A stretch of 61,008 nt of DNA from Verrucomicrobiota bacterium. Lineage in GTDB: Bacteria; Verrucomicrobiota; Verrucomicrobiia; Chthoniobacterales; Chthoniobacteraceae. The notes under the pieces are model-generated. The model saw only the letters and a list, made by a program, of their open reading frames with translations, was not told the DNA's origin and made no database searches. The position numbers and the translations under genes are program-made. The DNA is taken from contig QQND01000007.1 of assembly GCA_003402745.1 (NCBI GenBank), forward strand, positions 1-61,008, read 5' to 3'. This document shows, one piece after another, positions 1 through 61,008 of this stretch (its first letter is position 1; each line of letters begins with the position of its first letter).

Positions 1-77
1 AAAACCGCCTCCTTGACCTCCTTGGGAAGCACCTGGGCGTATTGGCAGTGGCAATATAAAATGCGAGGGGAAGACAT
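1..77 (-). CDS. Partial small protein with a Cys-His-Cys motif, cut by the left edge
   Basis: An ATG at 77 on the minus strand opens a frame of 25 codons that runs off the window. The visible N-terminus begins MSSPRILYCHCQYAQVLP and carries a CHC motif close to the start, which could bind a metal, although that is a guess. The gene follows UDP-glucose dehydrogenase on the same strand with about 90 bases between them. No family can be assigned from so little sequence. Confidence 0.45.
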   Translation of the reverse strand, partial: MSSPRILYCHCQYAQVLPKEVKEAV

Positions 78-168
78 GCGGGCAGAGATAACTTAGCGAA
101 TCGCCAGAGTAGGGTGGGGCTCGGTTTTTTTCAAGGCCCGCGCCATCGCAGCCCCGCCGCCTGCCAGA

Positions 169-1473
169 TTAGGGCCGTCCAACGCCGTAATAAACAAATC
201 CCATCCCGCGCATCGTTCCGGGATTTAAGAGATTTCTTCCATCAAAAAGCAGGGGCGTGTGCATGGCAGCCTTTACCGCCGCAAAATCCTGACAAGCAAA
301 CTCCTTCCACTCCGTGGCGAGGAGCAACGCCTCCGCTCCCGCTACGGCCTCCACCGGGGAACTGGCCAGCCTCACCGTCGGAGCCAAAAGCTTGTACTCC
401 AACGCTTTCCCCATCCCCTTCGGATCGTATGCCGTCACAAGCGCTCCCTCTGCAGCCAGCTTGTTGATCAACTCAATGGCCACGGAATTGCGCACATCGT
501 CCGTATCCGGCTTAAACGAAAGCCCCCAGACGGCGACGCGTTTATCCCTGAGCACCCAAAGCGCCTCTCTCACTTTTTTTAGAAACCGCTCCATTTGCGA
601 GATATTGATGCGCTCCACCTCCTTGAGTAAGTGAAAGGGAACCCCCAATTCCTCGGCAATTGCGATAAAAGCTTTCACGTCTTTGGGAAAACACGACCCC
701 CCATACCCCAGACCCGCATTCAGAAAATTACGGCCGATCCTTTTATCCATCCCGATGCCGTCAGCCACCATTTCCACGTCCGCTCCGCTGGCCTCGCAAA
801 TCGCAGAAACTGCGTTTATGTAGGAAATCTTGAGAGAAAGGAACGAATTCGCGGCATGCTTGATCAACTCCGCTGAGTTGACGTCCGTGACGAGAATCGG
901 CGCTTGGAAGGGCTCGTACACCCGTTTCATGAGGTCTGTCGCCCTCTGGGAAGACGAACCAATCACAATACGATCCGGGTGCATCAAGTCCGGCACCGCG
1001 CAGCCTTCGCGCAAAAATTCCGGGTTGGAAACCACATCTAATTCAGCGCTGTGATTGTAGCGGCGAATCGTCGCCTCCACTTTTTCGCCCGTTTTCACGG
1101 GCACCGTCGACTTGTCCACCACCACGCGGTACTGGCCCGGCTTGAGCACACCTGCAATTTCACGCGCCACCCTCTCAATGTAAGTCAGATCCACACTCCC
1201 GTCCGCCTGCGGAGGCGTCGGCACGGCGATGAACACGATCTGGCCATGATCCACACCCTCCGCAATAGAGTTGGTAAACCGCAGCCGCTTTGCCGCCACA
1301 TTCCTCTGCACAAGCTCCTCCAATCCGGGTTCGTAAATGGGGATCTCGCCCCGCTGAAGCATGTCCACCTTGCGTTGGTCGTTATCCACGCAAACCACGT
1401 GATGCCCGACCTCTGCAAAACACGCGCCAGAAACAAGACCGACATAACCGGATCCAATAATGCAAAGTTCCAT
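169..1473 (-). CDS. UDP-glucose 6-dehydrogenase
   Basis: This 434-residue protein matches the UDP-glucose/GDP-mannose dehydrogenase family, which oxidises UDP-glucose to UDP-glucuronate with NAD+ for exopolysaccharide or LPS sugar synthesis. The N-terminus begins MELCIIGSGYVGL, a Rossmann GxGxxG loop, and the start at 1473 is chosen because it places that fold at residue 1; a longer open frame upstream adds unrelated sequence. Further family marks are the STVP segment, the NPEFLREG segment and the GGSCFPKD loop with the catalytic cysteine near residue 261. The length is typical of the family. It lies downstream of lptD on the same strand, consistent with a cell-surface role. A GDP-mannose or UDP-ManNAc dehydrogenase is less likely but not excluded. 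Confidence 0.93.
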   Translation of the reverse strand: MELCIIGSGYVGLVSGACFAEVGHHVVCVDNDQRKVDMLQRGEIPIYEPGLEELVQRNVAAKRLRFTNSIAEGVDHGQIVFIAVPTPPQADGSVDLTYIERVAREIAGVLKPGQYRVVVDKSTVPVKTGEKVEATIRRYNHSAELDVVSNPEFLREGCAVPDLMHPDRIVIGSSSQRATDLMKRVYEPFQAPILVTDVNSAELIKHAANSFLSLKISYINAVSAICEASGADVEMVADGIGMDKRIGRNFLNAGLGYGGSCFPKDVKAFIAIAEELGVPFHLLKEVERINISQMERFLKKVREALWVLRDKRVAVWGLSFKPDTDDVRNSVAIELINKLAAEGALVTAYDPKGMGKALEYKLLAPTVRLASSPVEAVAGAEALLLATEWKEFACQDFAAVKAAMHTPLLFDGRNLLNPGTMRGMGFVYYGVGRP

Positions 1474-1548
1474 AAAAGAGTTGAATAGGGGGTTTCTTTT
1501 AAATCGCACACGGGCCCGGAAAGCGAGCAGCTCCCACGCGCACGCCTC

Positions 1549-1609
1549 AAAAAAGAAAAACCGCGCCCACCCCCTCATCCCCCAAAAGGGGACTTCTCTA
1601 ACGGTTTTT
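1549..1609 (-). terminator. Probable intrinsic terminator after lptD
   Basis: Read on the minus strand, AAAAACCG (from 1609) can pair with CGGTTTTT (ending at 1556), and the T-tract continues to 1549. An inner hairpin of TCCCC and GGGGA with a TTTT loop lies between the arms. The structure begins inside the last codons of lptD and would separate it from the UDP-glucose dehydrogenase gene. The plus-strand arms also form, but without an equally good T-tail. Confidence 0.45.
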
Positions 1610-3856
1610 GTTGGAACTGGACGCCCCAGCCATCGCCTCTGGATCAACGTGCAGAGGCAGCCGGAATTTTGGCACGTCTTTGAGAATCAGCGTCAGGAGC
1701 ACCGCCACGTCGTTCTTGGGCGCCCGTTCCCGCACCACCAAGCTGAAAGATGCCAGCCACGAGCGCAAATCCCGATCCAGGCTGTATCGCTGATACTCCA
1801 TCTGGCGCGTCTGGAACTCGTAGTTCTCCTCAAAACTCACCGACCAATTGTCGTTCACGCGATAACGAGCGCCCCCGTTGACCAAATTCGAGTTGCTAAA
1901 ATACGCGTTCCCATTCACGAAACGGTTCCCCACGATAAGCGACAAGTCGCGCGTCACCTGCACGTTTGTGGCAGAGTTGAACTCCGTGAACCCCTGGTCG
2001 AGCACCGGCAACTGACTGTCCAAGGTCACCCCCAGCCACGGCAGAGGCGCCCAGCGCAGCCGGTTGAACACGTTGGAATACCCCCCCGTGTCCGCCGACT
2101 TCACGCTGGCGTAGTCGGGCTGCTGCACACGCACATCCATAAACGTCTCCAACTCCAGCCAGTTCAGCGTGTCTTGGTCACGCCTTGTCTGCAGCCGATT
2201 CCTCACGCCCAGCCGCAAAATGTCCCAGTTCGTGAGCGAATCAATCGTGTTGAACTGCGGGAAGTCGATCGCCGGCAGCTTCGTCGAGCCGCTCAGCGTG
2301 TCCATCGGCAGAATCGTCGCCGGACTCCTGGACGTGGAAACCCACGACAAGTTGGCGAAGGGCTGGACAATGTGCCTCAATCCATCCAATCCCCAAGCTC
2401 GGTTCTCCACCGTCTCAAACACCTTGGAAAATTTGAAAGAAGTCTCCAGCCCAGCATTGAGAGCGCCCCGGTCCACCGCCCCCCCTGAACCATAAAGCGG
2501 ATCCCCCAGCTCCAGCTTCGAGTCCAACACGCTCGAGCCGTAGTGCGTGCCGCGTACGCCCACTCGGGGAACCACCGAGAGCCAGCCCCCCAGTACTTTC
2601 GGGTAGCTCCACTGGTGAAACGTATCAAGCCGAACGGTGTCGTAGTTTACAAATTCAAACAGAGTGCCTTTTTTCAGAAAATTCCGCCTCATTTTCCCAG
2701 CGCTTGTCTCCCCGTCGTAAAAAATACCAGTGTCTAGGAAGGGCTGCCGCTTCGCATCCAACGATAATGCAGGGACCGTTTCGGCACTTTCAAAGTCTTT
2801 ATTGAACTGCTTCCTCACTTCCGCTGTTAACGTGTAATTCTCCGACCACTTCGTGAGCGCAAACAAACTGTCCGGGTTCGGGTCCCGCTGCATCTCCGCC
2901 GGCGAAAAGTCTCTGAGAAAATTAATGTCGCTCAGCTTGTTGAAATTTACCGAAGTATAAACCGTCTCGGACAAAAACGTCCGGTCCTGAACCGAAACCC
3001 GGAAGCGGGCCGAATCAATCTGGTCGTTGGCAGAACCCAGATCCTTCGTTCCAGGCGCCTTGTCTGCGACGTAATACGAGCGGAAACGCCCCCAAGATCC
3101 GTCGCCCTGACCCAGTTGCGTCATGTCCAGCCCAGCGCCCAGACCCCGCTTGCCCATGTAATCCAACCGCAACCCTCCGTATGTTGTCGCATTCACCGGG
3201 ATTGCAAACCGCGTCAAAAGAAACGCTCCCCAGATGCTGTTGGATCCCGGGGCGATCGAAAAACTCTGGTCGGAACTCCCAGGCTGGTACAAATACGGCA
3301 ACCAGAGCACGGGGGTGCGCCCCACATACACCGTGACGTTCTCGTACTCAGTGTGGTCATTGTGGAAAATGCGCACCTTGCGAGCCCGCAAATGGAAGCC
3401 TGGATCCGACGTGTTGTCCGTCGTAAACATCCCCCGCGACGCCTCGAAGGCATCCGAACTGAGTGAAACCAAAGCGTGAGCCTGCGCCAAAAAAGGCCCC
3501 GCAGCGGTGCGAAATTCAGCACCGGTGATCCGCTTGCTGTCCAAATTGTAAATCGCCCGGTCCCCGGAAAACACTTTTTCGCCCCGAAAAATACGCACCC
3601 CACCCGAAACCATGACATCCCGCGTAACAATGTCGCACTGGGCATAATCACAATAGATCGTGGTGTCTCCCACCCCAATGACAACATCGCCTTTTGCGAT
3701 GGACAAATTACCCTCCCTGCTAATTTCCCTCGACTCAATCTGAATCGGAGCCTTGGACGCCCCCAGTTCCTCGGCGAAAAGGAAATTCGGTGCGCAAACA
3801 AAGCACAGGAAGAGCGCAAACAACGCCGCGGTGAAAGGGGTGCGTCGGAAAATCAT
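1598..3856 (-). CDS. lptD: LPS-assembly protein LptD (OstA) homologue
   Basis: A 752-residue outer-membrane protein. Starting at 3856 gives a clear signal peptide (MIFRRTPFTAALFALFLCFV... ending near FLFA); an upstream extension lacks this logic. The first ~100 mature residues form the OstA/LptA-like beta-jellyroll (segments such as IAKGDVVIG and RVTAEF-like strands), which takes LPS from the periplasmic bridge. The rest consists of alternating short strands with aromatic ends, typical of the LptD beta-barrel that inserts LPS into the outer leaflet. The size matches LptD (about 750-800). It lies about 430 bases downstream of an initiator tRNA gene, with a tandem repeat array between. The lptD name rests on domain pattern and size; LptE was not seen nearby. 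Confidence 0.85.
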   Translation of the reverse strand: MIFRRTPFTAALFALFLCFVCAPNFLFAEELGASKAPIQIESREISREGNLSIAKGDVVIGVGDTTIYCDYAQCDIVTRDVMVSGGVRIFRGEKVFSGDRAIYNLDSKRITGAEFRTAAGPFLAQAHALVSLSSDAFEASRGMFTTDNTSDPGFHLRARKVRIFHNDHTEYENVTVYVGRTPVLWLPYLYQPGSSDQSFSIAPGSNSIWGAFLLTRFAIPVNATTYGGLRLDYMGKRGLGAGLDMTQLGQGDGSWGRFRSYYVADKAPGTKDLGSANDQIDSARFRVSVQDRTFLSETVYTSVNFNKLSDINFLRDFSPAEMQRDPNPDSLFALTKWSENYTLTAEVRKQFNKDFESAETVPALSLDAKRQPFLDTGIFYDGETSAGKMRRNFLKKGTLFEFVNYDTVRLDTFHQWSYPKVLGGWLSVVPRVGVRGTHYGSSVLDSKLELGDPLYGSGGAVDRGALNAGLETSFKFSKVFETVENRAWGLDGLRHIVQPFANLSWVSTSRSPATILPMDTLSGSTKLPAIDFPQFNTIDSLTNWDILRLGVRNRLQTRRDQDTLNWLELETFMDVRVQQPDYASVKSADTGGYSNVFNRLRWAPLPWLGVTLDSQLPVLDQGFTEFNSATNVQVTRDLSLIVGNRFVNGNAYFSNSNLVNGGARYRVNDNWSVSFEENYEFQTRQMEYQRYSLDRDLRSWLASFSLVVRERAPKNDVAVLLTLILKDVPKFRLPLHVDPEAMAGASSSNKNR

Positions 3857-4109
3857 GGGACAGGCTCCCATATTCAACCACTCCCAGTCCCACTTTCCAA
3901 CTGCAATAAACAAGCCTTCTCATTTGGAATGCAGTCGCCCAAAACAACCTTTCTCGCAAAATCTTTCTCACGACAACCCACCCCGCTCCCGGAACGCTGT
4001 CCCCGAGCCTGCCCCCTGTTCCATCGCACCTCGATCTCGAAAATTCGATCAGAACAGCGGCCGATTTTTGTTTCGGGTGAAAAACCGCCTCCCTAAAAAG
4101 GTCACGCGA

Positions 4110-4228
4110 AACACGGAATGCTCCGCAACACGGAATGCTCCGCAACACAGAATGCTCCGCAACACGGAATGCTCCGCAACACGGAATGCTCCGCAACACA
4201 GAATGCTCCGCAACACGGAATGCTCCGG
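4110..4228. repeat. Seven tandem 17-bp repeats between tRNA-fMet and lptD
   Basis: The unit AACACGGAATGCTCCGC occurs seven times head to tail without spacers: 4110, 4127, 4144, 4161, 4178, 4195 and 4212. Copies 3 and 6 read CAGAATG instead of CGGAATG, so the order is G G A G G A G, suggesting a 51-bp higher-order unit; the last copy ends in GG. Each unit contains an interrupted palindrome CGGA-ATGC-TCCG. No frame across the array contains a stop codon, which produces spurious open frames. Function unknown; it could be a protein-binding array or a replication-slippage tract. Confidence 0.93.
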
Positions 4229-4231
4229 AAC

Positions 4232-4280
4232 AAAAAGGCACGCTGGCAAAGAGTCCTACCAGCACTCAGAGTCCTCTGAG
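4232..4280 (-). terminator. Hairpins and T-run downstream of the initiator tRNA
   Basis: Ten bases after the tRNA CCA end, the minus strand carries a perfect stem CTCAGAG-GA-CTCTGAG (4280-4265). It is followed by a second stem GCTGG...CCAGC and then GTGCCTTTTTG, with the T-run at 4236-4232. Together these resemble a processing or termination region for the tRNA transcript. The T-run is five bases past the second stem, so termination strength is uncertain. Confidence 0.4.
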
Positions 4281-4289
4281 GAGTCTGGT

Positions 4290-4366
<77 letters not shown>

Positions 4367-4595
4367 ATTACCTGTGTTCGAACTGTGCACGGAGAACCTC
4401 CCCTAGGCAACTCTTTCTTTCAGTTTTTAACACCACCCGCCTCTCGCTAGGAGCGCCGATTGCTTTCCCGAGCTCCAAGGCTAGGCACGCTTCGAAGGAG
4501 AAAGCTCGCAGAATTTTTCCGAAAAAATAATTTCACCCCGTGTCTGGCCCGATCTATGCTTGCGCCCGCCCCTCTTGCGGGCTAACTCTCAAACC

Positions 4596-5996
4596 ATGCC
4601 CAGTCTTTCGCAAATCCAGAATTTGTCTCAACAACAAATTCTGGCACCCCAGCTCCAACAGAGCCTGCTCATTCTGCAGGCTCCGGTGCTTGAACTGCGC
4701 AACCTCATCCAGCAGGAAATCCAGACCAACCCCACCCTGGAAGAGGAGTCCCTCGAACCCACCCTCGAGGACCGCAAACGCGAACACGAGGAGTTTCAAG
4801 AAGAGTTTGAACGCCTCGCCAAACTCGACGACGAGTGGCGGGACTACATGGCGCAGAGCACCAGCTACTCCAGCCGCACCCCCGAGGAAGAGGAACGCCG
4901 CCAGTTTTTTTTCGACTCCATTGTCCGCGAAGAAACCCTCCAGCAGCATCTCCTCGATCAGATCGGGAGCAACGACATCCCCCCGGAGGACCGCAAAGTG
5001 GCCGAGCTGCTCATCGGCAACATTGACGACCGCGGCTTCCTCCAAGCCTCCATCGCAGACATCTCCTTCGCCAGCGGGGTGGAGCTCGCCGAGGTCGAAC
5101 GCGTTCTTGAAACCGTACAAGCCTTCCACCCCGTGGGTGTGGGGGCGAGGGACCTCAGGGATTGCCTGCTGATCCAGCTGAAACGGCTGGGCAAAGAAGC
5201 TTCGCTAGAATGGCGCATCGTCGACCGCTTCCTCGATGACCTCGGGAAGCGCCGCTTTCCAGAAATGGCGCGCCGCCTCTCCACCACGCCAGAGCAGGTC
5301 CAGCGCGCCGCAAACTTCATCGCCACCCTCGACCCAAGCCCCGGCCAGATCTTCACCCCTGACCCCAACAACTACGTCCTGCCGGACGTCACCGTGGAGT
5401 TTTCCGGAGGCGAATGGATGATCTCTCTCAACGGCGACCAGATCCCGCACCTTCGCATCTCCAACACCTACAAAGACCTCATGTCCCAGGAGGGAAGCGC
5501 CAACGAGGTCAAGGACTACATCAGGGACAAGATTCGCAGCGGAAAGTTTCTCATCAAAAGCATCCACCAGCGCCAACAGACCATCTCGAACATCGCCACA
5601 GAGATCGTCAGCCGCCAGCAAGCCTTTATTGAAGTCGGCCCCAGCGCGCTCAGGCCCATGACGATGGTTCAGGTAGCAGACGCGGTGGGTGTCCACGAAA
5701 CGACGGTGAGCCGGGCCATTTCAGGCAAATACATGGCTACACCCCACGGCGTGTTTGAGATGAAGTACTTCTTCACTCCAGGGTACAAAACCGCCGACGG
5801 CGAGTCCCTCTCCAACACCAGCGTCAAGGGCGAGATTGCAGAGCTTGTGCGCGCGGAAAACCAGCGCAGCCCCCTGAGCGACAAGGAAATCGTAGACACC
5901 CTCTCCGCCCGGGGCATTCCCATCGCCAGGCGGACCGTCGCCAAGTACCGCGCCGAGCTCAACATTCTCCCGAGCAACATGCGCAAGCTTTACTAA
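4596..5996 (+). CDS. rpoN: RNA polymerase sigma-54 factor RpoN
   Basis: A 466-residue sigma-54. The start at 4596 (MPSLSQIQNLSQQQ) gives the usual glutamine-rich region I, ending with LILQAPVLELRNLIQQEI. An acidic region II follows (EEESLEPTLEDRKREHEEF). The core-binding region, the helix-turn-helix (AVGVHETTVSRAISGKYMATPHG) and the C-terminal RpoN box ARRTVAKYRAELNILPS come in the standard order. It directs transcription from -24/-12 promoters with AAA+ activators; no such activator is in the window. The gene stands divergently from the initiator tRNA and is followed by a pseudopilin gene. Confidence 0.97.
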   Translation: MPSLSQIQNLSQQQILAPQLQQSLLILQAPVLELRNLIQQEIQTNPTLEEESLEPTLEDRKREHEEFQEEFERLAKLDDEWRDYMAQSTSYSSRTPEEEERRQFFFDSIVREETLQQHLLDQIGSNDIPPEDRKVAELLIGNIDDRGFLQASIADISFASGVELAEVERVLETVQAFHPVGVGARDLRDCLLIQLKRLGKEASLEWRIVDRFLDDLGKRRFPEMARRLSTTPEQVQRAANFIATLDPSPGQIFTPDPNNYVLPDVTVEFSGGEWMISLNGDQIPHLRISNTYKDLMSQEGSANEVKDYIRDKIRSGKFLIKSIHQRQQTISNIATEIVSRQQAFIEVGPSALRPMTMVQVADAVGVHETTVSRAISGKYMATPHGVFEMKYFFTPGYKTADGESLSNTSVKGEIAELVRAENQRSPLSDKEIVDTLSARGIPIARRTVAKYRAELNILPSNMRKLY

Positions 5997-6118
5997 CTGG
6001 GCGTTTTCAGTGAGACTGCTGCCTTCAGGCGCGAGTTTTCCCTCCTCCCCCGCTCTCTTTCCAGAGCCGCCAAGGCGCCCGAACAGTCCCACCCGCATCC
6101 CCTTCCTGAATCCCTGAA

Positions 6119-6856
6119 ATGCGCGAACAAGCCCCCTTCCCCCTCCCTAAACGGCGGCCCACCCTCGTTCCAAAACCCCAGGGCAAGCGCGGCTTTACTC
6201 TGGTAGAAATCGTCGTCGTCCTAGGAATCATCCTCATGATCCTTGGTTTCGCTGCCCCTGCGGTGGTAGGCATGCTCCGAGGCAAAAAAGTCGAACAAGC
6301 CCTCGCCGTGGTTTCTGACGTCCTCGAACGCACCCGAATGGAGGCTGTCACCCAAAACACCTACCTCTGGGCGGGCTTCTCAAACGTACCCATGAGCGAA
6401 ACGCCCAGCGGCCAGGACGAATTATGGATTCTTTCTTTTCGCGGCAAAACCGGTGAAGCGCGCATCCCCGCCGACCCGGCCTCAATTCTTCCCGCCGGCG
6501 CCCTCAGACGCGTGGAAGGCATCACCCTGGTGCCAAACACGAGCCTTCCGGAGAGGCTTGCCTCCCTTTTTCCACAGGGGGCCAAGGACTTCATTTTGGA
6601 ACCCCCGTCCATCAAACCGCTGAATTGGGCGGGTGCAGGCGCCAGCGGAGCCCGCCTCTTTGACAAACTGATCCTCTTCACTCCCCGCGGCGAAGCGCTG
6701 CTTGAAACCGGCAGCAACGACACGCCTGTCCCAGACGCGTACCTTTGGCTCGGATTAAGCCGGACCATCAATAAACAGGTCGCCCAGAATGAAAAGGACG
6801 CGGCTGCAGTCAGCATTTCAGGGCTTACCGGCCGCGTGCTCTCGGTGAGACCGTAG
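6119..6856 (+). CDS. Prepilin-type pseudopilin (GspH-like or Verru_Chthon cassette-like)
   Basis: This 245-residue protein has a type IV prepilin signal after a 24-residue basic leader: KRG followed by FTLVEIVVVLGIILMILGF, with the conserved glutamate at +5. The remainder is a globular domain without cysteines. The gene lies far from the main secretion locus at 22-35 kb, next to rpoN, so it may belong to a separate pilin set; Verrucomicrobia carry several such cassettes and the Verru_Chthon cassette pseudopilins look similar in layout. The prepilin peptidase that would process it is not in the window. Its last 32 bases overlap the convergent YkgJ-type gene. Confidence 0.8.
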   Translation: MREQAPFPLPKRRPTLVPKPQGKRGFTLVEIVVVLGIILMILGFAAPAVVGMLRGKKVEQALAVVSDVLERTRMEAVTQNTYLWAGFSNVPMSETPSGQDELWILSFRGKTGEARIPADPASILPAGALRRVEGITLVPNTSLPERLASLFPQGAKDFILEPPSIKPLNWAGAGASGARLFDKLILFTPRGEALLETGSNDTPVPDAYLWLGLSRTINKQVAQNEKDAAAVSISGLTGRVLSVRP

Positions 6857-7331
6857 CCCTGACTCCCGCTTTCAAAGGCTTGGGACGCTCCAGAGCCACC
6901 TTCAAAGCTGCCGGCAGACTCTGCGCGCCACACCCTCCAATCGCCCAGTCCACGTCCTCGAGTTTGCGAATCAGGTCGACCACTTCTCTCCGGGCATAAG
7001 GGCCGCCCGCCGCCTGGCAAAAATGGGTGCGGCAACTGAAGGGCCGGTTCTCATAAATGAGGCAGGCCCCTGTCTGAGGGTGGAGCAAAGGGCAACTGCC
7101 ATCCTTCTTTTCGGGCAGTTTGTGCTGCCCCACAGCGCGCATGGCGCGGGCGGCGAGAATCGCTTCGCCCAACGTCAAATAGGGCGTCTTACCTGTCAGC
7201 TTAAACTGGCAGCACTCTGTCAGCCGCGTGCAGGCGCGCTCCAAAGGCCGCTTTTCAAGCTCCTGGTACACGGCCTGAACTTCGAGGAGGGCCTGTTCTT
7301 CTCCCATGATTTCGCGGCGGGGCTTGGTCAT
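6825..7331 (-). CDS. YkgJ-family cysteine-cluster protein
   Basis: 168 residues with the cysteine pattern of the YkgJ/UPF0153 family, thought to bind zinc or an iron-sulfur centre: CTRLTECCQF near residue 34, then a CPLL...GACLIYENRPFSCRTHFC block near residues 95-120. The ENRP-x-x-CR segment is a strong family mark. The biochemical role of the family is unknown. The gene is convergent with the pseudopilin at 6119 and overlaps it by 32 bases, so antisense coupling is possible. Confidence 0.82.
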   Translation of the reverse strand: MTKPRREIMGEEQALLEVQAVYQELEKRPLERACTRLTECCQFKLTGKTPYLTLGEAILAARAMRAVGQHKLPEKKDGSCPLLHPQTGACLIYENRPFSCRTHFCQAAGGPYARREVVDLIRKLEDVDWAIGGCGAQSLPAALKVALERPKPLKAGVRATVSPRARGR

Positions 7332-7415
7332 AGGAGCTAACCTTAGCCTGCCTCAGGCCAAACGGAAACACTCACGCTTGCTTAGACCCTTTTTTATCCC
7401 GCGCCTCCCCTCCCC

Positions 7416-8438
7416 TTAACGCTTTACAAACGCCCCGCCCGCTCCGCCCGCCAAGGCCTGGATTTCCGCCACACTGCAGCGGTTCCAGTCGCCGGGAATC
7501 GTGTGCTTCCAAACGGCGGCAGCAGTCGCAAAATCAATCGCTGCGTCTGCGGCCATTCCAGAGGCAGAGGCGTACAAAAGCGCTCCTGCAAAACTATCCC
7601 CAGAACCAATCCGATCGACAATGGCAAGTTGGTGCTCCCGACTAAACACGGGATGCCCCTCCGAAACACACAGTCCACGCAGCGTTCCCTCGTGCGCTGT
7701 AGCCCCGGAACGAATCAGCATGGCCACCTGTCCAACTGCATATTCCTTTGCAAGCCACCCAGCGAGCTCCCCGTAAGCTCCATCGTCCGCCCCCTCCGTG
7801 CGCGCACCCAGGATCAGCCGAGCCTCCGTAGCCCCGCAAAACAACAAGTCCGCCCCACGCACAAGCGCGGGCATGACCGCCGCGGCCTCGGCCATGGTCC
7901 ACAACGCCCCCCGGTAGTTGATGTCGCAGCTGACCTTCACCCCAAGCCTCCTTGCCGCCGCAACAGCCTCGCCACAAACAACCGCCGTATGCTCCCCAAG
8001 CGGAGGCGTGATGCCGCTCCAATGAAACCATTCCGCCCCAGAAAGCAGCCTTTCCCAATCAAACTGGCCGGGGCGAACCTCCGAAATTGCCGAATGCGCC
8101 CGGTCGTAAGTAATCACACTCGCCCGGGCTCCAAACCCAGGCTCCAAGAAATACAACCCAAGGCGCCCCCCTTCTCTCAAAACCGAAGAAACTTCCACGC
8201 CCCGCGCTCGTAACTTTTCCAGACATGCGTCTGCCAGTCGGTTCGCCGGCATCCGACTCACCAGAGAGACCGCCCCGCCAAAGGCTGCATATTGCGCCGC
8301 CACGTTGGCCTCCGCCCCAGCAAAATGCAGCTCCAGCTGGTGCGCATCCGAAAGCGGTAAAAACTCCCGGGTCGCCAACCGGGCGAGAACCTCCCCAAAA
8401 CACACGAGCTTCCCTGGAAAATGAAGTGGTTTCGTCAT
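7416..8438 (-). CDS. 2-keto-3-deoxygluconate kinase (PfkB family)
   Basis: 340 residues, PfkB/ribokinase fold. The start at 8438 follows the aldolase gene with an ATGA overlap and gives the family N-terminus (LVCFGEVLARL, then a GGAEANVA-like FAGAEANVAAQYAAFGG). The C-terminal PfkB signature RIGSGDSFAGALLY places the catalytic aspartate near residue 281. In the family this enzyme phosphorylates 2-keto-3-deoxygluconate to KDPG, the substrate of the aldolase encoded upstream in the same operon. The pairing makes KDG kinase more likely than a fructokinase or other PfkB member, but substrate specificity is inferred from context. Confidence 0.85.
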   Translation of the reverse strand: MTKPLHFPGKLVCFGEVLARLATREFLPLSDAHQLELHFAGAEANVAAQYAAFGGAVSLVSRMPANRLADACLEKLRARGVEVSSVLREGGRLGLYFLEPGFGARASVITYDRAHSAISEVRPGQFDWERLLSGAEWFHWSGITPPLGEHTAVVCGEAVAAARRLGVKVSCDINYRGALWTMAEAAAVMPALVRGADLLFCGATEARLILGARTEGADDGAYGELAGWLAKEYAVGQVAMLIRSGATAHEGTLRGLCVSEGHPVFSREHQLAIVDRIGSGDSFAGALLYASASGMAADAAIDFATAAAVWKHTIPGDWNRCSVAEIQALAGGAGGAFVKR

Positions 8439-9097
8439 AGAGTGGTCGGAGTTGCCTCTTCTGAAAACAGCTGCGCCGCCAGCCCCACGGCCTCTGCCGC
8501 AAGCGCGGTGATCTCCCCCCACCGTTTTTCCCGTACCAACGTGCGCTCGCAAATCCAGCTTCCACCAACAGCGGGCACACACCCGAGGCGCAGGTAGTCC
8601 TGCATGTTCTGCGCGCTCACCCCTCCCAGCGGTACAAACTCGACGCCGGTGTGCCCAAACGGGCTGTTAAGCGCCTGCAACATCGCCGTTCCCCCCGCAG
8701 GAACTGCCGGGAAAAACTTCAATAGTCTGCACTCAAGCTGAAGTGCCGCTTCCACATCCGAAGGAGTCATCACGCCAGGAATAAAAAACAGCCCCTGCTC
8801 CAAAGCCGCCTTGACCACCGCCGGGTTGATCCCCGGGCTGAGCCCAAACTGCGCCCCAGCCTGAATCACTTCTCCCACTTGCACAGGCGTCAAGATGGTC
8901 CCAGCTCCCACCAAAATCTCGGGACACTCGCGGCGAATGTTTGCGATTCCTCCAAGGGCTCCCGGCGTACGCAGCGTGAGCTCCAACACGGGCAGCCCTC
9001 CCCTCGCAAGAGCTCGGGCCAAAGGCACCGCGTCTGCGGCATCATCAACAACGGCAACCGGAACAACCCGGTGCCGGATAATACTGAGCTTGATCAT
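8435..9097 (-). CDS. eda: KDPG / 4-hydroxy-2-oxoglutarate aldolase
   Basis: A 220-residue class I aldolase that splits 2-keto-3-deoxy-6-phosphogluconate into pyruvate and glyceraldehyde-3-phosphate in the Entner-Doudoroff and hexuronate routes. The ELTLRTP segment (E39), GAGTILT, the phosphate-binding GGV segment, and the Schiff-base lysine in LLKFFPA (K127) are all present. The start at 9097 is preceded by a purine-rich GGGAAG segment; an earlier in-frame start adds nine unlikely residues. It forms an operon with the PfkB kinase through a 4-base overlap. Confidence 0.92.
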   Translation of the reverse strand: MIKLSIIRHRVVPVAVVDDAADAVPLARALARGGLPVLELTLRTPGALGGIANIRRECPEILVGAGTILTPVQVGEVIQAGAQFGLSPGINPAVVKAALEQGLFFIPGVMTPSDVEAALQLECRLLKFFPAVPAGGTAMLQALNSPFGHTGVEFVPLGGVSAQNMQDYLRLGCVPAVGGSWICERTLVREKRWGEITALAAEAVGLAAQLFSEEATPTTL

Positions 9098-9302
9098 AAG
9101 TTCGCTTCCCCCCCTTTGCCGCATCCGGTCCGCATCCCCTTCCGCGCCCCCTTAAAAGACAGCCGCACCGCGCCCAAGCGCGCCCCAACCCTCCAGCTTC
9201 TTCCAAGAAGCGCCGCCGCACCAACCTTCCCAACGAAAGCGCTGAAAACCAAATTAAACGGGGCGACTGAAACAAGCATAAAACCAAACCCGGGGCTCGT
9301 TA

Positions 9303-10418
9303 CTAAATGCTCAGCCGCCGCGCTCGGGCCAGAACCGGCCATTCCTCAGTCACTCTTCCCTGAGAAGCAACCTGGACGGTCCCGTAAAGGGCCACCGTCG
9401 GGCAAATGTGCCAAGGAATGCCGTGCAACACACTCCCCACCTGAAACTTCGAAGCATGCACCGTATCAAGAACCAGGTGCTCCTCGTTGTGGGCCACAGC
9501 CACCGCACCCTCCAGCGCCGGAAAAAGCACCCGCGGCGGCGCCATTTCGCTAGCAACCGCCTTGTGCCCAAGATCCAAACACAATCGATTTTGACCGGGC
9601 CGGCTAATCACACGCGTCAAAAGTGTCGCCGCCGGTAGAAAAGGAAGGTCTCTAAAATTTTTCCCATACCCTGCGTCCCACAAAACGCACGTCCCCGGAC
9701 TGCACTCAACCCCAGACCGGCGAGCGTGCATCGGAAAGGTCGGGGAGCCCCCGGCAACAATCCGCGGCACCGGAATCCCCGCTGCCCGCAGTTCCGCCCG
9801 CATTTTTTCCACAGGCGCGTAGGCAGCCTCGCACGCCTCAGCCCGCTCCTCAGGGTCGCTCTCATGGATGTGGCCGTCATACACGTGGAACCCCCCAGCC
9901 CTCAGACCCCGCGTGGCGGACAACACCCGATAAAATCCAGACGCGCCCAGTCCAGGCTTGATGCCCGTCCGCCCCTGACCAACGTCCAAATCCATCAAAA
10001 CATCGACCGAAGAACCCTCCGAAATCGCAGCCCGCCCGAGCTCATGAACCACACCCAAATCGTCAACCACCGTTGAAAAATGAGTCCGAGGGAATTTCTT
10101 GATCAACTTCAAGAGCCTTTTGACATTCGGCCCCACGGGTTGCTGGGCAAGCAAAATGTCAGACCCTCCAGTCTCGGCAACCATCTCCGCCTCGGCAAAA
10201 GTCGCGCACTTAAACTTGTGAATCCCCATGCCGATCTGCCTCGCAACCAGCTGGGCCAGCTTGTGAGTTTTGACGTGCGGCCGCAATCGCCCCGTCCCAC
10301 CAGCGACTTCCACCATGCGCCGGATGTTTTCCGTCACCCGCTCAGAGTGGACCACCAGCGCGGGAGAATTTATTTCGGCCTCATTGGCGAGCCGCATCCA
10401 AGCCCATACAGAATTCAT
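9303..10418 (-). CDS. DSD1-type PLP enzyme (D-threonine aldolase / D-serine dehydratase family)
   Basis: 371 residues with an alanine-racemase-like PLP barrel. The Schiff-base lysine lies in RLRPHVKTHK (K50), and the C-terminal domain ends with the H-x-C metal motif WHICP (H337, C339) expected for the zinc- or manganese-dependent D-serine dehydratase/D-threonine aldolase group. Such enzymes act on D-3-hydroxy amino acids and release glycine plus aldehyde, or pyruvate plus ammonia. The start overlaps the upstream RidA gene by ATGA, so the two are cotranscribed; RidA proteins hydrolyse the reactive enamines produced by PLP dehydratases, which slightly favours dehydratase activity. The precise substrate is not predictable. 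Confidence 0.87.
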   Translation of the reverse strand: MNSVWAWMRLANEAEINSPALVVHSERVTENIRRMVEVAGGTGRLRPHVKTHKLAQLVARQIGMGIHKFKCATFAEAEMVAETGGSDILLAQQPVGPNVKRLLKLIKKFPRTHFSTVVDDLGVVHELGRAAISEGSSVDVLMDLDVGQGRTGIKPGLGASGFYRVLSATRGLRAGGFHVYDGHIHESDPEERAEACEAAYAPVEKMRAELRAAGIPVPRIVAGGSPTFPMHARRSGVECSPGTCVLWDAGYGKNFRDLPFLPAATLLTRVISRPGQNRLCLDLGHKAVASEMAPPRVLFPALEGAVAVAHNEEHLVLDTVHASKFQVGSVLHGIPWHICPTVALYGTVQVASQGRVTEEWPVLARARRLSI

Positions 10419-10876
10419 GCCAGTTCGAAAATAGCCTCAATCTCCACCGAAATATTGCCTGGCAGCGGTCCCATGCCCACGGCGCTTCGCGCTCCAATCC
10501 CGTGCTCCTCCCCAAAAACCTGCGCGAATAACTCGCTGCACCCATTAATGACCTTCGGATGATCATAAAAATCCGGCGCCGAATTCACCATCCCAAGGAG
10601 TTTAACGATGCGTCCAACGCGATCCAACGACCCAAAATGCTCCCGCAGCGTCGCTAAAATCGCCAGGCCGACCTGCCTTGCCGCCGCATACCCCTCCTCC
10701 AAACTAAGATCCGATCCAACTCGACCTCGAATCAACGAACCGTCCAAGCAAACGGGTCCGTGGCCAGAAACATAGGCAAGCCCCTGAGCCACAATAACCG
10801 GCCTGTATACAGCCACCGGTTTGGGAGCCTTCGGAAGTTCAAGTTGGAGTGATAGAAAGCGATTCTCGTGCGTCAT
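10415..10876 (-). CDS. RidA/YjgF-family enamine deaminase-like protein
   Basis: 153 residues from the start at 10876 (MTHENRFLSLQLELP), consistent with the family at 130-150 residues. Conserved-looking parts are AQGLAYVSGHGP, the GRVGSDLSLEEGYAAARQVGLAILATL helix, the GRIVKLLGMVNSAPDF segment and GIGARSAVGMGPLPGNISVEIEAI near the end. Rid proteins are cytosolic trimers that hydrolyse 2-aminoacrylate and related imines. It is the first gene of a two-gene operon with the PLP enzyme, which fits a detoxifying role. An upstream in-frame start would add 27 residues of low plausibility. Confidence 0.88.
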   Translation of the reverse strand: MTHENRFLSLQLELPKAPKPVAVYRPVIVAQGLAYVSGHGPVCLDGSLIRGRVGSDLSLEEGYAAARQVGLAILATLREHFGSLDRVGRIVKLLGMVNSAPDFYDHPKVINGCSELFAQVFGEEHGIGARSAVGMGPLPGNISVEIEAIFELA

Positions 10877-10960
10877 CGGATGGGAAAGGGAGGGAAAGGG
10901 GGCCCGGCCTGGCCACATCGCTGTGGCATAGCAGTTGAGACCGCTTTCACTTGCCAATCA

Positions 10961-11104
10961 TTACATCCCCACACTGAAAAGGGAAGTCGCCTCAAACGTT
11001 TTGCAACAAACACCCCTCGCTTTTGTGGTGAGCACGCACGCAATGACCCTGTCTCGTCCAAAAAAGCGCCTCCGGATTTTATCGCCCACAGTCGGCTTGG
11101 CCAT
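10961..11104 (-). CDS. Possible 47-residue basic small protein
   Basis: The 396-base gap between the RidA start and the next gene holds a minus-strand frame starting MAKPTVGDKIRRRFFGRD and ending LFSVGM. It is basic with alternating strand-like segments (VGDKI, RVIACVLTT, GVCCKTFEA). Composition and start context are plausible, but no homologue is recognised and the gene is short enough to arise by chance. It would be the gene nearest upstream of the RidA operon on the same strand. Confidence 0.3.
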   Translation of the reverse strand: MAKPTVGDKIRRRFFGRDRVIACVLTTKARGVCCKTFEATSLFSVGM

Positions 11105-11272
11105 CACTAGGCATCTCCCTCGCCCACCCATCCAAAAAGCCGCTACGGGCAAGGTGCCCCGGCGCTGACTGGATGAATAAAAACGTGCACTGGAGACTAG
11201 TTTTCACCATGGCCAGCCATTAGCGTTCCGACATCGATTCCACCTCGGCAAGAGATTTACTCTTGAGCTCCC

Positions 11273-11902
11273 ATGAACCGCAACCCACCGCTGCCTTCAT
11301 CTCACAAGAAGAGCCTCTCGCTACCCGCGATGCGGAACTTTTCCAAGTTACCCGCGGTTTTTCTGCTCGCAGTTGCTGCGTCCGCAGGTTGCCTGGTGCC
11401 AGCCACTGCCAAACCGAAAGTTGCCGGCCTCGAATTCTCCATTGGCCAGCCCGCAGACCGACCTGCGGCAAGAGTCAGCATCAGCGAGTTGGGCCAGGGA
11501 GCTCAAAAACGCGGATTTCTCCGCGTCGCACTTCTCCCGCTGGCCTCCGTAAAGGGCCTCCAAATCCGTTTCCTCCTTCTGGATCCCAGCTCTCTTTTAG
11601 AAATTCCAGAAACGATCAAAGCGCTCACGAGTTTGGACGCCCAAGAATTCCACAACGTCACATTTTTGAGCGCCGCAGATCCAAACCCCCGGCTTACCGT
11701 CGAGGAAATCATCCCACAAAAGGACCGCTGGCTACTCAAACACATCACCTGGAGCAATGGCTCCAAAAAAGGCGCCGCCGCGGAATGCCACCTTCTTTTA
11801 CAAGGCACCGAGATCGGGCAGTTGGTCTCCCAAGATTCCTCGCAATCCATTCCCCCGCTTCAGGATCTGCTGCAAGAAATCAGCCCAAGCTCCAAACCCT
11901 GA
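11273..11902 (+). CDS. Secreted hypothetical protein
   Basis: 209 residues with an export signal: from an internal start at 11330 the sequence MRNFSKLPAVFLLAVAASAG runs into an ATA-like cleavage region before KPKVAGLEF. The mature part (~165 residues) has no cysteine and reads as mixed alpha/beta; no family is recognised. The more upstream ATG at 11273 would give a longer n-region, so the true start could be 11330. It stands alone between two minus-strand genes, pointing outward from the RidA operon. Confidence 0.65.
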   Translation: MNRNPPLPSSHKKSLSLPAMRNFSKLPAVFLLAVAASAGCLVPATAKPKVAGLEFSIGQPADRPAARVSISELGQGAQKRGFLRVALLPLASVKGLQIRFLLLDPSSLLEIPETIKALTSLDAQEFHNVTFLSAADPNPRLTVEEIIPQKDRWLLKHITWSNGSKKGAAAECHLLLQGTEIGQLVSQDSSQSIPPLQDLLQEISPSSKP

Positions 11903-11975
11903 CCGGCCGCCAGGGCGGTTGGTCAGCCGTCTTGACGAGAGCCGAATGCCGAATGCCTTGACCTGCGCTTTCTTG

Positions 11976-13580
11976 TCACCGCGACCGCCGAACTATTCTT
12001 TCCCAAAGAGCCAACTGCCGCAGTTTGGCCGGACCAAACTCGCTGGCGAAGTTTCCACGCCAAACGGCGGAAGGGAGCGCAGAAAGAGAGGTAGCAGGCC
12101 CGCGCCGTTCCAACTCGTAGTCCACCGCCGCGACGGCCTCCTCCATTTGAGAAAATTGCGCCATTGCCTTGTCATCGATCAAAACCTCCCAAACCTTACC
12201 GCGCCCGCGCCCCCTGAGGACCATTACCTCGCTGACCTTCCCCGGAGACTTTTCAAAATGAAGCCCCAATCCATGGCTCCCCAACGAGAACCACGCGTTG
12301 ACGGAGATGGCCCGAACTTCCCCATCAACCTCAAGGGTTAGGGGGTTAAACGCGGCCGCCCGATCCTGAATTTCCGGAAGCGTCAGCGCCCCAGCCTCCA
12401 GTTCAAACCCGGGTTTGTCCAAAAGAATATCCTGCCACGAGCGTCGAGCCTCCCCTACATCGCCGCCCATGAGATTGAGATGACGCGGCATCCCAAAAAG
12501 CGAGGGCAGCGTACATAAACTCAGCGTCGAGAGATCTACAAAATCCAGAATCAGACAGTCCTTCTTTCCTGGAGACAACCGCGTGCCACGGCCCACACAT
12601 TGAGCATAAAGCCCCTCCGAGCGTGTGGGCCGAGCCATGGCGATACAGGACGTCCCCGGGTCGTCGAAGCCTTCGGTCAACACGGCCACATTGGTCAGCA
12701 CCTGCGTGCGCCCGTTTCGGAAATCATCAAGCGCCCTGGCCCGAACTTCGGAAGACATTGCTCCGTGTACAATGCCAGCCTGCACCCCCAAAATGTTCAG
12801 GGCGTGGCTCAGATTTCGCGCATGATTTACCGTCACGCAAAACGCGATAGTCCGCCGATCACGGGCAAGCTCCTGAATGGAGCGGGCGACGAGTGCGTTT
12901 CGCTCCTCAATATCCACCGCAGCAGCTAATTCCTCCTCCCGAAAGTCCAGCCCGCCCGGAGACAAACGCGTGAGATCAGCCGAGGTCGAAATGCGAAACC
13001 CACGCAACGGCGCCAAATATCCGTCGTCAATCATCTCATGCAGATGGCGGGAGTAAACAATTCGCTCGAACACCTCGTGAAGCCCCTGGCCGTCGCCCCG
13101 CGCTGTTGTGGCGGTAAAGCCCAGGAGCGTGCCGTTCCAATGCTCCCCAAAAACACCGAGTTGCCGAAGCACGCGCAAATTGTCGTCGGCAGCCGCATGG
13201 TGGCACTCGTCGTAAATAATCAGACCCACGTCTCGCCCTCTGAGCACGCGGGACAAACGCTCCTCATGCAGCGAACGAATCGAACATACCAATACCTTGG
13301 CCTCAGCGCACCCGCGCTCGGCTCCACGCTCGATGGAAACCGCATGTCTGTCCCCCAAAACAGCCTCCAATTTTGAACGCGCCTGACCGATCAATTCCTC
13401 CCTGTGGGCCAATACAAGCACCTGCCTGCGGGCAAGCCTCGCAAGCTCAGAAAACACAACCGTCTTTCCCGCGCCAGTCGGCAAACACACAAGCATTCGC
13501 CGCACGCCCTCGCGCCGGGCTGCGAGCACCGCATCTATGGCTTCCTGCTGATACCCACGAAGAGTAATGGGAACGGACAT
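11976..13580 (-). CDS. Superfamily II DEAD/DEAH-box helicase
   Basis: 534 residues. The N-terminal RecA-like domain has a Q-motif-like LRGYQQEAID, Walker A CLPTGAGKT (residues 32-40), Walker B as IYDECHHAAA and motif III GFTATTARGD. The second domain has VTVNHARNLSHALN, TNVAVLTEGFDDP and the ARPTRSEGLYAQCVGRGTR arginine-finger segment. This arrangement is that of the SSL2/RAD25-like helicases. A ~130-residue C-terminal extension follows without a recognised domain. The nucleic-acid substrate is unknown. It stands alone, with about 95 bases separating it from the ROK kinase downstream. Confidence 0.9.
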   Translation of the reverse strand: MSVPITLRGYQQEAIDAVLAARREGVRRMLVCLPTGAGKTVVFSELARLARRQVLVLAHREELIGQARSKLEAVLGDRHAVSIERGAERGCAEAKVLVCSIRSLHEERLSRVLRGRDVGLIIYDECHHAAADDNLRVLRQLGVFGEHWNGTLLGFTATTARGDGQGLHEVFERIVYSRHLHEMIDDGYLAPLRGFRISTSADLTRLSPGGLDFREEELAAAVDIEERNALVARSIQELARDRRTIAFCVTVNHARNLSHALNILGVQAGIVHGAMSSEVRARALDDFRNGRTQVLTNVAVLTEGFDDPGTSCIAMARPTRSEGLYAQCVGRGTRLSPGKKDCLILDFVDLSTLSLCTLPSLFGMPRHLNLMGGDVGEARRSWQDILLDKPGFELEAGALTLPEIQDRAAAFNPLTLEVDGEVRAISVNAWFSLGSHGLGLHFEKSPGKVSEVMVLRGRGRGKVWEVLIDDKAMAQFSQMEEAVAAVDYELERRGPATSLSALPSAVWRGNFASEFGPAKLRQLALWERIVRRSR

Positions 13581-13676
13581 AAGCCCAACATCTAAAATGC
13601 GTTAAACCGCCATCCGCGGCAACCCAGCGCCTCTTTGCCGGTGCGGCTTTTACAAGCCCAAAAAGACACGGCAGCC

Positions 13677-14474
13677 TCAGCGCCCTGCCTTGGGTGCCTT
13701 GGGTGCCTTGGGTGCCTTGGTGCGCTCGCGCCATAGCCAGATCCCGCCACGCATTCCCAAGTCATTTGAAACCGTACTCACATCCGAGGGGAGCCCCTCG
13801 GCCAGTAGCCTGGCATTCCCCCCTCCGATATACAGATGATCAAACGTTGTGAGAGACCGAAGCGAATCAATCGCAATTTGAACCCGCTTTTTCCACCTCT
13901 TTTTACCAGCCTCTTCCAAAGCCAGATTTCCCAACTGCTGCTCATACGTCTGGCCTTTCCGAAAAGGATGATGCGCCAATTCGAGGTGCGTCATTAGACG
14001 ACCGTCCTCAAAAACGCTCGACCCCAGTCCCGTACCGAGCGTGATGACAACCTCGACGCCCTTCCCCTGGATTGCCCCCAAACCCTGCATGTCTGCGTCG
14101 TTGAGCACGCGTACCGGCTTTTTAAACTTTGCACTCAATATCCGGTCGATTTCAAAACCCTTCCAGGCTTCCGTCCCCAAGTTGTGGGCGGTAATCACAA
14201 TCCCCTGCCTCACTACGCCGGGGAAACCCACCGAAACTCGATCGTAGCCGGAAAGCGGTGCAACGAGTTCACTCAATGTCTCCACCATCAGTTCCGGCAC
14301 GCAGTGCGGCGGCGTCGCAACCCTGACGCGCTCCGTCAGCATCCCTCCATCGCTGTCAAGAACACACGCCTTCAGTCCAGTCCCACCGATATCGATGGCA
14401 AGCGTTTTTATCCCGGCGTGGGGCGTTTTCGAGGTACTGCTAACTTTGTTTGTTTTCAGAAATGTTTTATTCAT
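13677..14474 (-). CDS. ROK-family polyphosphate glucokinase-like protein
   Basis: 265 residues. The phosphate-binding loop AIDIGGTGLKACV (near residue 27) and the GKGVEVVITLGTGLGSSVF segment match the ROK group of polyphosphate/ATP glucokinases, as do ELAHHPFRKGQTYEQQLG and the terminal YIGGGNARLL. These cytosolic enzymes make glucose-6-phosphate. The zinc-binding HxH/CxC cluster of many ROK repressors is absent, which fits the glucokinase subgroup. The protein ends in a KAP KAP KAP KA tail created by a 9-bp tandem repeat, probably a slippage product rather than part of the fold. Confidence 0.85.
   Translation of the reverse strand: MNKTFLKTNKVSSTSKTPHAGIKTLAIDIGGTGLKACVLDSDGGMLTERVRVATPPHCVPELMVETLSELVAPLSGYDRVSVGFPGVVRQGIVITAHNLGTEAWKGFEIDRILSAKFKKPVRVLNDADMQGLGAIQGKGVEVVITLGTGLGSSVFEDGRLMTHLELAHHPFRKGQTYEQQLGNLALEEAGKKRWKKRVQIAIDSLRSLTTFDHLYIGGGNARLLAEGLPSDVSTVSNDLGMRGGIWLWRERTKAPKAPKAPKAGR
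13686..13720. repeat. 9-bp tandem repeat in the tail of the ROK gene
   Basis: TGCCTTGGG occurs three times and then TGCCTTGG once (starts at 13686, 13695, 13704, 13713). On the minus strand it codes for repeated Lys-Ala-Pro at the C-terminus of the ROK kinase. The repeats are perfect at nucleotide level. Confidence 0.9.
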
Positions 14475-14829
14475 CGGATTAAAAAGGTCGGGGCAGACTC
14501 GATGCCTTGTGTTGTTGCGCTGACCGATTTCTTAATGCCAGCACTCGACTCGCCGGGCTGCAATCCATTCAGCGCTTGAATTTATTGGCATGATCGTGGG
14601 GACAAAATCCTGTGAAGCAACTGGTATTTCAAACTAGAAGGTCGCTGCAACATCTCTTCCGTACAGCCTGCTTCTGGATCTTTGCACATCACACCGAAAT
14701 CGCAATCACCCTCCGGGCTGCTTTGCAACCAATAGCCCCCGACTAGTTTGGACCTTTAGCTTTTCCCTCTTCACCATGTACGGTAAAAGCCTCAACTTTT
14801 AGCCCACCGGTTAAAAACTCCCCTCCCCC
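14475..14829. other. Gene-poor interval between the ROK kinase and the decayed PLP-enzyme gene
   Basis: 355 bases without a convincing gene. The minus strand has a frame of about 50 codons (roughly 14590-14750) that includes GDCDFGVMCKDPEAGC but no well-placed start, so it may be chance or a gene remnant. No terminator, tRNA or clear promoter was recognised. It lies beside a truncated gene, so it may be part of a decaying segment. Confidence 0.5.
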
Positions 14830-15195
14830 ATGCTTTACCCAGAACTTACAGGGCTTGATGACACCGAGACGCCCGCCCTCCTTTTCAGCGTCGAACGGAT
14901 CAAGGCCAACATTCAACTGATGATCCAAATGGTGGCAGGGGATCCCTCGCGCCTCAGGCCCCACGTAAAAACCCACAAAACCCCGGAAATTATCGCCCTG
15001 CAAGTGAGCAAGGAAATCACCCGATTCAAAGCAGCCACGCTCTCGGAAACAGAGCTGTGCGCACGCGAAGAGGCCGTTCAACTCGACCGCAAACTTCATC
15101 ATTCCCCTTCAGTAAATGTCCGAGGACTTCATGCCTACAACGGGCACCTCTGCCACAAGGACCTCTCCGCCCGTGGCCGCCAGTACACCCCTTGA
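14830..15195 (+). pseudogene. Remnant of a second DSD1-type PLP enzyme gene
   Basis: The 121-residue product aligns by eye with the N-terminal half of the intact enzyme at 9303-10418: TPALLFSVERIKANIQLM, then RLRPHVKTHK with the PLP lysine (K47), then RFKAATLSETELCA. It then jumps straight to a GLHAYNGHL segment that in the intact protein lies about 85-95 residues further on, and it stops 30 residues later. The metal-binding C-terminal domain is missing. An in-frame internal deletion plus loss of about 190 C-terminal residues explains this; no frame downstream restores the homology before the dipeptidase starts at 15216. It cannot be an active enzyme as read. Confidence 0.75.
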
Positions 15196-15215
15196 ATCTC
15201 AAACCACCCCGAAAA

Positions 15216-16307
15216 ATGGAAAAACCCCGCCTTATCTTTGACGCACATCTTGATATCTCCATGAACGCAATGGAGTACAACCGTGACCAACGCTGGAGTC
15301 TTGAGGACATCCGACGGTCCGAAATCAATGCCCCCGACGACCTTCCACATCGAGGCCGCAACACCGTATGTTTCCCAGAACTACGCAAAGGAAGAATCGG
15401 CATCATCGTCGCGACGCAGATCGCACGCCACTCCCCAAAGTTTCACAAACTTCCGGGATGGCGCTCTCCAGAACAAGCCTGGGCGCACACTCAGGGACAG
15501 CTTTGCTACTACCGGGCCATGGAGGAGCTTGGAGAAATGAAGCAACTCAAAACACGCCAGGAACTTGCCGCACATGCGGAACTCTGGAGGAGCGCAGACG
15601 ACAACCAGACCCCACACCTCCCCATCGGCTACCTTCTCAGCCTCGAGGGCGCCGACTCCGTTCTAAGCTGGAAGCACCTCGAAAAATCGCGGGCCGACGG
15701 CCTCGTCGCACTAGGCCCCGTTCATTACGGCCCAGGCATTTATGGCCACGGAACCGACGACTCGGGTCCGCTCACCGCCAAGGGCCGCGAACTCCTCAAA
15801 GAAATAGACCGGCTCGGCATCATTCTCGACGTCACCCATCTGTGTGATGAAAGCTTCGCCGACGCCCTCTCGCGTTTCCAGGGACCAGTCTGGGCCAGCC
15901 ATCACAATTGCCGCGCACTCGCGTCCTGGAACCGCCAATTAACTGACGCACAAATCCGCCAACTCATCGAGCGCGGGGCAGTCATCGGAATGGCCTTTGA
16001 TGCGATCATGATGGTCCACCAGTGGCGCCACCTCGCTTCCAAACCCGAGGATTTTGGACTTCGCATCGAAAAAATCTGCGAACACATCGATCACATCTGC
16101 CAGCTGGCGGGAAATGCAAACCACGTGGGTATCGGAACCGACTTGGACGGAGGCTTCGGCACGGAGCAGACCCCGTTGGATCTCAACAGCATTGCTGACA
16201 TCGCTACCCTGCAGCAACTCTTGCAACAGCGCGGCTACACCGCCACGGACGTGGAAGGAATTCTCAGTGGTAATTTCCTCGGGTTTCTACAACGCCATCT
16301 CCCCTAG
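15216..16307 (+). CDS. Membrane dipeptidase, peptidase family M19
   Basis: 363 residues from the start at 15216. Family marks are the first metal motif IFDAHLDIS (H11, D13), the LLSLEGADSVL segment with the bridging glutamate, the DVTHLCDESF and SHHNCRAL segments, and GIGTDLDGG. This family of binuclear zinc hydrolases cleaves dipeptides, including those with a C-terminal D-residue. No signal peptide is seen, so the enzyme is probably cytosolic. It directly follows the remnant of a D-amino-acid PLP enzyme gene, a pairing that suggests use of D-amino-acid-containing dipeptides, although the local partner has decayed. Confidence 0.9.
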   Translation: MEKPRLIFDAHLDISMNAMEYNRDQRWSLEDIRRSEINAPDDLPHRGRNTVCFPELRKGRIGIIVATQIARHSPKFHKLPGWRSPEQAWAHTQGQLCYYRAMEELGEMKQLKTRQELAAHAELWRSADDNQTPHLPIGYLLSLEGADSVLSWKHLEKSRADGLVALGPVHYGPGIYGHGTDDSGPLTAKGRELLKEIDRLGIILDVTHLCDESFADALSRFQGPVWASHHNCRALASWNRQLTDAQIRQLIERGAVIGMAFDAIMMVHQWRHLASKPEDFGLRIEKICEHIDHICQLAGNANHVGIGTDLDGGFGTEQTPLDLNSIADIATLQQLLQQRGYTATDVEGILSGNFLGFLQRHLP

Positions 16308-16314
16308 CGAAGTT

Positions 16315-17190
16315 TTAAAAGCCCACCCCGAGATCCCGCACCGCCTTCTGTGCCTCCTCAATAAATGCCTCCTGTAGCGCAGAAAGAGCTCCCCTCCACA
16401 AAATGCCGTAAGGGACCCCCGGAAAATCCGCCAACCGGAAAAGGCGCGTTCCTGCCGGTACCTTTCCCTGCGCCTCCACTAGGATTAACCCCACGCCAAA
16501 ACCTTCCCGCACATAGCTGCTGACAAGCAACTGCGACTCGAGTTCCAAGCTTGGCAGCCAGTCGATATTTCTGCTTTTGAGCGCCTCCAGAAAAAGTCGC
16601 GGCACTCTCCCTCCTGTCGTAATGAGCGGGAAACTCAACAAATTCGACTTCCACAACTCTTCAACTTTGCGCAACGGGCTCGCCTTGGGAACAAGCAGGC
16701 CCATGTGTAAATCCAACAACACGAGGCATTCCGTACCCCCGGATTTTTTGTGAACCAAGGGGGCGACCCCCAAATCAATTTCTCCAGCATCCAAGGCGGC
16801 TTCGATTTCATCGAGTCCTGCAGAAAGAAGATTGAAACGAAACCCGGGAATCTTCTTTCCAAGATCCTTTAGGATTCGCGGAAGGTAATCACCATGGATC
16901 GCTTCAGGCGCGCCGATTCGAAGCACGCGCTCCGTGTTACCACGAATCTTAGACGCCGTAATTTCAAGGGCGCCAAAAAATGGAGCAATAAATTCGTATA
17001 AGGTCTGACCTTCAGACGTCAGCCTGAATGGCTTCCTTTCAAACAATTTCCGTCCCAAACTTTGCTCCAACCGCAGAACCTGAGAACTGATCGCAGGTTG
17101 TTGGATGCCGTACGGAATCCCACGCGCAGCGGCACTCAATCCGCCATGTTTGGCAACGTAGTAGAACAATTCCAAGTGGTGAACATTCAT
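16315..17190 (-). CDS. LysR-family transcriptional regulator
   Basis: 291 residues from the start at 17190 (MNVHHLELFYYVAKHGG), with the usual N-terminal winged helix-turn-helix (LSAAARGIPYGIQQPAISSQVLRLEQSLGRKLFER) and a periplasmic-binding-like effector domain. An upstream GTG start would add ten residues but would make the palindromic element at 17200-17214 coding, so 17190 is preferred. The gene is convergent with the M19 dipeptidase and divergent from the Aas-like gene at 17317, so either could be its target. The effector is unknown. Confidence 0.9.
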   Translation of the reverse strand: MNVHHLELFYYVAKHGGLSAAARGIPYGIQQPAISSQVLRLEQSLGRKLFERKPFRLTSEGQTLYEFIAPFFGALEITASKIRGNTERVLRIGAPEAIHGDYLPRILKDLGKKIPGFRFNLLSAGLDEIEAALDAGEIDLGVAPLVHKKSGGTECLVLLDLHMGLLVPKASPLRKVEELWKSNLLSFPLITTGGRVPRLFLEALKSRNIDWLPSLELESQLLVSSYVREGFGVGLILVEAQGKVPAGTRLFRLADFPGVPYGILWRGALSALQEAFIEEAQKAVRDLGVGF

Positions 17191-17199
17191 CCCCCGACT

Positions 17200-17214
17200 A
17201 TTGATGAAATCAAT
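17200..17214. promoter_or_regulatory. Candidate LysR operator (perfect 6+3+6 inverted repeat)
   Basis: ATTGAT-GAA-ATCAAT is a perfect inverted repeat containing the LysR-type T-N11-A pattern (TTGATGAAATCAA). It begins ten bases upstream of the LysR start codon, in the 126-base region between that gene and the divergent Aas-like gene. Such placement is typical of autoregulation by LysR proteins. Binding is inferred. Confidence 0.5.
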
Positions 17215-17316
17215 CACCACGGAAGTTTTATCAATTATCGCTCGTCCCCAATTTCAGGCAAACTCCCCTCCGTTAAGGCAACCGCTTAAAGCCAAACACG
17301 CCGCTGCCTCCTCCCG

Positions 17317-19497
17317 ATGAAAACCTTTTTTAAAATACTCCTTCGGTTTCTTTTTCGATTCGAGGCATTCGGAACAGATTCGCTCAAAACTCCAGGCCCT
17401 GTCATCCTCGTGGCCAACCACGTGTCCTGGCTCGACTGGCTTTTCCTTCTGGTCGTCCTCGAAAATGACTGGCGCTTTGTCGTCTCCGGCATCGCGGCCC
17501 AAGGCAGCTGGCTGCATCGAAAAATTATGATCAACAGACGCACTTTCGTCATTGATCCAGCCTCCCCTTACGCCGCCAAACACATGGCGCAGTATCTTAA
17601 GGCCGGCAACCGTCTGGTTCTTTTCGCCGAGGGGCGGATTACATTTACGGGATCGCTCATGAAACTTTTTGAAGGCACCGGTTTTCTTTTGGCCAAGGTT
17701 CCTGCGACCGTCGTCACCTGTTACATCAGGGGCGCCGAACGCCTCAAGTTCTCGCGCCATCCCGGCTGGCGCCGTTGGTTTCCAAAAATCAGCACGCACT
17801 TCAGCGCCAGTCTTCAGGCGCCGGTTTATCCCCACCTCAAGTTTGGCGCCGTACGTCAGGCTTACACCGAATGGGTACGCACTAAAATGGTGGAACAACA
17901 GTTTCAAACCGAAATGGCATTCGGCCCGGCCACGGTTGTCGAAGCGATCTTCGACGCCGCTCTTAAAACACCGACCTTTCACGTGCTCGAAGACATTTCT
18001 CAGAAACCCCTAAGCTACAGGGGCCTCATGATTTCCTGCGAAGTGCTTTCAGCTCAACTGCGCGCGGTACTCCCCCCTGAACCCCTCGTCGTCGGCGTTC
18101 TACTTCCAAACATGAACGTCACGCCGATTTGTCTCCTAGCCCTGTGGGCGAACGCGCGGACTCCCGTGATCTTCAACTTTTCCAGCGGTATCCCAACCGT
18201 CACCACTTGCGCCAAACTCGCAAGAGTTCAGACCGTCCTGACCTCGCGGGTTTTCGTCGAGAAAGCTCGCTTGGATCTCTGCCCCCTCCAGGAGGCTGGC
18301 ATGAAGATTCTTTACCTTGAGGACCTGTCGAAAACTGCGGGAATTTCCACCAAACTCGTCGCTGCTTTTAATGCCCGATTTTTTCCAGAGCGCATTCTTC
18401 GCATTAAACCCAGTTCAGAAACTGCTGCTGTCGTCCTTTTTACAAGCGGGTCTGAAGGCTCTCCAAAAGGGGTCCCGCTTTCCCACCGCAACCTCCTCTC
18501 CAACATCCGACAAATGCTCAGTGTCACTGATATCAACGACACCGACCGGATTTTCAACGCGCTCCCTCTCTTCCACAGCTTTGGTCTCACCGTGGGCATG
18601 CTCCTCGGCCTGGTGCGCGGCGCCTCCGTGTTTCTTTATCCATCGCCTTTACATTACCGCATGGTGCCCACCGTCATTTATGACAAGAACTGCACCGTTT
18701 TTCTCGCAACAAATACCTTTCTCAATGGCTACGCACGCCGGGCGCACCCGTACGATTTTCGCTCCGTGCGTTACCTATTTGCTGCTGCGGAAAAAATTCA
18801 AGCCTCCACCTTCGATACCTGGGCACAAAAATATGGCGTCCGTATCTTAGAAGGCTATGGAGCCACCGAATGCGGCCCCGCCATCAGCACCAACGTGCCA
18901 CTTGCACCGAAGATGGGATCTGCAGGCCGTTTTTTGCCAGGGATCGAATGGAAGATCGAGCCCATCGAGGGCGTCTCCGAAGGAGGACGTCTCCTTGTTC
19001 GCGGCCCGAATGTTATGAGCGGTTATCTCAAACAAGAAACAAAGGCTCCACAGGCCCTCCCGAACGGGTGGTACGACACCGGAGACATAGTCCGCGTGGA
19101 CCAGGACGGCTTCCTGTTTATTTTGGGCCGTCTGAAACGTTTTGCAAAAGTGAGTGGTGAAATGATCAGCCTCGGTGCCATCGAAGACGCGCTCTCGGGC
19201 GCATTCCCTCATCATGGTCCTCGTTGCTTGATCGCAGTGGTCTCAAAACCAGACCCCGACAAAGGAGAAACTTTGATAGCAGTGACAAACACCCCCCAAC
19301 TCTCCCGGGAGGAACTGCGCACGGCCATCCGAGGCCGGGGATTGACCAACCTCTGGGTGCCCTCCCAAATTCGCTACCTTGGACAAATTCCTGTGCTTGG
19401 GAGCGGAAAGATCAACCACCGCGAGATTCTGCGCGTGCTGGCAGAAGATTCCCTGCCTCTATGTCCGCTCGGAACCCAGCCTGGAAAAAGCACATAA
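17317..19497 (+). CDS. aas: Aas-like 2-acylglycerophosphoethanolamine acyltransferase / acyl-ACP synthetase
   Basis: 726 residues, close to the 719 of E. coli Aas. The N-terminal PlsC domain has VANHVSWLD (H35, D40) and LFAEGRIT (104-110). The rest is an AMP-forming ligase with the P-loop TSGSEGSPKG (~376-385), GYGATECGP, a TGD segment and a C-terminal GSGKINHRE with the catalytic lysine. The family re-acylates lysophosphatidylethanolamine on the inner membrane using acyl-ACP. It is followed at 10 bases by an LplT-like transporter, the same pairing as in E. coli, which strongly supports the call. The divergent LysR gene may regulate it. Confidence 0.88.
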   Translation: MKTFFKILLRFLFRFEAFGTDSLKTPGPVILVANHVSWLDWLFLLVVLENDWRFVVSGIAAQGSWLHRKIMINRRTFVIDPASPYAAKHMAQYLKAGNRLVLFAEGRITFTGSLMKLFEGTGFLLAKVPATVVTCYIRGAERLKFSRHPGWRRWFPKISTHFSASLQAPVYPHLKFGAVRQAYTEWVRTKMVEQQFQTEMAFGPATVVEAIFDAALKTPTFHVLEDISQKPLSYRGLMISCEVLSAQLRAVLPPEPLVVGVLLPNMNVTPICLLALWANARTPVIFNFSSGIPTVTTCAKLARVQTVLTSRVFVEKARLDLCPLQEAGMKILYLEDLSKTAGISTKLVAAFNARFFPERILRIKPSSETAAVVLFTSGSEGSPKGVPLSHRNLLSNIRQMLSVTDINDTDRIFNALPLFHSFGLTVGMLLGLVRGASVFLYPSPLHYRMVPTVIYDKNCTVFLATNTFLNGYARRAHPYDFRSVRYLFAAAEKIQASTFDTWAQKYGVRILEGYGATECGPAISTNVPLAPKMGSAGRFLPGIEWKIEPIEGVSEGGRLLVRGPNVMSGYLKQETKAPQALPNGWYDTGDIVRVDQDGFLFILGRLKRFAKVSGEMISLGAIEDALSGAFPHHGPRCLIAVVSKPDPDKGETLIAVTNTPQLSREELRTAIRGRGLTNLWVPSQIRYLGQIPVLGSGKINHREILRVLAEDSLPLCPLGTQPGKST

Positions 19498-19506
19498 AAA
19501 ACTTCG

Positions 19507-20757
19507 ATGAACAACACCTATACCCCGCTCCCTTCCATGAACACTTCCCCCCGATGGCAAAGAGGCTTTTGGTGCCTCATGGCGACCCAGTTTCAGAACG
19601 CCTTCAGCGATAACGCGCTCAAAAACCTGATCATCCTTCTAGTCCTCGCTCGACCCATGTCCCAAGCCGAACGCGATACCAGCGTCATGCTTGCAGGTGC
19701 CCTGTTCGCTCTGCCCTTCATCCTCTTCTCGATGTTCGGAGGTTGGCTCGCAGACCGCTTCAGCAAGCAGCAGGTGATGGAACGCGTGAAGACGGCTGAG
19801 ATCGGAATCATGTTTTTTGCTGCGCTTGCTTTCCTGCTTCACAGTTTGCCGCTGCAGTTGTTGGCGATTCTGTGCATGGGCACTCACAGCGCACTTTTCG
19901 GTCCCTCAAAATACGGCATTCTTCCAGAGGTCCTGCCGTTCGAAAAACTCTCCTGGGGAAATGGCGTTCTTGAACTTCTCACTTTCTTGGGAATCATCCT
20001 GGGAACCCTTGCGGGCGGGCTTTTTGCAAGTTGGTTCAAAGAGACCCCCGCCGTCTCGGGACTGGTCCTCGCGGCCATCGCCATTGGAGGCTGGATGCTG
20101 AGCCGCAGCATCCCAAAAGTACCGCCAGCCAACCCGCAATGCAGTTTCCGGGTCAATCCAATTACAGACCTCTGGAGGCAACTCATGCGGATGCGCGGCG
20201 ACCGCGACCTCTGGCGGGCAAACCTTGGAAACACCGGCTTTTTTTTCATCGCAGCGCTGGTGCAAATGAATCTCGTCCTCTTTGCCCACGATGTTCTGAA
20301 GCTGAGCGAGACAGGCAATGCCTCTCTCAACGCCGCGCTGGCTATAGGCATTGGCGTCGGGAGCGTCCTCGCAGGATACGCCTCCCGGGGAAAGATCGAA
20401 TACCGACTGGTTCCAGCGGGCGCTTTGGTCATGTTCCTAAGCACTATTCCCATGGGGCTCGCCGCCATCACCACGCCGGCATTCTCAACCGCTCTGGTAG
20501 CCTTGGGGCTGGGCGCGGGACTTTTTATCGTCCCCATCACCGCGGTCCTCCAAAGCAGGCCTGCCCCCGAAAACAAAGGTGCGGTTCAGGGCGCAGCGAG
20601 CGTCCTGAGTTTTGTAGGCATCCTCGCCTCCACGGGGGTCCAGAGGCTCCTGCGGCTCGTACTTTCCTCCGGGGAGATCTTTTGGGTTTGCGGCGCCGTG
20701 GCCCTTTTAGTCGGGACCTACGTGGCCTACAGCCGGCGCGCGGAGTTCACTGCCTGA
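19507..20757 (+). CDS. lplT: LplT-like lysophospholipid transporter (MFS)
   Basis: 416 residues with about 12 hydrophobic segments. The MFS-type motif GGWLADRFSKQQV lies between the second and third helices, and FGPSKYGILPEVLP is characteristic of the LplT branch. LplT flips lysophospholipids from the outer to the inner leaflet of the inner membrane, where Aas re-acylates them. The gene starts ten bases after the aas stop codon, so the two form an operon. An alternative start ten codons later is possible. It is convergent with the C39-like gene. Confidence 0.82.
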   Translation: MNNTYTPLPSMNTSPRWQRGFWCLMATQFQNAFSDNALKNLIILLVLARPMSQAERDTSVMLAGALFALPFILFSMFGGWLADRFSKQQVMERVKTAEIGIMFFAALAFLLHSLPLQLLAILCMGTHSALFGPSKYGILPEVLPFEKLSWGNGVLELLTFLGIILGTLAGGLFASWFKETPAVSGLVLAAIAIGGWMLSRSIPKVPPANPQCSFRVNPITDLWRQLMRMRGDRDLWRANLGNTGFFFIAALVQMNLVLFAHDVLKLSETGNASLNAALAIGIGVGSVLAGYASRGKIEYRLVPAGALVMFLSTIPMGLAAITTPAFSTALVALGLGAGLFIVPITAVLQSRPAPENKGAVQGAASVLSFVGILASTGVQRLLRLVLSSGEIFWVCGAVALLVGTYVAYSRRAEFTA

Positions 20758-20803
20758 GCGCTGCCCGTCTCCACGTCCGGGACACGCGGTCCACGCCGGC
20801 CTT

Positions 20804-22120
20804 TCAGCGGCCCTTTTCCCTCCCCGAAGCGGCAGAATCAGAGCCGGTTGGAATAAGCGCCATGGTGAACTGGTGCATCATCCAGGCATCGTCCAAAGCC
20901 ATGCGCTTGAGCTCGTGCCCCGCTCCCCACGAGTCTGAATAAAGACATTCGCTGGTCTTGGAATTGTAGCCCACGAGCAGCCGCGCATGCCATCCCGAGG
21001 CCTGCGGAATTTCGGGTTCCTCCACCAACCCAAGGAGTACCCCCCAAATGAGCGGGTGCCCCCCATCGATGGAAGTCTGGATCGATCTGAAAAATCGGCT
21101 CTTCTCCACCTTCATGCCCATCCGCGCCGCGCGCAGTACCTCAGGCCGCATCCCAGACAAAAGATCCTCAAGATCCACGCCCCCACTCAAAGGCCCGACC
21201 TGCGCCTTTTGACCGTATTTGAGCACGCGCCGGTTGTATTCCCGCACCAGCGTTTCGAGCTCCCGAATCTCCGGCTGATCCACCATCTTCACCCTAAATT
21301 GAAGCCGGAGCCCAGCCGTTTTAAGCCCCTCGATTCCGCCGCTCAACGAAGATCCTCCGCCCTTCGCTCCAGAAAGTTGCGCCAATTCGTTCTGGTCGGC
21401 CCTCATCCCGTAAGAACGAAGAATACGTTCTGCAGAAGCGGGAAAGCAGTATCCCTTCTGGCCCTGATCCACCATCGGAATGCCTTCAATCAAGACATCG
21501 CCGTTTGGAAGATTTTTAATGCCCGCCCTCGGGTTGAGCAGGGCGCGCGCGGCAGTTCCTCTAACCGGTTCGCCCTTTGACAATACTGGGGATAACTCGA
21601 GGCGCAGAAACTCGGGCCGCATTTTAAGACCCTGCGGCGTGATCTCGCGCGACATCGAATATTCCAAACGCCATGTGGTTCGCTGGGATTTCCAGAGCAT
21701 TCCTTCAGCACGCACCGAACTGGCGGGATCTTTGCCCAAACTCTGTGGTTTTGCTTGGCTCAGCGAATTCACCAAATCAATCGTCCGTCTCAGAAGATCC
21801 TCGTAATCTGCCCGCGCAAGAGAGCCCGAATCGCCTCGCGTGTAAAACTGAAGAACGAGCCCGGAGATTTTGTCCGTGGAAAAACGCGCAACGGCTTCAG
21901 CCAGTGGAATCCCTCCCAGAGTCAAATCAGCCCCCGCGCTCCGTGCTGATTCCTTTTGCTGGGAGGTCCACTCGAACCCCAAGCCTCGTGCTCTGTCCTC
22001 GAAAGACTCCCGTGAAAACTCCCACAGCGCATCCTTCTCCCACAACTTCTCCAAGGGTGCTGCGGACGCGCCACTCACCGCACATCCGAAATAAAGCAAG
22101 CGGACTAGGAACCTCCTCAT
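20804..22120 (-). CDS. Secreted C39-like cysteine protease
   Basis: 438 residues with a signal peptide (MRRFLVRLLYFGCAVSGASA). After a ~190-residue N-terminal region of unknown type comes a papain-like C39 domain. It has GIPMVDQGQKGYCFPASAE with the candidate nucleophile C225, the candidate histidine in GWHARLLVGYN (H378), and YSDSWGAGHE, which supplies the expected downstream acidic or Asn position. Classical C39 domains are fused to ABC exporters; this one is not, and it is predicted periplasmic or secreted. It follows gspF on the same strand after 314 bases, so it may be a client or accessory of the secretion system. Confidence 0.7.
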   Translation of the reverse strand: MRRFLVRLLYFGCAVSGASAAPLEKLWEKDALWEFSRESFEDRARGLGFEWTSQQKESARSAGADLTLGGIPLAEAVARFSTDKISGLVLQFYTRGDSGSLARADYEDLLRRTIDLVNSLSQAKPQSLGKDPASSVRAEGMLWKSQRTTWRLEYSMSREITPQGLKMRPEFLRLELSPVLSKGEPVRGTAARALLNPRAGIKNLPNGDVLIEGIPMVDQGQKGYCFPASAERILRSYGMRADQNELAQLSGAKGGGSSLSGGIEGLKTAGLRLQFRVKMVDQPEIRELETLVREYNRRVLKYGQKAQVGPLSGGVDLEDLLSGMRPEVLRAARMGMKVEKSRFFRSIQTSIDGGHPLIWGVLLGLVEEPEIPQASGWHARLLVGYNSKTSECLYSDSWGAGHELKRMALDDAWMMHQFTMALIPTGSDSAASGREKGR

Positions 22121-22434
22121 ATTCACCGAGAATGTCGGAAAAAAGCTCTCACTGGGAGGACAATCCGCGTCTCCATAAACCCTTAAAAACAGAAGGCTGC
22201 CTCTAAAAAAGAGGCTTTTATCCCGGGCTTTCCTGTGCGCACAAAACTCGACTCCGAGAAGCCACTCGCCATATAGGCGCAACATGCACCCCCAGAGTGT
22301 CCGAGTCTCTCAAGGCCCAACACCCACCGGACATTTTGCGAATGTCGCCGTCGATTCAGCGTTCTGCAGTCCCATTTTACCCAGCCTGCGGTGACGGCTC
22401 GTATGCGGGAGCCGCGGCACACGATCTTTTCAGG
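22121..22434. other. Interval between gspF and the C39-like gene
   Basis: 314 bases without a convincing gene. The clear element is a stem GCCTCT-AAAAA-AGAGGC at 22199-22215 followed by TTTTAT on the plus strand, which looks like a terminator pointing away from any nearby plus-strand gene; on the minus strand the same stem has a T-rich loop but no T-tail. It may act as an mRNA structure between gspF and the C39-like gene. A minus-strand frame of 79 codons here is compositionally poor. Confidence 0.5.
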
Positions 22435-23637
22435 TCACGGGGCAAAAACCCTGACCATGTCAAACACAGGCAAGACGGCGGCTAAAATAATGGTGCCTAC
22501 CACCAGCGAAATCCCCACGGTAACCCCGGCCTCGAGGGTCGGTTTTAAGCGGTCCACGAGGAGGTTCAAATCGTGGTCCATTCTCTGGGTAAGGGGGGTG
22601 AGGATCTTTGAAATCGCGCCGCTTTTTTCACCAAAATTGAGCATCCCAACCACGTCCTCCCCAAGAATGAGACCGAGAGGCGCCAGCGCATTGGCAAAGG
22701 GCCGGCCGGCATTGATGCGCAAGCAGGCTTCCGCAATGCATTCCCTGTAAAAAATATTCCAGGATATTTCCCTGCAATATTGCAGCGCCTGGAGCATCGG
22801 GATGTTCGCCGCCAGCAACTGCGAAAACGTACGGCAAAAACTGCAACTCAGGTTTTTTTTAAACACGGCCCCCAGAACCGGAATCAAAAAAAGTCTCTTG
22901 TGGATTCCAGCAGTTCCCCGAATCAAAAAAGGAACGGCCCAAACAAACCAGGAACAGACGGCAAGCCCGCAGCTTGAAACAACGGGGTGCTGCCCCACCC
23001 AACGTGACAGCCCCAGCAACTGCTGCGTGATCCAAGGCAGGGGCACGTTGGAACTCGCAAATATCCCCTCGAATCTGGGCAGTGTAAACCCAAGCAAAAC
23101 GACAAGAACGAGCACGAGAACCACACCCACAATCTTGGGATAAAGCAGAAGAGATCCGATGCGTTGGCTCATTTCCATGGAACGGCGCAGCGAAACATTA
23201 ATCTGTTGGAGTGACTCCGCCATGATCCCAGCTTCTTCGCCCGCCCCGATGAGCGCCCTTTCCGTCCCGTCAAAAATCTCCGGCCACCGGGAAATCGCAT
23301 GTGAAAACGACACTCCGTTAAAAACCTCGCCGCGGGTGGATTCCAGCGCAGTTTTGAACTTGCCCTTGGGCATCGAAACCAAAGCAATATCCAGCGCCCG
23401 CGTGAGAGGCATCCCCGAAAAAAATGCGGTTTCCAACTGCTCCAAAAAGAGGAGTTTCTCCGCATCCTTGCCCCTCCCGCGAATGGCCTGTGGGGCCCCA
23501 TCAGCGGCCTCCAAATCCAGCACCAAGACCTCTGCGCTCAGCAGTTCCCGCTCTAGGCTGGCCGCGCTGCTAGCCGACGCGCTCTTCCACACATAAGAGC
23601 CAGTCTGAGCTGCCGTAAGATACCGATATTCGGGCAT
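22435..23637 (-). CDS. gspF: Type II secretion / type IV pilus platform protein GspF
   Basis: 400 residues from the ATG at 23637 (a TTG three codons earlier would overlap the gspE stop). Two GspF/PilC domains are visible: the first around KLLFLEQLETAFFSGMPLTRALDIA, the second around CSFCRTFSQLLAANIPMLQALQYCRE. They are separated by the hydrophobic segment VVLVLVLVVLLGF and followed by further membrane segments near 195-225 and at the C-terminus (ISLVVGTIILAAVLPVF). GspF is the inner-membrane platform under the pseudopilus, and it follows gspE directly as in most such systems. Confidence 0.9.
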   Translation of the reverse strand: MPEYRYLTAAQTGSYVWKSASASSAASLERELLSAEVLVLDLEAADGAPQAIRGRGKDAEKLLFLEQLETAFFSGMPLTRALDIALVSMPKGKFKTALESTRGEVFNGVSFSHAISRWPEIFDGTERALIGAGEEAGIMAESLQQINVSLRRSMEMSQRIGSLLLYPKIVGVVLVLVLVVLLGFTLPRFEGIFASSNVPLPWITQQLLGLSRWVGQHPVVSSCGLAVCSWFVWAVPFLIRGTAGIHKRLFLIPVLGAVFKKNLSCSFCRTFSQLLAANIPMLQALQYCREISWNIFYRECIAEACLRINAGRPFANALAPLGLILGEDVVGMLNFGEKSGAISKILTPLTQRMDHDLNLLVDRLKPTLEAGVTVGISLVVGTIILAAVLPVFDMVRVFAP

Positions 23638-23642
23638 AAAAA

Positions 23643-25748
23643 TCAACTGAGCGCAGAACTTCCTAGGGAAAGAGCCACCGAGAGCGGAACCCTTCCGGTA
23701 CTGGCCGCCTGGACGGCCTGCTGCAGCAGGGTACGCCCGCCCTGTGACACCTGCGCCTCGCGAAGCGCCGCCAAGGGACTGCGCTTGAGAATCAGCTTAT
23801 GCACGCTCGAATCGGTATGAAAACCCTCCGCAACCACCATTCTTCCAATCGCTCCCCGGCCGCGACATTGGCTGCAACCAGCGCCCTCCTTTACTTTCGG
23901 TGAGCCTCCGAACCAATCCGGATTCACTCCAAGCCCTCTCAAGACCTTGTCCTCAGGAATTTCAACCGCTTCCTCACAGTGCGGACAAAGTTTCGGAAGA
24001 AGATGCTGGGCCACCACTCCGGAAAGCGTGTCAGCAAGCATATACGGCTCGATACCCAGACCAAACAGTCGCGCCGGGGCCGCGCACGCCTGGTGAGTGT
24101 GCAGGGTGGTCAGCACGATATGCCCCGTCTCCGCCGCCTTGAGAACCTGCTCCGCCGTCTCCGGAGTACGAGTTTCTCCAATATGAATATAATCGGGATC
24201 TGCGCGCAGCGCCCCCGCAAGATAGGAGGCGTAAGAGAGGCCCCGGTTCACATTCGTCTGTTTGATTCCGGGAAGAAAACGTTCCACAGGATCCTCGCAA
24301 CTCAGCACCTCGTATTTGTCGGTGGCGATGGTGGAAAGCAGCGAATACAGGGTGGTGGATTTCCCGGAACCCGTTGGCCCCACCACAAGACCCATGCCAT
24401 ACGAGCCGTCAATCACGCGCTGAAGAATACTCGCCTCGTGGCTCAAGAGCCCCAGCTCGCTCAGAGAAGGAAACCGATCCTTGCGTCTGGCAAACCGGAG
24501 CGTGGCTGAATCTCCATGAATGGTCGGCATGATCGTGACCCGCACCTCAACCTCACCCACGTTGGTCACATCGATCACAAATTTGCCCATCTGAGGCTCT
24601 GTCTGCCGCTGCAGATCAAGCTCCGCAAGCACCTTGATCCTGGCCAGAATAGGCTCGCTAAAAGACACGGGAATGGTTTCCGGATAGGCGTGCTTCCAAT
24701 CGTCCAGACGGTACTCCACATGCAGCATTTTCTCGCCCCGTGCTATGTGCAAGTCGCTCGCATTATTGCGCACCGCATGCAGCAGAAGCGCCTGAAGCAC
24801 CGTGACCGCTGGGGCGCCGTCCTCGGAGATCGAACGCTGATGGATCGCCCGGAAATCAATGCGTTCGATCGCTTCCCTCTCAAACGCACCCCCACCCTGC
24901 CTCAGCAACCGGGTTGCAAGCTGGTTCACGTTCACTTCAAACGCGGTTGACGCAGACACCGTGCGCTGAATGCTTTCAGCATCAGCCAGCACATAGCCGA
25001 TGGAATAGCCGGAAGGAAGTAGCGCCGCCATTTCCGTGCGACTCACCAAATCGGGAAGCCTCTCTACGGCAAGCGTCAACCACGTCCCTTTGATCTGATA
25101 AAGCGGCAGCACTTCGAACTTTCGCTGAAATCCGGCAGGCACAAGTTCGGCCAGTTCCTGAGACACCTCATAGCCCTCCAAATCCATCGTCGGCACGGCC
25201 TCAAATGCAATTTCTGAAGTGAAAGCCGCGGCTTGGTCCACCGCACTTTCAGAGTTTTGGCGCTGCAAGACAAACGCGTTATAGAGTTCAAACTCCCACG
25301 GCAAACACCCCACAACACTGATACGCCCAACTCCGTACACCCTCGAAAGCTCCTTCATCGCCCTTGGACTCGGAGCCAGCAAGGGGGTGTGACAAACACA
25401 CGTCAAAACTCCCGCTTTCATCCACAGAGGAAGAAAAAACTCCCCCACTGCCCCGGGATGCACAAGCCGACCCCGGGCCGGAAAATCGGCCGGATTCAAC
25501 ACCACCGGACCGATCTCGACACGCCCCTCCACTTCCCGCTCCGAAAGAAGCTGCCCCACCAGAGCCTCGGAAGACCGGCGCGTCTCCCCGGCCACGTACT
25601 CTAAAAACGAGCCGGGCGACAAGCGCCACATTTCGTCAGGAATAAAGTGTTCCAGCACCCGATGAACGGTATGAACAAGCACCGAGCAGTCCACCCACGG
25701 GGAACGCCGCATGTCGTTTTTCCACTCATTGGTCGCTTGATAAATCAT
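23643..25748 (-). CDS. gspE: Type II secretion / type IV pilus assembly ATPase GspE
   Basis: About 701 residues if translation starts at 25748; 689 if it starts at 25712. It has an N-terminal GspE/MshE domain, an HIARGEKMLHVEYRLD region, Walker A VGPTGSGKSTT (near residue 455), the Asp-box LSCEDPVE, a Walker B region IHIGETRTPETAEQ, and a zinc tetracysteine motif CPHC (~588) with CSQC (~627). The Walker B segment reads GETRT where the family usually has GEIRD. A terminator-like hairpin ends only seven bases before the 25748 ATG, leaving no ribosome-binding site there, so the start is uncertain. The ATPase powers pseudopilus assembly from the cytoplasm. Confidence 0.88.
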   Translation of the reverse strand: MIYQATNEWKNDMRRSPWVDCSVLVHTVHRVLEHFIPDEMWRLSPGSFLEYVAGETRRSSEALVGQLLSEREVEGRVEIGPVVLNPADFPARGRLVHPGAVGEFFLPLWMKAGVLTCVCHTPLLAPSPRAMKELSRVYGVGRISVVGCLPWEFELYNAFVLQRQNSESAVDQAAAFTSEIAFEAVPTMDLEGYEVSQELAELVPAGFQRKFEVLPLYQIKGTWLTLAVERLPDLVSRTEMAALLPSGYSIGYVLADAESIQRTVSASTAFEVNVNQLATRLLRQGGGAFEREAIERIDFRAIHQRSISEDGAPAVTVLQALLLHAVRNNASDLHIARGEKMLHVEYRLDDWKHAYPETIPVSFSEPILARIKVLAELDLQRQTEPQMGKFVIDVTNVGEVEVRVTIMPTIHGDSATLRFARRKDRFPSLSELGLLSHEASILQRVIDGSYGMGLVVGPTGSGKSTTLYSLLSTIATDKYEVLSCEDPVERFLPGIKQTNVNRGLSYASYLAGALRADPDYIHIGETRTPETAEQVLKAAETGHIVLTTLHTHQACAAPARLFGLGIEPYMLADTLSGVVAQHLLPKLCPHCEEAVEIPEDKVLRGLGVNPDWFGGSPKVKEGAGCSQCRGRGAIGRMVVAEGFHTDSSVHKLILKRSPLAALREAQVSQGGRTLLQQAVQAASTGRVPLSVALSLGSSALS

Positions 25749-25754
25749 GGGGAT

Positions 25755-25789
25755 AAAAAGGGGCCCCGCCCGCATCGAGGGCGAGGCCC
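25755..25789 (-). terminator. Strong terminator/attenuator-like hairpin between a pseudopilin gene and gspE
   Basis: Read on the minus strand, GGGCCTCGCCC (25789-25779) and GGGCGGGGCCC (25771-25761) form an 11-bp stem with one mismatch and a 7-base loop, followed by CTTTTT. It sits 20 bases after the pseudopilin stop codon and ends six bases before the first gspE ATG. It would let pseudopilin mRNA accumulate over gspE mRNA. Confidence 0.75.
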
Positions 25790-25809
25790 GAAAGCACAAC
25801 GCGGAACGT

Positions 25810-26229
25810 CTAGTTTCCAAAAGCTGCAATGCTCCGAGACGTACCACTGTCTAAAATGGTGCCAACGCTCAGGCTGCTTTTCCCTGTTCCCTTGAGGAGG
25901 TCCGCAGCCACTGGTACCTTGCCGCTTTGCGCAAGATAGGGGCCCAAGTTCGTCAACTTCACAGGGTCCGTATAGGTATTGAAGGAAGACGATCCGGCAA
26001 CGATCCCTCCTGCCGTCTGGTATTGCTTCAGAATGTATTGGTCTTTGGCCTTCTCAATGGCCCCAATGACCGCCTTCTGTTTGCTAGACTGCGCGTTTTT
26101 GACGGCCTCCAGATACCGTGGCAAGGCAAAGGCAGAGAGGATTCCGATAATCACCACGACCACCAGCAACTCCACCAGGGAGAAACCTTCATTGGATGCA
26201 ATACCGCTTTGAGAATTGTTTTTTTTCAT
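25810..26229 (-). CDS. Type II secretion pseudopilin (GspG-like)
   Basis: 139 residues. A 14-residue leader ends in glycine, followed by FSLVELLVVVVIIGILSAFALPRY, the class III prepilin signal with Glu at +5 and a long hydrophobic helix. The mature part is short and ends without the disulfide loop of classical type IV pilins. It is followed by a strong hairpin, consistent with high-level expression as a major pseudopilin. It is a clear paralogue of the next gene upstream (26260), sharing the KLTNLGPYL-like and LLKGTGKS-like segments. Confidence 0.88.
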   Translation of the reverse strand: MKKNNSQSGIASNEGFSLVELLVVVVIIGILSAFALPRYLEAVKNAQSSKQKAVIGAIEKAKDQYILKQYQTAGGIVAGSSSFNTYTDPVKLTNLGPYLAQSGKVPVAADLLKGTGKSSLSVGTILDSGTSRSIAAFGN

Positions 26230-26259
26230 AGTTACTGTTTTTTAAATCTTCCGCGTTTT

Positions 26260-26706
26260 TTAGTTGAGAGACGCTGCCTGACCTGCTTCCGCCGCCACTG
26301 TCACCCTGGCAGTCCCAGAGATTGTGGTGTACGCCGCCGTGGTGATTTTCCCTGGATCAAGCACGCTTTTCCCAGTCCCCTCCAACAGAGAGGCGCTAGT
26401 GGGCTCAACACCGTTCAACCGGAGATACGGTTTAACGACGGCAAACCGGTCTGGAGCCGTTTTCTGGTTAAACTCCTGAATTTCAGCGATGGTTCGAGAT
26501 TCGTCGGCGGCATACAGATCCTTGGAACTCTCCACGGCGTTGATGACAGTGGTCTGCTTGGCTGTTTTTCCATCGTTAATTACCGTGCTGTACCGGCTCA
26601 CCGCCAATGCCGATATAATGCTAATGATCGCGATTGAGGCGATGAGTTCAATCAGCGTGAAGCCGCTTTGGGCGGCCTGTTTTTTAAAGGTGAGATTTAC
26701 TTTCAT
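26260..26706 (-). CDS. Type II secretion pseudopilin, paralogue of the downstream gene
   Basis: 148 residues with the prepilin signal SG followed by FTLIELIASIAIISIISALAVSRYS. It shares internal segments with the product of 25810-26229: KQTTVINAVESSKD against KQKAVIGAIEKAKD, and LLEGTGKSVLDPG against LLKGTGKSSLSVG. The two genes probably arose by tandem duplication. The leader upstream of the start is A-rich without an SD sequence. It is separated from the PilO-like gene upstream by 163 bases, so it may have its own promoter. Confidence 0.88.
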   Translation of the reverse strand: MKVNLTFKKQAAQSGFTLIELIASIAIISIISALAVSRYSTVINDGKTAKQTTVINAVESSKDLYAADESRTIAEIQEFNQKTAPDRFAVVKPYLRLNGVEPTSASLLEGTGKSVLDPGKITTAAYTTISGTARVTVAAEAGQAASLN

Positions 26707-26869
26707 GCTTGGTTTTTCGTTTTTTGTTTTGGGTTTACTGCACTGAAAAATCGCCTTCCACGTCCCTCCCTAATTTTTAAAATGCAGGACACCAACTTCG
26801 AGCGCTTCTCTAGCGACTTGGTTTCGGCGGCGTATCGACTGCGGCATCTTCCACCGCAGCGTACCGGTG

Positions 26870-27451
26870 TCATTTCTCGTACGGCTTATTAAGGGGAACT
26901 GCGGGCTGCGGGAATGCCGTGGGAAATGCCAACTCTAGATCGATTTGGAGTGGCAAAGCGGATGTATGAAACGGTTTGCCCGTTGTCTTGAGCGACAGCC
27001 ACGTGCAACGCATCAATGGGGTATTTGTCTCCTGCTGGTTCAGCGCGGGAAGCAGAACGTGATATTCCAAATCCCCACTTGAGATCTTAATACGCACAGA
27101 ATCATCCCCCTGCACGGAGCGCGAATCCTCCGGGCCCAGTTCTCCAAGAGCTGTCAAATCAGGTTCCTCCTGGTCGTCCCTGAGCAGCCCCCCAAGCACC
27201 AAATCAGCAGCCTCCTCCAACGTCTTGAATTTTGCGGAGGCATTTCCCGTTTGGACTTCACCTTCGTGATTCACGGCCTCCATCTCCCCGAGCAGGTGCG
27301 CTTCCTTGCGATTGGCGTTTCTCGCATTCAGAAGAAAGTCGCACTCATAGCCTGCAGCCAAAACGGCCGGAATAAACACTGCAAAACAGCGAATCCAAGG
27401 CAGACTTTGCTTGAAAGGTTCCCCCCTCCATTTTCCGAGAGCCTGCTTCAT
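26870..27451 (-). CDS. Small inner-membrane protein in the GspM/PilO position
   Basis: 193 residues with one N-terminal hydrophobic segment (WIRCFAVFIPAVLAAGYECDF) and a periplasmic remainder with no clear family. Its place, immediately after the PilM- and PilN-like genes with an ATGA overlap, is where PilO or GspM is found, and the topology agrees. The sequence itself is too divergent to prove that identity. Confidence 0.55.
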   Translation of the reverse strand: MKQALGKWRGEPFKQSLPWIRCFAVFIPAVLAAGYECDFLLNARNANRKEAHLLGEMEAVNHEGEVQTGNASAKFKTLEEAADLVLGGLLRDDQEEPDLTALGELGPEDSRSVQGDDSVRIKISSGDLEYHVLLPALNQQETNTPLMRCTWLSLKTTGKPFHTSALPLQIDLELAFPTAFPQPAVPLNKPYEK

Positions 27452-28044
27452 TTCGACTTTCTTTTATTTGAAGAATTCACGGCTTGCCGAAGTACCAAAC
27501 CAAATGGAACGGTGCCCTCCGGAGCGCCCGCGGAAAGGAGTTTCGAGACGCGAGGCGCGGAGACCGTCCATTCTGGAAAAAGGGGTTCCACGGCGCGTTG
27601 CCAGGCCTCGTGTTCCGGAGCTTTTGCAAAACCCCGCACCTCCACTTCAAAACGGTCGGGATCCCTCGGGCGCAAGGCTCTGTTGTGAACGGTGATTTCG
27701 GTAAAGCAGATGCCGTCTGAAACGGAATGTTCCAGTTTAGAGAGAATCTCGGTCACCGCCATCCTGTGGTCGCGCACTTCGCTCCATCGCTGGGCTTCTT
27801 CAATTTTTCGGCGGAGTTCACTGAGAGGCTCTGCCCTCGCGGCCAGCTGGTTTTGCACCTCCAGCGCCTCGAGTTTTCTCTGCTTAAAAACAGCCTCCGT
27901 GTTTTTTTCCGCAAGCAGCAGCAGTCCCACTGGAACCTGGATCAGAACCAGGCTCAGCACGCTGTAAACAACCCAATGATACGCCCTGTGTGTGCGCAAG
28001 ACCGTCTGGCGCTTGTGCTCTTTTGAAACAAAAAGACCGCTCAT
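27448..28044 (-). CDS. PilN / GspL-C-like assembly protein
   Basis: 198 residues: a short cytoplasmic N-terminus, one membrane helix (VVYSVLSLVLIQVPVGLLLLA), a coiled-coil of about 50 residues (FKQRKLEALEVQNQLAARAE...), and a ferredoxin-like periplasmic domain. This is the layout of PilN and of the C-terminal half of GspL. It overlaps both neighbours by 4 bases, so the three genes are translationally coupled. Confidence 0.7.
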   Translation of the reverse strand: MSGLFVSKEHKRQTVLRTHRAYHWVVYSVLSLVLIQVPVGLLLLAEKNTEAVFKQRKLEALEVQNQLAARAEPLSELRRKIEEAQRWSEVRDHRMAVTEILSKLEHSVSDGICFTEITVHNRALRPRDPDRFEVEVRGFAKAPEHEAWQRAVEPLFPEWTVSAPRVSKLLSAGAPEGTVPFGLVLRQAVNSSNKRKSK

Positions 28045-29018
28045 AACCTCGCGCTTGAAAAAGCGTGCTGAAGCACCGCAGCCTCCGCCCCGGGGCTCGC
28101 AAGGCTGGATCCCGGCTGCGGCCCAAACACGCGATGCGGGTTCTTAAAGCGCTCCAAAAATGCCTCTGTCTCCGCGCCCGAAAGCTCCCCCGGGTAAATG
28201 CACAGAGGCGCAGCGGGAATTTGCAGTTCCCGCCGGATCTCCTCTACCAAGGGTTCCACCAAAGAGCCAAAGAGCCATTCCGTGGCTGGCAGCTTGGTCA
28301 AAAGGTGCAATTTTTCTCCCAAAAAAAGGGCGAGATAACTGTTTTTTTTTCCCGGCAAAAGCGCAAATGCAGGCGTGCGCTGGCGGCACCAGTGGAGAAT
28401 GGCCAGCAGGCTCGGCCAAACACTCAAAAGCATCCCATCCACAGACTCCACCCACTTTTCCGCCCACCAACAAACCCTCTGCGGAAGCCCTACCACCACC
28501 ACCGAGGAGGGCAGCGGTCCGGAAGCGGGAAGCGGTTCCAGTTCCGGAGATAAAATCTCCCATGAAAACGAATCAGGCAGCGTCGGCGTGGGCAGCAAGG
28601 TTTCCATGGGCAGGCTGCAAAGTTCGGCAATGGAACGCACAGACAGGTTCTTAGTCTGCACCAGCGAAAAGATGGCCTCTGGGTGTTCCACAACGAAAAC
28701 AAACCGGCCGTCCCTACCGACCCGGTTTGGCCGGAGGACGCTGTCCCTAAACGGCGTGCTTTTGCCATGCGCGGTGAGTAGCAACGGGGCGCCCGGGGTG
28801 GCCTCCAATTCTCTCGGAGACACAGCGCGCCTCTGGCTGGAGAAATAGGCCGAAAGCCGATCTTCTCTGACCCACAGGGCTGCTCCGGCCGGCGGGGTTA
28901 TCCTGAGGGCGTTGCGGAGGAGGGACCGGAAGGGAAATCCGACAAATGCATGCGAGAAGCTCATATAGGAGGTGGAACTACTATTAAGGATCGGCGTTGT
29001 GCTGATGTTTGGATGCAT
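28041..29018 (-). CDS. PilM / GspL-N-like cytoplasmic assembly protein
   Basis: Up to 325 residues from the ATG at 29018; a second start at 28964 would give 307. It has no membrane segment, and its pattern (AALWVREDRLSAYF..., SSVVVVGLPQR, SYLALFLGEKLHLL) resembles the actin-like cytoplasmic domain of GspL or PilM. Gene order followed by a PilN-like gene with a 4-base overlap supports that. Neither start has a good Shine-Dalgarno sequence. PilM in T4P systems binds the N-terminus of PilN. Confidence 0.65.
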   Translation of the reverse strand: MHPNISTTPILNSSSTSYMSFSHAFVGFPFRSLLRNALRITPPAGAALWVREDRLSAYFSSQRRAVSPRELEATPGAPLLLTAHGKSTPFRDSVLRPNRVGRDGRFVFVVEHPEAIFSLVQTKNLSVRSIAELCSLPMETLLPTPTLPDSFSWEILSPELEPLPASGPLPSSVVVVGLPQRVCWWAEKWVESVDGMLLSVWPSLLAILHWCRQRTPAFALLPGKKNSYLALFLGEKLHLLTKLPATEWLFGSLVEPLVEEIRRELQIPAAPLCIYPGELSGAETEAFLERFKNPHRVFGPQPGSSLASPGAEAAVLQHAFSSARL

Positions 29019-29068
29019 GCCCCGGCCGACATTTATCTATTCCCTGCTTCTTCCGTGGCCGGCGGACG

Positions 29069-29476
29069 TTACAGGCCCGAATCGTGAACCCCATCCTTCT
29101 CCACACCTGAACCTTGTGCATTAAGCGAGCAGGCACACCCGGCGAACGCCTCGGTGAGATTCATATAGACCCCCCCAGACGGACAGCTCGGCATCCCATG
29201 CTTCAGGTAGGGGAGTAGCTGCCCCGCTGAAGTGAGCGTTTGACCTGGGTGATCCAAAGAAAATGCATCTTTTGCGCTCTCCAGCAGTAGCAGATTTGCA
29301 GCGCACCGCCTGCCCCGGGCTTTTTCAAAGGACGACAGGACCGAGGGAGCGGCAAGGGTGTAGAGGAGTCCAAGCAGCGCCACGACCACAGTCAGTTCTA
29401 AAAGTGTATAGCCTTGGTTCCCATGTTTTGTGGTCTGAAGGAACCGGGGGAGACAGCGTAGAGTGTTGCATTTCAT
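29069..29476 (-). CDS. Pseudopilin with cysteine-containing C-terminus
   Basis: 135 residues. The prepilin cleavage site is G followed by YTLLELTVVVALLGLLYTLAAPS after a leader of 21 residues. The mature domain contains a RRCAANL segment and a later C-PSGG...GCACS cluster, so one or more disulfides are possible. It overlaps the secreted-protein gene upstream by 4 bases and belongs to the divergent minus-strand arm of the secretion locus. Confidence 0.8.
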   Translation of the reverse strand: MKCNTLRCLPRFLQTTKHGNQGYTLLELTVVVALLGLLYTLAAPSVLSSFEKARGRRCAANLLLLESAKDAFSLDHPGQTLTSAGQLLPYLKHGMPSCPSGGVYMNLTEAFAGCACSLNAQGSGVEKDGVHDSGL

Positions 29477-30159
29477 GGCGCTTTATTTGATTTCCAGGCG
29501 CTGAATTGAAACACCAACACTTGTGGACTCAGCGGCGGCGTCCAAACTCCAGACGCATATTCTGCCTTGGGCAGCAGCCGCGCAGGAAAAAGCACGGGCG
29601 GCATTTGTTGACCGCCCAGAGCCACAATCCCTCCCTCCACGAGGGTCCGGTTGCCCCCGGCCTCAACGGCATTTTCGGGAGTGTCCGCCCCTGAAAAAAT
29701 GACGGCATGAATCACTGCACCGGAGGGAACTGAGGACTCAGATTTTTTTCTAACGACATGCCCGCTTCGGGCGAAACTCTGGATTTCCGCTCCACAAATG
29801 ATCTCCAAGCATACCACGGAATCTGCGCCTCTCGCCTCGGGCACACTCACCGCACACACCCCTGAGTTGCTCCCGGCTGGAAAATACGCATTCAAGACAC
29901 CCCACTCCCCTCCGGGGGACCCGGCCTTCAAGGGCGCGGTGAGGGCCTGCTGCTCGACCTCGGCGCTAACGAAGCGCTTTAGACGCACCACGGCCCGCCC
30001 CTCAACCGGGCTCAATTCCGTGTAACTTTTCTCGAAAGCGACCCATTGCCGGCCGGCCGCAGCCTGTACCCCGAATTGAGACAGCAGAATCCCCAGCGCA
30101 AATAAGGCTCCCTGAAGTCTGCACAATTCCAGGCTCCATCTTTTCAGCGTCATGCTCAT
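29473..30159 (-). CDS. Secreted hypothetical protein of the secretion locus
   Basis: 228 residues with a signal peptide (LQGALFALGILLSQFGVQAAA) and no recognised domain. It is the first gene of the minus-strand arm and overlaps the next pseudopilin gene by ATGA. The mature part is beta-rich in appearance with two cysteines about 10 residues apart (VCAVSVPEARGADSVVCLE). A role as pilotin, minor pseudopilin partner or secreted substrate is possible, but none can be shown. Confidence 0.6.
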   Translation of the reverse strand: MSMTLKRWSLELCRLQGALFALGILLSQFGVQAAAGRQWVAFEKSYTELSPVEGRAVVRLKRFVSAEVEQQALTAPLKAGSPGGEWGVLNAYFPAGSNSGVCAVSVPEARGADSVVCLEIICGAEIQSFARSGHVVRKKSESSVPSGAVIHAVIFSGADTPENAVEAGGNRTLVEGGIVALGGQQMPPVLFPARLLPKAEYASGVWTPPLSPQVLVFQFSAWKSNKAP

Positions 30160-30293
30160 GCCTGATGAATCGGACCTCAGGCGTGCCTAGTGGTAAAAAA
30201 CTGAAGAGCGCATCGGGCCCCCCCTCATTTGCAGATTCAGACACATCCATACGGCCGAACCCTCTAGGGAAGACGAATCTTAATGTGCTAGAT

Positions 30294-30935
30294 ATGCGCG
30301 ACCCCAATATATTCCACCCCGCCTCCCGCTGCTCTGCAGGGCGACTTTTCCTCCTTCTGGCCGCCTTTTTTTCCGGCGCATTGAACCTGCCTCTGCTTTC
30401 GGAAACGTCTGAGCCAAAACTACTTTTGTTTCCGTTTTTGGATCGTTTGGAAATTTCGCGGCCCAAGGTTTTTGTCTACGAACGCTCTCAGCGGGATCCT
30501 TTCGTGGACGCCTCGGTGAAACTGACTCTGCTTTCCCAAAACAACGCCACAGCGCCGCATTCTGAAGAACTCGGCCTGAATCAGTTCACCCAGGAGCTTC
30601 ATTCCGAGCTGTTGCAATGCCACAGGATCACCGGGGTCGTGGCGGGCGAAAGCGACGGAGTCGTCCTCATCGGGCGGCGAATTTTACGCCCCGGCGACAG
30701 CCTGGCCCTGCCTCTTGGGGAGGAGCTTTTGAAGAAAATGCAGGTGGCTGAACACACGCAGCATCTTGGGCTGGGCGATATTTTGGGCGAGAGCGTATTG
30801 CCGCTGGAGATTGTCTGGATCAGCCCCGAAGGGATCGGTCTTTCCCACATGCTCTTGGAGGAGGCACTCACGCTCCCCTTTTTGAAAAACTCCCCGCCAA
30901 CAGCACCTGCAGAATCCACCTCCCTCCCCAAATGA
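30294..30935 (+). CDS. PilP / GspC-like periplasmic protein
   Basis: 213 residues from the start at 30294; a longer frame from 30165 is possible but adds a polar stretch before the membrane segment. One hydrophobic N-terminal segment (RLFLLLAAFFSGALNLPLL) is followed by YERSQRDPFVDASVK, which resembles the RDPF segment of PilP, and a periplasmic beta domain. It is the first gene of the plus-strand arm and overlaps the secretin gene by ATGA. PilP/GspC proteins link the inner-membrane platform to the secretin, which fits the location. Confidence 0.6.
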   Translation: MRDPNIFHPASRCSAGRLFLLLAAFFSGALNLPLLSETSEPKLLLFPFLDRLEISRPKVFVYERSQRDPFVDASVKLTLLSQNNATAPHSEELGLNQFTQELHSELLQCHRITGVVAGESDGVVLIGRRILRPGDSLALPLGEELLKKMQVAEHTQHLGLGDILGESVLPLEIVWISPEGIGLSHMLLEEALTLPFLKNSPPTAPAESTSLPK

Positions 30936-32641
30936 AATCCCGCATCCTCGCCTCAAACCTCTCCCTTTTTTGGATCTACAGCCTTGGGGCTGCCGTCCAG
31001 GGCGCAGACGAGCCGCTGCCTTCCTTTGCGCTTCCTGCGGAAGCCGCAAGACGCTTCACCGATGGAATCCGCCAGTTGGGCGGTCTTTTGCCAGTCGCTC
31101 AAGCCGCGCCACAGACGCCCGCAGCCCAGCCGGGAGCTGTGATTGATTTCGAGGAAGGCTCTCCTCTAGGACGCGTGCTCCGGATGTTGGCCAACCAGGC
31201 CGGAATCAACTATCTGGAGCCGCAGTTTGACCCCGCCGAAACCGTGGCCATCAGCCTCCGTGGGGTGAGCGCGCGGGAGGCGTTCCAACGCATCGCCGAA
31301 TCCCGTGGTTACAAGCTTCAGGATCGCAACGGGGTGGTCGAACTGGTGCGGGGCGAAAAACAGCGGGAGACTGGCTCCCTCACCCGGGCCTACGTCCTTC
31401 GGCATGTCGATGCAAGACTGGCGCTACCAAGCATTGCCAACCTGCTCGGGATTCGAGACGTAAAGCCTCCCGCCAAGAGCTCGTCCGCCTTTCCTGAACC
31501 CGCCAGCACTGGAAGCACCTCCTTTTCCCAGGGCGGCGGCTCCGACTCCTCGGGGAGCTCTTCCTCGGCAGGAGGCGGCTCTTCCATGCTGCCTAAGGAC
31601 GGCCGCTTCGTGCCAGGGCTTCCCATGGATACTCCCCTCTGGACAGGCGGTCACAACGCCGCCGAGCAAAACTCGGTCTACCTTGACCGCATCACCAACG
31701 CTTTGGTGGTGCGTGCCAACGAAAAACAGCACGAGGAAGTCGCGAGGTACATGGCCAAGATTGATCTGAGCGAGCCGCAGATTGAAATCACAGCCCGCGT
31801 CATTGAAATCGACGCCGGAAAAATGCGCGATCTCGGGCTCGACTGGGCCGTGGGGTACACCAATAAATCGGGGCGCCTGGGAGGGACCGCCAGCGTCAAA
31901 AACGGCGCCCTTACGAGTACCCTTAAAAAAACCGGGGCGTTATCGGGCACCCAGGCAATCCTCGAAGGCTGGCAAGTGGAGGTTCTTCTGCGCGCCTCCG
32001 AGGGCTCCGCGCGGAGTTCCCTAGTCACCGATGCAAGAGTCGTCACGCGCTCAGGCATCCCGGCCGTCGTCAACAACATGGTGGAGGAGCGCATTGAAAT
32101 CTTCACCTCCAGTGGAAATTCGTTCCAGAACGCCAACACTGGAGTCTCCTCCGTCCCAGCCGGTTCTGTCCAGTCAGGCACCCAAATATTTCAAACCGGC
32201 GTGGTTCTCGATGTTTTGCCGCGTGTCCTGGAAGACGGCCGCATCGACCTCAACATCAACCCCACCGTGCTCACACGAATTGGCGAAACCACCGGGGCTT
32301 CAGGCCAAAAGCTGCCGATCATTGTGCGCCGCTCCACCACAACCTCAGTCATGGTGCGCGACGGATTCACAGTGGGCATCGGCGGGCTCATGCAGATGGA
32401 CGACTCCCGCACCCGTAATCAAGTGCCGATCGTAGGTAAAATCCCGCTGGTAGGGGCCTTGTTTCGCTCCTCCGGGGAGCAGCGAAAGAAAAGCAACCTC
32501 GTGATCCTAGTGACGCCGCGCATCCTCAAGGACGACTCCTTTATGGGTGCCCCAACCCTCCCCGAAGCCCGAAATGCAGCCGAACAGGCCTCGGCAGAAC
32601 TCTTGAATCCAACACCATGGATCTCAGAAAAAGGAAAATAG
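30932..32641 (+). CDS. gspD: Secretin (GspD/PilQ family)
   Basis: 569 residues with a signal peptide. An N-terminal N0/STN-like domain (LGRVLRMLANQAGINYLEPQ) is followed by an N1 domain, a serine/glycine-rich linker at about residues 190-225, and a second ring-like domain (SVYLDRITNALVVRANEKQHEEVARYMAKIDLSEPQIEITARVIEID). The C-terminal secretin core contains the VPIVGKIPLVGALFRSS and LVILVTPRIL segments. Secretins form the outer-membrane pore of type II secretion and type IV pili. It is translationally coupled to the PilP-like gene and followed by three pseudopilin-type genes. Confidence 0.9.
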   Translation: MKSRILASNLSLFWIYSLGAAVQGADEPLPSFALPAEAARRFTDGIRQLGGLLPVAQAAPQTPAAQPGAVIDFEEGSPLGRVLRMLANQAGINYLEPQFDPAETVAISLRGVSAREAFQRIAESRGYKLQDRNGVVELVRGEKQRETGSLTRAYVLRHVDARLALPSIANLLGIRDVKPPAKSSSAFPEPASTGSTSFSQGGGSDSSGSSSSAGGGSSMLPKDGRFVPGLPMDTPLWTGGHNAAEQNSVYLDRITNALVVRANEKQHEEVARYMAKIDLSEPQIEITARVIEIDAGKMRDLGLDWAVGYTNKSGRLGGTASVKNGALTSTLKKTGALSGTQAILEGWQVEVLLRASEGSARSSLVTDARVVTRSGIPAVVNNMVEERIEIFTSSGNSFQNANTGVSSVPAGSVQSGTQIFQTGVVLDVLPRVLEDGRIDLNINPTVLTRIGETTGASGQKLPIIVRRSTTTSVMVRDGFTVGIGGLMQMDDSRTRNQVPIVGKIPLVGALFRSSGEQRKKSNLVILVTPRILKDDSFMGAPTLPEARNAAEQASAELLNPTPWISEKGK

Positions 32642-33072
32642 CCGGCACCTCCTTTGTGGAGGTCTTGCTCGCTCTCGGAATTTCCTGTCTCGCTGCAAGC
32701 GGTGCCCTCGCCATGCTTGCCTGCGCGGATTATCAGTTTGCCAAGTCCCGCGTTCAAAGCCTTCTGGGAGGCCAGGTCCGATATTTTCAGGAGATGCTGG
32801 CCGGCATGCCCTACGCAGCACTGACGGGCTATCTTCAGACGGGAAGGAGCTCGGGGGACTTTTCTATGGAGGGGTTTTTCCTGGAAGAGACGCCTCCCCA
32901 GTTTCCTTGGAAACTCGACGTCCACCTTGAACGGGCCGACACAAACACCGCATCCGAGGTGACCACAGTAAAAATGAATTTCACCTGGCAGGAACCGGCC
33001 CCCGGATTCCCCCGCACGCAAAACCTGAACCGAACGCTTTCCGGCCCTGCGTTTGAGCGAGCCAGATTTTAA
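32617..33072 (+). CDS. Minor pseudopilin (GspI-like)
   Basis: 151 residues. A short basic leader MDLRKRKIAG precedes TSFVEVLLALGISCLAASGALAML, a prepilin signal with Thr at +1 and Glu at +5. The start lies inside the secretin gene (25-base overlap). The place of the gene, followed by GspJ- and GspK-like genes, is that of gspI, a minor pseudopilin that caps the pseudopilus. Confidence 0.75.
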   Translation: MDLRKRKIAGTSFVEVLLALGISCLAASGALAMLACADYQFAKSRVQSLLGGQVRYFQEMLAGMPYAALTGYLQTGRSSGDFSMEGFFLEETPPQFPWKLDVHLERADTNTASEVTTVKMNFTWQEPAPGFPRTQNLNRTLSGPAFERARF

Positions 33073-33076
33073 GGCC

Positions 33077-33604
33077 ATGCATCGCGGCAACAAAAGAGGG
33101 GCCGGCGCGGAAGGATTCACGCTCGTTGAAATCCTACTCACCATTTTTCTCTTTTCCACCGCCATCGTGTTAGCCGTGGAACTTTTCGTTTCCATCACGG
33201 CCCGAATCGCTCTGGTCTCCCGGGCGCAGCGCGACGCTTACGGCCCACAGCGCGTGGTCTCGGCCTTCACTGCGGCCTTGAACCGGGCCACGCACTGCGC
33301 AGTTTATCCTGACAGGGCCGCCTTCGAGAATTTTCCCTCACTGGGAGGCACCGAAGGAGATTTTGCCGTGGTCTGGTTGGAACACGATACGCTACTGGCG
33401 TTTGAGCTGGCCAAAAGCGAGCTGCGAATCCTCGAAAACCCAAACACGCCCGCCTTTAAACAACGGCTTTTTGCCACAGGCATCGAAGCGCCCGAGGCGC
33501 TGTGCACCCTCCAAAACGGCAGCCTGCTTCTACACTTCAACGCAAACATCGGGGCCACCCAAACCAACTTCCGTGCCTCCTCCCGAGCAGCCTCCGCCCG
33601 ATGA
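33077..33604 (+). CDS. Minor pseudopilin (GspJ-like)
   Basis: 175 residues from the ATG at 33077, which follows an AAGG; an upstream TTG (33053) would overlap the previous gene. The prepilin site is EG then FTLVEILLTIFLFSTAIVLAVE with Glu at +5. Gene order places it as GspJ. It overlaps the next gene by ATGA. Confidence 0.78.
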   Translation: MHRGNKRGAGAEGFTLVEILLTIFLFSTAIVLAVELFVSITARIALVSRAQRDAYGPQRVVSAFTAALNRATHCAVYPDRAAFENFPSLGGTEGDFAVVWLEHDTLLAFELAKSELRILENPNTPAFKQRLFATGIEAPEALCTLQNGSLLLHFNANIGATQTNFRASSRAASAR

Positions 33605-34863
33605 GGCCCCAACCCGCACGCCGCAATGAAGGCGCCGCTTTGGTCCTGGCCATCAGCGTGCTCTTGCTTTTGACGCTTTCCCTTGCGGGGCTTCTCTCGG
33701 TTGCTTTGGCCCAGCGCGAAAATATCCAAAAATCGCTTTTCCGCGATTTTGCAGAAATGGAGGCCCGGGCTCTTCTCTTAAATCTAAAGACTGCGGTGGC
33801 CGCGCAGATCACGCAAACCGGCGGGTTTAACCTGAGCCGCTGGAACCCCGGGCCCTCGGAGACCTCCCTAGGCGCCCCAGAAGAAACCTCCGCCGCATTG
33901 TTTCAAAGGAGTCTCCGCTGGACTGGTTCCGCGTCTGGTGCCGCCCACCCGGAACTGCGCGCAAATGCAACGTCTTCGACCAATGCAAGCCTGCTGCAGG
34001 GGCTTGCCTATAAGCCAGTGGCGACATTCACCCTCACAGGCCGCTGGGAACCGGCGACTTCCTCCACCAGAAATATCCGGGCGCAAACGCCATGGGAAGT
34101 GGCCACCTCTATATCGGTAGTCCAAGTCCCCCTCTCCTCCTTCACCTTCTACGCTTCTGCGATGCAGACCGTGCTTGGCGGCGCTCAAAACAACCTCGGC
34201 CGCGTCCACGCCGAAGGGGATCTCGTTGTGGCCGCCCCCGTCGACGCTGTCGCTCCGCTGAGCGCTTCCGGAGCGCTTCTCACCCATCCAGGAGGGGCGC
34301 TTGTGCTCCAAAAAGGAAACCTTCCCGAGACCCGCGCTTTCGGCAGCTCCATGACCGCTGCGGATTACCAGTCCCAGGGTTATGGGTGGGTTTTTGAGCG
34401 TGCTTCTCATCCGGTTTTGCTGGTCCGTCCCGTGACAACCGCCGAACTTTTCTGCAAATCGCCCCTGGCAGCCCCGAACAAAGAAAGTCAGCGCCTCAAA
34501 CCGAGATGCGATGTTCGGATTCTGCATGGCCTGGATGCCTCTGGAAAAGACGTCTTCACTCTGGATTGGAGTGCTGGTTTTACCCCTTCAAATGACTTTT
34601 TAAAGGCGCTCCAACGCACCGGCACCGCGCTGGAGTTGGACATTTCGAAATTGCCGGCGACTGGGAGCTGGCCCTCCAAAATATGGCTTGAGACCAACCA
34701 TCCCGAGATCAGCGTAGTTCTGGTCAAAAACGCCCAGAGTCTCCGGGGCGACTTGTCCCTAGCGACCGGGTTGCTCCTCCAAGTTTCCGGCTCCTTTAAC
34801 ACGGTGCCCCCCGTTAAAAAAGCCTCCTTGATGACTCTAGGCAGGGTCATTTCAGTGCCCTAG
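33601..34863 (+). CDS. GspK/PilX-like minor pseudopilin
   Basis: 420 residues from 33601 (MRPQPARRNEGAAL). A short basic leader and a hydrophobic helix (LVLAISVLLLLTLSLAGLLSVA) lack the +5 glutamate, as in GspK and PilX, the tip components. The large mature domain fits GspK, which is the biggest minor pseudopilin, though it is only partly similar. It is the last gene of the plus-strand arm of the secretion locus. The next gene, 178 bases on, begins the biosynthetic cluster. Confidence 0.62.
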   Translation: MRPQPARRNEGAALVLAISVLLLLTLSLAGLLSVALAQRENIQKSLFRDFAEMEARALLLNLKTAVAAQITQTGGFNLSRWNPGPSETSLGAPEETSAALFQRSLRWTGSASGAAHPELRANATSSTNASLLQGLAYKPVATFTLTGRWEPATSSTRNIRAQTPWEVATSISVVQVPLSSFTFYASAMQTVLGGAQNNLGRVHAEGDLVVAAPVDAVAPLSASGALLTHPGGALVLQKGNLPETRAFGSSMTAADYQSQGYGWVFERASHPVLLVRPVTTAELFCKSPLAAPNKESQRLKPRCDVRILHGLDASGKDVFTLDWSAGFTPSNDFLKALQRTGTALELDISKLPATGSWPSKIWLETNHPEISVVLVKNAQSLRGDLSLATGLLLQVSGSFNTVPPVKKASLMTLGRVISVP

Positions 34864-35041
34864 CTGGCCTCTGGCAGTCCACTCGGGAAAGGACCGCACT
34901 GCCTTCCCTCTCAGGACGAAACCTTCTTGCTTTCTGAATCTCACAAAACCTAGCCTCCTCAACATTCATGGCAACAGCGCAAGTTAATCCTCACCCAGCT
35001 CCGCAGGGACTTCCCTTGCTTGAAGGGCATACTTCAAAACC

Positions 35042-36640
35042 ATGACACCGCAGTCCTCAGCCTGGGATGTTGTCATCATCGGCGCTGCCATCTCCGGAGC
35101 CTCAACAGCGTGTCTGCTCCTCAGGCGCCATCCTGGGCTTCGGATCCTGATTATTGAAAAGAACTCGGCCTTCAAGCGACGTGTGGGCGAGTCCACCGTG
35201 GAGGTGAGTGCGCATTTTCTAGGCCGGGTGTTGGGTCTCACAGGGCATCTTCTTGAAAAACACCTGGTCAAACAGGGGCTGCGTTTCTGGTTTAAAAACG
35301 CCCAAACCACGGCCCTGGATGAATGCAGCGAAATCGGCCCTGGTTACAACGTCCGCTTTCCCGGGTACCAAGTGGACCGTTCCGTCTTGGACGAGGAAGT
35401 CCTTGCTCGCGCCGTCGCAGCGGGAGCTGTCTTGCGGCGGCCGCTGCAAGTGCGTTCAGTGGAACTGGTCGAGGGCGGTTTGCAACGCGTGGAATGGTCG
35501 GATGAAGACGGGGGCACCGGCACCGAAACCGCCCGCTGGCTGGTGGACGCCTCGGGGGTGGCCGCCGTTCTGGCTCGGAAACACCAGTGGCTTTCCTCCA
35601 ATACGGAACACCCCATCGCCGCCGTCTGGAGTCGGTGGAGCGGCGTCAAAAACTGGGACTCTCTCGAGCTGGCCGACAAGTTTCCAGCCTGGTCGAAACG
35701 CACCAAAGCGGTCCGATTTACCGCCACTAATCACCTGGTAGGCCGGGGCTGGTGGGCTTGGTTCATTCCGCTCAAAGGGGGTGATGTGAGCATCGGGGTG
35801 GTCTTCGACCAGCGTCTCGTGGAATTGCCCTCGGGCGAGCGACTGGGGGAGCGCCTTAAAGCCATGTTGTTCGAACACCCCGCTGCCAGGGAACTTCTGG
35901 AACAGGCCGTCTGGCACCCGGGCGACGTCCACTTCCGGCGTAATCTCGCCTACCGTTCAAGCACCCATGCGGGCGATGGCTTTGTTCTGGTGGGCGACGC
36001 CGCCGGTTTCATCGATCCATTTTATTCCCCGGGCCTGGACTGGATCAGCTACACCTCCAGCGCAGCCGCTGCCCTCGTGGACGACTGCCTTAAACAAACT
36101 GCAGGACCGGAGCGCATCGCCAAACACAACCAGCTTTTCACCACAAGCTACGACCGCTGGTTCCGCGCCATCTACAAGGACAAATACTTTTACATGGGCG
36201 ATTACGAACTCATGAGTTTGGCGTTCCGGCTCGACCTGGGGCTGTACTACATGGGAGTCGTTTCCCAGCCCTTCAAACACGGGGCGGTTGCCCTGGAGAC
36301 GCCCTCCTTCGCAGGACCCGGTACCTTCCTGCCCGCGCAAATCATCGCCTTTTACAACCGCCGCCTAGCAGCCATCGCACAAGACCGCTGGCAACGGGGC
36401 GTGTGGGGCCGCCACAATGCGGGCCGCCTCTTCAGTTTCCGCAGTTATGAACTGAACGCCATGCTCGGACTTCGAGTGCTCCTCGCCTTCGGCGCCTACC
36501 TCTGGTTAGAGCTGCGCGAGGGCTGGCGGACCTGGGCTAAGGCCCCCTCTCTCGTCGACGAACAGCCAATCCACCCCAGCCGCCACACCCGGCCCGTCCT
36601 GCCAGCTTTTCATTCCACCCCCCTCCCCTCCGAAAGCTGA
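35042..36640 (+). CDS. Flavin-dependent halogenase-like FAD oxidoreductase
   Basis: 532 residues. The FAD-binding Rossmann loop reads VVIIGAAISGAS near the N-terminus, followed by RRVGESTVEVS, the GEST segment shared by tryptophan-type halogenases. The halogenase hallmark WxWxIP is present as WAWFIP (residues 238-243). The second FAD motif is GDAAGFIDPFYSPG. Members of this family chlorinate or brominate aromatic rings or carrier-bound substrates with reduced flavin supplied by a separate reductase. It is the first gene of the plus-strand pigment-type cluster, and halogenases occur in xanthomonadin and flexirubin clusters. A plain oxygenase cannot be excluded without checking the catalytic lysine. 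Confidence 0.8.
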   Translation: MTPQSSAWDVVIIGAAISGASTACLLLRRHPGLRILIIEKNSAFKRRVGESTVEVSAHFLGRVLGLTGHLLEKHLVKQGLRFWFKNAQTTALDECSEIGPGYNVRFPGYQVDRSVLDEEVLARAVAAGAVLRRPLQVRSVELVEGGLQRVEWSDEDGGTGTETARWLVDASGVAAVLARKHQWLSSNTEHPIAAVWSRWSGVKNWDSLELADKFPAWSKRTKAVRFTATNHLVGRGWWAWFIPLKGGDVSIGVVFDQRLVELPSGERLGERLKAMLFEHPAARELLEQAVWHPGDVHFRRNLAYRSSTHAGDGFVLVGDAAGFIDPFYSPGLDWISYTSSAAAALVDDCLKQTAGPERIAKHNQLFTTSYDRWFRAIYKDKYFYMGDYELMSLAFRLDLGLYYMGVVSQPFKHGAVALETPSFAGPGTFLPAQIIAFYNRRLAAIAQDRWQRGVWGRHNAGRLFSFRSYELNAMLGLRVLLAFGAYLWLELREGWRTWAKAPSLVDEQPIHPSRHTRPVLPAFHSTPLPSES

Positions 36641-36679
36641 CCCTGTACTCCTTCAGGTTCGCTCCCAAAATTTCACCCC

Positions 36680-37204
36680 ATGTCTGACACACCCCACGAT
36701 CCCTCCCCGGAACCCGCACCTGCGGCATCGCCGACCCCGGAAACGGTCACTGCGCCCGTCTTCGCTCCCACCGGGCTCCCGCCCAAACCGGCCAGCCCGC
36801 CTCCAAGCAACCCGCTCGCAAAGTTTCCTTCCGCCGTGCGGGCCGCCCAAGCGCATTTTCTGGCCACCGGAGATGTCAACTCCCTGGACTCCGTCGTCCT
36901 AGCTGTTGTCCTCGATCATCAGCCCAGCGTCGCCAGAAAACCCGAGGCCGAACCGCCCGCAGATTCTGCGCGGCTCATCGAAGATCTTGGCTTCGACTCA
37001 CTCGCACTCGCAGAAATCGTTTTTTTCCTCGAAGATCTTTATAAACTGACGATTACAAACGAAGAGCTCAAAAACGTGACCACCATGGGCGAGATCCGTG
37101 CTTTCGTGAGAGCCAAGGTCGCCGAAGCCGCGCAGCCTCCAACGGCCCCTGCTTCCCCAACGGCTCCTGAATCCCCCAAGGTGGGCGACACCACCTCCGC
37201 CTAA
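36680..37204 (+). CDS. Acyl carrier protein with a proline-rich N-terminal extension
   Basis: 174 residues. The C-terminal ~110 residues form an acyl carrier protein: helix I around SVVLAVVLDHQ, the phosphopantetheine serine in GFDSLALAE (S107), helix II, and helix III/IV from EELKNVTTMGEIRAFVRAKV. The first ~60 residues are very rich in proline, alanine and serine and look disordered, and a shorter Pro/Ala tail follows the domain. Normal type II ACPs are about 80 residues. It is 39 bases after the halogenase gene and 11 before a ketosynthase gene, so it probably serves one or both. Confidence 0.85.
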   Translation: MSDTPHDPSPEPAPAASPTPETVTAPVFAPTGLPPKPASPPPSNPLAKFPSAVRAAQAHFLATGDVNSLDSVVLAVVLDHQPSVARKPEAEPPADSARLIEDLGFDSLALAEIVFFLEDLYKLTITNEELKNVTTMGEIRAFVRAKVAEAAQPPTAPASPTAPESPKVGDTTSA

Positions 37205-37215
37205 CCCTCCCTCCC

Positions 37216-38496
37216 GTGTCACGCGAAGTTCTCATCACAGGCATCGGTTTCATTACCTGCATCGGCTCCAACGCCCCCAGTGTCGCCCGCAGCCTGCAAG
37301 ATGGCACCCACGGCTTGGTGCCTTGGGATTTTTGCGGCAATCCCATCGTCCCCGTCAAGGTGGCCGCTCCGGTGCCCGGCTTTACCGTCGATTCCCCCAG
37401 TTGGCGGGACTGGACCTGGCCTACAGAGTACGACATTCCCCGAGAAACCCTGCGAGGGCTCGCCCCCCATGGAGTTTACGCTTATTGCGCCATGGAACAG
37501 GCCCTCGCCGACGCCGGTCTGGCCAGATCCGAGCTTACTGATGGGGGCACGGGGCTATTTTGCGCCTCTGCAGGCTCGGCTTTTATCCTCCACCACAATC
37601 TCTCTCAGGCGCATGCCTGCCGCTTTGAGCGAGGCAACCCCATGGGGATCGTGTCCTCCATAGCCGGCACTCTCAACTTCAACTTGGCGGCACACTATGG
37701 AATCACGGGGGCGGTGACAGGATTTGTTTCCGCGTGCGCCTCCTCAAGCCATGCCCTGGGCTATGCAACCGATGAGATCCGGTTAGGGCGGCAGGAGCGG
37801 ATGCTCGTGGTGGGAGCCGAAGAACTCAACGCCGACACCATTCTTCCTTTCGCCCCGATGCGGGCACTTTCCGCCAGTACCGACCCGGCAACAGCCTCTC
37901 GGCCTTTTGACGTGAACCGGGACGGTTTTGTCGGGACAGGGGGCTCTGTGGTCCTCGTGCTCGAGGAAGGTTCGGTGGCGCGACGCCGCAAAGCGCGCCC
38001 TTACGCGGAAATCCTGGGCTGGGGCCAAGCCTCGGACGGCCACAGCGTGGCCACCTCGCACCCCGACGGCGCAGGCCTGCATGCTGCCATTCTCCGTGCT
38101 CTTCGCGACGCCAATCTCGAGCCGGAACAAATCGATTACATCAATGCTCACGCAACCTCCACACCGATCGGAGACCGAGCGGAAGCACTGGCCTTAAAAG
38201 CCGCCTTCACCTCAGTGGGTGCGTTTCCTTTGGTGAGCTCTACCAAGGGCCTCACAGGCCACGGACTTTCCATGGCGGGCGCCATGGAGCTTGGGTTCTG
38301 CGCCCTCGCTCTGCGCGACGGCTTCATTCCCGGCAACCCGCACTTGCGCGTACCCGACCCCGTGTGCGAGGGCTTAAATTTGCCCCAGGCCAGCCTCCGT
38401 ACAAAAGCGACCCACGTGCTGAACAACAGCAGCGGCTTCGGAGGAAGTAACGTCTGCCACGTCCTGCGGCGCATGCCTGAATCTCCCGCTTCCTAA
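37216..38496 (+). CDS. FabF-type ketosynthase
   Basis: 426 residues, starting at a GTG 11 bases after the ACP gene. It has the full decarboxylative condensation triad: cysteine in SACASSSHA (near 174), histidines in NAHATST (~311) and TGHGLSMAG (~348), plus the GTGGS and NSSGFGGSN segments. It extends carrier-bound acyl chains by two carbons using malonyl-ACP. In aryl polyene pathways such enzymes work with a partner protein lacking full activity. The nearest downstream gene on this strand is the PlsC-PAP2 fusion after 172 bases. Confidence 0.92.
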   Translation: MSREVLITGIGFITCIGSNAPSVARSLQDGTHGLVPWDFCGNPIVPVKVAAPVPGFTVDSPSWRDWTWPTEYDIPRETLRGLAPHGVYAYCAMEQALADAGLARSELTDGGTGLFCASAGSAFILHHNLSQAHACRFERGNPMGIVSSIAGTLNFNLAAHYGITGAVTGFVSACASSSHALGYATDEIRLGRQERMLVVGAEELNADTILPFAPMRALSASTDPATASRPFDVNRDGFVGTGGSVVLVLEEGSVARRRKARPYAEILGWGQASDGHSVATSHPDGAGLHAAILRALRDANLEPEQIDYINAHATSTPIGDRAEALALKAAFTSVGAFPLVSSTKGLTGHGLSMAGAMELGFCALALRDGFIPGNPHLRVPDPVCEGLNLPQASLRTKATHVLNNSSGFGGSNVCHVLRRMPESPAS

Positions 38497-38502
38497 GTTC
38501 GC

Positions 38503-38527
38503 GGCCCGACCCATTCCGGGGTCGGCC
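38503..38527 (+). other. GC-rich hairpin after a ketosynthase gene
   Basis: GGCC-C-GACCC and GGGTC-GGCC form a nine-pair stem with one bulged C and a six-base loop just after the ketosynthase stop. No T-run follows, so it is more likely an mRNA-stabilising or attenuating structure than a classical terminator. Confidence 0.4.
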
Positions 38528-38668
38528 AGGGTCGTATTCGCCTCGGGCGCTCATGTCTTCCTCTCCTACAAAACTGTTTCAACCCCGTACGGGCCCCTGC
38601 CGTCCTTGGCGCAACCCCGACAGTTCCCAAAGGGAAGACAACTCTATTTCAAGAAGGGGAACCGGCTC

Positions 38669-40096
38669 ATGATGCGGGCGAGTTGGCTGCGGTTTGCGTA
38701 CTATTTTTCCTGGCTCCTCTTTGGCTTGGGGGGGCTGGCGATCAACCTTGCCTACGCCCCTTTACTGCTGATTGGAAACCGCGGAAAAATGGGCCGCCAC
38801 GCCCGCAGGGGGATGCGTTGGATGCTTGATTTGTGGCTGCGCTGGATGGGGTTTTCAGGAATTGTGCGAGTCACTTGGAAGGGCTTCGAGGGTCCCCTTC
38901 CGGGCGGGGTTCTCTACGTCGCCAACCACCCCACCCTCGTTGACGCCCCCTTCCTCCTCGCCCGCCTTCCAGATGCAGTCTGCATCTTAAAACCCTCCTT
39001 GATGCGCAATCCACTCATCGGCCCGGCGGTGCATCTCTGCGGCTACGTGTCCGGCGACAAGGGCGTCGACCTGATCCGCGACGCCGCCCACCGTGTGAGC
39101 GAAGGCCAGTCCCTGCTGATTTTCCCGGAAGGCACGCGCACCCTCTCCGATGGAGCGCTCCATCCCCTTCGGCCGGGTTTCGCACTCATCGCGCAGCTTG
39201 CCAAAGCCCCGGTAAGGATCATCCGCGTGCGCTCAAGCCCGCACATGGCGCGCAAGGACTGGCCGTGGTGGCAACTGCCGCCGGTGCCCGGCTGGTTTGA
39301 ATTCACGCTGGAGGAATTGATCCCCGCAGACCGCCTCGGGCCGCCCGCCGCCCTCACCCAGCAGGTGGGCGCTTGGCTGAGCGTACCGCCCGCCGCCCAT
39401 TTTCTCCCGCCACCCCCGCCACCGCTTTACCCTCTCCTTGCCGCGCGTTTGCGCACCTTTTGGCTGGCGAAGCCTCTCGGTATGACAGCCGGCATGAGTG
39501 CCTTTTTCCTCGTCTACTTCGCCATTCTAAAACACCCCCAGTTCCCCGTCTTCACCATGCCTCTGACGGCCCCGGACCACTGGGTTCCTTTTCAACCTGG
39601 AGCGCTCTTACTCTACGTTTCCCTCTGGCTTTACGTGCCCCTGCTTCCTGCTCTTTTAGACAAACCACGGGACCTCCTGCGCTACGCTCTGGCTGCGTTC
39701 ACCATGGCCGTCTTTGGCCTGTGCTGCTTTCTTGTGTGGCCCACCGCGACTCCCACCCCCGCCCTTGACTGGGCCCAATACCCCTCGATGGCTTTCCTGA
39801 AATCCCTAGACGCCGCCGGGAACGCCTGCCCCTCCTTGCACGTGGCCTTTGCCGTGTTCACCGCGGCCGGTTTCCAGCGGCTCCTCCGGGAAATCCAGGC
39901 GGGAAGCCTGCTCCTCCTCGTAAACCTGTTCTGGAGCTTTGGGATAGCATACTCCACCATGGCGACCCGGCAACACGTGGCACTCGACGTTCTAGCAGGA
40001 ACGCTTCTCGGACTTTTATTTGCGGCTTTTACCTTCAAAAAGACACCCCCAGCCCCTACCACTCCTCCAGAGCCCCAGCCCCTGTCACCGCTCTGA
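38669..40096 (+). CDS. PlsC acyltransferase fused to a PAP2-type membrane domain
   Basis: 475 residues starting at the ATG at 38669, which follows AGAAGGGG at good spacing; the open frame extends upstream only with a TTG start. The N-terminal half is a PlsC-like acyltransferase with NHPTLVD (H87, D92) and FPEGTR (152-157). After a proline-rich stretch, the C-terminal half has about five membrane segments and the PAP2/inositolphosphotransferase signature: CPSLHVA (387-393) and the RQHVALD segment (H436, D440). The two activities, acylation and phosphate or headgroup handling of a membrane lipid, suggest attachment of the product to a lipid. It overlaps the convergent FAD gene by 41 bases. Confidence 0.8.
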   Translation: MMRASWLRFAYYFSWLLFGLGGLAINLAYAPLLLIGNRGKMGRHARRGMRWMLDLWLRWMGFSGIVRVTWKGFEGPLPGGVLYVANHPTLVDAPFLLARLPDAVCILKPSLMRNPLIGPAVHLCGYVSGDKGVDLIRDAAHRVSEGQSLLIFPEGTRTLSDGALHPLRPGFALIAQLAKAPVRIIRVRSSPHMARKDWPWWQLPPVPGWFEFTLEELIPADRLGPPAALTQQVGAWLSVPPAAHFLPPPPPPLYPLLAARLRTFWLAKPLGMTAGMSAFFLVYFAILKHPQFPVFTMPLTAPDHWVPFQPGALLLYVSLWLYVPLLPALLDKPRDLLRYALAAFTMAVFGLCCFLVWPTATPTPALDWAQYPSMAFLKSLDAAGNACPSLHVAFAVFTAAGFQRLLREIQAGSLLLLVNLFWSFGIAYSTMATRQHVALDVLAGTLLGLLFAAFTFKKTPPAPTTPPEPQPLSPL

Positions 40097-41342
40097 TCCG
40101 CGCGGCAAGTGCGTCCCTCTCCCCAGTCGCCACCAGCGGCCCCGACACCATCGCAGCTGCCGCCCTCCCCGCCGCCTCCCCCGTGGCCAGCGCCGTTCCA
40201 ATCACCCGAATCGCCGCGTGGGCTTCGTGGGTGCAGGAAAGGCAACGCCCGGCCGCCCACAAGTTCGAAACCTCCCTGGACAACAACGCCCGCAGCGGCA
40301 CCTGCACACTTTTACCCCTCTCCGGATACCGCAACCGGGGACCGGTGGCCGTCTCCCGCATTTCAATAGGCCAGGCGGACACACACACTGCATCGGAAAA
40401 AGTGGCCCCTTCCAGCACATCCTCGGCGCTCAGAACGTACTCCCCCACCAGCCTCGCGCCCTCCCGGATCCCCAGCCGGGCGGGCCATTCCCAGATTTCC
40501 GCCCCCTCGAATCCACGGATCTCCCGCCTCAAAAAGCCCGTGAATTCCTCCGCCAGTGCGCAGGCTTCCCGGTGGACCCCGGCCAGCAAAAATTCGTTCA
40601 ACGGATCGTATTCTCCCCCCCGGGCGTCCAAGTCCAAAGTCACCCGAACCTGGTCCCCCTCACACGTAGGACGCACCGCGGCACCCGCAAGCGCCGGACT
40701 CAAGGCTCCCTCCCGGATGGCGCTTCGAAGGGCCCCCACCAGCCGCAACCTCCGTTCTTCCTCCATCACGTCCGGCGCAACTTGTGCGAGCCCGAAAATA
40801 AAGGCCGGCCTCTGCATTTGAGCACCAGGGACCTGCTCCGTTGCAGCGCCGGCGGCTCTGGCAAGTGCCGCATCCCCTGAGGCGTCCACAAACACCCGGC
40901 CCTCCACGGACTCCTCCGAGCCGCAAAGCGTGACCCGCTCCAGAATACCGTCCCGCACAAAAGCCGACTCCACCCGCGCCTCCCTCCACACCGTCAAACG
41001 CGGCTCGCAAGCAGTGAGCTGTAGGCAGGTTCGAGCGAACGCCGCCGGTTCCTGCAAGAGGACATCCAGGCGCCCCATGCGCAACGGGCCCCGGGCTCCA
41101 CCGGCTGCAACCAATTGGCGGGCAAACTCCAAAGCAAAGCCTCCGTTGGCAAGTCGCGGCCTGCCCCCCTCGGAAATCTCAAAAAGTCCACAGATGCTGT
41201 GCACAAGAGCCTGCGCCACGTTGCCTCCGAGCCTGGAGGCCCGCTCCAAAAGCAGCGTGCTGCAGCCGGCTCTCGCCGCCCCAAGCGCTGCGGCTACTCC
41301 CGCAGAGCCGCCTCCGACAACCACGACATCAAACTTTTTCAT
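40056..41342 (-). CDS. FAD-dependent oxidoreductase
   Basis: 428 residues with an N-terminal FAD motif VVVVGGGSAGVAAALGAARAG and a C-terminal NLWAAGRCLSCTHEAHAAIRVIGTALATGEAAG, as in the FAD-dependent oxidoreductases of the PF12831 type. Substrate unknown. It is the only gene in this stretch on the minus strand; its 3' end overlaps the PlsC-PAP2 gene and its 5' end faces the glycosyltransferase gene across 245 bases. It could act on the polyene or be an unrelated insertion. Confidence 0.8.
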   Translation of the reverse strand: MKKFDVVVVGGGSAGVAAALGAARAGCSTLLLERASRLGGNVAQALVHSICGLFEISEGGRPRLANGGFALEFARQLVAAGGARGPLRMGRLDVLLQEPAAFARTCLQLTACEPRLTVWREARVESAFVRDGILERVTLCGSEESVEGRVFVDASGDAALARAAGAATEQVPGAQMQRPAFIFGLAQVAPDVMEEERRLRLVGALRSAIREGALSPALAGAAVRPTCEGDQVRVTLDLDARGGEYDPLNEFLLAGVHREACALAEEFTGFLRREIRGFEGAEIWEWPARLGIREGARLVGEYVLSAEDVLEGATFSDAVCVSAWPIEMRETATGPRLRYPERGKSVQVPLRALLSREVSNLWAAGRCLSCTHEAHAAIRVIGTALATGEAAGRAAAAMVSGPLVATGERDALAARIRAVTGAGALEEW

Positions 41343-41587
41343 TTCAGCATAATGCCGGCTTTGCCACCGGCTAGATTCCGAGCTTTGCTAGACATCACCG
41401 CTCTAAGCAAATGATCTTTCCTCCCTACCGCAGCTTCTTCTGCTAAAAGACCAGTCTTCTTGAGACCTGTCCAAACCATGGATACCACCCGCCCCCGATC
41501 TCAGCGTGCGCAAAAGCCGGCCCGGCCCGCTGCGCTTTTGACTCCGGCAGCGCCCGGCCCGCAGCCGACTCCGCTCTAACCCCCTCC

Positions 41588-42370
41588 ATGGAACAGCCGC
41601 CCACGCCTTGCGCCTCCCACTGCGTCATCATTCCCAGTTACAATTCGGGAGCGCTGCTCGCCCCGACCCTACACGCGACCCTGGCCCAATGGGCTCCCAT
41701 CTTTCTGGTAGTGGACGGCTCCACCGACGCCAGTGACCGCTGCGCAGCCGCTTTGATTGAGTCGGGAGCGCCCTTAGAAGTACTGCGTCTGGAGAAAAAC
41801 CAGGGCAAGGGCGGCGCCGTACTCGAGGCCCTCAAACTCGCCAGCTCCAGGGGCCTTACCCACGCGGTAATCTTTGACTCCGACGGCCAGCACGAAGCTG
41901 CGGACATCCCGCGGATGATCGCCCTCTCCAAAAAACATCCCGAAGCCATGATCTTGGGCGTGCCCATCTTCTCTGCGGATGCCCCCGCCCTGAGGGTCAA
42001 GGGCCGTTGCTTTGGCAATTGGTGGACCAACTTCGAAACCCTCTGGGGAGGCATTGAAGACTCCCTCTTCGGCTTCCGCCTCTATCCCGTCGCCGAATCC
42101 ATCGCCGTCCTCTCCGCAATCAAAGGCGGGCGCCGCTTTGATTTCGAAACCCAGCTCGCCGTGCGTTTGTACTGGAGGGGCGTCCCCACCCTCAGTTTCC
42201 CTTCCAAGGTGACCTATCCGGAGAAAACCAGCGGCGGGGTCTCCCACTTCAAATACGTGAGGGACAACGTCCTTTTATTTTGGACACACTTCAAACTCAG
42301 CCTCTTCGCCGTTTGTATCCTTCCACGCCTCTTTAGGCTGCGACTCAAAAACCGGGCCTACCGCGCATGA
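41588..42370 (+). CDS. Family 2 glycosyltransferase
   Basis: 260 residues of GT-A fold: VIIPSYNSGALL, the nucleotide-sugar region VVDGSTDAS, and IFDSDGQHEAADIPRM with the DxD-type metal motif. A hydrophobic C-terminus (LSLFAVCILPRLF) suggests peripheral membrane association. GT2 enzymes of this size are constant members of aryl polyene and flexirubin clusters, where they are thought to link the polyene to a sugar or lipid. It overlaps the deacetylase gene by ATGA. Confidence 0.88.
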   Translation: MEQPPTPCASHCVIIPSYNSGALLAPTLHATLAQWAPIFLVVDGSTDASDRCAAALIESGAPLEVLRLEKNQGKGGAVLEALKLASSRGLTHAVIFDSDGQHEAADIPRMIALSKKHPEAMILGVPIFSADAPALRVKGRCFGNWWTNFETLWGGIEDSLFGFRLYPVAESIAVLSAIKGGRRFDFETQLAVRLYWRGVPTLSFPSKVTYPEKTSGGVSHFKYVRDNVLLFWTHFKLSLFAVCILPRLFRLRLKNRAYRA

Positions 42371-43185
42371 CCCTCCCAGCTCCGCATCTGCGCCGAGCGG
42401 CCACCCAGCTTGCCAGCGGCACCCTGGTCGCCTCCTCCCTCCTCAGTGCCTGCAACGGCGCCCCCGCGACCGCGCTTCCCCTGGCACTTAGCGCCGCCGG
42501 AATTTTTCTTGCCCCCACGCTCCTCAAAAACTGCGCCTGGTACGGCCCGGTCCGCAAATCCTTTGCCACCCCGAACCGGGAAGTCTGGCTGACCATTGAC
42601 GATGGGCCTGAGCCGCAGCAAACCCCTTACATCCTCGATGTCCTCGGGCACCACCGGGTCAAGGCCACCTTTTTCGCCATTGGCCGCAAGATCCTTCAGG
42701 CCCCAGAGCTGGCGAGGCGCATTGTAAGCGAGGGGCATTCCCTTCAAAACCACACGTTTCTGCATCCCGAACGTTCCTTCTGGGCGGCGGGCCCGGGCCG
42801 CGCTCACCGCGAATTAGAACGCTGCAGCCGCGCCATTTTCGAGGCAACGGGGGCCACGGCCACGCAATTTCGAGCCCCAGTCGGCTTCGCCAACCCCTTC
42901 GTGCACGCGGCCGCGGCCGCGCAAAAACTGACTTTCATCGGTTGGTCCAGCACCGGTTGTGATGGCGTCGCACACCACCCGGAGTCGGTGCTCGCAAAAA
43001 TAATGACCTCCTTGCGGCCCGGAGGGATCATCTTATGCCACGACAGTCAACTCCGGTGCATGGCTCCAAAAAGCCGTGCGACCCTGCTGGACAGCCTCCT
43101 TTCGCGCCTGAAATCGGAGGGCTACGGATGCTGCTTCCCTATCAACCGGAACGACTCCCCTATCCAGGCCCGCCGAACCGCATGA
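42367..43185 (+). CDS. NodB-type polysaccharide deacetylase
   Basis: 272 residues. The NodB motifs are in order: VWLTIDDGPEP (D78, D79), HSLQNHTF (H124, H129), FRAPVGF and GGIILCHDS. This family removes N-acetyl groups from amino sugars with a divalent metal. A hydrophobic region at residues 15-50 may anchor it to the membrane. It starts inside the stop codon of the glycosyltransferase gene, so the sugar added by that enzyme may be its substrate. Confidence 0.88.
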   Translation: MTLPAPHLRRAATQLASGTLVASSLLSACNGAPATALPLALSAAGIFLAPTLLKNCAWYGPVRKSFATPNREVWLTIDDGPEPQQTPYILDVLGHHRVKATFFAIGRKILQAPELARRIVSEGHSLQNHTFLHPERSFWAAGPGRAHRELERCSRAIFEATGATATQFRAPVGFANPFVHAAAAAQKLTFIGWSSTGCDGVAHHPESVLAKIMTSLRPGGIILCHDSQLRCMAPKSRATLLDSLLSRLKSEGYGCCFPINRNDSPIQARRTA

Positions 43186-43272
43186 TATTCTGTCAATCCA
43201 CGCGCCAAAACCTTTCCATCCTGCCGCCAAAGTTTACTATCCCCGTCCCATTTCCCTGCATTTCCACACCCC

Positions 43273-43554
43273 ATGGATTCCACAAAAGAAGTTTCGATTG
43301 ACCTGCTCAAAGGACTGCTCGTTGAAAACACGATGATCAAAGTTGATCCTGAAACGATCAATGAAGAGACCATTTTGTTTGGTGAAGAAGGCATCGGCCT
43401 GGATTCCCTCGACGCTCTCCAAATGATTGTCGCCGTTGAAAAACGCTACGGCATTGAGATCAAAGATCCGACGATGGCCAGAGATGCACTCCAAAGCTTG
43501 GGCGTGCTCCGCGACTGGATCCAAACTCGATTGACCTCGACCTCCGTTTCCTAG
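43273..43554 (+). CDS. Acyl carrier protein
   Basis: 93 residues, standard type II ACP size. The phosphopantetheine serine lies in GLDSLDALQMI (S45), and the acidic helix II follows. Helix III is around KDPTMARDALQSL. It stands between the deacetylase and LpxL-like genes. The cluster encodes two further carrier proteins, so each may serve a different partner (starter loading, elongation, or terminal transfer). Confidence 0.92.
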   Translation: MDSTKEVSIDLLKGLLVENTMIKVDPETINEETILFGEEGIGLDSLDALQMIVAVEKRYGIEIKDPTMARDALQSLGVLRDWIQTRLTSTSVS

Positions 43555-43567
43555 GTTTCGCGCGCAG

Positions 43568-44542
43568 ATGGCTGCTTTCGTCCTGGTGTTGGTTGTCGGC
43601 CTGATCTTGGGCGGTCGCCTGCTTTTGCTACGCCGGCAGGGCGACTATAAAAACGCCGCCTTCTACAAGGTCCTCTACACTCCTGTAGGTTTCCAACTGG
43701 CGATCTTTGGACGCAGGCTGTTTGGCCGCTGGATCAGCGAGCGTTTTTGCGAAGTCTCGGGCCTTGCCTACGCCCTCACACACGCAAGCACCCTGGCCGC
43801 CATCCAGCGCAACATGGCACTGCTGGACCCCTCAAAAGCCACGAGGAGCCATGCCATCCGCAACTGCATCACCCAGGGGTACAACTTTCTGGAATTCGCG
43901 GAACTGTGGCTCAAAAAAAAGGGCGAAATCCAAGGAATGATCGGCGAACAATCCGGCTTGGAGGAGTTCGCAAAAGCCCAGGCCCTCGGCAAAGGCTGTA
44001 TTCTCGTGACGGGCCATCTCGGCTTTTTTGAACTCGGCGGCCCTCTGCTGGCGGAACTCGGCTTTCCCATGGTGACCCTCACCCTGCCCGAGCCCTCCGA
44101 AGCCCTCACCCAATGGCGCTCGGAATTCCGGCTGCGCTGGGGAGTGCGCACCCTCGTTGTAGGCGGCGATGCCTTTTCGGCCGTGGAAATCACCAGAGAA
44201 CTCAGGAGCGGAACTTTTGTCGCTCTCCTGGCAGACCGCCCCTTCAATGAACATTCCGTGCCGGTCCCCCTGCCCCATGGGGAGATTTTGTTTTCTACTG
44301 CTCCTGTGATGGTTTCGCTGCTCTCGGGCGCACCCATCATCCCTGTGGGCCTGACCCTGCAACCGGATGGAAAACACAGAGTCGAGGCCCGGCCCATGAT
44401 CACCCCAAAATGGCTCCCCGAAGGAAGAGAGGCCTCCCTGCTGCACTTCACCCAAAAACTCGCCCAAGAACTCACTCCGATGTTTGTGAGGGCCCCCGAA
44501 CAGTGGCACCATTTTTCGGACATTGCCGTACCCCGTCCATGA
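43568..44542 (+). CDS. LpxL/HtrB-like lysophospholipid acyltransferase
   Basis: 324 residues with an N-terminal membrane segment (FVLVLVVGLILGGRLLLL). The lauroyl/myristoyl acyltransferase motif is present as GHLGFFELG (H150, E155), and VALLADRPF resembles the second conserved block. Such enzymes transfer an acyl chain from ACP onto a lipid A-like or other acceptor in the inner membrane. In aryl polyene clusters a member of this family is proposed to place the polyene on a lipid. It overlaps the dehydratase gene by ATGA. Confidence 0.88.
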   Translation: MAAFVLVLVVGLILGGRLLLLRRQGDYKNAAFYKVLYTPVGFQLAIFGRRLFGRWISERFCEVSGLAYALTHASTLAAIQRNMALLDPSKATRSHAIRNCITQGYNFLEFAELWLKKKGEIQGMIGEQSGLEEFAKAQALGKGCILVTGHLGFFELGGPLLAELGFPMVTLTLPEPSEALTQWRSEFRLRWGVRTLVVGGDAFSAVEITRELRSGTFVALLADRPFNEHSVPVPLPHGEILFSTAPVMVSLLSGAPIIPVGLTLQPDGKHRVEARPMITPKWLPEGREASLLHFTQKLAQELTPMFVRAPEQWHHFSDIAVPRP

Positions 44543-44973
44543 ACACCTCAAAGGCAAACACCCCGCACGGTCCCGGATTCCGCTTCATCGACCACTTTGA
44601 ACTGGCGCAAGAGGGGCAGCGCGGCAGCGCGGAGTTTCATTTGCACCCCGACCTGTGGTTTTTCCGGGATCATTTTCCCGGGAATCCGCTCATGCCGGCC
44701 GCCCTCCTCTTGGAGAGCGCCGCCCAGGCTGCCGGGATTCTTTGGATGTCTCTCTCCGGACCGGCCGCCGAGATTCCCACCACGCCCCTCTTCGTCGCAG
44801 GCGTGGATTCCCTGCGTGTCCTCGGACCGGCCTATCCTGGAGATACATTGCGGACCTCGGTGGAACTTTTAAAAGAGTTCGGCACGTTGGCACAGTTTCA
44901 GGTGGAAACAGCAACCGAAGCAGGAGTCATCTTCCGCAGCCGCCTGACGCTGAGCCGCCAACTGAAAGGCTAA
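44539..44973 (+). CDS. FabZ-like 3-hydroxyacyl-ACP dehydratase
   Basis: 145 residues, hot-dog fold. The active-site block reads FFRDHFPGNPLMPAALLLESAAQ, with the catalytic His45 and Glu59 as in FabZ. It makes the trans double bonds of the growing chain by dehydrating 3-hydroxyacyl-ACP. Only this one dehydratase is seen, whereas E. coli-type aryl polyene clusters carry two. The substrate would need a 3-ketoacyl reductase, which is not in the window. Confidence 0.88.
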   Translation: MNTSKANTPHGPGFRFIDHFELAQEGQRGSAEFHLHPDLWFFRDHFPGNPLMPAALLLESAAQAAGILWMSLSGPAAEIPTTPLFVAGVDSLRVLGPAYPGDTLRTSVELLKEFGTLAQFQVETATEAGVIFRSRLTLSRQLKG

Positions 44974-45008
44974 GGCTCAACGGCACGGCCCAAAATTCGA
45001 AATTTCCC

Positions 45009-46244
45009 ATGCCTTCGCTTTCACCAGAACGTCTCGTCATCACAGGCTGGGGTTGTGTCTCCGCCTTGGGCGAAGACGCCGACTCAACTTGGCCCAGGCT
45101 CATCCGAGGGGAACACGTCCGCGGACCAATTACCTGTTTCCCCGTGGAAGGCTGCCGCGTGACGGAAGGGGCTGAGGCGCCGCTCCCCCCCGTAAACTGG
45201 CTGACCCCCAAGCAAAAGCGCCGGCTGGGGCGAGCTTCTAGGCTGGCCCTGCCTGCGGCCAGGGAGGCGCTCGAACACGCCGGACTTCTTACCGCTGACA
45301 GCCAGTGCACCCTGTCTGAGCTGGAGCTGAGCCTCAGCACCACCGCCTGCAGCATGGAGCGCATCGAGGCCTTTGTACGCCAGATCTGGGTGCCCCCGGC
45401 CTCGCACGGAAACAAAACCCAGTCCTTGCGGGTGGCCACCTACCAATCTCAACAACAGATCAAAGACCTCCAAACCCACCTCAACTTCAGCGGCTCTTCG
45501 ACCATCCTCTCCAATGCCTGCGCCGGCGGCGCCAACGCCATCGGCCACGCCTCAGACCTCATCCGTTCAGGGATGGCGGACATCGTCCTCACCGGAGGCT
45601 ACGATCCGCTCTGCGAACTCGTTTTCTGCGGCTTCGACAGCCTCCAATCCCTCGCCCCGGATCTTTGCCGGCCTTTTGACCTTCACAGAAACGGCCTCAT
45701 GCTCGGCGAAGGCGCCGGGTTTCTTGTGCTCGAAAGCGAATCCCACGCCGCGCGCAGGGGCGCCCCCATCCGCGGCATCCTTGCCGGGTACGGACACAGC
45801 ACAGACACCTTCCACCTCACCCAGCCCGCCTCGGACGGCGCCCCCCTCGAGCGGGCGATGCGCGCGGCGCTCGCGCGCGCCGGCCTCAGCCCCCGGGACG
45901 TCGGCTACATCAACGCCCACGGAACCGGCACCCCCTTTAACGACAGAGCGGAGGCGAGCGCATTCAACCGCGTCTTCGGAGAGGATTTGTCGGGCCTCAA
46001 ACTCAGCTCCACCAAGGCGGCCATCGGTCACACCCTGGGCGCCGCAGGAAGCCTCGAAGCCATCTTCTGCCTCCAATCCCTGCAGACCGGCCAAATCCCA
46101 CCCCAACTCCACACCACAAACCCCGAACCCCTCGTCGCCTCCCTCCTAGCCAAGCCCGGCGACACGCTCGCCAAAAAGGCCGCCCTGAGTGTCAACCTCG
46201 GCTTCGGAGGCTCAAACGCGGCCCTCCTTTTCACAACCCCATGA
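45009..46244 (+). CDS. FabF-type ketosynthase (second)
   Basis: 411 residues from the ATG at 45009. The catalytic set is complete: cysteine in SNACAGGANAI (near 170), histidine in NAHGTGTPF (~303) and AAIGHTLGAAG (~340), with the closing NLGFGGSNAAL. It is coupled to the next gene by an ATGA overlap, exactly as a KS-alpha is coupled to a chain-length factor in type II polyketide systems. It shares little sequence with the first ketosynthase at 37216, so the two probably have different acyl preferences. Confidence 0.92.
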   Translation: MPSLSPERLVITGWGCVSALGEDADSTWPRLIRGEHVRGPITCFPVEGCRVTEGAEAPLPPVNWLTPKQKRRLGRASRLALPAAREALEHAGLLTADSQCTLSELELSLSTTACSMERIEAFVRQIWVPPASHGNKTQSLRVATYQSQQQIKDLQTHLNFSGSSTILSNACAGGANAIGHASDLIRSGMADIVLTGGYDPLCELVFCGFDSLQSLAPDLCRPFDLHRNGLMLGEGAGFLVLESESHAARRGAPIRGILAGYGHSTDTFHLTQPASDGAPLERAMRAALARAGLSPRDVGYINAHGTGTPFNDRAEASAFNRVFGEDLSGLKLSSTKAAIGHTLGAAGSLEAIFCLQSLQTGQIPPQLHTTNPEPLVASLLAKPGDTLAKKAALSVNLGFGGSNAALLFTTP

Positions 46245-47284
46245 GCCAAGACCTTTCCATCCTCTCCTGGGGGGTCGTCTCGCCAGGAGGAACAGGCGTT
46301 GCTTCCCTCTCCAATCCGGCAGCCTGGCCCAAAACTCTCGTCCCCGAAAACGCCCACCCAGGCCGGGAGCATCCCGTGGCCTACGTCGCCCCAGAAACCC
46401 TGCCGGACCGGTGGCGCTTGCGCCCCAGATTCCGCCGGGCCAGCCCCCTCTCGCATTTCATGGTGGAGGCCGCAGCCCAAGCCTTGGAGGCACAACCAGG
46501 AATCGACCGCTCCCGCTTGGGGATGATCTGCGCCACAAGCGTCGGCTGCTCCCTCTACTCTGTGCGTTTCTACCGCCAGTTTCAAAAGGAAGGACGCCGC
46601 TTTGCCAGTCCCCTTCTTTTTCCGGAAACGGTCACCAACAGCCCTCTCAGCCACCTCGCCTCCGAATTAAATACAGGCGGCCCCGTTTACTCCCAAATCG
46701 GCGACAAATCCTGCTGGAGCAACGCCCTGCGCACCGCCGCTTGCTGGCTCAAAAACGGAGATGCCGACTCCGTTCTCGTCCTCGGCGCCGAAGAGTTCGA
46801 ACCCCACGAACTGGACGCCTTCCGCGCCATGCGCTGGCTCGACAGACCCTACACCCGCCCCTTCGCGGAAGGCGCGGGCGCCGTCTTGCTCGCCAGTGGG
46901 TCCCATCCGAACGCACCAAAACTTACCCAAATCGCAGACGGCTTTTGTTTCCACTCCCTCAGCGCAGGCGTGCAGACCGCCCAAAAATGCCTCGGTAAGT
47001 TCCCCCCGGAAATTCCAGTGTGCGACTCCGCCACCGGCTGGATAGAGACCGTGGCCCAAAAGACCCACGCGACCCGCCCCGGCTTCGGCCCCCTCCCAAA
47101 CCTGGCGCACGAAGCCTACTGCGCTTCCTGCTCCTGGGACACCATCCGCGCCGCAGCATACCTGAGCACCCATCCCTCCGAGGCCCTCGTCGTTCCCTAC
47201 TGGGGACTCGCCCTCCAAGTCGGAGCCGCTCTTCTTTCCGGCTCACAATTCTGCCCCCCCCCGGGAGGATCACAGCCGCTCTAA
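46241..47284 (+). CDS. Degenerate ketosynthase / chain-length-factor-like protein
   Basis: 347 residues, shorter than a full ketosynthase. A ketosynthase-like core is seen (SPLSHFMVEAAAQALEAQ, GAEEFEPHELDAF), with a cysteine in GDKSCWSNA (C158) at the usual nucleophile position. Neither active-site histidine motif (NAHGTGT, GHxxGAAG) is present; DSATGWIETV and CSWDTIRAAAYL stand in their places. Such incomplete partners set chain length or form heterodimers with KS-alpha. Its ATGA overlap with the second ketosynthase supports that. The 3' end overlaps the convergent ligase gene by 4 bases. Confidence 0.8.
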   Translation: MSQDLSILSWGVVSPGGTGVASLSNPAAWPKTLVPENAHPGREHPVAYVAPETLPDRWRLRPRFRRASPLSHFMVEAAAQALEAQPGIDRSRLGMICATSVGCSLYSVRFYRQFQKEGRRFASPLLFPETVTNSPLSHLASELNTGGPVYSQIGDKSCWSNALRTAACWLKNGDADSVLVLGAEEFEPHELDAFRAMRWLDRPYTRPFAEGAGAVLLASGSHPNAPKLTQIADGFCFHSLSAGVQTAQKCLGKFPPEIPVCDSATGWIETVAQKTHATRPGFGPLPNLAHEAYCASCSWDTIRAAAYLSTHPSEALVVPYWGLALQVGAALLSGSQFCPPPGGSQPL

Positions 47285-48747
47285 CGGCGCACCTTGCCAC
47301 TCGCCGTTTTTTCCAACCGCTCCACAACCACAAAGCGCACCGGAACCTTGTATTGCGCCAGCGATTTCCGGCAGTGCTGGGCCAGTTCCGCCGGACGCAC
47401 TTCTTCAACCCCAAACCCCTCTTCAAGAACGATATCAGCCACCACAAAGGTTCCCCAGCGCTCGTTCTCCTCCCCCCGCACACGCGCCTCGGCGACCCCG
47501 GGATGCCGCAACAGAACCTCCTCGATTTCTTCCGGAAAACATTTCATCCCGCCGATGTTCAAAACAGATTTCAAGCGGCCCAACAGTTCGATGCTTCCAA
47601 AGGCGTCGCGCCGCGCAATGTCGCCGGTGTGAAACCAGCCTTCGCGCAATACACAAGCCCTCGGCTGCCAAGGAGTCAGGTACGCGTCAAACATCCCGGG
47701 GCCGCGCAGGCACAACTCCCCCTCGTTGGCGGCAGCTCCGTTTTTATCAAGCAGCACCAGCTCGAAATCGTCAGGCCGTCCCAAGGCGGTCGGAGCCTCC
47801 AGGGCCCCCTCCAGGTTGAGCAGGGGCAGCCCAGCCTCAATGATTCCAAATCCCTGGGTCAGCGGGATTCCGAACCGCTCATAAAACCGCCTCGCGATTT
47901 CACCAGTGAGAGCGGCCGCCGTGGACACGGCAAGCCTGAGCGTGTCCCAACAACGCGCTGAGGACTCACTAGCCAGCAGCCGGAAATGATAGGGCGCACC
48001 ATACATCACCGTCGCCCCCCAGCGTTTTGCACTGCCCAAAAGCGCCTCAGCAAGATGCGAATCCTCCAAAATCACACCGGCGCCCGCATTCAGATACAAT
48101 AGAATGGACACCGCAAAGTGATGCGCCATCGGCAGCGTCCAAAGCACCCGGTCCGCGGCGCTCACCCCCAGACGGCGGTTGGCCGATTGGATCCGCTCCA
48201 GCAAAGACGCGTGCGACAACACCACGCCCTTACTCGCGCCCGTTGTCCCCGAGGAAAACCGAATCAACGCCGGGGCAAGCGCCGCAAAATCCGCCTCCGA
48301 AAAACCAGGGTCCGTGGCGGGCTCCAAAAGGCATAGGCTGCAGGATTCTTCACCCTGAAACCGCATCCGCAACTCGCGCGCGCCGCCCGCGGGGGACCAG
48401 GAAAGGCCTCCTGCGCCCACCACGGCGTGCAGCGCGGTGCGCCTCACGAGGCTCTCTCGCTCACACTCTGCAAGCTCCTGTGGCACGGGAACAAGACAGC
48501 CACCTCCCAGAAGAATACCAAGCGCCCAAACCACGTGTGCAACGCCGTTGGGGCAGTACAAACCGATCCTCGCCACCGGTTGCGCTCCGCAATCAAATGC
48601 ACCCGCGCTTCGCAGTTGCTCGCAGGCCTCCCGCGCGCTCGAGGCCAGCCAGGCGTAGGACCAGCACTCCTCCCCCAAGAAAAGGGCCGGCGCCTCGGGG
48701 CGGGCCGCCGCCTGAGCCAAGAACCCGGCCAGTATGTTTCCCGTCAT
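47281..48747 (-). CDS. AMP-forming acyl-/amino acid ligase
   Basis: 488 residues from the start at 48747, coupled to the upstream gene by ATGA. The adenylation motif FSSGTTGASKGV (165-175) and the terminal lysine loop EKTASGKVRR (K485) are intact. This superfamily activates a carboxylic acid as an acyl-AMP and loads it on CoA or a carrier protein. The presence of a carrier-protein gene in the same operon suggests direct loading. In aryl polyene systems a ligase of this kind activates 4-hydroxybenzoate or a cinnamate; here its operon-mate condensation protein raises other options, such as an amino or short fatty acid. Confidence 0.88.
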   Translation of the reverse strand: MTGNILAGFLAQAAARPEAPALFLGEECWSYAWLASSAREACEQLRSAGAFDCGAQPVARIGLYCPNGVAHVVWALGILLGGGCLVPVPQELAECERESLVRRTALHAVVGAGGLSWSPAGGARELRMRFQGEESCSLCLLEPATDPGFSEADFAALAPALIRFSSGTTGASKGVVLSHASLLERIQSANRRLGVSAADRVLWTLPMAHHFAVSILLYLNAGAGVILEDSHLAEALLGSAKRWGATVMYGAPYHFRLLASESSARCWDTLRLAVSTAAALTGEIARRFYERFGIPLTQGFGIIEAGLPLLNLEGALEAPTALGRPDDFELVLLDKNGAAANEGELCLRGPGMFDAYLTPWQPRACVLREGWFHTGDIARRDAFGSIELLGRLKSVLNIGGMKCFPEEIEEVLLRHPGVAEARVRGEENERWGTFVVADIVLEEGFGVEEVRPAELAQHCRKSLAQYKVPVRFVVVERLEKTASGKVRR

Positions 48748-50060
48748 TCGCAACCTCCCAGCAGATCCTCCCGCAACCGGGCGCACATCAGCTCCACTTC
48801 ACTCTCCGACAATACCCCGTCCCGCCAAGAAAGCGTGGCGGTCAGGCAACGGTTGCGTTCACTGAAAAAAATCCCCGACCCGGGCGGCTGCGAAACCGTG
48901 GGGATATGCCAGCCATCGCTGATTTGCGCCCCGCAAAACATCTGAGTTTCAGGCATGAATTGGCCCGTGTGGGAGTGGAAAAAAGAGGTGATGGACCCCT
49001 TGGTTTGCCGCCTCAAAAGATGGATATAAAATCTGCTCGGGAACCTCAAAAACCAATGAAGCATGATCAAAAAAGCTGATTCCACCTTGTGCCTGGCCAT
49101 CAACCCGAACTGCGAGTGGATCGACTTTGCAGCAGTTTCCAGATTCCCAACCTCCTCATGCGTGAGCGCAAAATAAAACTGGGACATCTGATTCTGAAAA
49201 ATCGGGTGCTTCGCGCCCCGCCGCCGCCCCTGCACGGGAGCCGCGGCGTGGTAGTTCATCCCAGACTCACCCCGCCCAGCAAAAACCGCCGCATGCGCCC
49301 GGGCGACGACTGCAAAAAAATAGGGAAGTTGAAAAATCCCGCCCGTGAGGTGGTCGGCCCGGGCCCGGATTTTTTCACTCTGGAACTCGTCAAAATGAAG
49401 CGTCTTAAACCGGGCCTCTCCGGCTTCCGCCGCAACGCGCCCAAGTGACTTGAATGCGAGCAACTTGAGGACATTGTAGCGCTCCACAAAAGGCCGCACT
49501 TTTTGCCTGCGCTCCTCCATCGTCTTGGGAAGCTCAAAGGCCGCCCCCCAAGATTCCTGTACGCAGGGCGCCTCCAGCGGGTGCTCGGCAAGTCGCGCAA
49601 TTTCATACAGCGCCAGCTCAATCCCCCTCCCGTCCAAAAGCAGATGAAGCCATTTAACAACCACAAAAACCCCGCCAGGTCTTGGGATAACTTCAAACCG
49701 CAGGGCCTCCGAAGAAACCGTGCACAGCAACTCCCGGCAAATAGCCTCCACCGAGCCCCCCTCGGGACGCTCGTACACCCCCACCGCTTCCCCCGAAAAT
49801 GGCCCCGTGGCACGCCATTCAGGAATGCCAAACCAATGTCGGCGCCGCACCCGCGCATGCAGCAAGGGATGCGACTGCGAAAACCGGGTGGCTGCCGAGC
49901 GCAGCGCCTCCACAGAAAAAGCTCCTGTGAGTTTGAGCACGCTCAGCCCCACATGCCGCCCCTGGCCGGCACGGCCCATCATCCCCTCCAGCCCGAGGAG
50001 AAAACCATCGCACCCCACCAAGGGCACGCTGAAACACCGCGTTTCCCGCTCCGAAGTCAT
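48744..50060 (-). CDS. Condensation-domain-like acyltransferase
   Basis: 438 residues. The acyltransferase motif HHxxxDG is present as LHLLLDG (H139, D143, G144), in which the second, catalytic histidine is kept and the first is leucine. The N-terminal FSQSHPLLHARV region and the C-terminal RNRCLTATLSWRDGVLSESEVE segment are typical of the condensation/WES/PapA superfamily. It is stand-alone, not part of a multidomain NRPS. Such proteins form amide or ester bonds between a carrier-bound acyl group and an amine or alcohol. It lies between a carrier-protein gene and a ligase gene in one operon, all coupled by 4-base overlaps. Confidence 0.78.
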   Translation of the reverse strand: MTSERETRCFSVPLVGCDGFLLGLEGMMGRAGQGRHVGLSVLKLTGAFSVEALRSAATRFSQSHPLLHARVRRRHWFGIPEWRATGPFSGEAVGVYERPEGGSVEAICRELLCTVSSEALRFEVIPRPGGVFVVVKWLHLLLDGRGIELALYEIARLAEHPLEAPCVQESWGAAFELPKTMEERRQKVRPFVERYNVLKLLAFKSLGRVAAEAGEARFKTLHFDEFQSEKIRARADHLTGGIFQLPYFFAVVARAHAAVFAGRGESGMNYHAAAPVQGRRRGAKHPIFQNQMSQFYFALTHEEVGNLETAAKSIHSQFGLMARHKVESAFLIMLHWFLRFPSRFYIHLLRRQTKGSITSFFHSHTGQFMPETQMFCGAQISDGWHIPTVSQPPGSGIFFSERNRCLTATLSWRDGVLSESEVELMCARLREDLLGGCE

Positions 50061-50323
50061 TCGCAGGAATATCCCAACCGCACCACCAACGCGGCGAGCG
50101 CAGTGACGGAAGCAAAGTTGTCGCGCGTCACATCGGCATCTCCAATGACAACCCCCAGCCGCTCCTCGATTTGAATGATGAGCTGCATAATCCCCATCGA
50201 CTCCAGCCCCGCATTAAAGAGATCCTCTTCCGCACTCAAATTGCGCCCAAAATCTACAAGATGCCCCTCCACCAAACCCATGAGTTCAGTCTTTAACTTC
50301 TGATTAGCTATCGGGGGCACCAT
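50057..50323 (-). CDS. Acyl/peptidyl carrier protein
   Basis: 88 residues. The phosphopantetheine serine is in AGLESMGIMQLI (S42), preceded by AEEDLFNAG and followed by the acidic IQIEERLGVVI helix. The GLESM spelling rather than GxDSL occurs in many ligase-coupled carriers. It is the first gene of the minus-strand trio and overlaps the condensation-like gene by 4 bases. It is divergent from lolA across about 100 bases. Confidence 0.88.
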   Translation of the reverse strand: MVPPIANQKLKTELMGLVEGHLVDFGRNLSAEEDLFNAGLESMGIMQLIIQIEERLGVVIGDADVTRDNFASVTALAALVVRLGYSCE

Positions 50324-50426
50324 AGTCTTTTGCTATCTAGCCTGAAGATTTGAGTGGCTCCTCTCCGGCAAGTCACGCTGAATTCGCTCGGTCCACCAGC
50401 TCTCCCTCTTTTTCTTTCTACCCTTT

Positions 50427-51086
50427 ATGCGCCGCGCCGCCCTTCTCCTGTCGCCCCTGCTTGCGGTCTCCGCCCTCGCACAGGATCCGGTGGACCTGGC
50501 CCCCTTGAAAAACTGGCTCTCCCTCCAAAAAGGCCTCCGCAGCGTGGAGGCCGACTTCGTCCAATCCCGTTCTCTGCGCACCCTGCGAAAACCGATCACC
50601 GCTCCGGGAAAACTCTGGTTCACCTCCAACGGGGATCTTCACTGGGAATTAGGGGCACCGCCCAAGACGGTTTTCCTCAGAAACAGGGAGGGCTCCTTTT
50701 TGATACAACCTGTTAAAAAACGATTTCAAACGCTCAACGTCGGCCCGGATGCGCCTGCCGGAGCGCAGGGATTTCAAATGCCGGAGTTTCCACTGGCCGC
50801 CGACCTGGGGGAATTCACCAAACGCTTCGAGGTCCTCAAAGTCGAGCCACAGCCTGCGCACTGCGACGCGGAAGTGCTTCCACGCGATGTGCAGGCAAGA
50901 AAATACGTGCAGGTCCTGCGCCTTCGTTTTGATCCCAAAAATGGCCAACTGCACTTCTTTGAAGTGGTGGGCAAGGATGGCTCCAGCCTGAAGACCGAGT
51001 TCTCCAACGTCCGAACCAACCAAAAAATCGACCCCTCCGTATTCACCTTTGATCTGAATGGATATCGCTCCGACTCCGAAAAATAG
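50427..51086 (+). CDS. LolA-like periplasmic lipid carrier
   Basis: 219 residues with a signal peptide (MRRAALLLSPLLAVSALAQ). The mature protein reads as an outer-membrane lipoprotein carrier: ADFVQSRSLRTLRKPITAPGKLWF at the start of the half-barrel, and FDPKNGQLHFFEVVGKDGS towards the end. In aryl polyene and flexirubin clusters a LolA-like protein is thought to carry the lipid-linked product across the periplasm. It overlaps the exporter gene by 29 bases. Confidence 0.85.
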   Translation: MRRAALLLSPLLAVSALAQDPVDLAPLKNWLSLQKGLRSVEADFVQSRSLRTLRKPITAPGKLWFTSNGDLHWELGAPPKTVFLRNREGSFLIQPVKKRFQTLNVGPDAPAGAQGFQMPEFPLAADLGEFTKRFEVLKVEPQPAHCDAEVLPRDVQARKYVQVLRLRFDPKNGQLHFFEVVGKDGSSLKTEFSNVRTNQKIDPSVFTFDLNGYRSDSEK

Positions 51087-53469
51087 TAGCCGCCGCACCC
51101 TGCAAGCCTGCGTGGCAGCCGCCTGCCTCGTACTCACGCTTCTGGGCCTTTCACGGATATCCTTCGACGTCGATATCCTCAAAATGCTCCCCCAAGACCT
51201 GCCCCAGGTGCGCGGGTTGGGGCTTTTTCTCAAAAATTTCTCACAGTCCGACCAACTCATCCTCACCGTAGAGACCGAATCCCCGGAAGCCGCCGACCAA
51301 ATCACCGACGCCATCGCCCAGCGCCTCCAGTCGCGGCCCGAACTCACACGCCTCGTCGTCTCCTCTTCTCCCTGGGAATCCAGCCCAGCCGATCTAGGCG
51401 AGCTCGCCGCCTACCTCTCCTTCAACAGTTCCAAGGAAACCTTCGCCGCCCTTCACGCGCGCCTCGCCCCCGCTCAACGCGCCACAACCCTCGCCGCCAC
51501 CCTCGAACGCATCGGGGACTCCATCTCCCCACAGGAAGTCACCCTCGCCAGCTACGACCCCTTCGGCCTCGTCCCCTCCCTGTCCGAGAGCGGCCTTTTA
51601 TCCCGCTCCCAATCCTCTGAATTTAGCTCCGCAGACGGCACTTTCCGCGTGCTTTACGTCTACGCCCCGCACCCCCTCAAAAACTATAAGGCAGCCATCG
51701 CCTGGATCACCGCCATCAAGCAGGCCGTTCAGGAATGGCGCTGCCTGCCCGGCGTCACTCTAGGATTCACCGGTGAACCCTCCTTTGTGGCGGATATTTC
51801 AGGCGCCATGGAGTGGGACATGTCCAGCTCCTCGTTTGTCACGCTCGTGCTCATTGCCCTCGTGTTTCTCGCCTGTTACCGCCGCGCCACGCCTCTGTTC
51901 GGACTCCAATTGATGCTGGCCCTCATTTTTGTGCTCACCCTCGGGGCCGCCGGCCTTTTCCTCAAACAACTCACCGTCATCGGCGTCGGCTGCGCTGCCA
52001 TCATGATCGGCCTGAGCGTGGATTACGGGTACTTCATCTTCCAACGCTCCCTCCAACATTCCGGCACCGTTTCGGAACTTCGTGCCCAATGCTGGCAGTA
52101 CATTGCCTGGACCGCGGGAACGACAGCTGCCGCGTTTTTCTCCCTCAATCTCAGCAGCCTTCCTGGCCTCTCGCAGCTTGGCAATTTGGTAGGCTTCGGC
52201 GTGGTCATCGGCGCGGCTGTCATGCTGACACTGTTTGCCCCTCTGGCTCTAGCCTACCGGCGCAAAACCACTCTGCAAAAAACATCCGGCATCGAACGGC
52301 TCCTGTGTTCTCCCTCTTTTGCAAAGTCGGGGTTCGCCCTGACTCTGGCCCTCACAACCTTCCTTTTGGGAGCGCTTTGCACCAAGGGATTTCCCAAAAT
52401 GGAGTTCTCTCCGGGCTACCTGCGTCCGCGCCACAGTGATGCCTACACCGCTCTTGAAAGGCTTTCCGCCAAACTCATGGACACCGGCGACCTCCTTCAT
52501 TTGATCGTGGAAGGCAACTCCGAACGCGAAGTCTGGGAACGCCTCCAAAAAGTAGACCGCTTCCTCTCCAACGCCAAGACCCAGGGCCAGGTGGCTTCCT
52601 TCCTGACGCCGTTGCTTTTTTGGCCCAACCCCGACGCCCAAGAAGCGAACCTCGCCATCGCCGGCGAGCTGGCCCGCGAAAAGGAGCACCTGCGCGAGGC
52701 AGTTCTTGATGCCGGCTTTACCGAGCAAGCCTTCGGTCTCACAGAGCAGGTCCTGGCCCAATGGCAAAAATGGGCCCTCCGCCCCGATCCCTCCCTTTCC
52801 CTGTGGCCGGAGAGTCCAAGCAGCCAGTGGATTCTTGGCAAAATCAGCAGCCGCTCCCCGGGCCGTTTTTTGGCAGCCGGCGCCATCACGCCCACCCCCG
52901 GCATGGAGGACGCATTGATCGAATCTCTAAAACTGCCCGGCACTTTCATCGTGGGCTGGCCTCAACTGGGGAAAGCGCTGCAAAAAGTCGTTCCTAGGGA
53001 AATTGTTGCCATCATCTGCACCTTGAGCGTTCTCGTCCTCCTGCTCCTCGCCTTCGCCCTGCGCAGCACCCGCGCGCTCCTCTGCTTCGTACTCACCACC
53101 GCCCTAGTCTTCACCTGCCTGGCGGGCGTGATGTCCCTCCTGGGAATGACTTGGAACATTTTCAATCTCGCCGCCCTGCTCCTCCTCCTCGGCACCGGGA
53201 CGGACTACAGCATCCTCATCCTTCTTTCCCTCAGACGTAATGGCGGCGACCTTCCCGCGACTCAGAAGGAGCTTTTCCTGGTGATCGGCCTGTGTGCTTC
53301 CTCCGCGGCCGCGGGCTTCGGAACCATTGGCTGGGCCAACCACCTCGGCCTTGCCGTCCTGGGACAAACCTGCGCCATCGGCTTGGGCCTGGACGCCCTC
53401 ATTTCCCTCTTCCTCCTGCCCCCCGCTTGGAAGGCCCTCCAGCGCCTTTCTCCCCCGCGACTCGGATAG
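51058..53469 (+). CDS. MMPL/RND-family exporter
   Basis: 803 residues with about 12 membrane segments in two repeats: one N-terminal helix, a large periplasmic loop (~30-250), a block of five helices (~262-400), a second loop (~440-635), and a final helical block. The RND-type segment GVGCAAIMIGLSVDYGYFIFQRS lies in the first block and LLLLGTGTDYSILILLSLRR in the second. MMPL exporters move lipid-linked products out of the inner membrane. The length and the overlap with lolA match the exporter-carrier pair seen with aryl polyenes. The gene begins inside lolA. Confidence 0.9.
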   Translation: MDIAPTPKNSSRRTLQACVAAACLVLTLLGLSRISFDVDILKMLPQDLPQVRGLGLFLKNFSQSDQLILTVETESPEAADQITDAIAQRLQSRPELTRLVVSSSPWESSPADLGELAAYLSFNSSKETFAALHARLAPAQRATTLAATLERIGDSISPQEVTLASYDPFGLVPSLSESGLLSRSQSSEFSSADGTFRVLYVYAPHPLKNYKAAIAWITAIKQAVQEWRCLPGVTLGFTGEPSFVADISGAMEWDMSSSSFVTLVLIALVFLACYRRATPLFGLQLMLALIFVLTLGAAGLFLKQLTVIGVGCAAIMIGLSVDYGYFIFQRSLQHSGTVSELRAQCWQYIAWTAGTTAAAFFSLNLSSLPGLSQLGNLVGFGVVIGAAVMLTLFAPLALAYRRKTTLQKTSGIERLLCSPSFAKSGFALTLALTTFLLGALCTKGFPKMEFSPGYLRPRHSDAYTALERLSAKLMDTGDLLHLIVEGNSEREVWERLQKVDRFLSNAKTQGQVASFLTPLLFWPNPDAQEANLAIAGELAREKEHLREAVLDAGFTEQAFGLTEQVLAQWQKWALRPDPSLSLWPESPSSQWILGKISSRSPGRFLAAGAITPTPGMEDALIESLKLPGTFIVGWPQLGKALQKVVPREIVAIICTLSVLVLLLLAFALRSTRALLCFVLTTALVFTCLAGVMSLLGMTWNIFNLAALLLLLGTGTDYSILILLSLRRNGGDLPATQKELFLVIGLCASSAAAGFGTIGWANHLGLAVLGQTCAIGLGLDALISLFLLPPAWKALQRLSPPRLG

Positions 53470-53485
53470 ACTCCAATCCACCCCC

Positions 53486-54079
53486 CTAAAAACTGCGCCC
53501 CACCCCCAGGGTGAAGCCCAAGGCGTTGAGCCCCGGGTTAGGGTTCGTCTGGCCCCCATTGGAAAGGTGCTGGAACAGGGCGCTGCCCCGCAACGTCCAG
53601 CGCTGCGTCAATTCCGCAGAGACCCCAAGCTGCCCGTACCAGTTGAAGGTGAAATCCTGCCCCTCGCCCCCCGTCACACCCTGTGCGTCCAGAACACCCA
53701 CTCCGCCTCCCGCAGATCCAAACACCGACCACGTCGCCCGCGGATTCCACCATTCTATCGAAGGCGCCGCAGCCACCCCTAGATAACGGTTCTCGCATCC
53801 GGTCTCCATCCAGTTCGCCATCAACGTATATTTGTTCCGCAAAGTAAGGGCCGAGCCGTCCGAAAAATGAAACCCAAACACCTCTGAGGAACGCCGCGAC
53901 ACAAAAAACGGAACTATGCGATAATTGAAGGCCGTATCGCCCCCCACCTTCCACAACATCCCCGTTTCCACATCCACAGCCTGCTCTAACCAAGGCTTCA
54001 ACTTTTCGGCAGGGGATCCAGCAAAACTGGAGCTGCAAACCAACAGCGCTACAAAGTTAAGGGGAGAACAAAAACGCAT
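53486..54079 (-). CDS. PagL-like lipid A deacylase (acyloxyacyl hydrolase)
   Basis: 197 residues with a signal peptide (MRFCSPLNFVALLVCSSSFA) and beta-barrel-type strands, ending in phenylalanine as outer-membrane barrels do (GVGRSF). The PagL active-site segment is QHLSNGG, giving His and Ser (near 169 and 171). The catalytic glutamate that follows 14 residues after the His in PagL is asparagine here (NPNPGLN). Members remove the 3-O-acyl chain of lipid A; with Asn in that place activity is uncertain. It is convergent with the exporter gene. Confidence 0.75.
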   Translation of the reverse strand: MRFCSPLNFVALLVCSSSFAGSPAEKLKPWLEQAVDVETGMLWKVGGDTAFNYRIVPFFVSRRSSEVFGFHFSDGSALTLRNKYTLMANWMETGCENRYLGVAAAPSIEWWNPRATWSVFGSAGGGVGVLDAQGVTGGEGQDFTFNWYGQLGVSAELTQRWTLRGSALFQHLSNGGQTNPNPGLNALGFTLGVGRSF

Positions 54080-54289
54080 CCTTACAGGCTAAATCTTTCG
54101 TGAGATGAATGGCCAGCGGGGATTCTCTACGCGAAAAAAACCGCGAGCCGTCTGCCTTCAAGAGCGCCTGCTCACAGCGAGTTGTTCTGTCTATTCCCAA
54201 AGTTGCTGCATAAATTCCCAAATCCCATGCCCGCCCAAGGTCTCAAGCCCCAGCCCCAAGCTGCCGCAGCGACGCACCGCTCTTTTTAA

Positions 54290-54763
54290 ATGGAGAAACC
54301 ACGCATCTGGCTTCAGCGCAAAATATTGAACCCTCTTCTCTCGGAACTCCGCCAGGGGGCGACGCCGGAAGGCATGGCAGCCTCAGCAGCAGTAGCCGCC
54401 ATCCTCGCCATCATCCCGATTTTCGGAATCACCACGGCTTTATGCTTCCTTGCGGGTCGCCTGTTCCGACTCAACCACGTGGTCATGCAAGGCGTAAACT
54501 GTCTGATGTACCCGCTCCAGTTGCTGTTGATCCTCCCCTTTCTACGCATCGGTGAAACGCTCGCGCGCGCGGAAAGACTCGCCCTATCTCCAGCCTCACT
54601 TGCCGTGGAGTTTTCAAAGTCCCCATGGAACTTCTTTGAAAAATTTGGCAAAGCGATCGCCCTATCCAGCTTGGGCTGGGCCCTGTGCGCCCCCCTCGCT
54701 CTCTGGGCGCTCAATGCCTTCTTGCGCTTCATCTTCCGCAAAACCGCCGCCCGACTCCAATAG
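54290..54763 (+). CDS. DUF2062 membrane protein
   Basis: 157 residues with three or four hydrophobic segments. The N-terminal block (GATPEGMAASAAVAAILAIIPIFGITTALCFLAGRLFRLN) and the PLQLLLILPFLRIGE segment match the DUF2062 family, whose function is unknown; members are often seen near glycosyl- or acyltransferases. A basic N-terminus precedes it. It stands alone after a 210-base gap. Confidence 0.75.
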   Translation: MEKPRIWLQRKILNPLLSELRQGATPEGMAASAAVAAILAIIPIFGITTALCFLAGRLFRLNHVVMQGVNCLMYPLQLLLILPFLRIGETLARAERLALSPASLAVEFSKSPWNFFEKFGKAIALSSLGWALCAPLALWALNAFLRFIFRKTAARLQ

Positions 54764-54960
54764 AGCGCGTCAGTCCGTTGGAGAGGAACTTTCGCACAAC
54801 ACGCAGGGAGCCTCCTCCTTGCCTTTTTGGGAGCAGCTTATGAGCCGCGCCCAATCTGCCAGCGAGCGCCGCACTGGCGCGGCGAATCTACAAATACCCA
54901 CATCCCTAACGCGGGGCGAATCCGAGTCTTTCTAGAGCTCCACTCGGAATCGCTTCCCGC

Positions 54961-56058
54961 ATGACAGACGAAGACCTTCACCAACCCAACGACAAGCTAC
55001 TCAAGGCCACATTTTCCATTCCGGGAAATGCATGCGCCTTTTTCCAGCATCACCTCCCAAGAGAAATCGCAGCGTGCATCGTCTGGGATTCACTCACGCT
55101 CGAACCGTCCTCCTTCGTTGATCCCCAGTTCGCCGCCTCTGAAAGCGACCTGCTTTTCCACGTTAAATTTCAGGACTCGGAAACTTTGCTCTACCTGCTC
55201 TTTGAACATCAAAGTACGGAAGACCCTCGAATGGCCCTGCGTCTACTCGCGTACGTCGTTCGGATTTGGGAACGCTTTAGCGCGACCCATCCTGCGCCAG
55301 CGAAACTTCCGCCGATATTTCCAATCGTTCTCGCACAGGGGCGAAGGCCCTGGAAGACCACCACCCGCCTAGAGGATATCATCGAGCTTAAAGCGTCTCT
55401 TTCGCATTTATTGCGTCCTTGGCAGCCCTCCTTTGTTTACCAATTGATGGAATTGGTCCGAACACCGTATGAAGCGCTCGGAGGGACGCCCGAGGGGATT
55501 CTGGCATTACGCGCCTTGAAGGCTGAGCCCGTGGAAGAACTGCTCTCCCCTCCTGTTTGGGATACAAATTTGCTGAGCTCCATTTCTAAAGCTGCGCTCG
55601 AGCGACTGATGCGATACATTTTCAACGGTGAAGTAAACAAAACCGCGTTTATGGAACGCATCACTCAACTCCAAGCCGCACCGCTGCAATCTGAGACAAT
55701 GACACTCGCTGATCAATTCAGGGAAGAAGGCAAAAAGGAGGGCCTCTCACAGGGCCTCTCACAGGGCCTCTCACAGGGCCTCTCACAGGGCCTAAATCTT
55801 GGCCGTGAGGAGGGCCGTCTTTATGCCATGCGCGATTTCATCCTCCGCACGCTGGAGCTCAAATATGGGGCTTTCCCGCAGGAACAGGGTGGACTTGGTC
55901 TAACCCCTCAGAAACGGGGTCGCGTCCCTCAGGGAATTTGTGAAGCCCTCGATCTTATCAGCGACGTGCCAAGACTGGAAACATTGCTAGAAAACGCGTT
56001 GCGTTCCTCCTCCTTGGAGGATTTCGCTCAAACGCTCTCCCCTTCAGCCCGACCCTAG
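54961..56058 (+). CDS. Rpn-family recombination-promoting nuclease / PD-(D/E)XK transposase-like protein
   Basis: 365 residues. The N-terminal domain has the PD-(D/E)XK pattern: ESDLLFHVKF, then YLLFEHQSTEDPRMALRLLAYVVRIWE, which holds the aspartate and E-x-Q pair typical of the Rpn (transposase_31) proteins. These proteins promote RecA-independent recombination and act as phage-defence effectors or genome-maintenance nucleases. The central repeat EGLSQGLSQGLSQGLSQGLNLG is a known feature of the family. The neighbourhood shows no other mobile-element gene apart from the fragment at the right edge. Confidence 0.85.
   Translation: MTDEDLHQPNDKLLKATFSIPGNACAFFQHHLPREIAACIVWDSLTLEPSSFVDPQFAASESDLLFHVKFQDSETLLYLLFEHQSTEDPRMALRLLAYVVRIWERFSATHPAPAKLPPIFPIVLAQGRRPWKTTTRLEDIIELKASLSHLLRPWQPSFVYQLMELVRTPYEALGGTPEGILALRALKAEPVEELLSPPVWDTNLLSSISKAALERLMRYIFNGEVNKTAFMERITQLQAAPLQSETMTLADQFREEGKKEGLSQGLSQGLSQGLSQGLNLGREEGRLYAMRDFILRTLELKYGAFPQEQGGLGLTPQKRGRVPQGICEALDLISDVPRLETLLENALRSSSLEDFAQTLSPSARP
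55741..55788 (+). repeat. Four perfect 12-bp repeats inside the Rpn gene
   Basis: GGCCTCTCACAG occurs four times in tandem (55741, 55753, 55765, 55777), each coding for Gly-Leu-Ser-Gln in frame. The copies are identical at every base, so the array is recent or conserved by conversion. Copy-number change would alter the protein by four residues without a frameshift. Confidence 0.93.
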
Positions 56059-56319
56059 GAAAAGTCGTCCCCTCTCCCCGCTCCCCTCCGCTCCACGCCC
56101 ACTCCGCTCCACGCCCACTCCAGAATCCCGAGAGAAGTCCTCCACGCGGTGACGCACCGGCGCCTCGAGGGACGCTTGAGGATGCGCAGTCCGGTGAGTT
56201 CAAAAGTGCCAGCCCCCCGCCGGGGGTGGGCTCACTGAACACTTATGTTTTTTCATTAGCCATTGATTCCCTTCCAGTTCACGCTCTTTTTTTGATCGTA
56301 CGCCAACCCCCGTGGCCCC
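56059..56319. other. Interval between the Rpn gene and the DUF1549/1553 gene
   Basis: 261 bases with no gene. It starts with a C-rich tract that holds a 16-bp direct repeat, CTCCGCTCCACGCCCA at 56086 and 56102. It then holds the hairpin listed at 56211-56253. No promoter could be recognised with confidence. Confidence 0.6.
56211..56253 (+). terminator. Possible terminator after the Rpn gene
   Basis: AGCCCCCC and GGTGGGCT form a stem of seven pairs with one mismatch around a GCCGGG loop. A TTTTTT run starts 15 bases later, at 56248. The distance to the T-run is longer than in strong terminators. Confidence 0.35.
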
Positions 56320-59097
56320 ATGTCCCCGTTGCCCCTCCCCGCCAGCCAGCCCGCCCGCCAAACTCTTCCCCAAAAGTCGCGCTTTGGTAGAGCCGTGTTT
56401 TTGCTGACCTCCCTTCTGACTGCGAGCGGCGGGTTCTGCGTTTCCGAACTATCCCCAGCAGCAAAGACTCCCGAGAGCCCAACCGCCCAACTCACCTTTG
56501 AGCGAAACATCCGGCCCCTGCTCAAACAACATTGCGTCCACTGCCACGGCGAGGGTGAAAAACTCAAGGCGGGCCTGGACGTCCGGCTCCGGCGCTTTCT
56601 CGTAACCCCTCACGGGGACGACGGCGACCTAGCCATCGTGCCCGGCAAACCCGAAGAGAGCGAAATGCTGCGCCTCGTCCGCGAAGGGGAGATGCCTCCC
56701 AAGGGGAAAAAGCTGTCCCCCGAAGAAGTCGAATTGCTGGAAAAATGGATCGCACAGGGCGCGCCCACCGCCCGCCCCGAGCCCCAGTCCGTCCCCAAGG
56801 TTTACCTCACCGAGGAAGACCGGGAGTTTTGGGCGTTTCAACCCCTGAAACGCACCACCCCGCCCAGTCCCAAGAATGCCGCTGCAGGAACATCCCCCAT
56901 CGACCGCTTCATTCTTGCCACGCTGGAGCTAAAGAATCTCACCCTCAATCCGGAGGCCCCCAAGGCAACTCTCCTCAGAAGATTAATGCTGGATTTGACC
57001 GGACTCCCTCCCTCCCCCGGAGAAGTCGCAGCCTTCGAGGCGGACACCGCGCCCGACGCCTACGCACGTCTGGTGGAAAGGCTCCTAGCCTCACCGCACT
57101 ACGGCGAACGCTGGGGCCGCCATTGGCTGGACATCGCGGGTTATTCGGACAGCGACGGATACAGCGAAACCGACACCCCCAGGCCTTGGGCCTATCATTA
57201 CCGCGACTACGTCATCCGCGCCATGAACGCGGACAAACCCCTGGACCGTTTTATTCAGGAACAACTCGCAGGGGACGAACTGGTGAAAGGCCCCCTCAAA
57301 AACATGGCGCCCGAAACGATAGAGACCCTGGCCGCCACCGGGTTTTTACGCATGGTCCCTGACGGTACGGCGACGGCGCCAGCAGCGGAGCAGGTCACCG
57401 CCCGGAACGCCGTCGTCGCGGAAGAGCTCAAAGTCGTTTCCACCGCGCTCCTCGGAATGAGCGTCGGCTGCGCCCAATGCCACGACCATAAACACGACCC
57501 CATCCCACAGCGCGACTACTACCAACTGCGCGCCATTTTTGAACCCGGCCTTGATCCCGTCAACTGGCGGCTGCCTGCGGCCCGGATGTTGTCCTTAATG
57601 ACCGACGAGGAACGGGAAAAAAACGCAGTCGTCGAAACCGAGGCGAAAGTCATTGATGACCGCCGCAAGAAACGGGAGGACGAATTGATCGAACTGGTTT
57701 TGAGCTGGGAACTGGCAAAACGCCCGGAGGAACTCCGCGACGCGCTGAACACCGCCTACCGCACGGAAGTCAAAAAACGCACCCCGGAACAGCTCAGCCT
57801 TCTTAAGGAACACCCGACCATCAACCAGCTCAACCCCGGCTCCCTTTACCTCTACGACCGCACCTACAACACCAAACACGAGGCCGAACTAAAACAGATT
57901 GCCGCCGAGGCAACCGAAATCCGCACCCGCAAGACGGTTGAAAAATTCCTTCCCGTTTTCAACGAAACTGCCGCCTCCGTCAAAACGCCTCCTTCCACCG
58001 CGATCTTCCACAGGGGCGACCCAAAAAACCCAAAGGAAACCGTGGAAGCCGCCGATCTCACCATCCTCGCCAGCTTCCAAACCGCCCCGTTTGGACAAGG
58101 CAAAGGAAGCGCCCTCTCTACCGGCCGAAGGAGGGATTTTGCCAGGCACCTGACTTCGGGCAAACATCCGCTTCTCACACGGGTCCTCGTCAACCGGGTT
58201 TGGCACCACCACTTTGGACGCGGCATCGTCGCCAGCGTTGCGGACTTCGGCCATCAGGGCGAGCGGCCCTCGCACCCCGAACTCCTAGACTGGCTGGCCA
58301 CCGAACTGGTTGCAAAAAAATGGAGCCTCAAAGAACTGCACCGCAGCATCCTTAACTCCGCCGTCTACAAACAGTCCTCCACTCGCACCGCCGAAAAGGA
58401 CGCCGTCGACCCGGACAACCTCCTGCTCGCCCGCGCCCCCATCCGGCGCATGGACGCAGAAACGCTGCGGGACGCGATGCTGCAGGTGAGTGGAAAGCTC
58501 AACCCCAAAATGTTCGGCGCCCCTGTCCCTGTCATGCTCGACACCGACGGCCAGGTCATCGTCGGGGTCGATACCACCGACACTGCCGGCCGGCCCACCG
58601 GAAAAGTGGTGCCGCTCAATGGAGAGGAATTCCGGCGCAGCGTTTACGTGCAAATGCGCCGGACCCGGCCGCTGGCGATGTTGGAAACCTTCGATCTGCC
58701 AAAGATGGAGCCCAACTGCGAATTGCGCTCCGCTTCCACGGTGGCCCCGCAGTCTTTGACTCTGATGAACAGCGAATTTGCCCTCAGCCAGGCGAGCTGG
58801 GTTGCCGAGCGCGTGCTCAGGGAAAGTGGAATGCAACCCGAGGCCCAAATCCGCAGGGCCTGGCAACTCGCTCTCGGCACCGACCCTTCGCCCGAGGAAG
58901 TCCAAAAAGCGGCGCAATTTTTAAAACAACAAACGACAACCCTCCAGGCCGCGCTCGGGAATCCCGCGCCAACTGCCGCCGCCGTCCCGCAAAAACCGGC
59001 CGCCGGGGCAAAGGTGCCTCCCACACCTTCTCAGGCCGCCCTTGCCACGTTGTGCCAGGCGCTTCTGAACTCCAACGCCTTTCTCTACATCGACTAA
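56320..59097 (+). CDS. DUF1549/DUF1553 protein with Planctomycete-type cytochrome c domain
   Basis: 925 residues. A signal-like hydrophobic stretch near residues 27-40 is followed by a cytochrome c domain with FERNIRPLLKQHCVHCHGEGE, in which CVHCH is a covalent heme-binding motif. A DUF1549-type block follows (RFILATLELKNLTLNPEAP, LMLDLTGLPPSPGEV, ERWGRHWLDIAGYSDSDGY). The DUF1553-type C-terminal block has RRDFARHLTSGKHPLLTRVLVNRVWHHHFGRG. This domain set is very common in Planctomycetes and Verrucomicrobia and is always paired with a DUF1501 gene, as here two bases downstream. The reaction is unknown. Confidence 0.92.
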   Translation: MSPLPLPASQPARQTLPQKSRFGRAVFLLTSLLTASGGFCVSELSPAAKTPESPTAQLTFERNIRPLLKQHCVHCHGEGEKLKAGLDVRLRRFLVTPHGDDGDLAIVPGKPEESEMLRLVREGEMPPKGKKLSPEEVELLEKWIAQGAPTARPEPQSVPKVYLTEEDREFWAFQPLKRTTPPSPKNAAAGTSPIDRFILATLELKNLTLNPEAPKATLLRRLMLDLTGLPPSPGEVAAFEADTAPDAYARLVERLLASPHYGERWGRHWLDIAGYSDSDGYSETDTPRPWAYHYRDYVIRAMNADKPLDRFIQEQLAGDELVKGPLKNMAPETIETLAATGFLRMVPDGTATAPAAEQVTARNAVVAEELKVVSTALLGMSVGCAQCHDHKHDPIPQRDYYQLRAIFEPGLDPVNWRLPAARMLSLMTDEEREKNAVVETEAKVIDDRRKKREDELIELVLSWELAKRPEELRDALNTAYRTEVKKRTPEQLSLLKEHPTINQLNPGSLYLYDRTYNTKHEAELKQIAAEATEIRTRKTVEKFLPVFNETAASVKTPPSTAIFHRGDPKNPKETVEAADLTILASFQTAPFGQGKGSALSTGRRRDFARHLTSGKHPLLTRVLVNRVWHHHFGRGIVASVADFGHQGERPSHPELLDWLATELVAKKWSLKELHRSILNSAVYKQSSTRTAEKDAVDPDNLLLARAPIRRMDAETLRDAMLQVSGKLNPKMFGAPVPVMLDTDGQVIVGVDTTDTAGRPTGKVVPLNGEEFRRSVYVQMRRTRPLAMLETFDLPKMEPNCELRSASTVAPQSLTLMNSEFALSQASWVAERVLRESGMQPEAQIRRAWQLALGTDPSPEEVQKAAQFLKQQTTTLQAALGNPAPTAAAVPQKPAAGAKVPPTPSQAALATLCQALLNSNAFLYID

Positions 59098-59098
59098 C

Positions 59099-60538
59099 AT
59101 GCAAACCAACGGCTGTCTTTCGCGCCGGCACTTCCTCTCCAAAGGTGGCTTTTGCCTGAGCTCCCTCGGCGCACTGGCGCTCCTCCAAAAGGACGGGCTT
59201 CTGGCAAAACCCATCGACCTGATTCCCCAACATTTCGACACCCTGCCCAAGCCTCCCGCAGCGCGTCCGAAAGCCCGGGCGATGATTTCGCTCTTCATGC
59301 AGGGGGGACCGAGCCAGATCGATTTGTTTGATCCAAAGCCAGAACTGGACAAACGCAATGGGCAAAAATTCAGCGGCGACATCAAATTCGACGACTCCGC
59401 CAACGCCAGCACCACGCTAATGGCGAGCCCTTGGAAGTTTAAACAACACGGCCAAAGCGGTACGGCCGTCAGCGAATTGCTTCCCTATTTTGCGCAAATC
59501 GTCGACGACGTCACCCTGATCCGGGGTATGCAGACGGGAGTTAGCAACCACGGCCAGGGCATTTACGCCATGCAAACAGGCGGCATCCTTGCAGGCCGCC
59601 CCACCCTCGGAAGCTGGCTCACCTACGCGCTGGGTTCGGAAACCAGCGATCTCCCCGCCTACGTCGCGCTCACAGATCCCCGCGGCCTGCCCGTGCTCGG
59701 CGTCAGTAACTGGACCCAAGGTTGGCTGCCCTCCATCTACCAAGGCACCGCCGTGCGTTCCCAAGAGCCGCGCATGGCAAACCTCGACCCAGCCCCATAC
59801 CTGCGGGGCGAAGCACAGTCGCGCTACCTCGACTTTCTCGGCGGCCTCAACGCTGACCACCTCCAAAAACATCCCGGCGAAAGTGACCTGGAAGCCCGCA
59901 TCTCAAGCTACGCTCTCGCCGGAAAACTCCAAATCGCCGCAAAGGAAGCCCTCGATATCTCCGGCGAAACCGAGGCCACCAAAAAACTGTACGGCATCGA
60001 TGACCCCGCCACCGCCGAATTCGGTACGCGCTGCCTCATCGCTCGCCGCCTAGTGGAAAGAGGCGTTCGCTTCGTCCAACTCTTCACAGGCAACCAGACC
60101 TGGGACCACCACAAGGGAATCCTCGCCGGACTCCCCGCCGCCTGCAAATACGTGGACAAGGGTTCCGCCGCGCTCGTCATCGACCTCAAGGCGCGTGGAC
60201 TCTTGGACTCCACCGTCGTCCATTGGGGCGGTGAAATGGGCCGCCTTCCCGTCGTCGAATACCCCGGCAGTAAGGACGTCGCCGGACGCGACCACAACAC
60301 CTACGGCTTTTCAATGTGGATGGCGGGCGGCGGCTTCAAGGCGGGCACCACCTATGGAGAAACCGACGAGTTCGGCCACAAAGCCGTCAAAGATATCGTC
60401 TCCCACCACGACTATCACGCCACGCTCCTGCATCTCTTTGGACTCGACCATGAAAAGGTCGTCTTCCGGCGCAACGGCACCCCCATGTCCCTCACCGACA
60501 ACAAAGGCGGCCGAGTGGTCAGCGAGCTTCTTGTCTAA
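59099..60538 (+). CDS. DUF1501 protein with a twin-arginine-like signal
   Basis: 479 residues. The N-terminus has CLSRRHFLSKGGFCLSSLGAL, a twin-arginine-type motif (SRRHFL) and hydrophobic region, so export of a folded protein by Tat is likely. The sulfatase-like fold of DUF1501 is seen in MISLFMQGGPSQIDLFDPKPEL, WDHHKGI and VHWGGEMGRLP. It starts two bases after the stop of the DUF1549/1553 gene, so the two are cotranscribed and probably act together outside the cytoplasm. The substrate is unknown. Confidence 0.92.
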   Translation: MQTNGCLSRRHFLSKGGFCLSSLGALALLQKDGLLAKPIDLIPQHFDTLPKPPAARPKARAMISLFMQGGPSQIDLFDPKPELDKRNGQKFSGDIKFDDSANASTTLMASPWKFKQHGQSGTAVSELLPYFAQIVDDVTLIRGMQTGVSNHGQGIYAMQTGGILAGRPTLGSWLTYALGSETSDLPAYVALTDPRGLPVLGVSNWTQGWLPSIYQGTAVRSQEPRMANLDPAPYLRGEAQSRYLDFLGGLNADHLQKHPGESDLEARISSYALAGKLQIAAKEALDISGETEATKKLYGIDDPATAEFGTRCLIARRLVERGVRFVQLFTGNQTWDHHKGILAGLPAACKYVDKGSAALVIDLKARGLLDSTVVHWGGEMGRLPVVEYPGSKDVAGRDHNTYGFSMWMAGGGFKAGTTYGETDEFGHKAVKDIVSHHDYHATLLHLFGLDHEKVVFRRNGTPMSLTDNKGGRVVSELLV

Positions 60539-60679
60539 AACACACCGTCCAGAGAGAGGCGCACCGCGCCCCGACCCGGAAATGCACGAGCCTTTCTCCT
60601 AGAAACGGCAATGGAGGAACGAACCGCGACTCGACGAGGGCAGCGGGAAGGTAAATTTTGTGCTCAGCAAGAGACGAAC

Positions 60680-61008
60680 TTAGCCTGCGAAAAGCGCCTG
60701 AGCGCTCGGAGGGAGTTCTCCAAGCCACTTTCCGCCCAGCCAACGGCGTAACACATAGGTCAACAGCACTCCCCAGCGTTGTTCCCGAGTCCATTCCTCT
60801 GCAATGGCTTCAAACTGATGTAAAAACCTGTTGACCTTCAGGATGCCTTCTTGAATCACATCAGATTTATCATGCTGCAAACTCACTCTCACGGTGCGTT
60901 GTCCAGCATGCTTGAGCAACCGCGCAGTTCCTCCAAGCAGAGCTGGCCGACTGGTAATCGCCTCCCTATGCCGATTTGCATCATGCATTCTCACGTACAT
61001 GTGCCACC
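60680..61008 (-). CDS. C-terminal part of a probable transposase, cut by the right edge
   Basis: A minus-strand frame is open from the right edge to a stop at 60680, about 109 codons. The visible protein begins WHMYVRMHDANRHREAIT and ends with ELPPSAQALFAG. HDANRHREAITSRP followed by HAGQRTVRVSLQHD resembles the C-terminal parts of DDE transposases (possibly IS1380-like), but the catalytic core is outside the window. Only this end is visible, so intactness cannot be judged. It is convergent with the DUF1501 gene; the terminal inverted repeat was not identified in the 141 bases between. Confidence 0.5.
   Translation of the reverse strand, partial: WHMYVRMHDANRHREAITSRPALLGGTARLLKHAGQRTVRVSLQHDKSDVIQEGILKVNRFLHQFEAIAEEWTREQRWGVLLTYVLRRWLGGKWLGELPPSAQALFAG

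What the first reader, a model, noticed from the sequence alone, without database searches (positions are those of the whole stretch)
35042..53469. Unusual aryl polyene/flexirubin-like biosynthetic cluster with halogenase and lipid-export genes
Seen: two full ketosynthases, one degenerate ketosynthase, FabZ-like dehydratase, three carrier proteins, halogenase-like protein, GT2, NodB deacetylase, LpxL-like and PlsC-PAP2 acyltransferases, LolA and MMPL exporter in 18 kb. Established knowledge: this set defines aryl polyene, xanthomonadin and flexirubin clusters, whose pigments sit in the outer membrane. Inference: the product is a halogenated, sugar- or lipid-linked polyene. The mix with a deacetylase, a PAP2 fusion and a condensation-type trio is not one I can match to a described cluster.
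Basis: partly seen in the sequence, partly recalled or inferred. Interest (0 to 1): 0.85.

Follow-up and report, generated by a model that had tools for sequence, protein, structure and literature searches.

The report
Verrucomicrobial aryl-polyene-like lipid gene cluster
A Verrucomicrobiota genome carries an 18-gene cluster that most likely builds a halogenated, sugar-linked conjugated lipid for the outer membrane, using its own lineage of chain-building enzymes and an extra acyl-transfer module not seen in the textbook aryl polyene cluster.

Summary
A second MAG (L061) carries all 18 genes at 79-96% identity.

GT2, PlsC, LpxL, LolA and MMPL match the E. coli aryl polyene (APE) attachment and export proteins. 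The GT2 + PlsC + deacetylase mix occurs in APE-type clusters of Roseomonas and Azospirillum. The halogenase keeps its catalytic Lys and WxWxIP motif.

It is not a canonical APE cluster. KS2/KS3 are a separate, mainly verrucomicrobial ketosynthase/chain-length-factor lineage (KS2 clade 100/99), outside both the ApeO and the FabF groups. KS3's fold is nearest, by a small margin, the ishigamide (polyene) chain-length factor. ApeC-, ApeI/ApeP-, ApeQ- and ApeK-type proteins were not found. No ketoreductase was seen in 19 of 20 compared loci; the house FabG probably serves. The ligase belongs to an ACP / HxxxD-acyltransferase / ligase module that recurs in APE-like clusters of other classes of the phylum.

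Verdict: a new variant of a known kind. Product, halogenation and pigment are inferred, not shown.

The parts
35042..36640 (+). flavin-dependent halogenase-like protein (type 2, 532 aa), K77 and GWWAWFIP
   Evidence: PF04820 8.6e-16; 18 of the 19 PDB sequences matched at 1e-5 are named or known halogenases, the exception being 3nix; K77 aligned with the Lys of 5wgt that is catalytic (residue role recalled); Lys in 25 of 25 rows
36680..37204 (+). ACP1, carrier domain with Pro-rich N-terminal extension
   Evidence: PF00550 6.9e-05; DSL site
37216..38496 (+). KS1, full ketosynthase, groups with FabB/ApeR
38606..40096 (+). PlsC acyltransferase fused to PAP2 phosphatase; PlsC part ApeD-like
   Evidence: PF01553, PF01569; hhalign vs ApeD 99.4% (profile of 2 sequences)
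40056..41342 (-). FAD-dependent oxidoreductase
   Evidence: PF12831 1.9e-76; homologs next to ACP3 or Cond in L080, L046, L049, L164, L171
41588..42370 (+). GT2 glycosyltransferase, ApeJ N-terminal type
   Evidence: 39% to ApeJ, 5e-52; hhalign 100%
42367..43185 (+). NodB-type polysaccharide deacetylase
   Evidence: PF01522 1.3e-27
43273..43554 (+). ACP2, ApeE-like carrier protein
   Evidence: PF00550; 50% over 36 aa to ApeE, 1e-5
43568..44542 (+). LpxL/HtrB-type acyltransferase, ApeJ C-terminal type
   Evidence: PF03279 3e-19; hhalign vs ApeJ C-terminus 95.4%
44539..44973 (+). FabZ-type hot-dog dehydratase (HFPG...LLLE)
   Evidence: PF07977 1.6e-16, scanned as the longer frame from 44410; sequence
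45009..46244 (+). KS2, full ketosynthase of the mainly verrucomicrobial KS/CLF lineage
   Evidence: C-H-H; clade 100/99
46241..47284 (+). KS3, degenerate ketosynthase, read as chain-length factor
   Evidence: no catalytic Cys/His/His; model pLDDT 91, top three fold hits are 6kxd/6kxf/6kxe chain B of the ishigamide KS/CLF
47281..48786 (-). AMP-dependent ligase of the trio type
   Evidence: PF00501 2e-47; trio-type ligase clade, SH-aLRT 99
48744..50060 (-). Cond: HxxxD acyltransferase / condensation superfamily
   Evidence: H-x3-D-[GA] in 21 of 21 relatives examined; family profile hits C domains 1.1e-7 and a dimycocerosyl transferase 1.4e-7
50057..50323 (-). ACP3, carrier protein of the trio
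   Evidence: PF00550 6e-08
50427..51086 (+). LolA-like periplasmic carrier
   Evidence: PF03548 2.8e-11
51058..53469 (+). MMPL/RND-type lipid exporter, ApeM-like
   Evidence: PF03176 1.5e-20; hhalign vs ApeM 99%
53486..54079 (-). PagL-type outer-membrane protein, conserved at this place in L061
   Evidence: PF09411 3.5e-16

Best explanation
The cluster makes an outer-membrane polyene lipid by an aryl-polyene-like route with its own parts. Inferred steps: a starter acid is loaded on a carrier (ACP1 or ACP3) and may be halogenated there by the FAD halogenase. KS1 primes, and the KS2/KS3 heterodimer (ketosynthase + chain-length factor) extends the chain on ACP2 with malonyl units. The house FabG reduces, since no ketoreductase was found in the cluster, and the FabZ-type enzyme dehydrates, giving conjugated double bonds. 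The ApeJ-type GT2 and the NodB-type deacetylase supply an amino-sugar anchor, probably polyprenyl-linked. The PlsC-PAP2 and LpxL-type acyltransferases attach the acyl chains. The module of ligase, ACP3, Cond and probably the FAD oxidoreductase loads a second acid and transfers it as an ester or amide to the product. MMPL and LolA carry the lipid to the outer membrane. Shown: gene content, conservation, catalytic residues, KS3 as a KS-fold protein without the triad (by model), and relationship of the attachment/export proteins to APE proteins. Inferred: all substrates and the product.
For: APE-type attachment/export proteins by pairwise and profile comparison; GT2 hits 34 plasmid records, mostly from genera also listed for ApeO; KS2 beside KS3 (gap at most 241 bases) in 78 of 80 loci of the KS3 scan, the other two contigs beginning just before KS3; KS3 fold nearest the chain-length factor of the polyene maker ishigamide; KS2 clade 100/99 outside the FabF/FabB/ApeR/NodE group, itself 94/84; halogenase residues kept; same GT2 + PlsC + deacetylase set in Roseomonas and Azospirillum APE clusters; deacetylase, LolA and DUF2062 in an Aureispira flexirubin-like cluster; Cond and KS3 co-occur (17 of 27 Cond+ genomes have a KS3 match against 26 of 260 Cond-, own genome left out), 1.85-3.2 kb apart in 7 of the 9 genomes of other classes that have both.
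Against: No ketoreductase found in the cluster, although each conjugated bond needs one; the house FabG is assumed. No ApeC-, ApeI-, ApeP- or ApeK-type protein found. No aromatic ammonia-lyase in the genome, which is 69% complete, so an aryl starter is not shown. The ligase is not of the type found in most relatives' clusters. Co-occurrence is not corrected for kinship, and in other classes the KS3 matches are weak (best E about 1e-9 to 1e-13) and may be other ketosynthases. In the same class Cond and KS3 sit at different places of the genome. In the other-class clusters the polyene KS is of the ApeO group, not of the KS2 clade. The fold margin of the chain-length factor over FabF is small (TM to query 0.75-0.77 against 0.71-0.76 for the FabF rows in the top 30 but one). 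The amino-sugar anchor of APE lipids (galactosamine-phosphate-glycerol) is recalled, not read.
Confidence: 0.58

Rival explanations
1. Canonical halogenated aryl polyene cluster (xanthomonadin/APE), merely divergent.
For: Shared GT2, PlsC, LpxL, LolA, MMPL and ACP types; halogenated APE head groups are known from xanthomonadin (PMC8253772, passages read).
Against: PF13723, PF22818 and PF22817 are not reached by the window proteins at their cut-offs, and no ApeQ- or ApeK-type gene was found; ApeO and its kin form a group (99/95) without KS2, and a KS2+ApeO clade is weakly rejected (AU p 0.038).
Confidence: 0.17
2. A non-aryl, non-pigment outer-membrane lipid: KS2/KS3 make a special long or unsaturated acyl chain from an ordinary fatty acyl starter.
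For: No ketoreductase and no ammonia-lyase found, ligase not of the relatives' type; 38 of 80 KS3-scan loci show the KS2/KS3 pair with no other window homolog, though some of these contigs are short; LpxL/PlsC/PagL-type proteins act on lipids.
Against: Halogenases next to ACP2 or near KS2/KS3 in many relatives and a chain-length-factor fold nearest a polyene-making one fit an aromatic or polyene product better.
Confidence: 0.18
3. Flexirubin-like ester: a polyene acid esterified by Cond to a phenolic lipid.
For: An HxxxD acyltransferase with its own ACP and ligase; a polysaccharide deacetylase and a DUF2062 protein also lie in a Bacteroidota flexirubin-like cluster.
Against: No ammonia-lyase found; the ketosynthases of the cluster are all of the FabF/KS type, and no resorcinol-forming enzyme was recognised, though none was searched for by its own model.
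Confidence: 0.05

Closest known systems
E. coli CFT073 aryl polyene cluster (ApeA-R; NC_004431, L060; Ape letters assigned from memory of the published order)
   Same: KS/CLF elongation, dehydratase, ACPs, ApeJ-type GT2 and acyltransferase, PlsC-type ApeD, ligase, LolA, MMPL exporter
   Different: Window has GT2 and LpxL unfused, a different KS/CLF lineage, a FabZ-type dehydratase, and no reductase or thioesterase found; adds halogenase, deacetylase, PAP2, FAD oxidoreductase, Cond trio, PagL
Roseomonas haemaphysalidis / Azospirillum ramasamyi plasmid APE-type clusters (L177, L178)
   Same: Unfused GT2, PlsC-type acyltransferase, polysaccharide deacetylase, KS + chain-length factor, LolA, MMPL, AMP ligase, halogenase (Roseomonas) or FAD oxidoreductase (Azospirillum)
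   Different: They have FabG and SAM methyltransferases; no Cond trio or PAP2 fusion in the annotation seen, which includes hypothetical proteins
Aureispira anguillae flexirubin-like cluster (L181)
   Same: Several KSs, CLF, ACPs, polysaccharide deacetylase, LolA, DUF2062 protein
   Different: Has aromatic ammonia-lyase, FabG, thioesterase; no halogenase or Cond in the annotation seen
Ishigamide KS/CLF (PDB 6kxd)
   Same: KS3 is structurally nearest its chain B, taken as the chain-length factor because KS2 matches chain A and KS3 chain B
   Different: Actinobacterial polyene amide, no outer-membrane export set (recalled)
Dimycocerosyl transferases and NRPS condensation domains
   Same: HxxxD motif and profile similarity of Cond
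   Different: Cond is stand-alone, 18-40% identical to its relatives other than L061, and usually next to an ACP and a ligase

Membership tests
Canonical aryl polyene (APE) cluster | ApeO-type ketosynthase | tested here: not met
   ApeO, a flexirubin-like KS and APE-like KSs of other classes form a group (99/95) without KS2; KS2 is its own clade (100/99); KS2 + 3 ApeO held as one clade: AU p 0.038. Only 3 ApeO sequences were in the tree
Canonical aryl polyene (APE) cluster | ApeC-type chain-length factor (PF13723) | tested here: not met
   KS3 hits only PF00109/PF08545; 9 of 33 scanned KS3 sequences reach PF13723 at E 0.01; hhalign vs ApeC 0.3%
Canonical aryl polyene (APE) cluster | ApeI (PF22818) and ApeP (PF22817) dehydratases | tested here: not met
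   One FabZ-type enzyme; ApeI model only E 0.006, under the cut-off; no ApeP; by profile it is alike to both (93.9% and 85.1%)
Canonical aryl polyene (APE) cluster | Dedicated ketoreductase ApeQ | tested here: not met
   None of 8 PF13561 matches of the genome lies on contig C7; no ApeQ hit in window 30-60 kb; KR in 1 of 20 compared loci, L070
Canonical aryl polyene (APE) cluster | ApeJ/ApeD attachment set | tested here: met
   GT2, LpxL and PlsC match ApeJ N, ApeJ C and ApeD
Canonical aryl polyene (APE) cluster | ApeL/ApeM (LolA, MMPL) export | tested here: met
   hhalign 77.5% and 99%
Canonical aryl polyene (APE) cluster | Aryl polyene product, absorbance near 420-460 nm | not testable with these tools
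   needs expression or culture
Flexirubin cluster | Aromatic ammonia-lyase starter supply | tested here: inconclusive
   no PF00221 match in the genome, which is only 69% complete
Flexirubin cluster | Dialkylresorcinol enzymes DarA/DarB | not tested
   no DarA/DarB query was run
Xanthomonadin cluster | Chorismatase XanB2 starter supply | not tested
   no query was run; gene name recalled
Flavin-dependent halogenase | Catalytic Lys and WxWxIP motif | tested here: met
   K77 and GWWAWFIP; activity untested
KS/CLF (type II PKS) pair | Full KS next to a KS-fold partner without the triad | tested here: met

The most novel reading that the evidence does not exclude
A separate class of polyene lipids of Verrucomicrobiota: built by an independent KS/CLF lineage that relies on the house FabG, and decorated by a dedicated second acylation module (ligase, ACP3, HxxxD transferase, FAD oxidoreductase) that travels with polyene synthases across several classes of the phylum, so that the final molecule carries two different acid-derived parts on one amino-sugar anchor.
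Probability: 0.3. Interest if true: 0.62.

Novelty: new variant of a known kind. Interest (0 to 1): 0.42.

Why it matters
In one Antarctic soil data set 'arylpolyene' is the second commonest cluster call in Verrucomicrobiota (PMC8692599, passages read). None of the titles and abstract starts listed (aryl polyene with Verrucomicrobia, 21 papers) names a product from the phylum; the papers were not read for it. This work indicates that one large group of such clusters is not the proteobacterial system: its chain-building pair is a lineage of its own, its reductase was not found, and in this genome it comes with a little-studied acyl-transfer module also found in clusters of other classes. That gives a defined set of genes to test for the identity of an unknown outer-membrane lipid.

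Tried and rejected
Ordinary fatty-acid synthesis: rejected for KS2, whose clade stands apart from own and E. coli FabF; the genome also has two other KSs, one FabF-like. KS1 cannot be told from a FabB/ApeR-type enzyme.

Whether KS2 is nearer to ApeO or to FabF: not resolved. In the careful tree KS2, the ApeO group and a Streptomyces/Priestia pair meet in an open fork; in the quick tree a starred branch (96) puts KS2 with the FabF group against ApeO. An earlier wording that KS2 lies on the ApeO side was an effect of the drawn root and was dropped; the confidence of the best explanation was lowered by 0.02 for it.

A fold for Cond: the model from 3 sequences was poor (pLDDT 49.5) and was not searched; the sequence profile was used instead.

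The best PDB sequence hit of KS2 is 9s5h chain B, and KS3's profile also hits 9s5h chain C, so that entry may be a KS/CLF pair. Its organism could not be learned (one search gave nothing relevant).

Celluxanthene and other arylpolyene alkaloids (PMC12144888, outline and passages read): rejected, since they use a type I iterative PKS and KASIII-type enzymes.

The 20 compared loci are the window and 19 others.

Rows dropped: four KS fragments under 300 aa before the first tree; the careful tree used 35 of 63 rows, leaving out three long-branch rows and other rows; two ligase rows (L079, L037), short or without a hit; halogenase rows of 400 aa or less, among them L061's fragment; profiles were capped at the first 30 members per family and some were small (PlsC 2, LolA 5, MMPL 7). 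Duplicates: L075/L035 and L083/L039 are the same genomes.

Literature: all ten searches cover only open-licence papers; two searches found none. The APE lipid structure preprint is not held, and its galactosamine-phosphate-glycerol anchor is recalled.


Full report
What is there. The window is a whole contig (C7) of a 2.79 Mb MAG, 69% complete. Between secretion/pilus-type genes on the left (a secretin at 30932, T2SSE and T2SSF genes at 22-26 kb; ORFs up to 34863) and PagL, DUF2062 and Transposase_31 genes on the right, 17 genes fill 35042-53469 and the PagL gene follows. Order: halogenase, ACP1, KS1, PlsC-PAP2, FAD oxidoreductase (-), GT2, NodB-type, ACP2, LpxL-type, FabZ, KS2, KS3, ligase (-), Cond (-), ACP3 (-), LolA, MMPL, PagL (-). 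The starts of FabZ and KS2 were set at 44539 and 45009 by choice of an inner ATG. Several neighbours overlap by 4-43 bases, which fits operons.

Catalytic residues. KS1 and KS2 have C-H-H; KS3 has K, a gap and L at these columns. Across 33 aligned KS3 sequences no Cys is invariant or nearly so. The KS3 model is good (pLDDT 91); its three best PDB fold matches are chain B of the ishigamide KS/CLF (E 2e-19 to 4e-19, TM to query 0.75-0.77), with FabF (best 2e-17, 0.73) and other chain-length factors below, so the margin is small. KS2-KS3 is read as a ketosynthase/chain-length-factor pair.

Conservation. A search with KS3 found matches in 44 of 288 genomes of the phylum (own included; E <= 1e-8). 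The scan of genome contigs gave 230 relatives, of which the best 80 were kept; most record titles name Verrucomicrobiota, and the nearest are Chthoniobacteraceae and Spartobacteria MAGs. KS2 lies within 241 bases of KS3 in 78 of 80; the contigs of the other two begin 14 and 154 bases before KS3. L061 holds all 18 genes. 38 of the 80 show only the KS2/KS3 pair among window homologs, some on short contigs, so the pair also serves without this cluster, or with parts elsewhere.

Relation to aryl polyenes. Against the E. coli CFT073 cluster (Ape letters assigned from memory): GT2 matches the N-terminus of ApeJ (39%, 5e-52), PlsC matches ApeD (2.7e-22), ACP2 matches ApeE, KS1 and KS2 match ApeR and ApeO. 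By profile, LpxL matches ApeJ's C-terminus (95.4%), MMPL ApeM (99.0%), LolA ApeL (77.5%), the ligase ApeH (99.5%, expected for any such ligase), FabZ ApeI (93.9%) and ApeP (85.1%); KS3 matches ApeO (95.2%) but not ApeC (0.3%). The families PF13723, PF22818 and PF22817, present in E. coli, are not reached by the window proteins at their cut-offs. Among plasmid records GT2 hits 34, mainly Pseudoalteromonas, Caballeronia, Cupriavidus and Acinetobacter, genera also listed for ApeO. Two other carriers, Azospirillum and Roseomonas, are annotated with GT2, lysophospholipid acyltransferase, polysaccharide deacetylase, KS, chain-length factor, LolA, MMPL, AMP ligase, FabG and, in Roseomonas, tryptophan 7-halogenase. 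So the deacetylase in such a cluster is not new. A probable halogenase linked to APE ketosynthases in Acetobacteraceae has also been reported (PMC8776678, passages read).

Ketosynthase trees. In a careful tree of 35 rows the KS2 relatives form one clade (100/99). FabF, FabB, ApeR, NodE, KS1 and the two other KSs of the genome form a group (94/84). ApeO, a flexirubin-like KS and APE-like KSs of other classes form another (99/95). KS2 lies in neither; which is nearer is not resolved, and the quick tree of 63 rows joins KS2 rather with the FabF group (96). Forcing KS2 and ApeO together costs 7.7 log units (AU p 0.038), a weak rejection. KS1 falls with FabB/ApeR (94/96) on a long branch.

Missing parts. 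None of the eight PF13561 matches of the genome lies on contig C7, and neither ApeQ nor ApeK hits window 30-60 kb. In the window and 19 relatives a reductase was seen only in L070 (1 of 20; stretches of 11.7-23 kb, some cut by contig ends). More distant KS2/KS3 loci such as L084, L093, L098, L107 and L116 do have an ApeQ-like reductase. A short halogenase occurs in 12 of these 20 loci, but not in the window or L061, which have a second, longer type; in the loci read gene by gene it stands next to ACP2. All 25 halogenase rows keep the Lys (two pairs of rows are the same genomes); in the longer type the window, L098 and L110 keep WxWxIP, while L063, L065, L067 and L069 have lost the Pro.

The extra module. 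ACP3, Cond and the ligase overlap in one minus-strand run. The window ligase groups with ligases found next to Cond elsewhere, and with that of L080, which stands with ACP3 and the FAD oxidoreductase but no Cond (99, 10 rows); ten ligases of relatives' clusters form another group (93). Trios stand apart from KS2/KS3 in L165 and L166; inside APE-like clusters of other classes are the full trio (L161, L162, L168), Cond with ligase (L169), and Cond with ACP3 (L163, L164, L171). The FAD oxidoreductase family sits beside ACP3 in L080, L046 and L049 and beside Cond in L164 and L171; in the window it lies 9 kb from ACP3. Cond was found in 28 of 288 genomes (own included; E <= 1e-5). Leaving out the window's genome, 17 of 27 Cond+ genomes have a KS3 match against 26 of 260 without Cond (Fisher 1.3e-9, not corrected for kinship); in 7 of 9 other-class genomes with both, the two are 1.85-3.2 kb apart. 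There the KS3 match is weak, and the neighbouring KSs that were placed in the tree are of the ApeO group, so the link is with polyene-type synthases rather than with the KS2 lineage alone. In the window's class all 8 Cond+ relatives are KS3+, but at different places. Cond carries H-x3-D-[GA] in 21 of 21 relatives examined and in the window, and its profile finds NRPS condensation domains (1.1e-7) and a dimycocerosyl transferase (1.4e-7); Pfam finds nothing in the window protein and only weak hits in a few of 20 members. The likely job is transfer of an ACP3-bound acid to a hydroxyl or amino group.

Mechanism and limits. The model in Best explanation follows the APE route in PMC8253772 (passages) and PMC8776678 (passages): ApeH loads 4-hydroxybenzoate, ApeR starts, ApeO/ApeC extend, ApeQ and ApeI/ApeP reduce and dehydrate, ApeD/ApeJ attach, ApeM/ApeL/ApeN export. 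The block halogenase-ACP1-KS1 could be a starter module, since KS1 is ApeR/FabB-like; this is inference. Nothing here shows an aryl starter, a pigment or a halogen in the product.

Judgement. What stands out is not the deacetylase but the separate KS/CLF lineage, the unfound reductase and the linked acyl-transfer module. I file it as APE-like in working, not as a member of the canonical APE family.

Noticed in passing
L085, L086, L088, L101 and others: 38 of 80 KS3-scan loci show the KS2/KS3 pair with no other window homolog within the fetched stretch; in L085 its neighbours include an Nramp and an aminotransferase gene. What the lone pair makes is unknown.
   Followed up: partly
L165 and L166: ACP3-Cond-ligase trios away from KS2/KS3, next to a patatin gene in L165 and near a tryptophan-halogenase-family gene in L166, with KS3 elsewhere in the same genomes.
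   Followed up: partly
L070: A contig filed as Betaproteobacteria carries a KS2/KS3 cluster inside the verrucomicrobial clade: transfer or misbinning.
   Followed up: no
window 54961-56058: Transposase_31 (YhgA-like) gene with a run of SQGL repeats near its C-terminus, beside the cluster's right edge.
   Followed up: no
window 53486-54079; L061, L093, L110, L116, L126: PagL-type proteins recur near KS2/KS3 loci (5 of 80 loci).
   Followed up: partly
L063, L065, L067, L069: Four type-2 halogenases have lost the Pro of WxWxIP; two of these loci also hold the core halogenase, the other two contigs end too early to tell.
   Followed up: partly
window 45009-46244: Many plasmid matches of KS2 are rhizobial ketosynthases (37-38%); the one fetched lies in a stretch with a NodA-family gene, but the tree puts it in the FabF group.
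   Followed up: yes
window 17317-19497: PlsC-AMP ligase fusion (Aas-like), outside the cluster.
   Followed up: no
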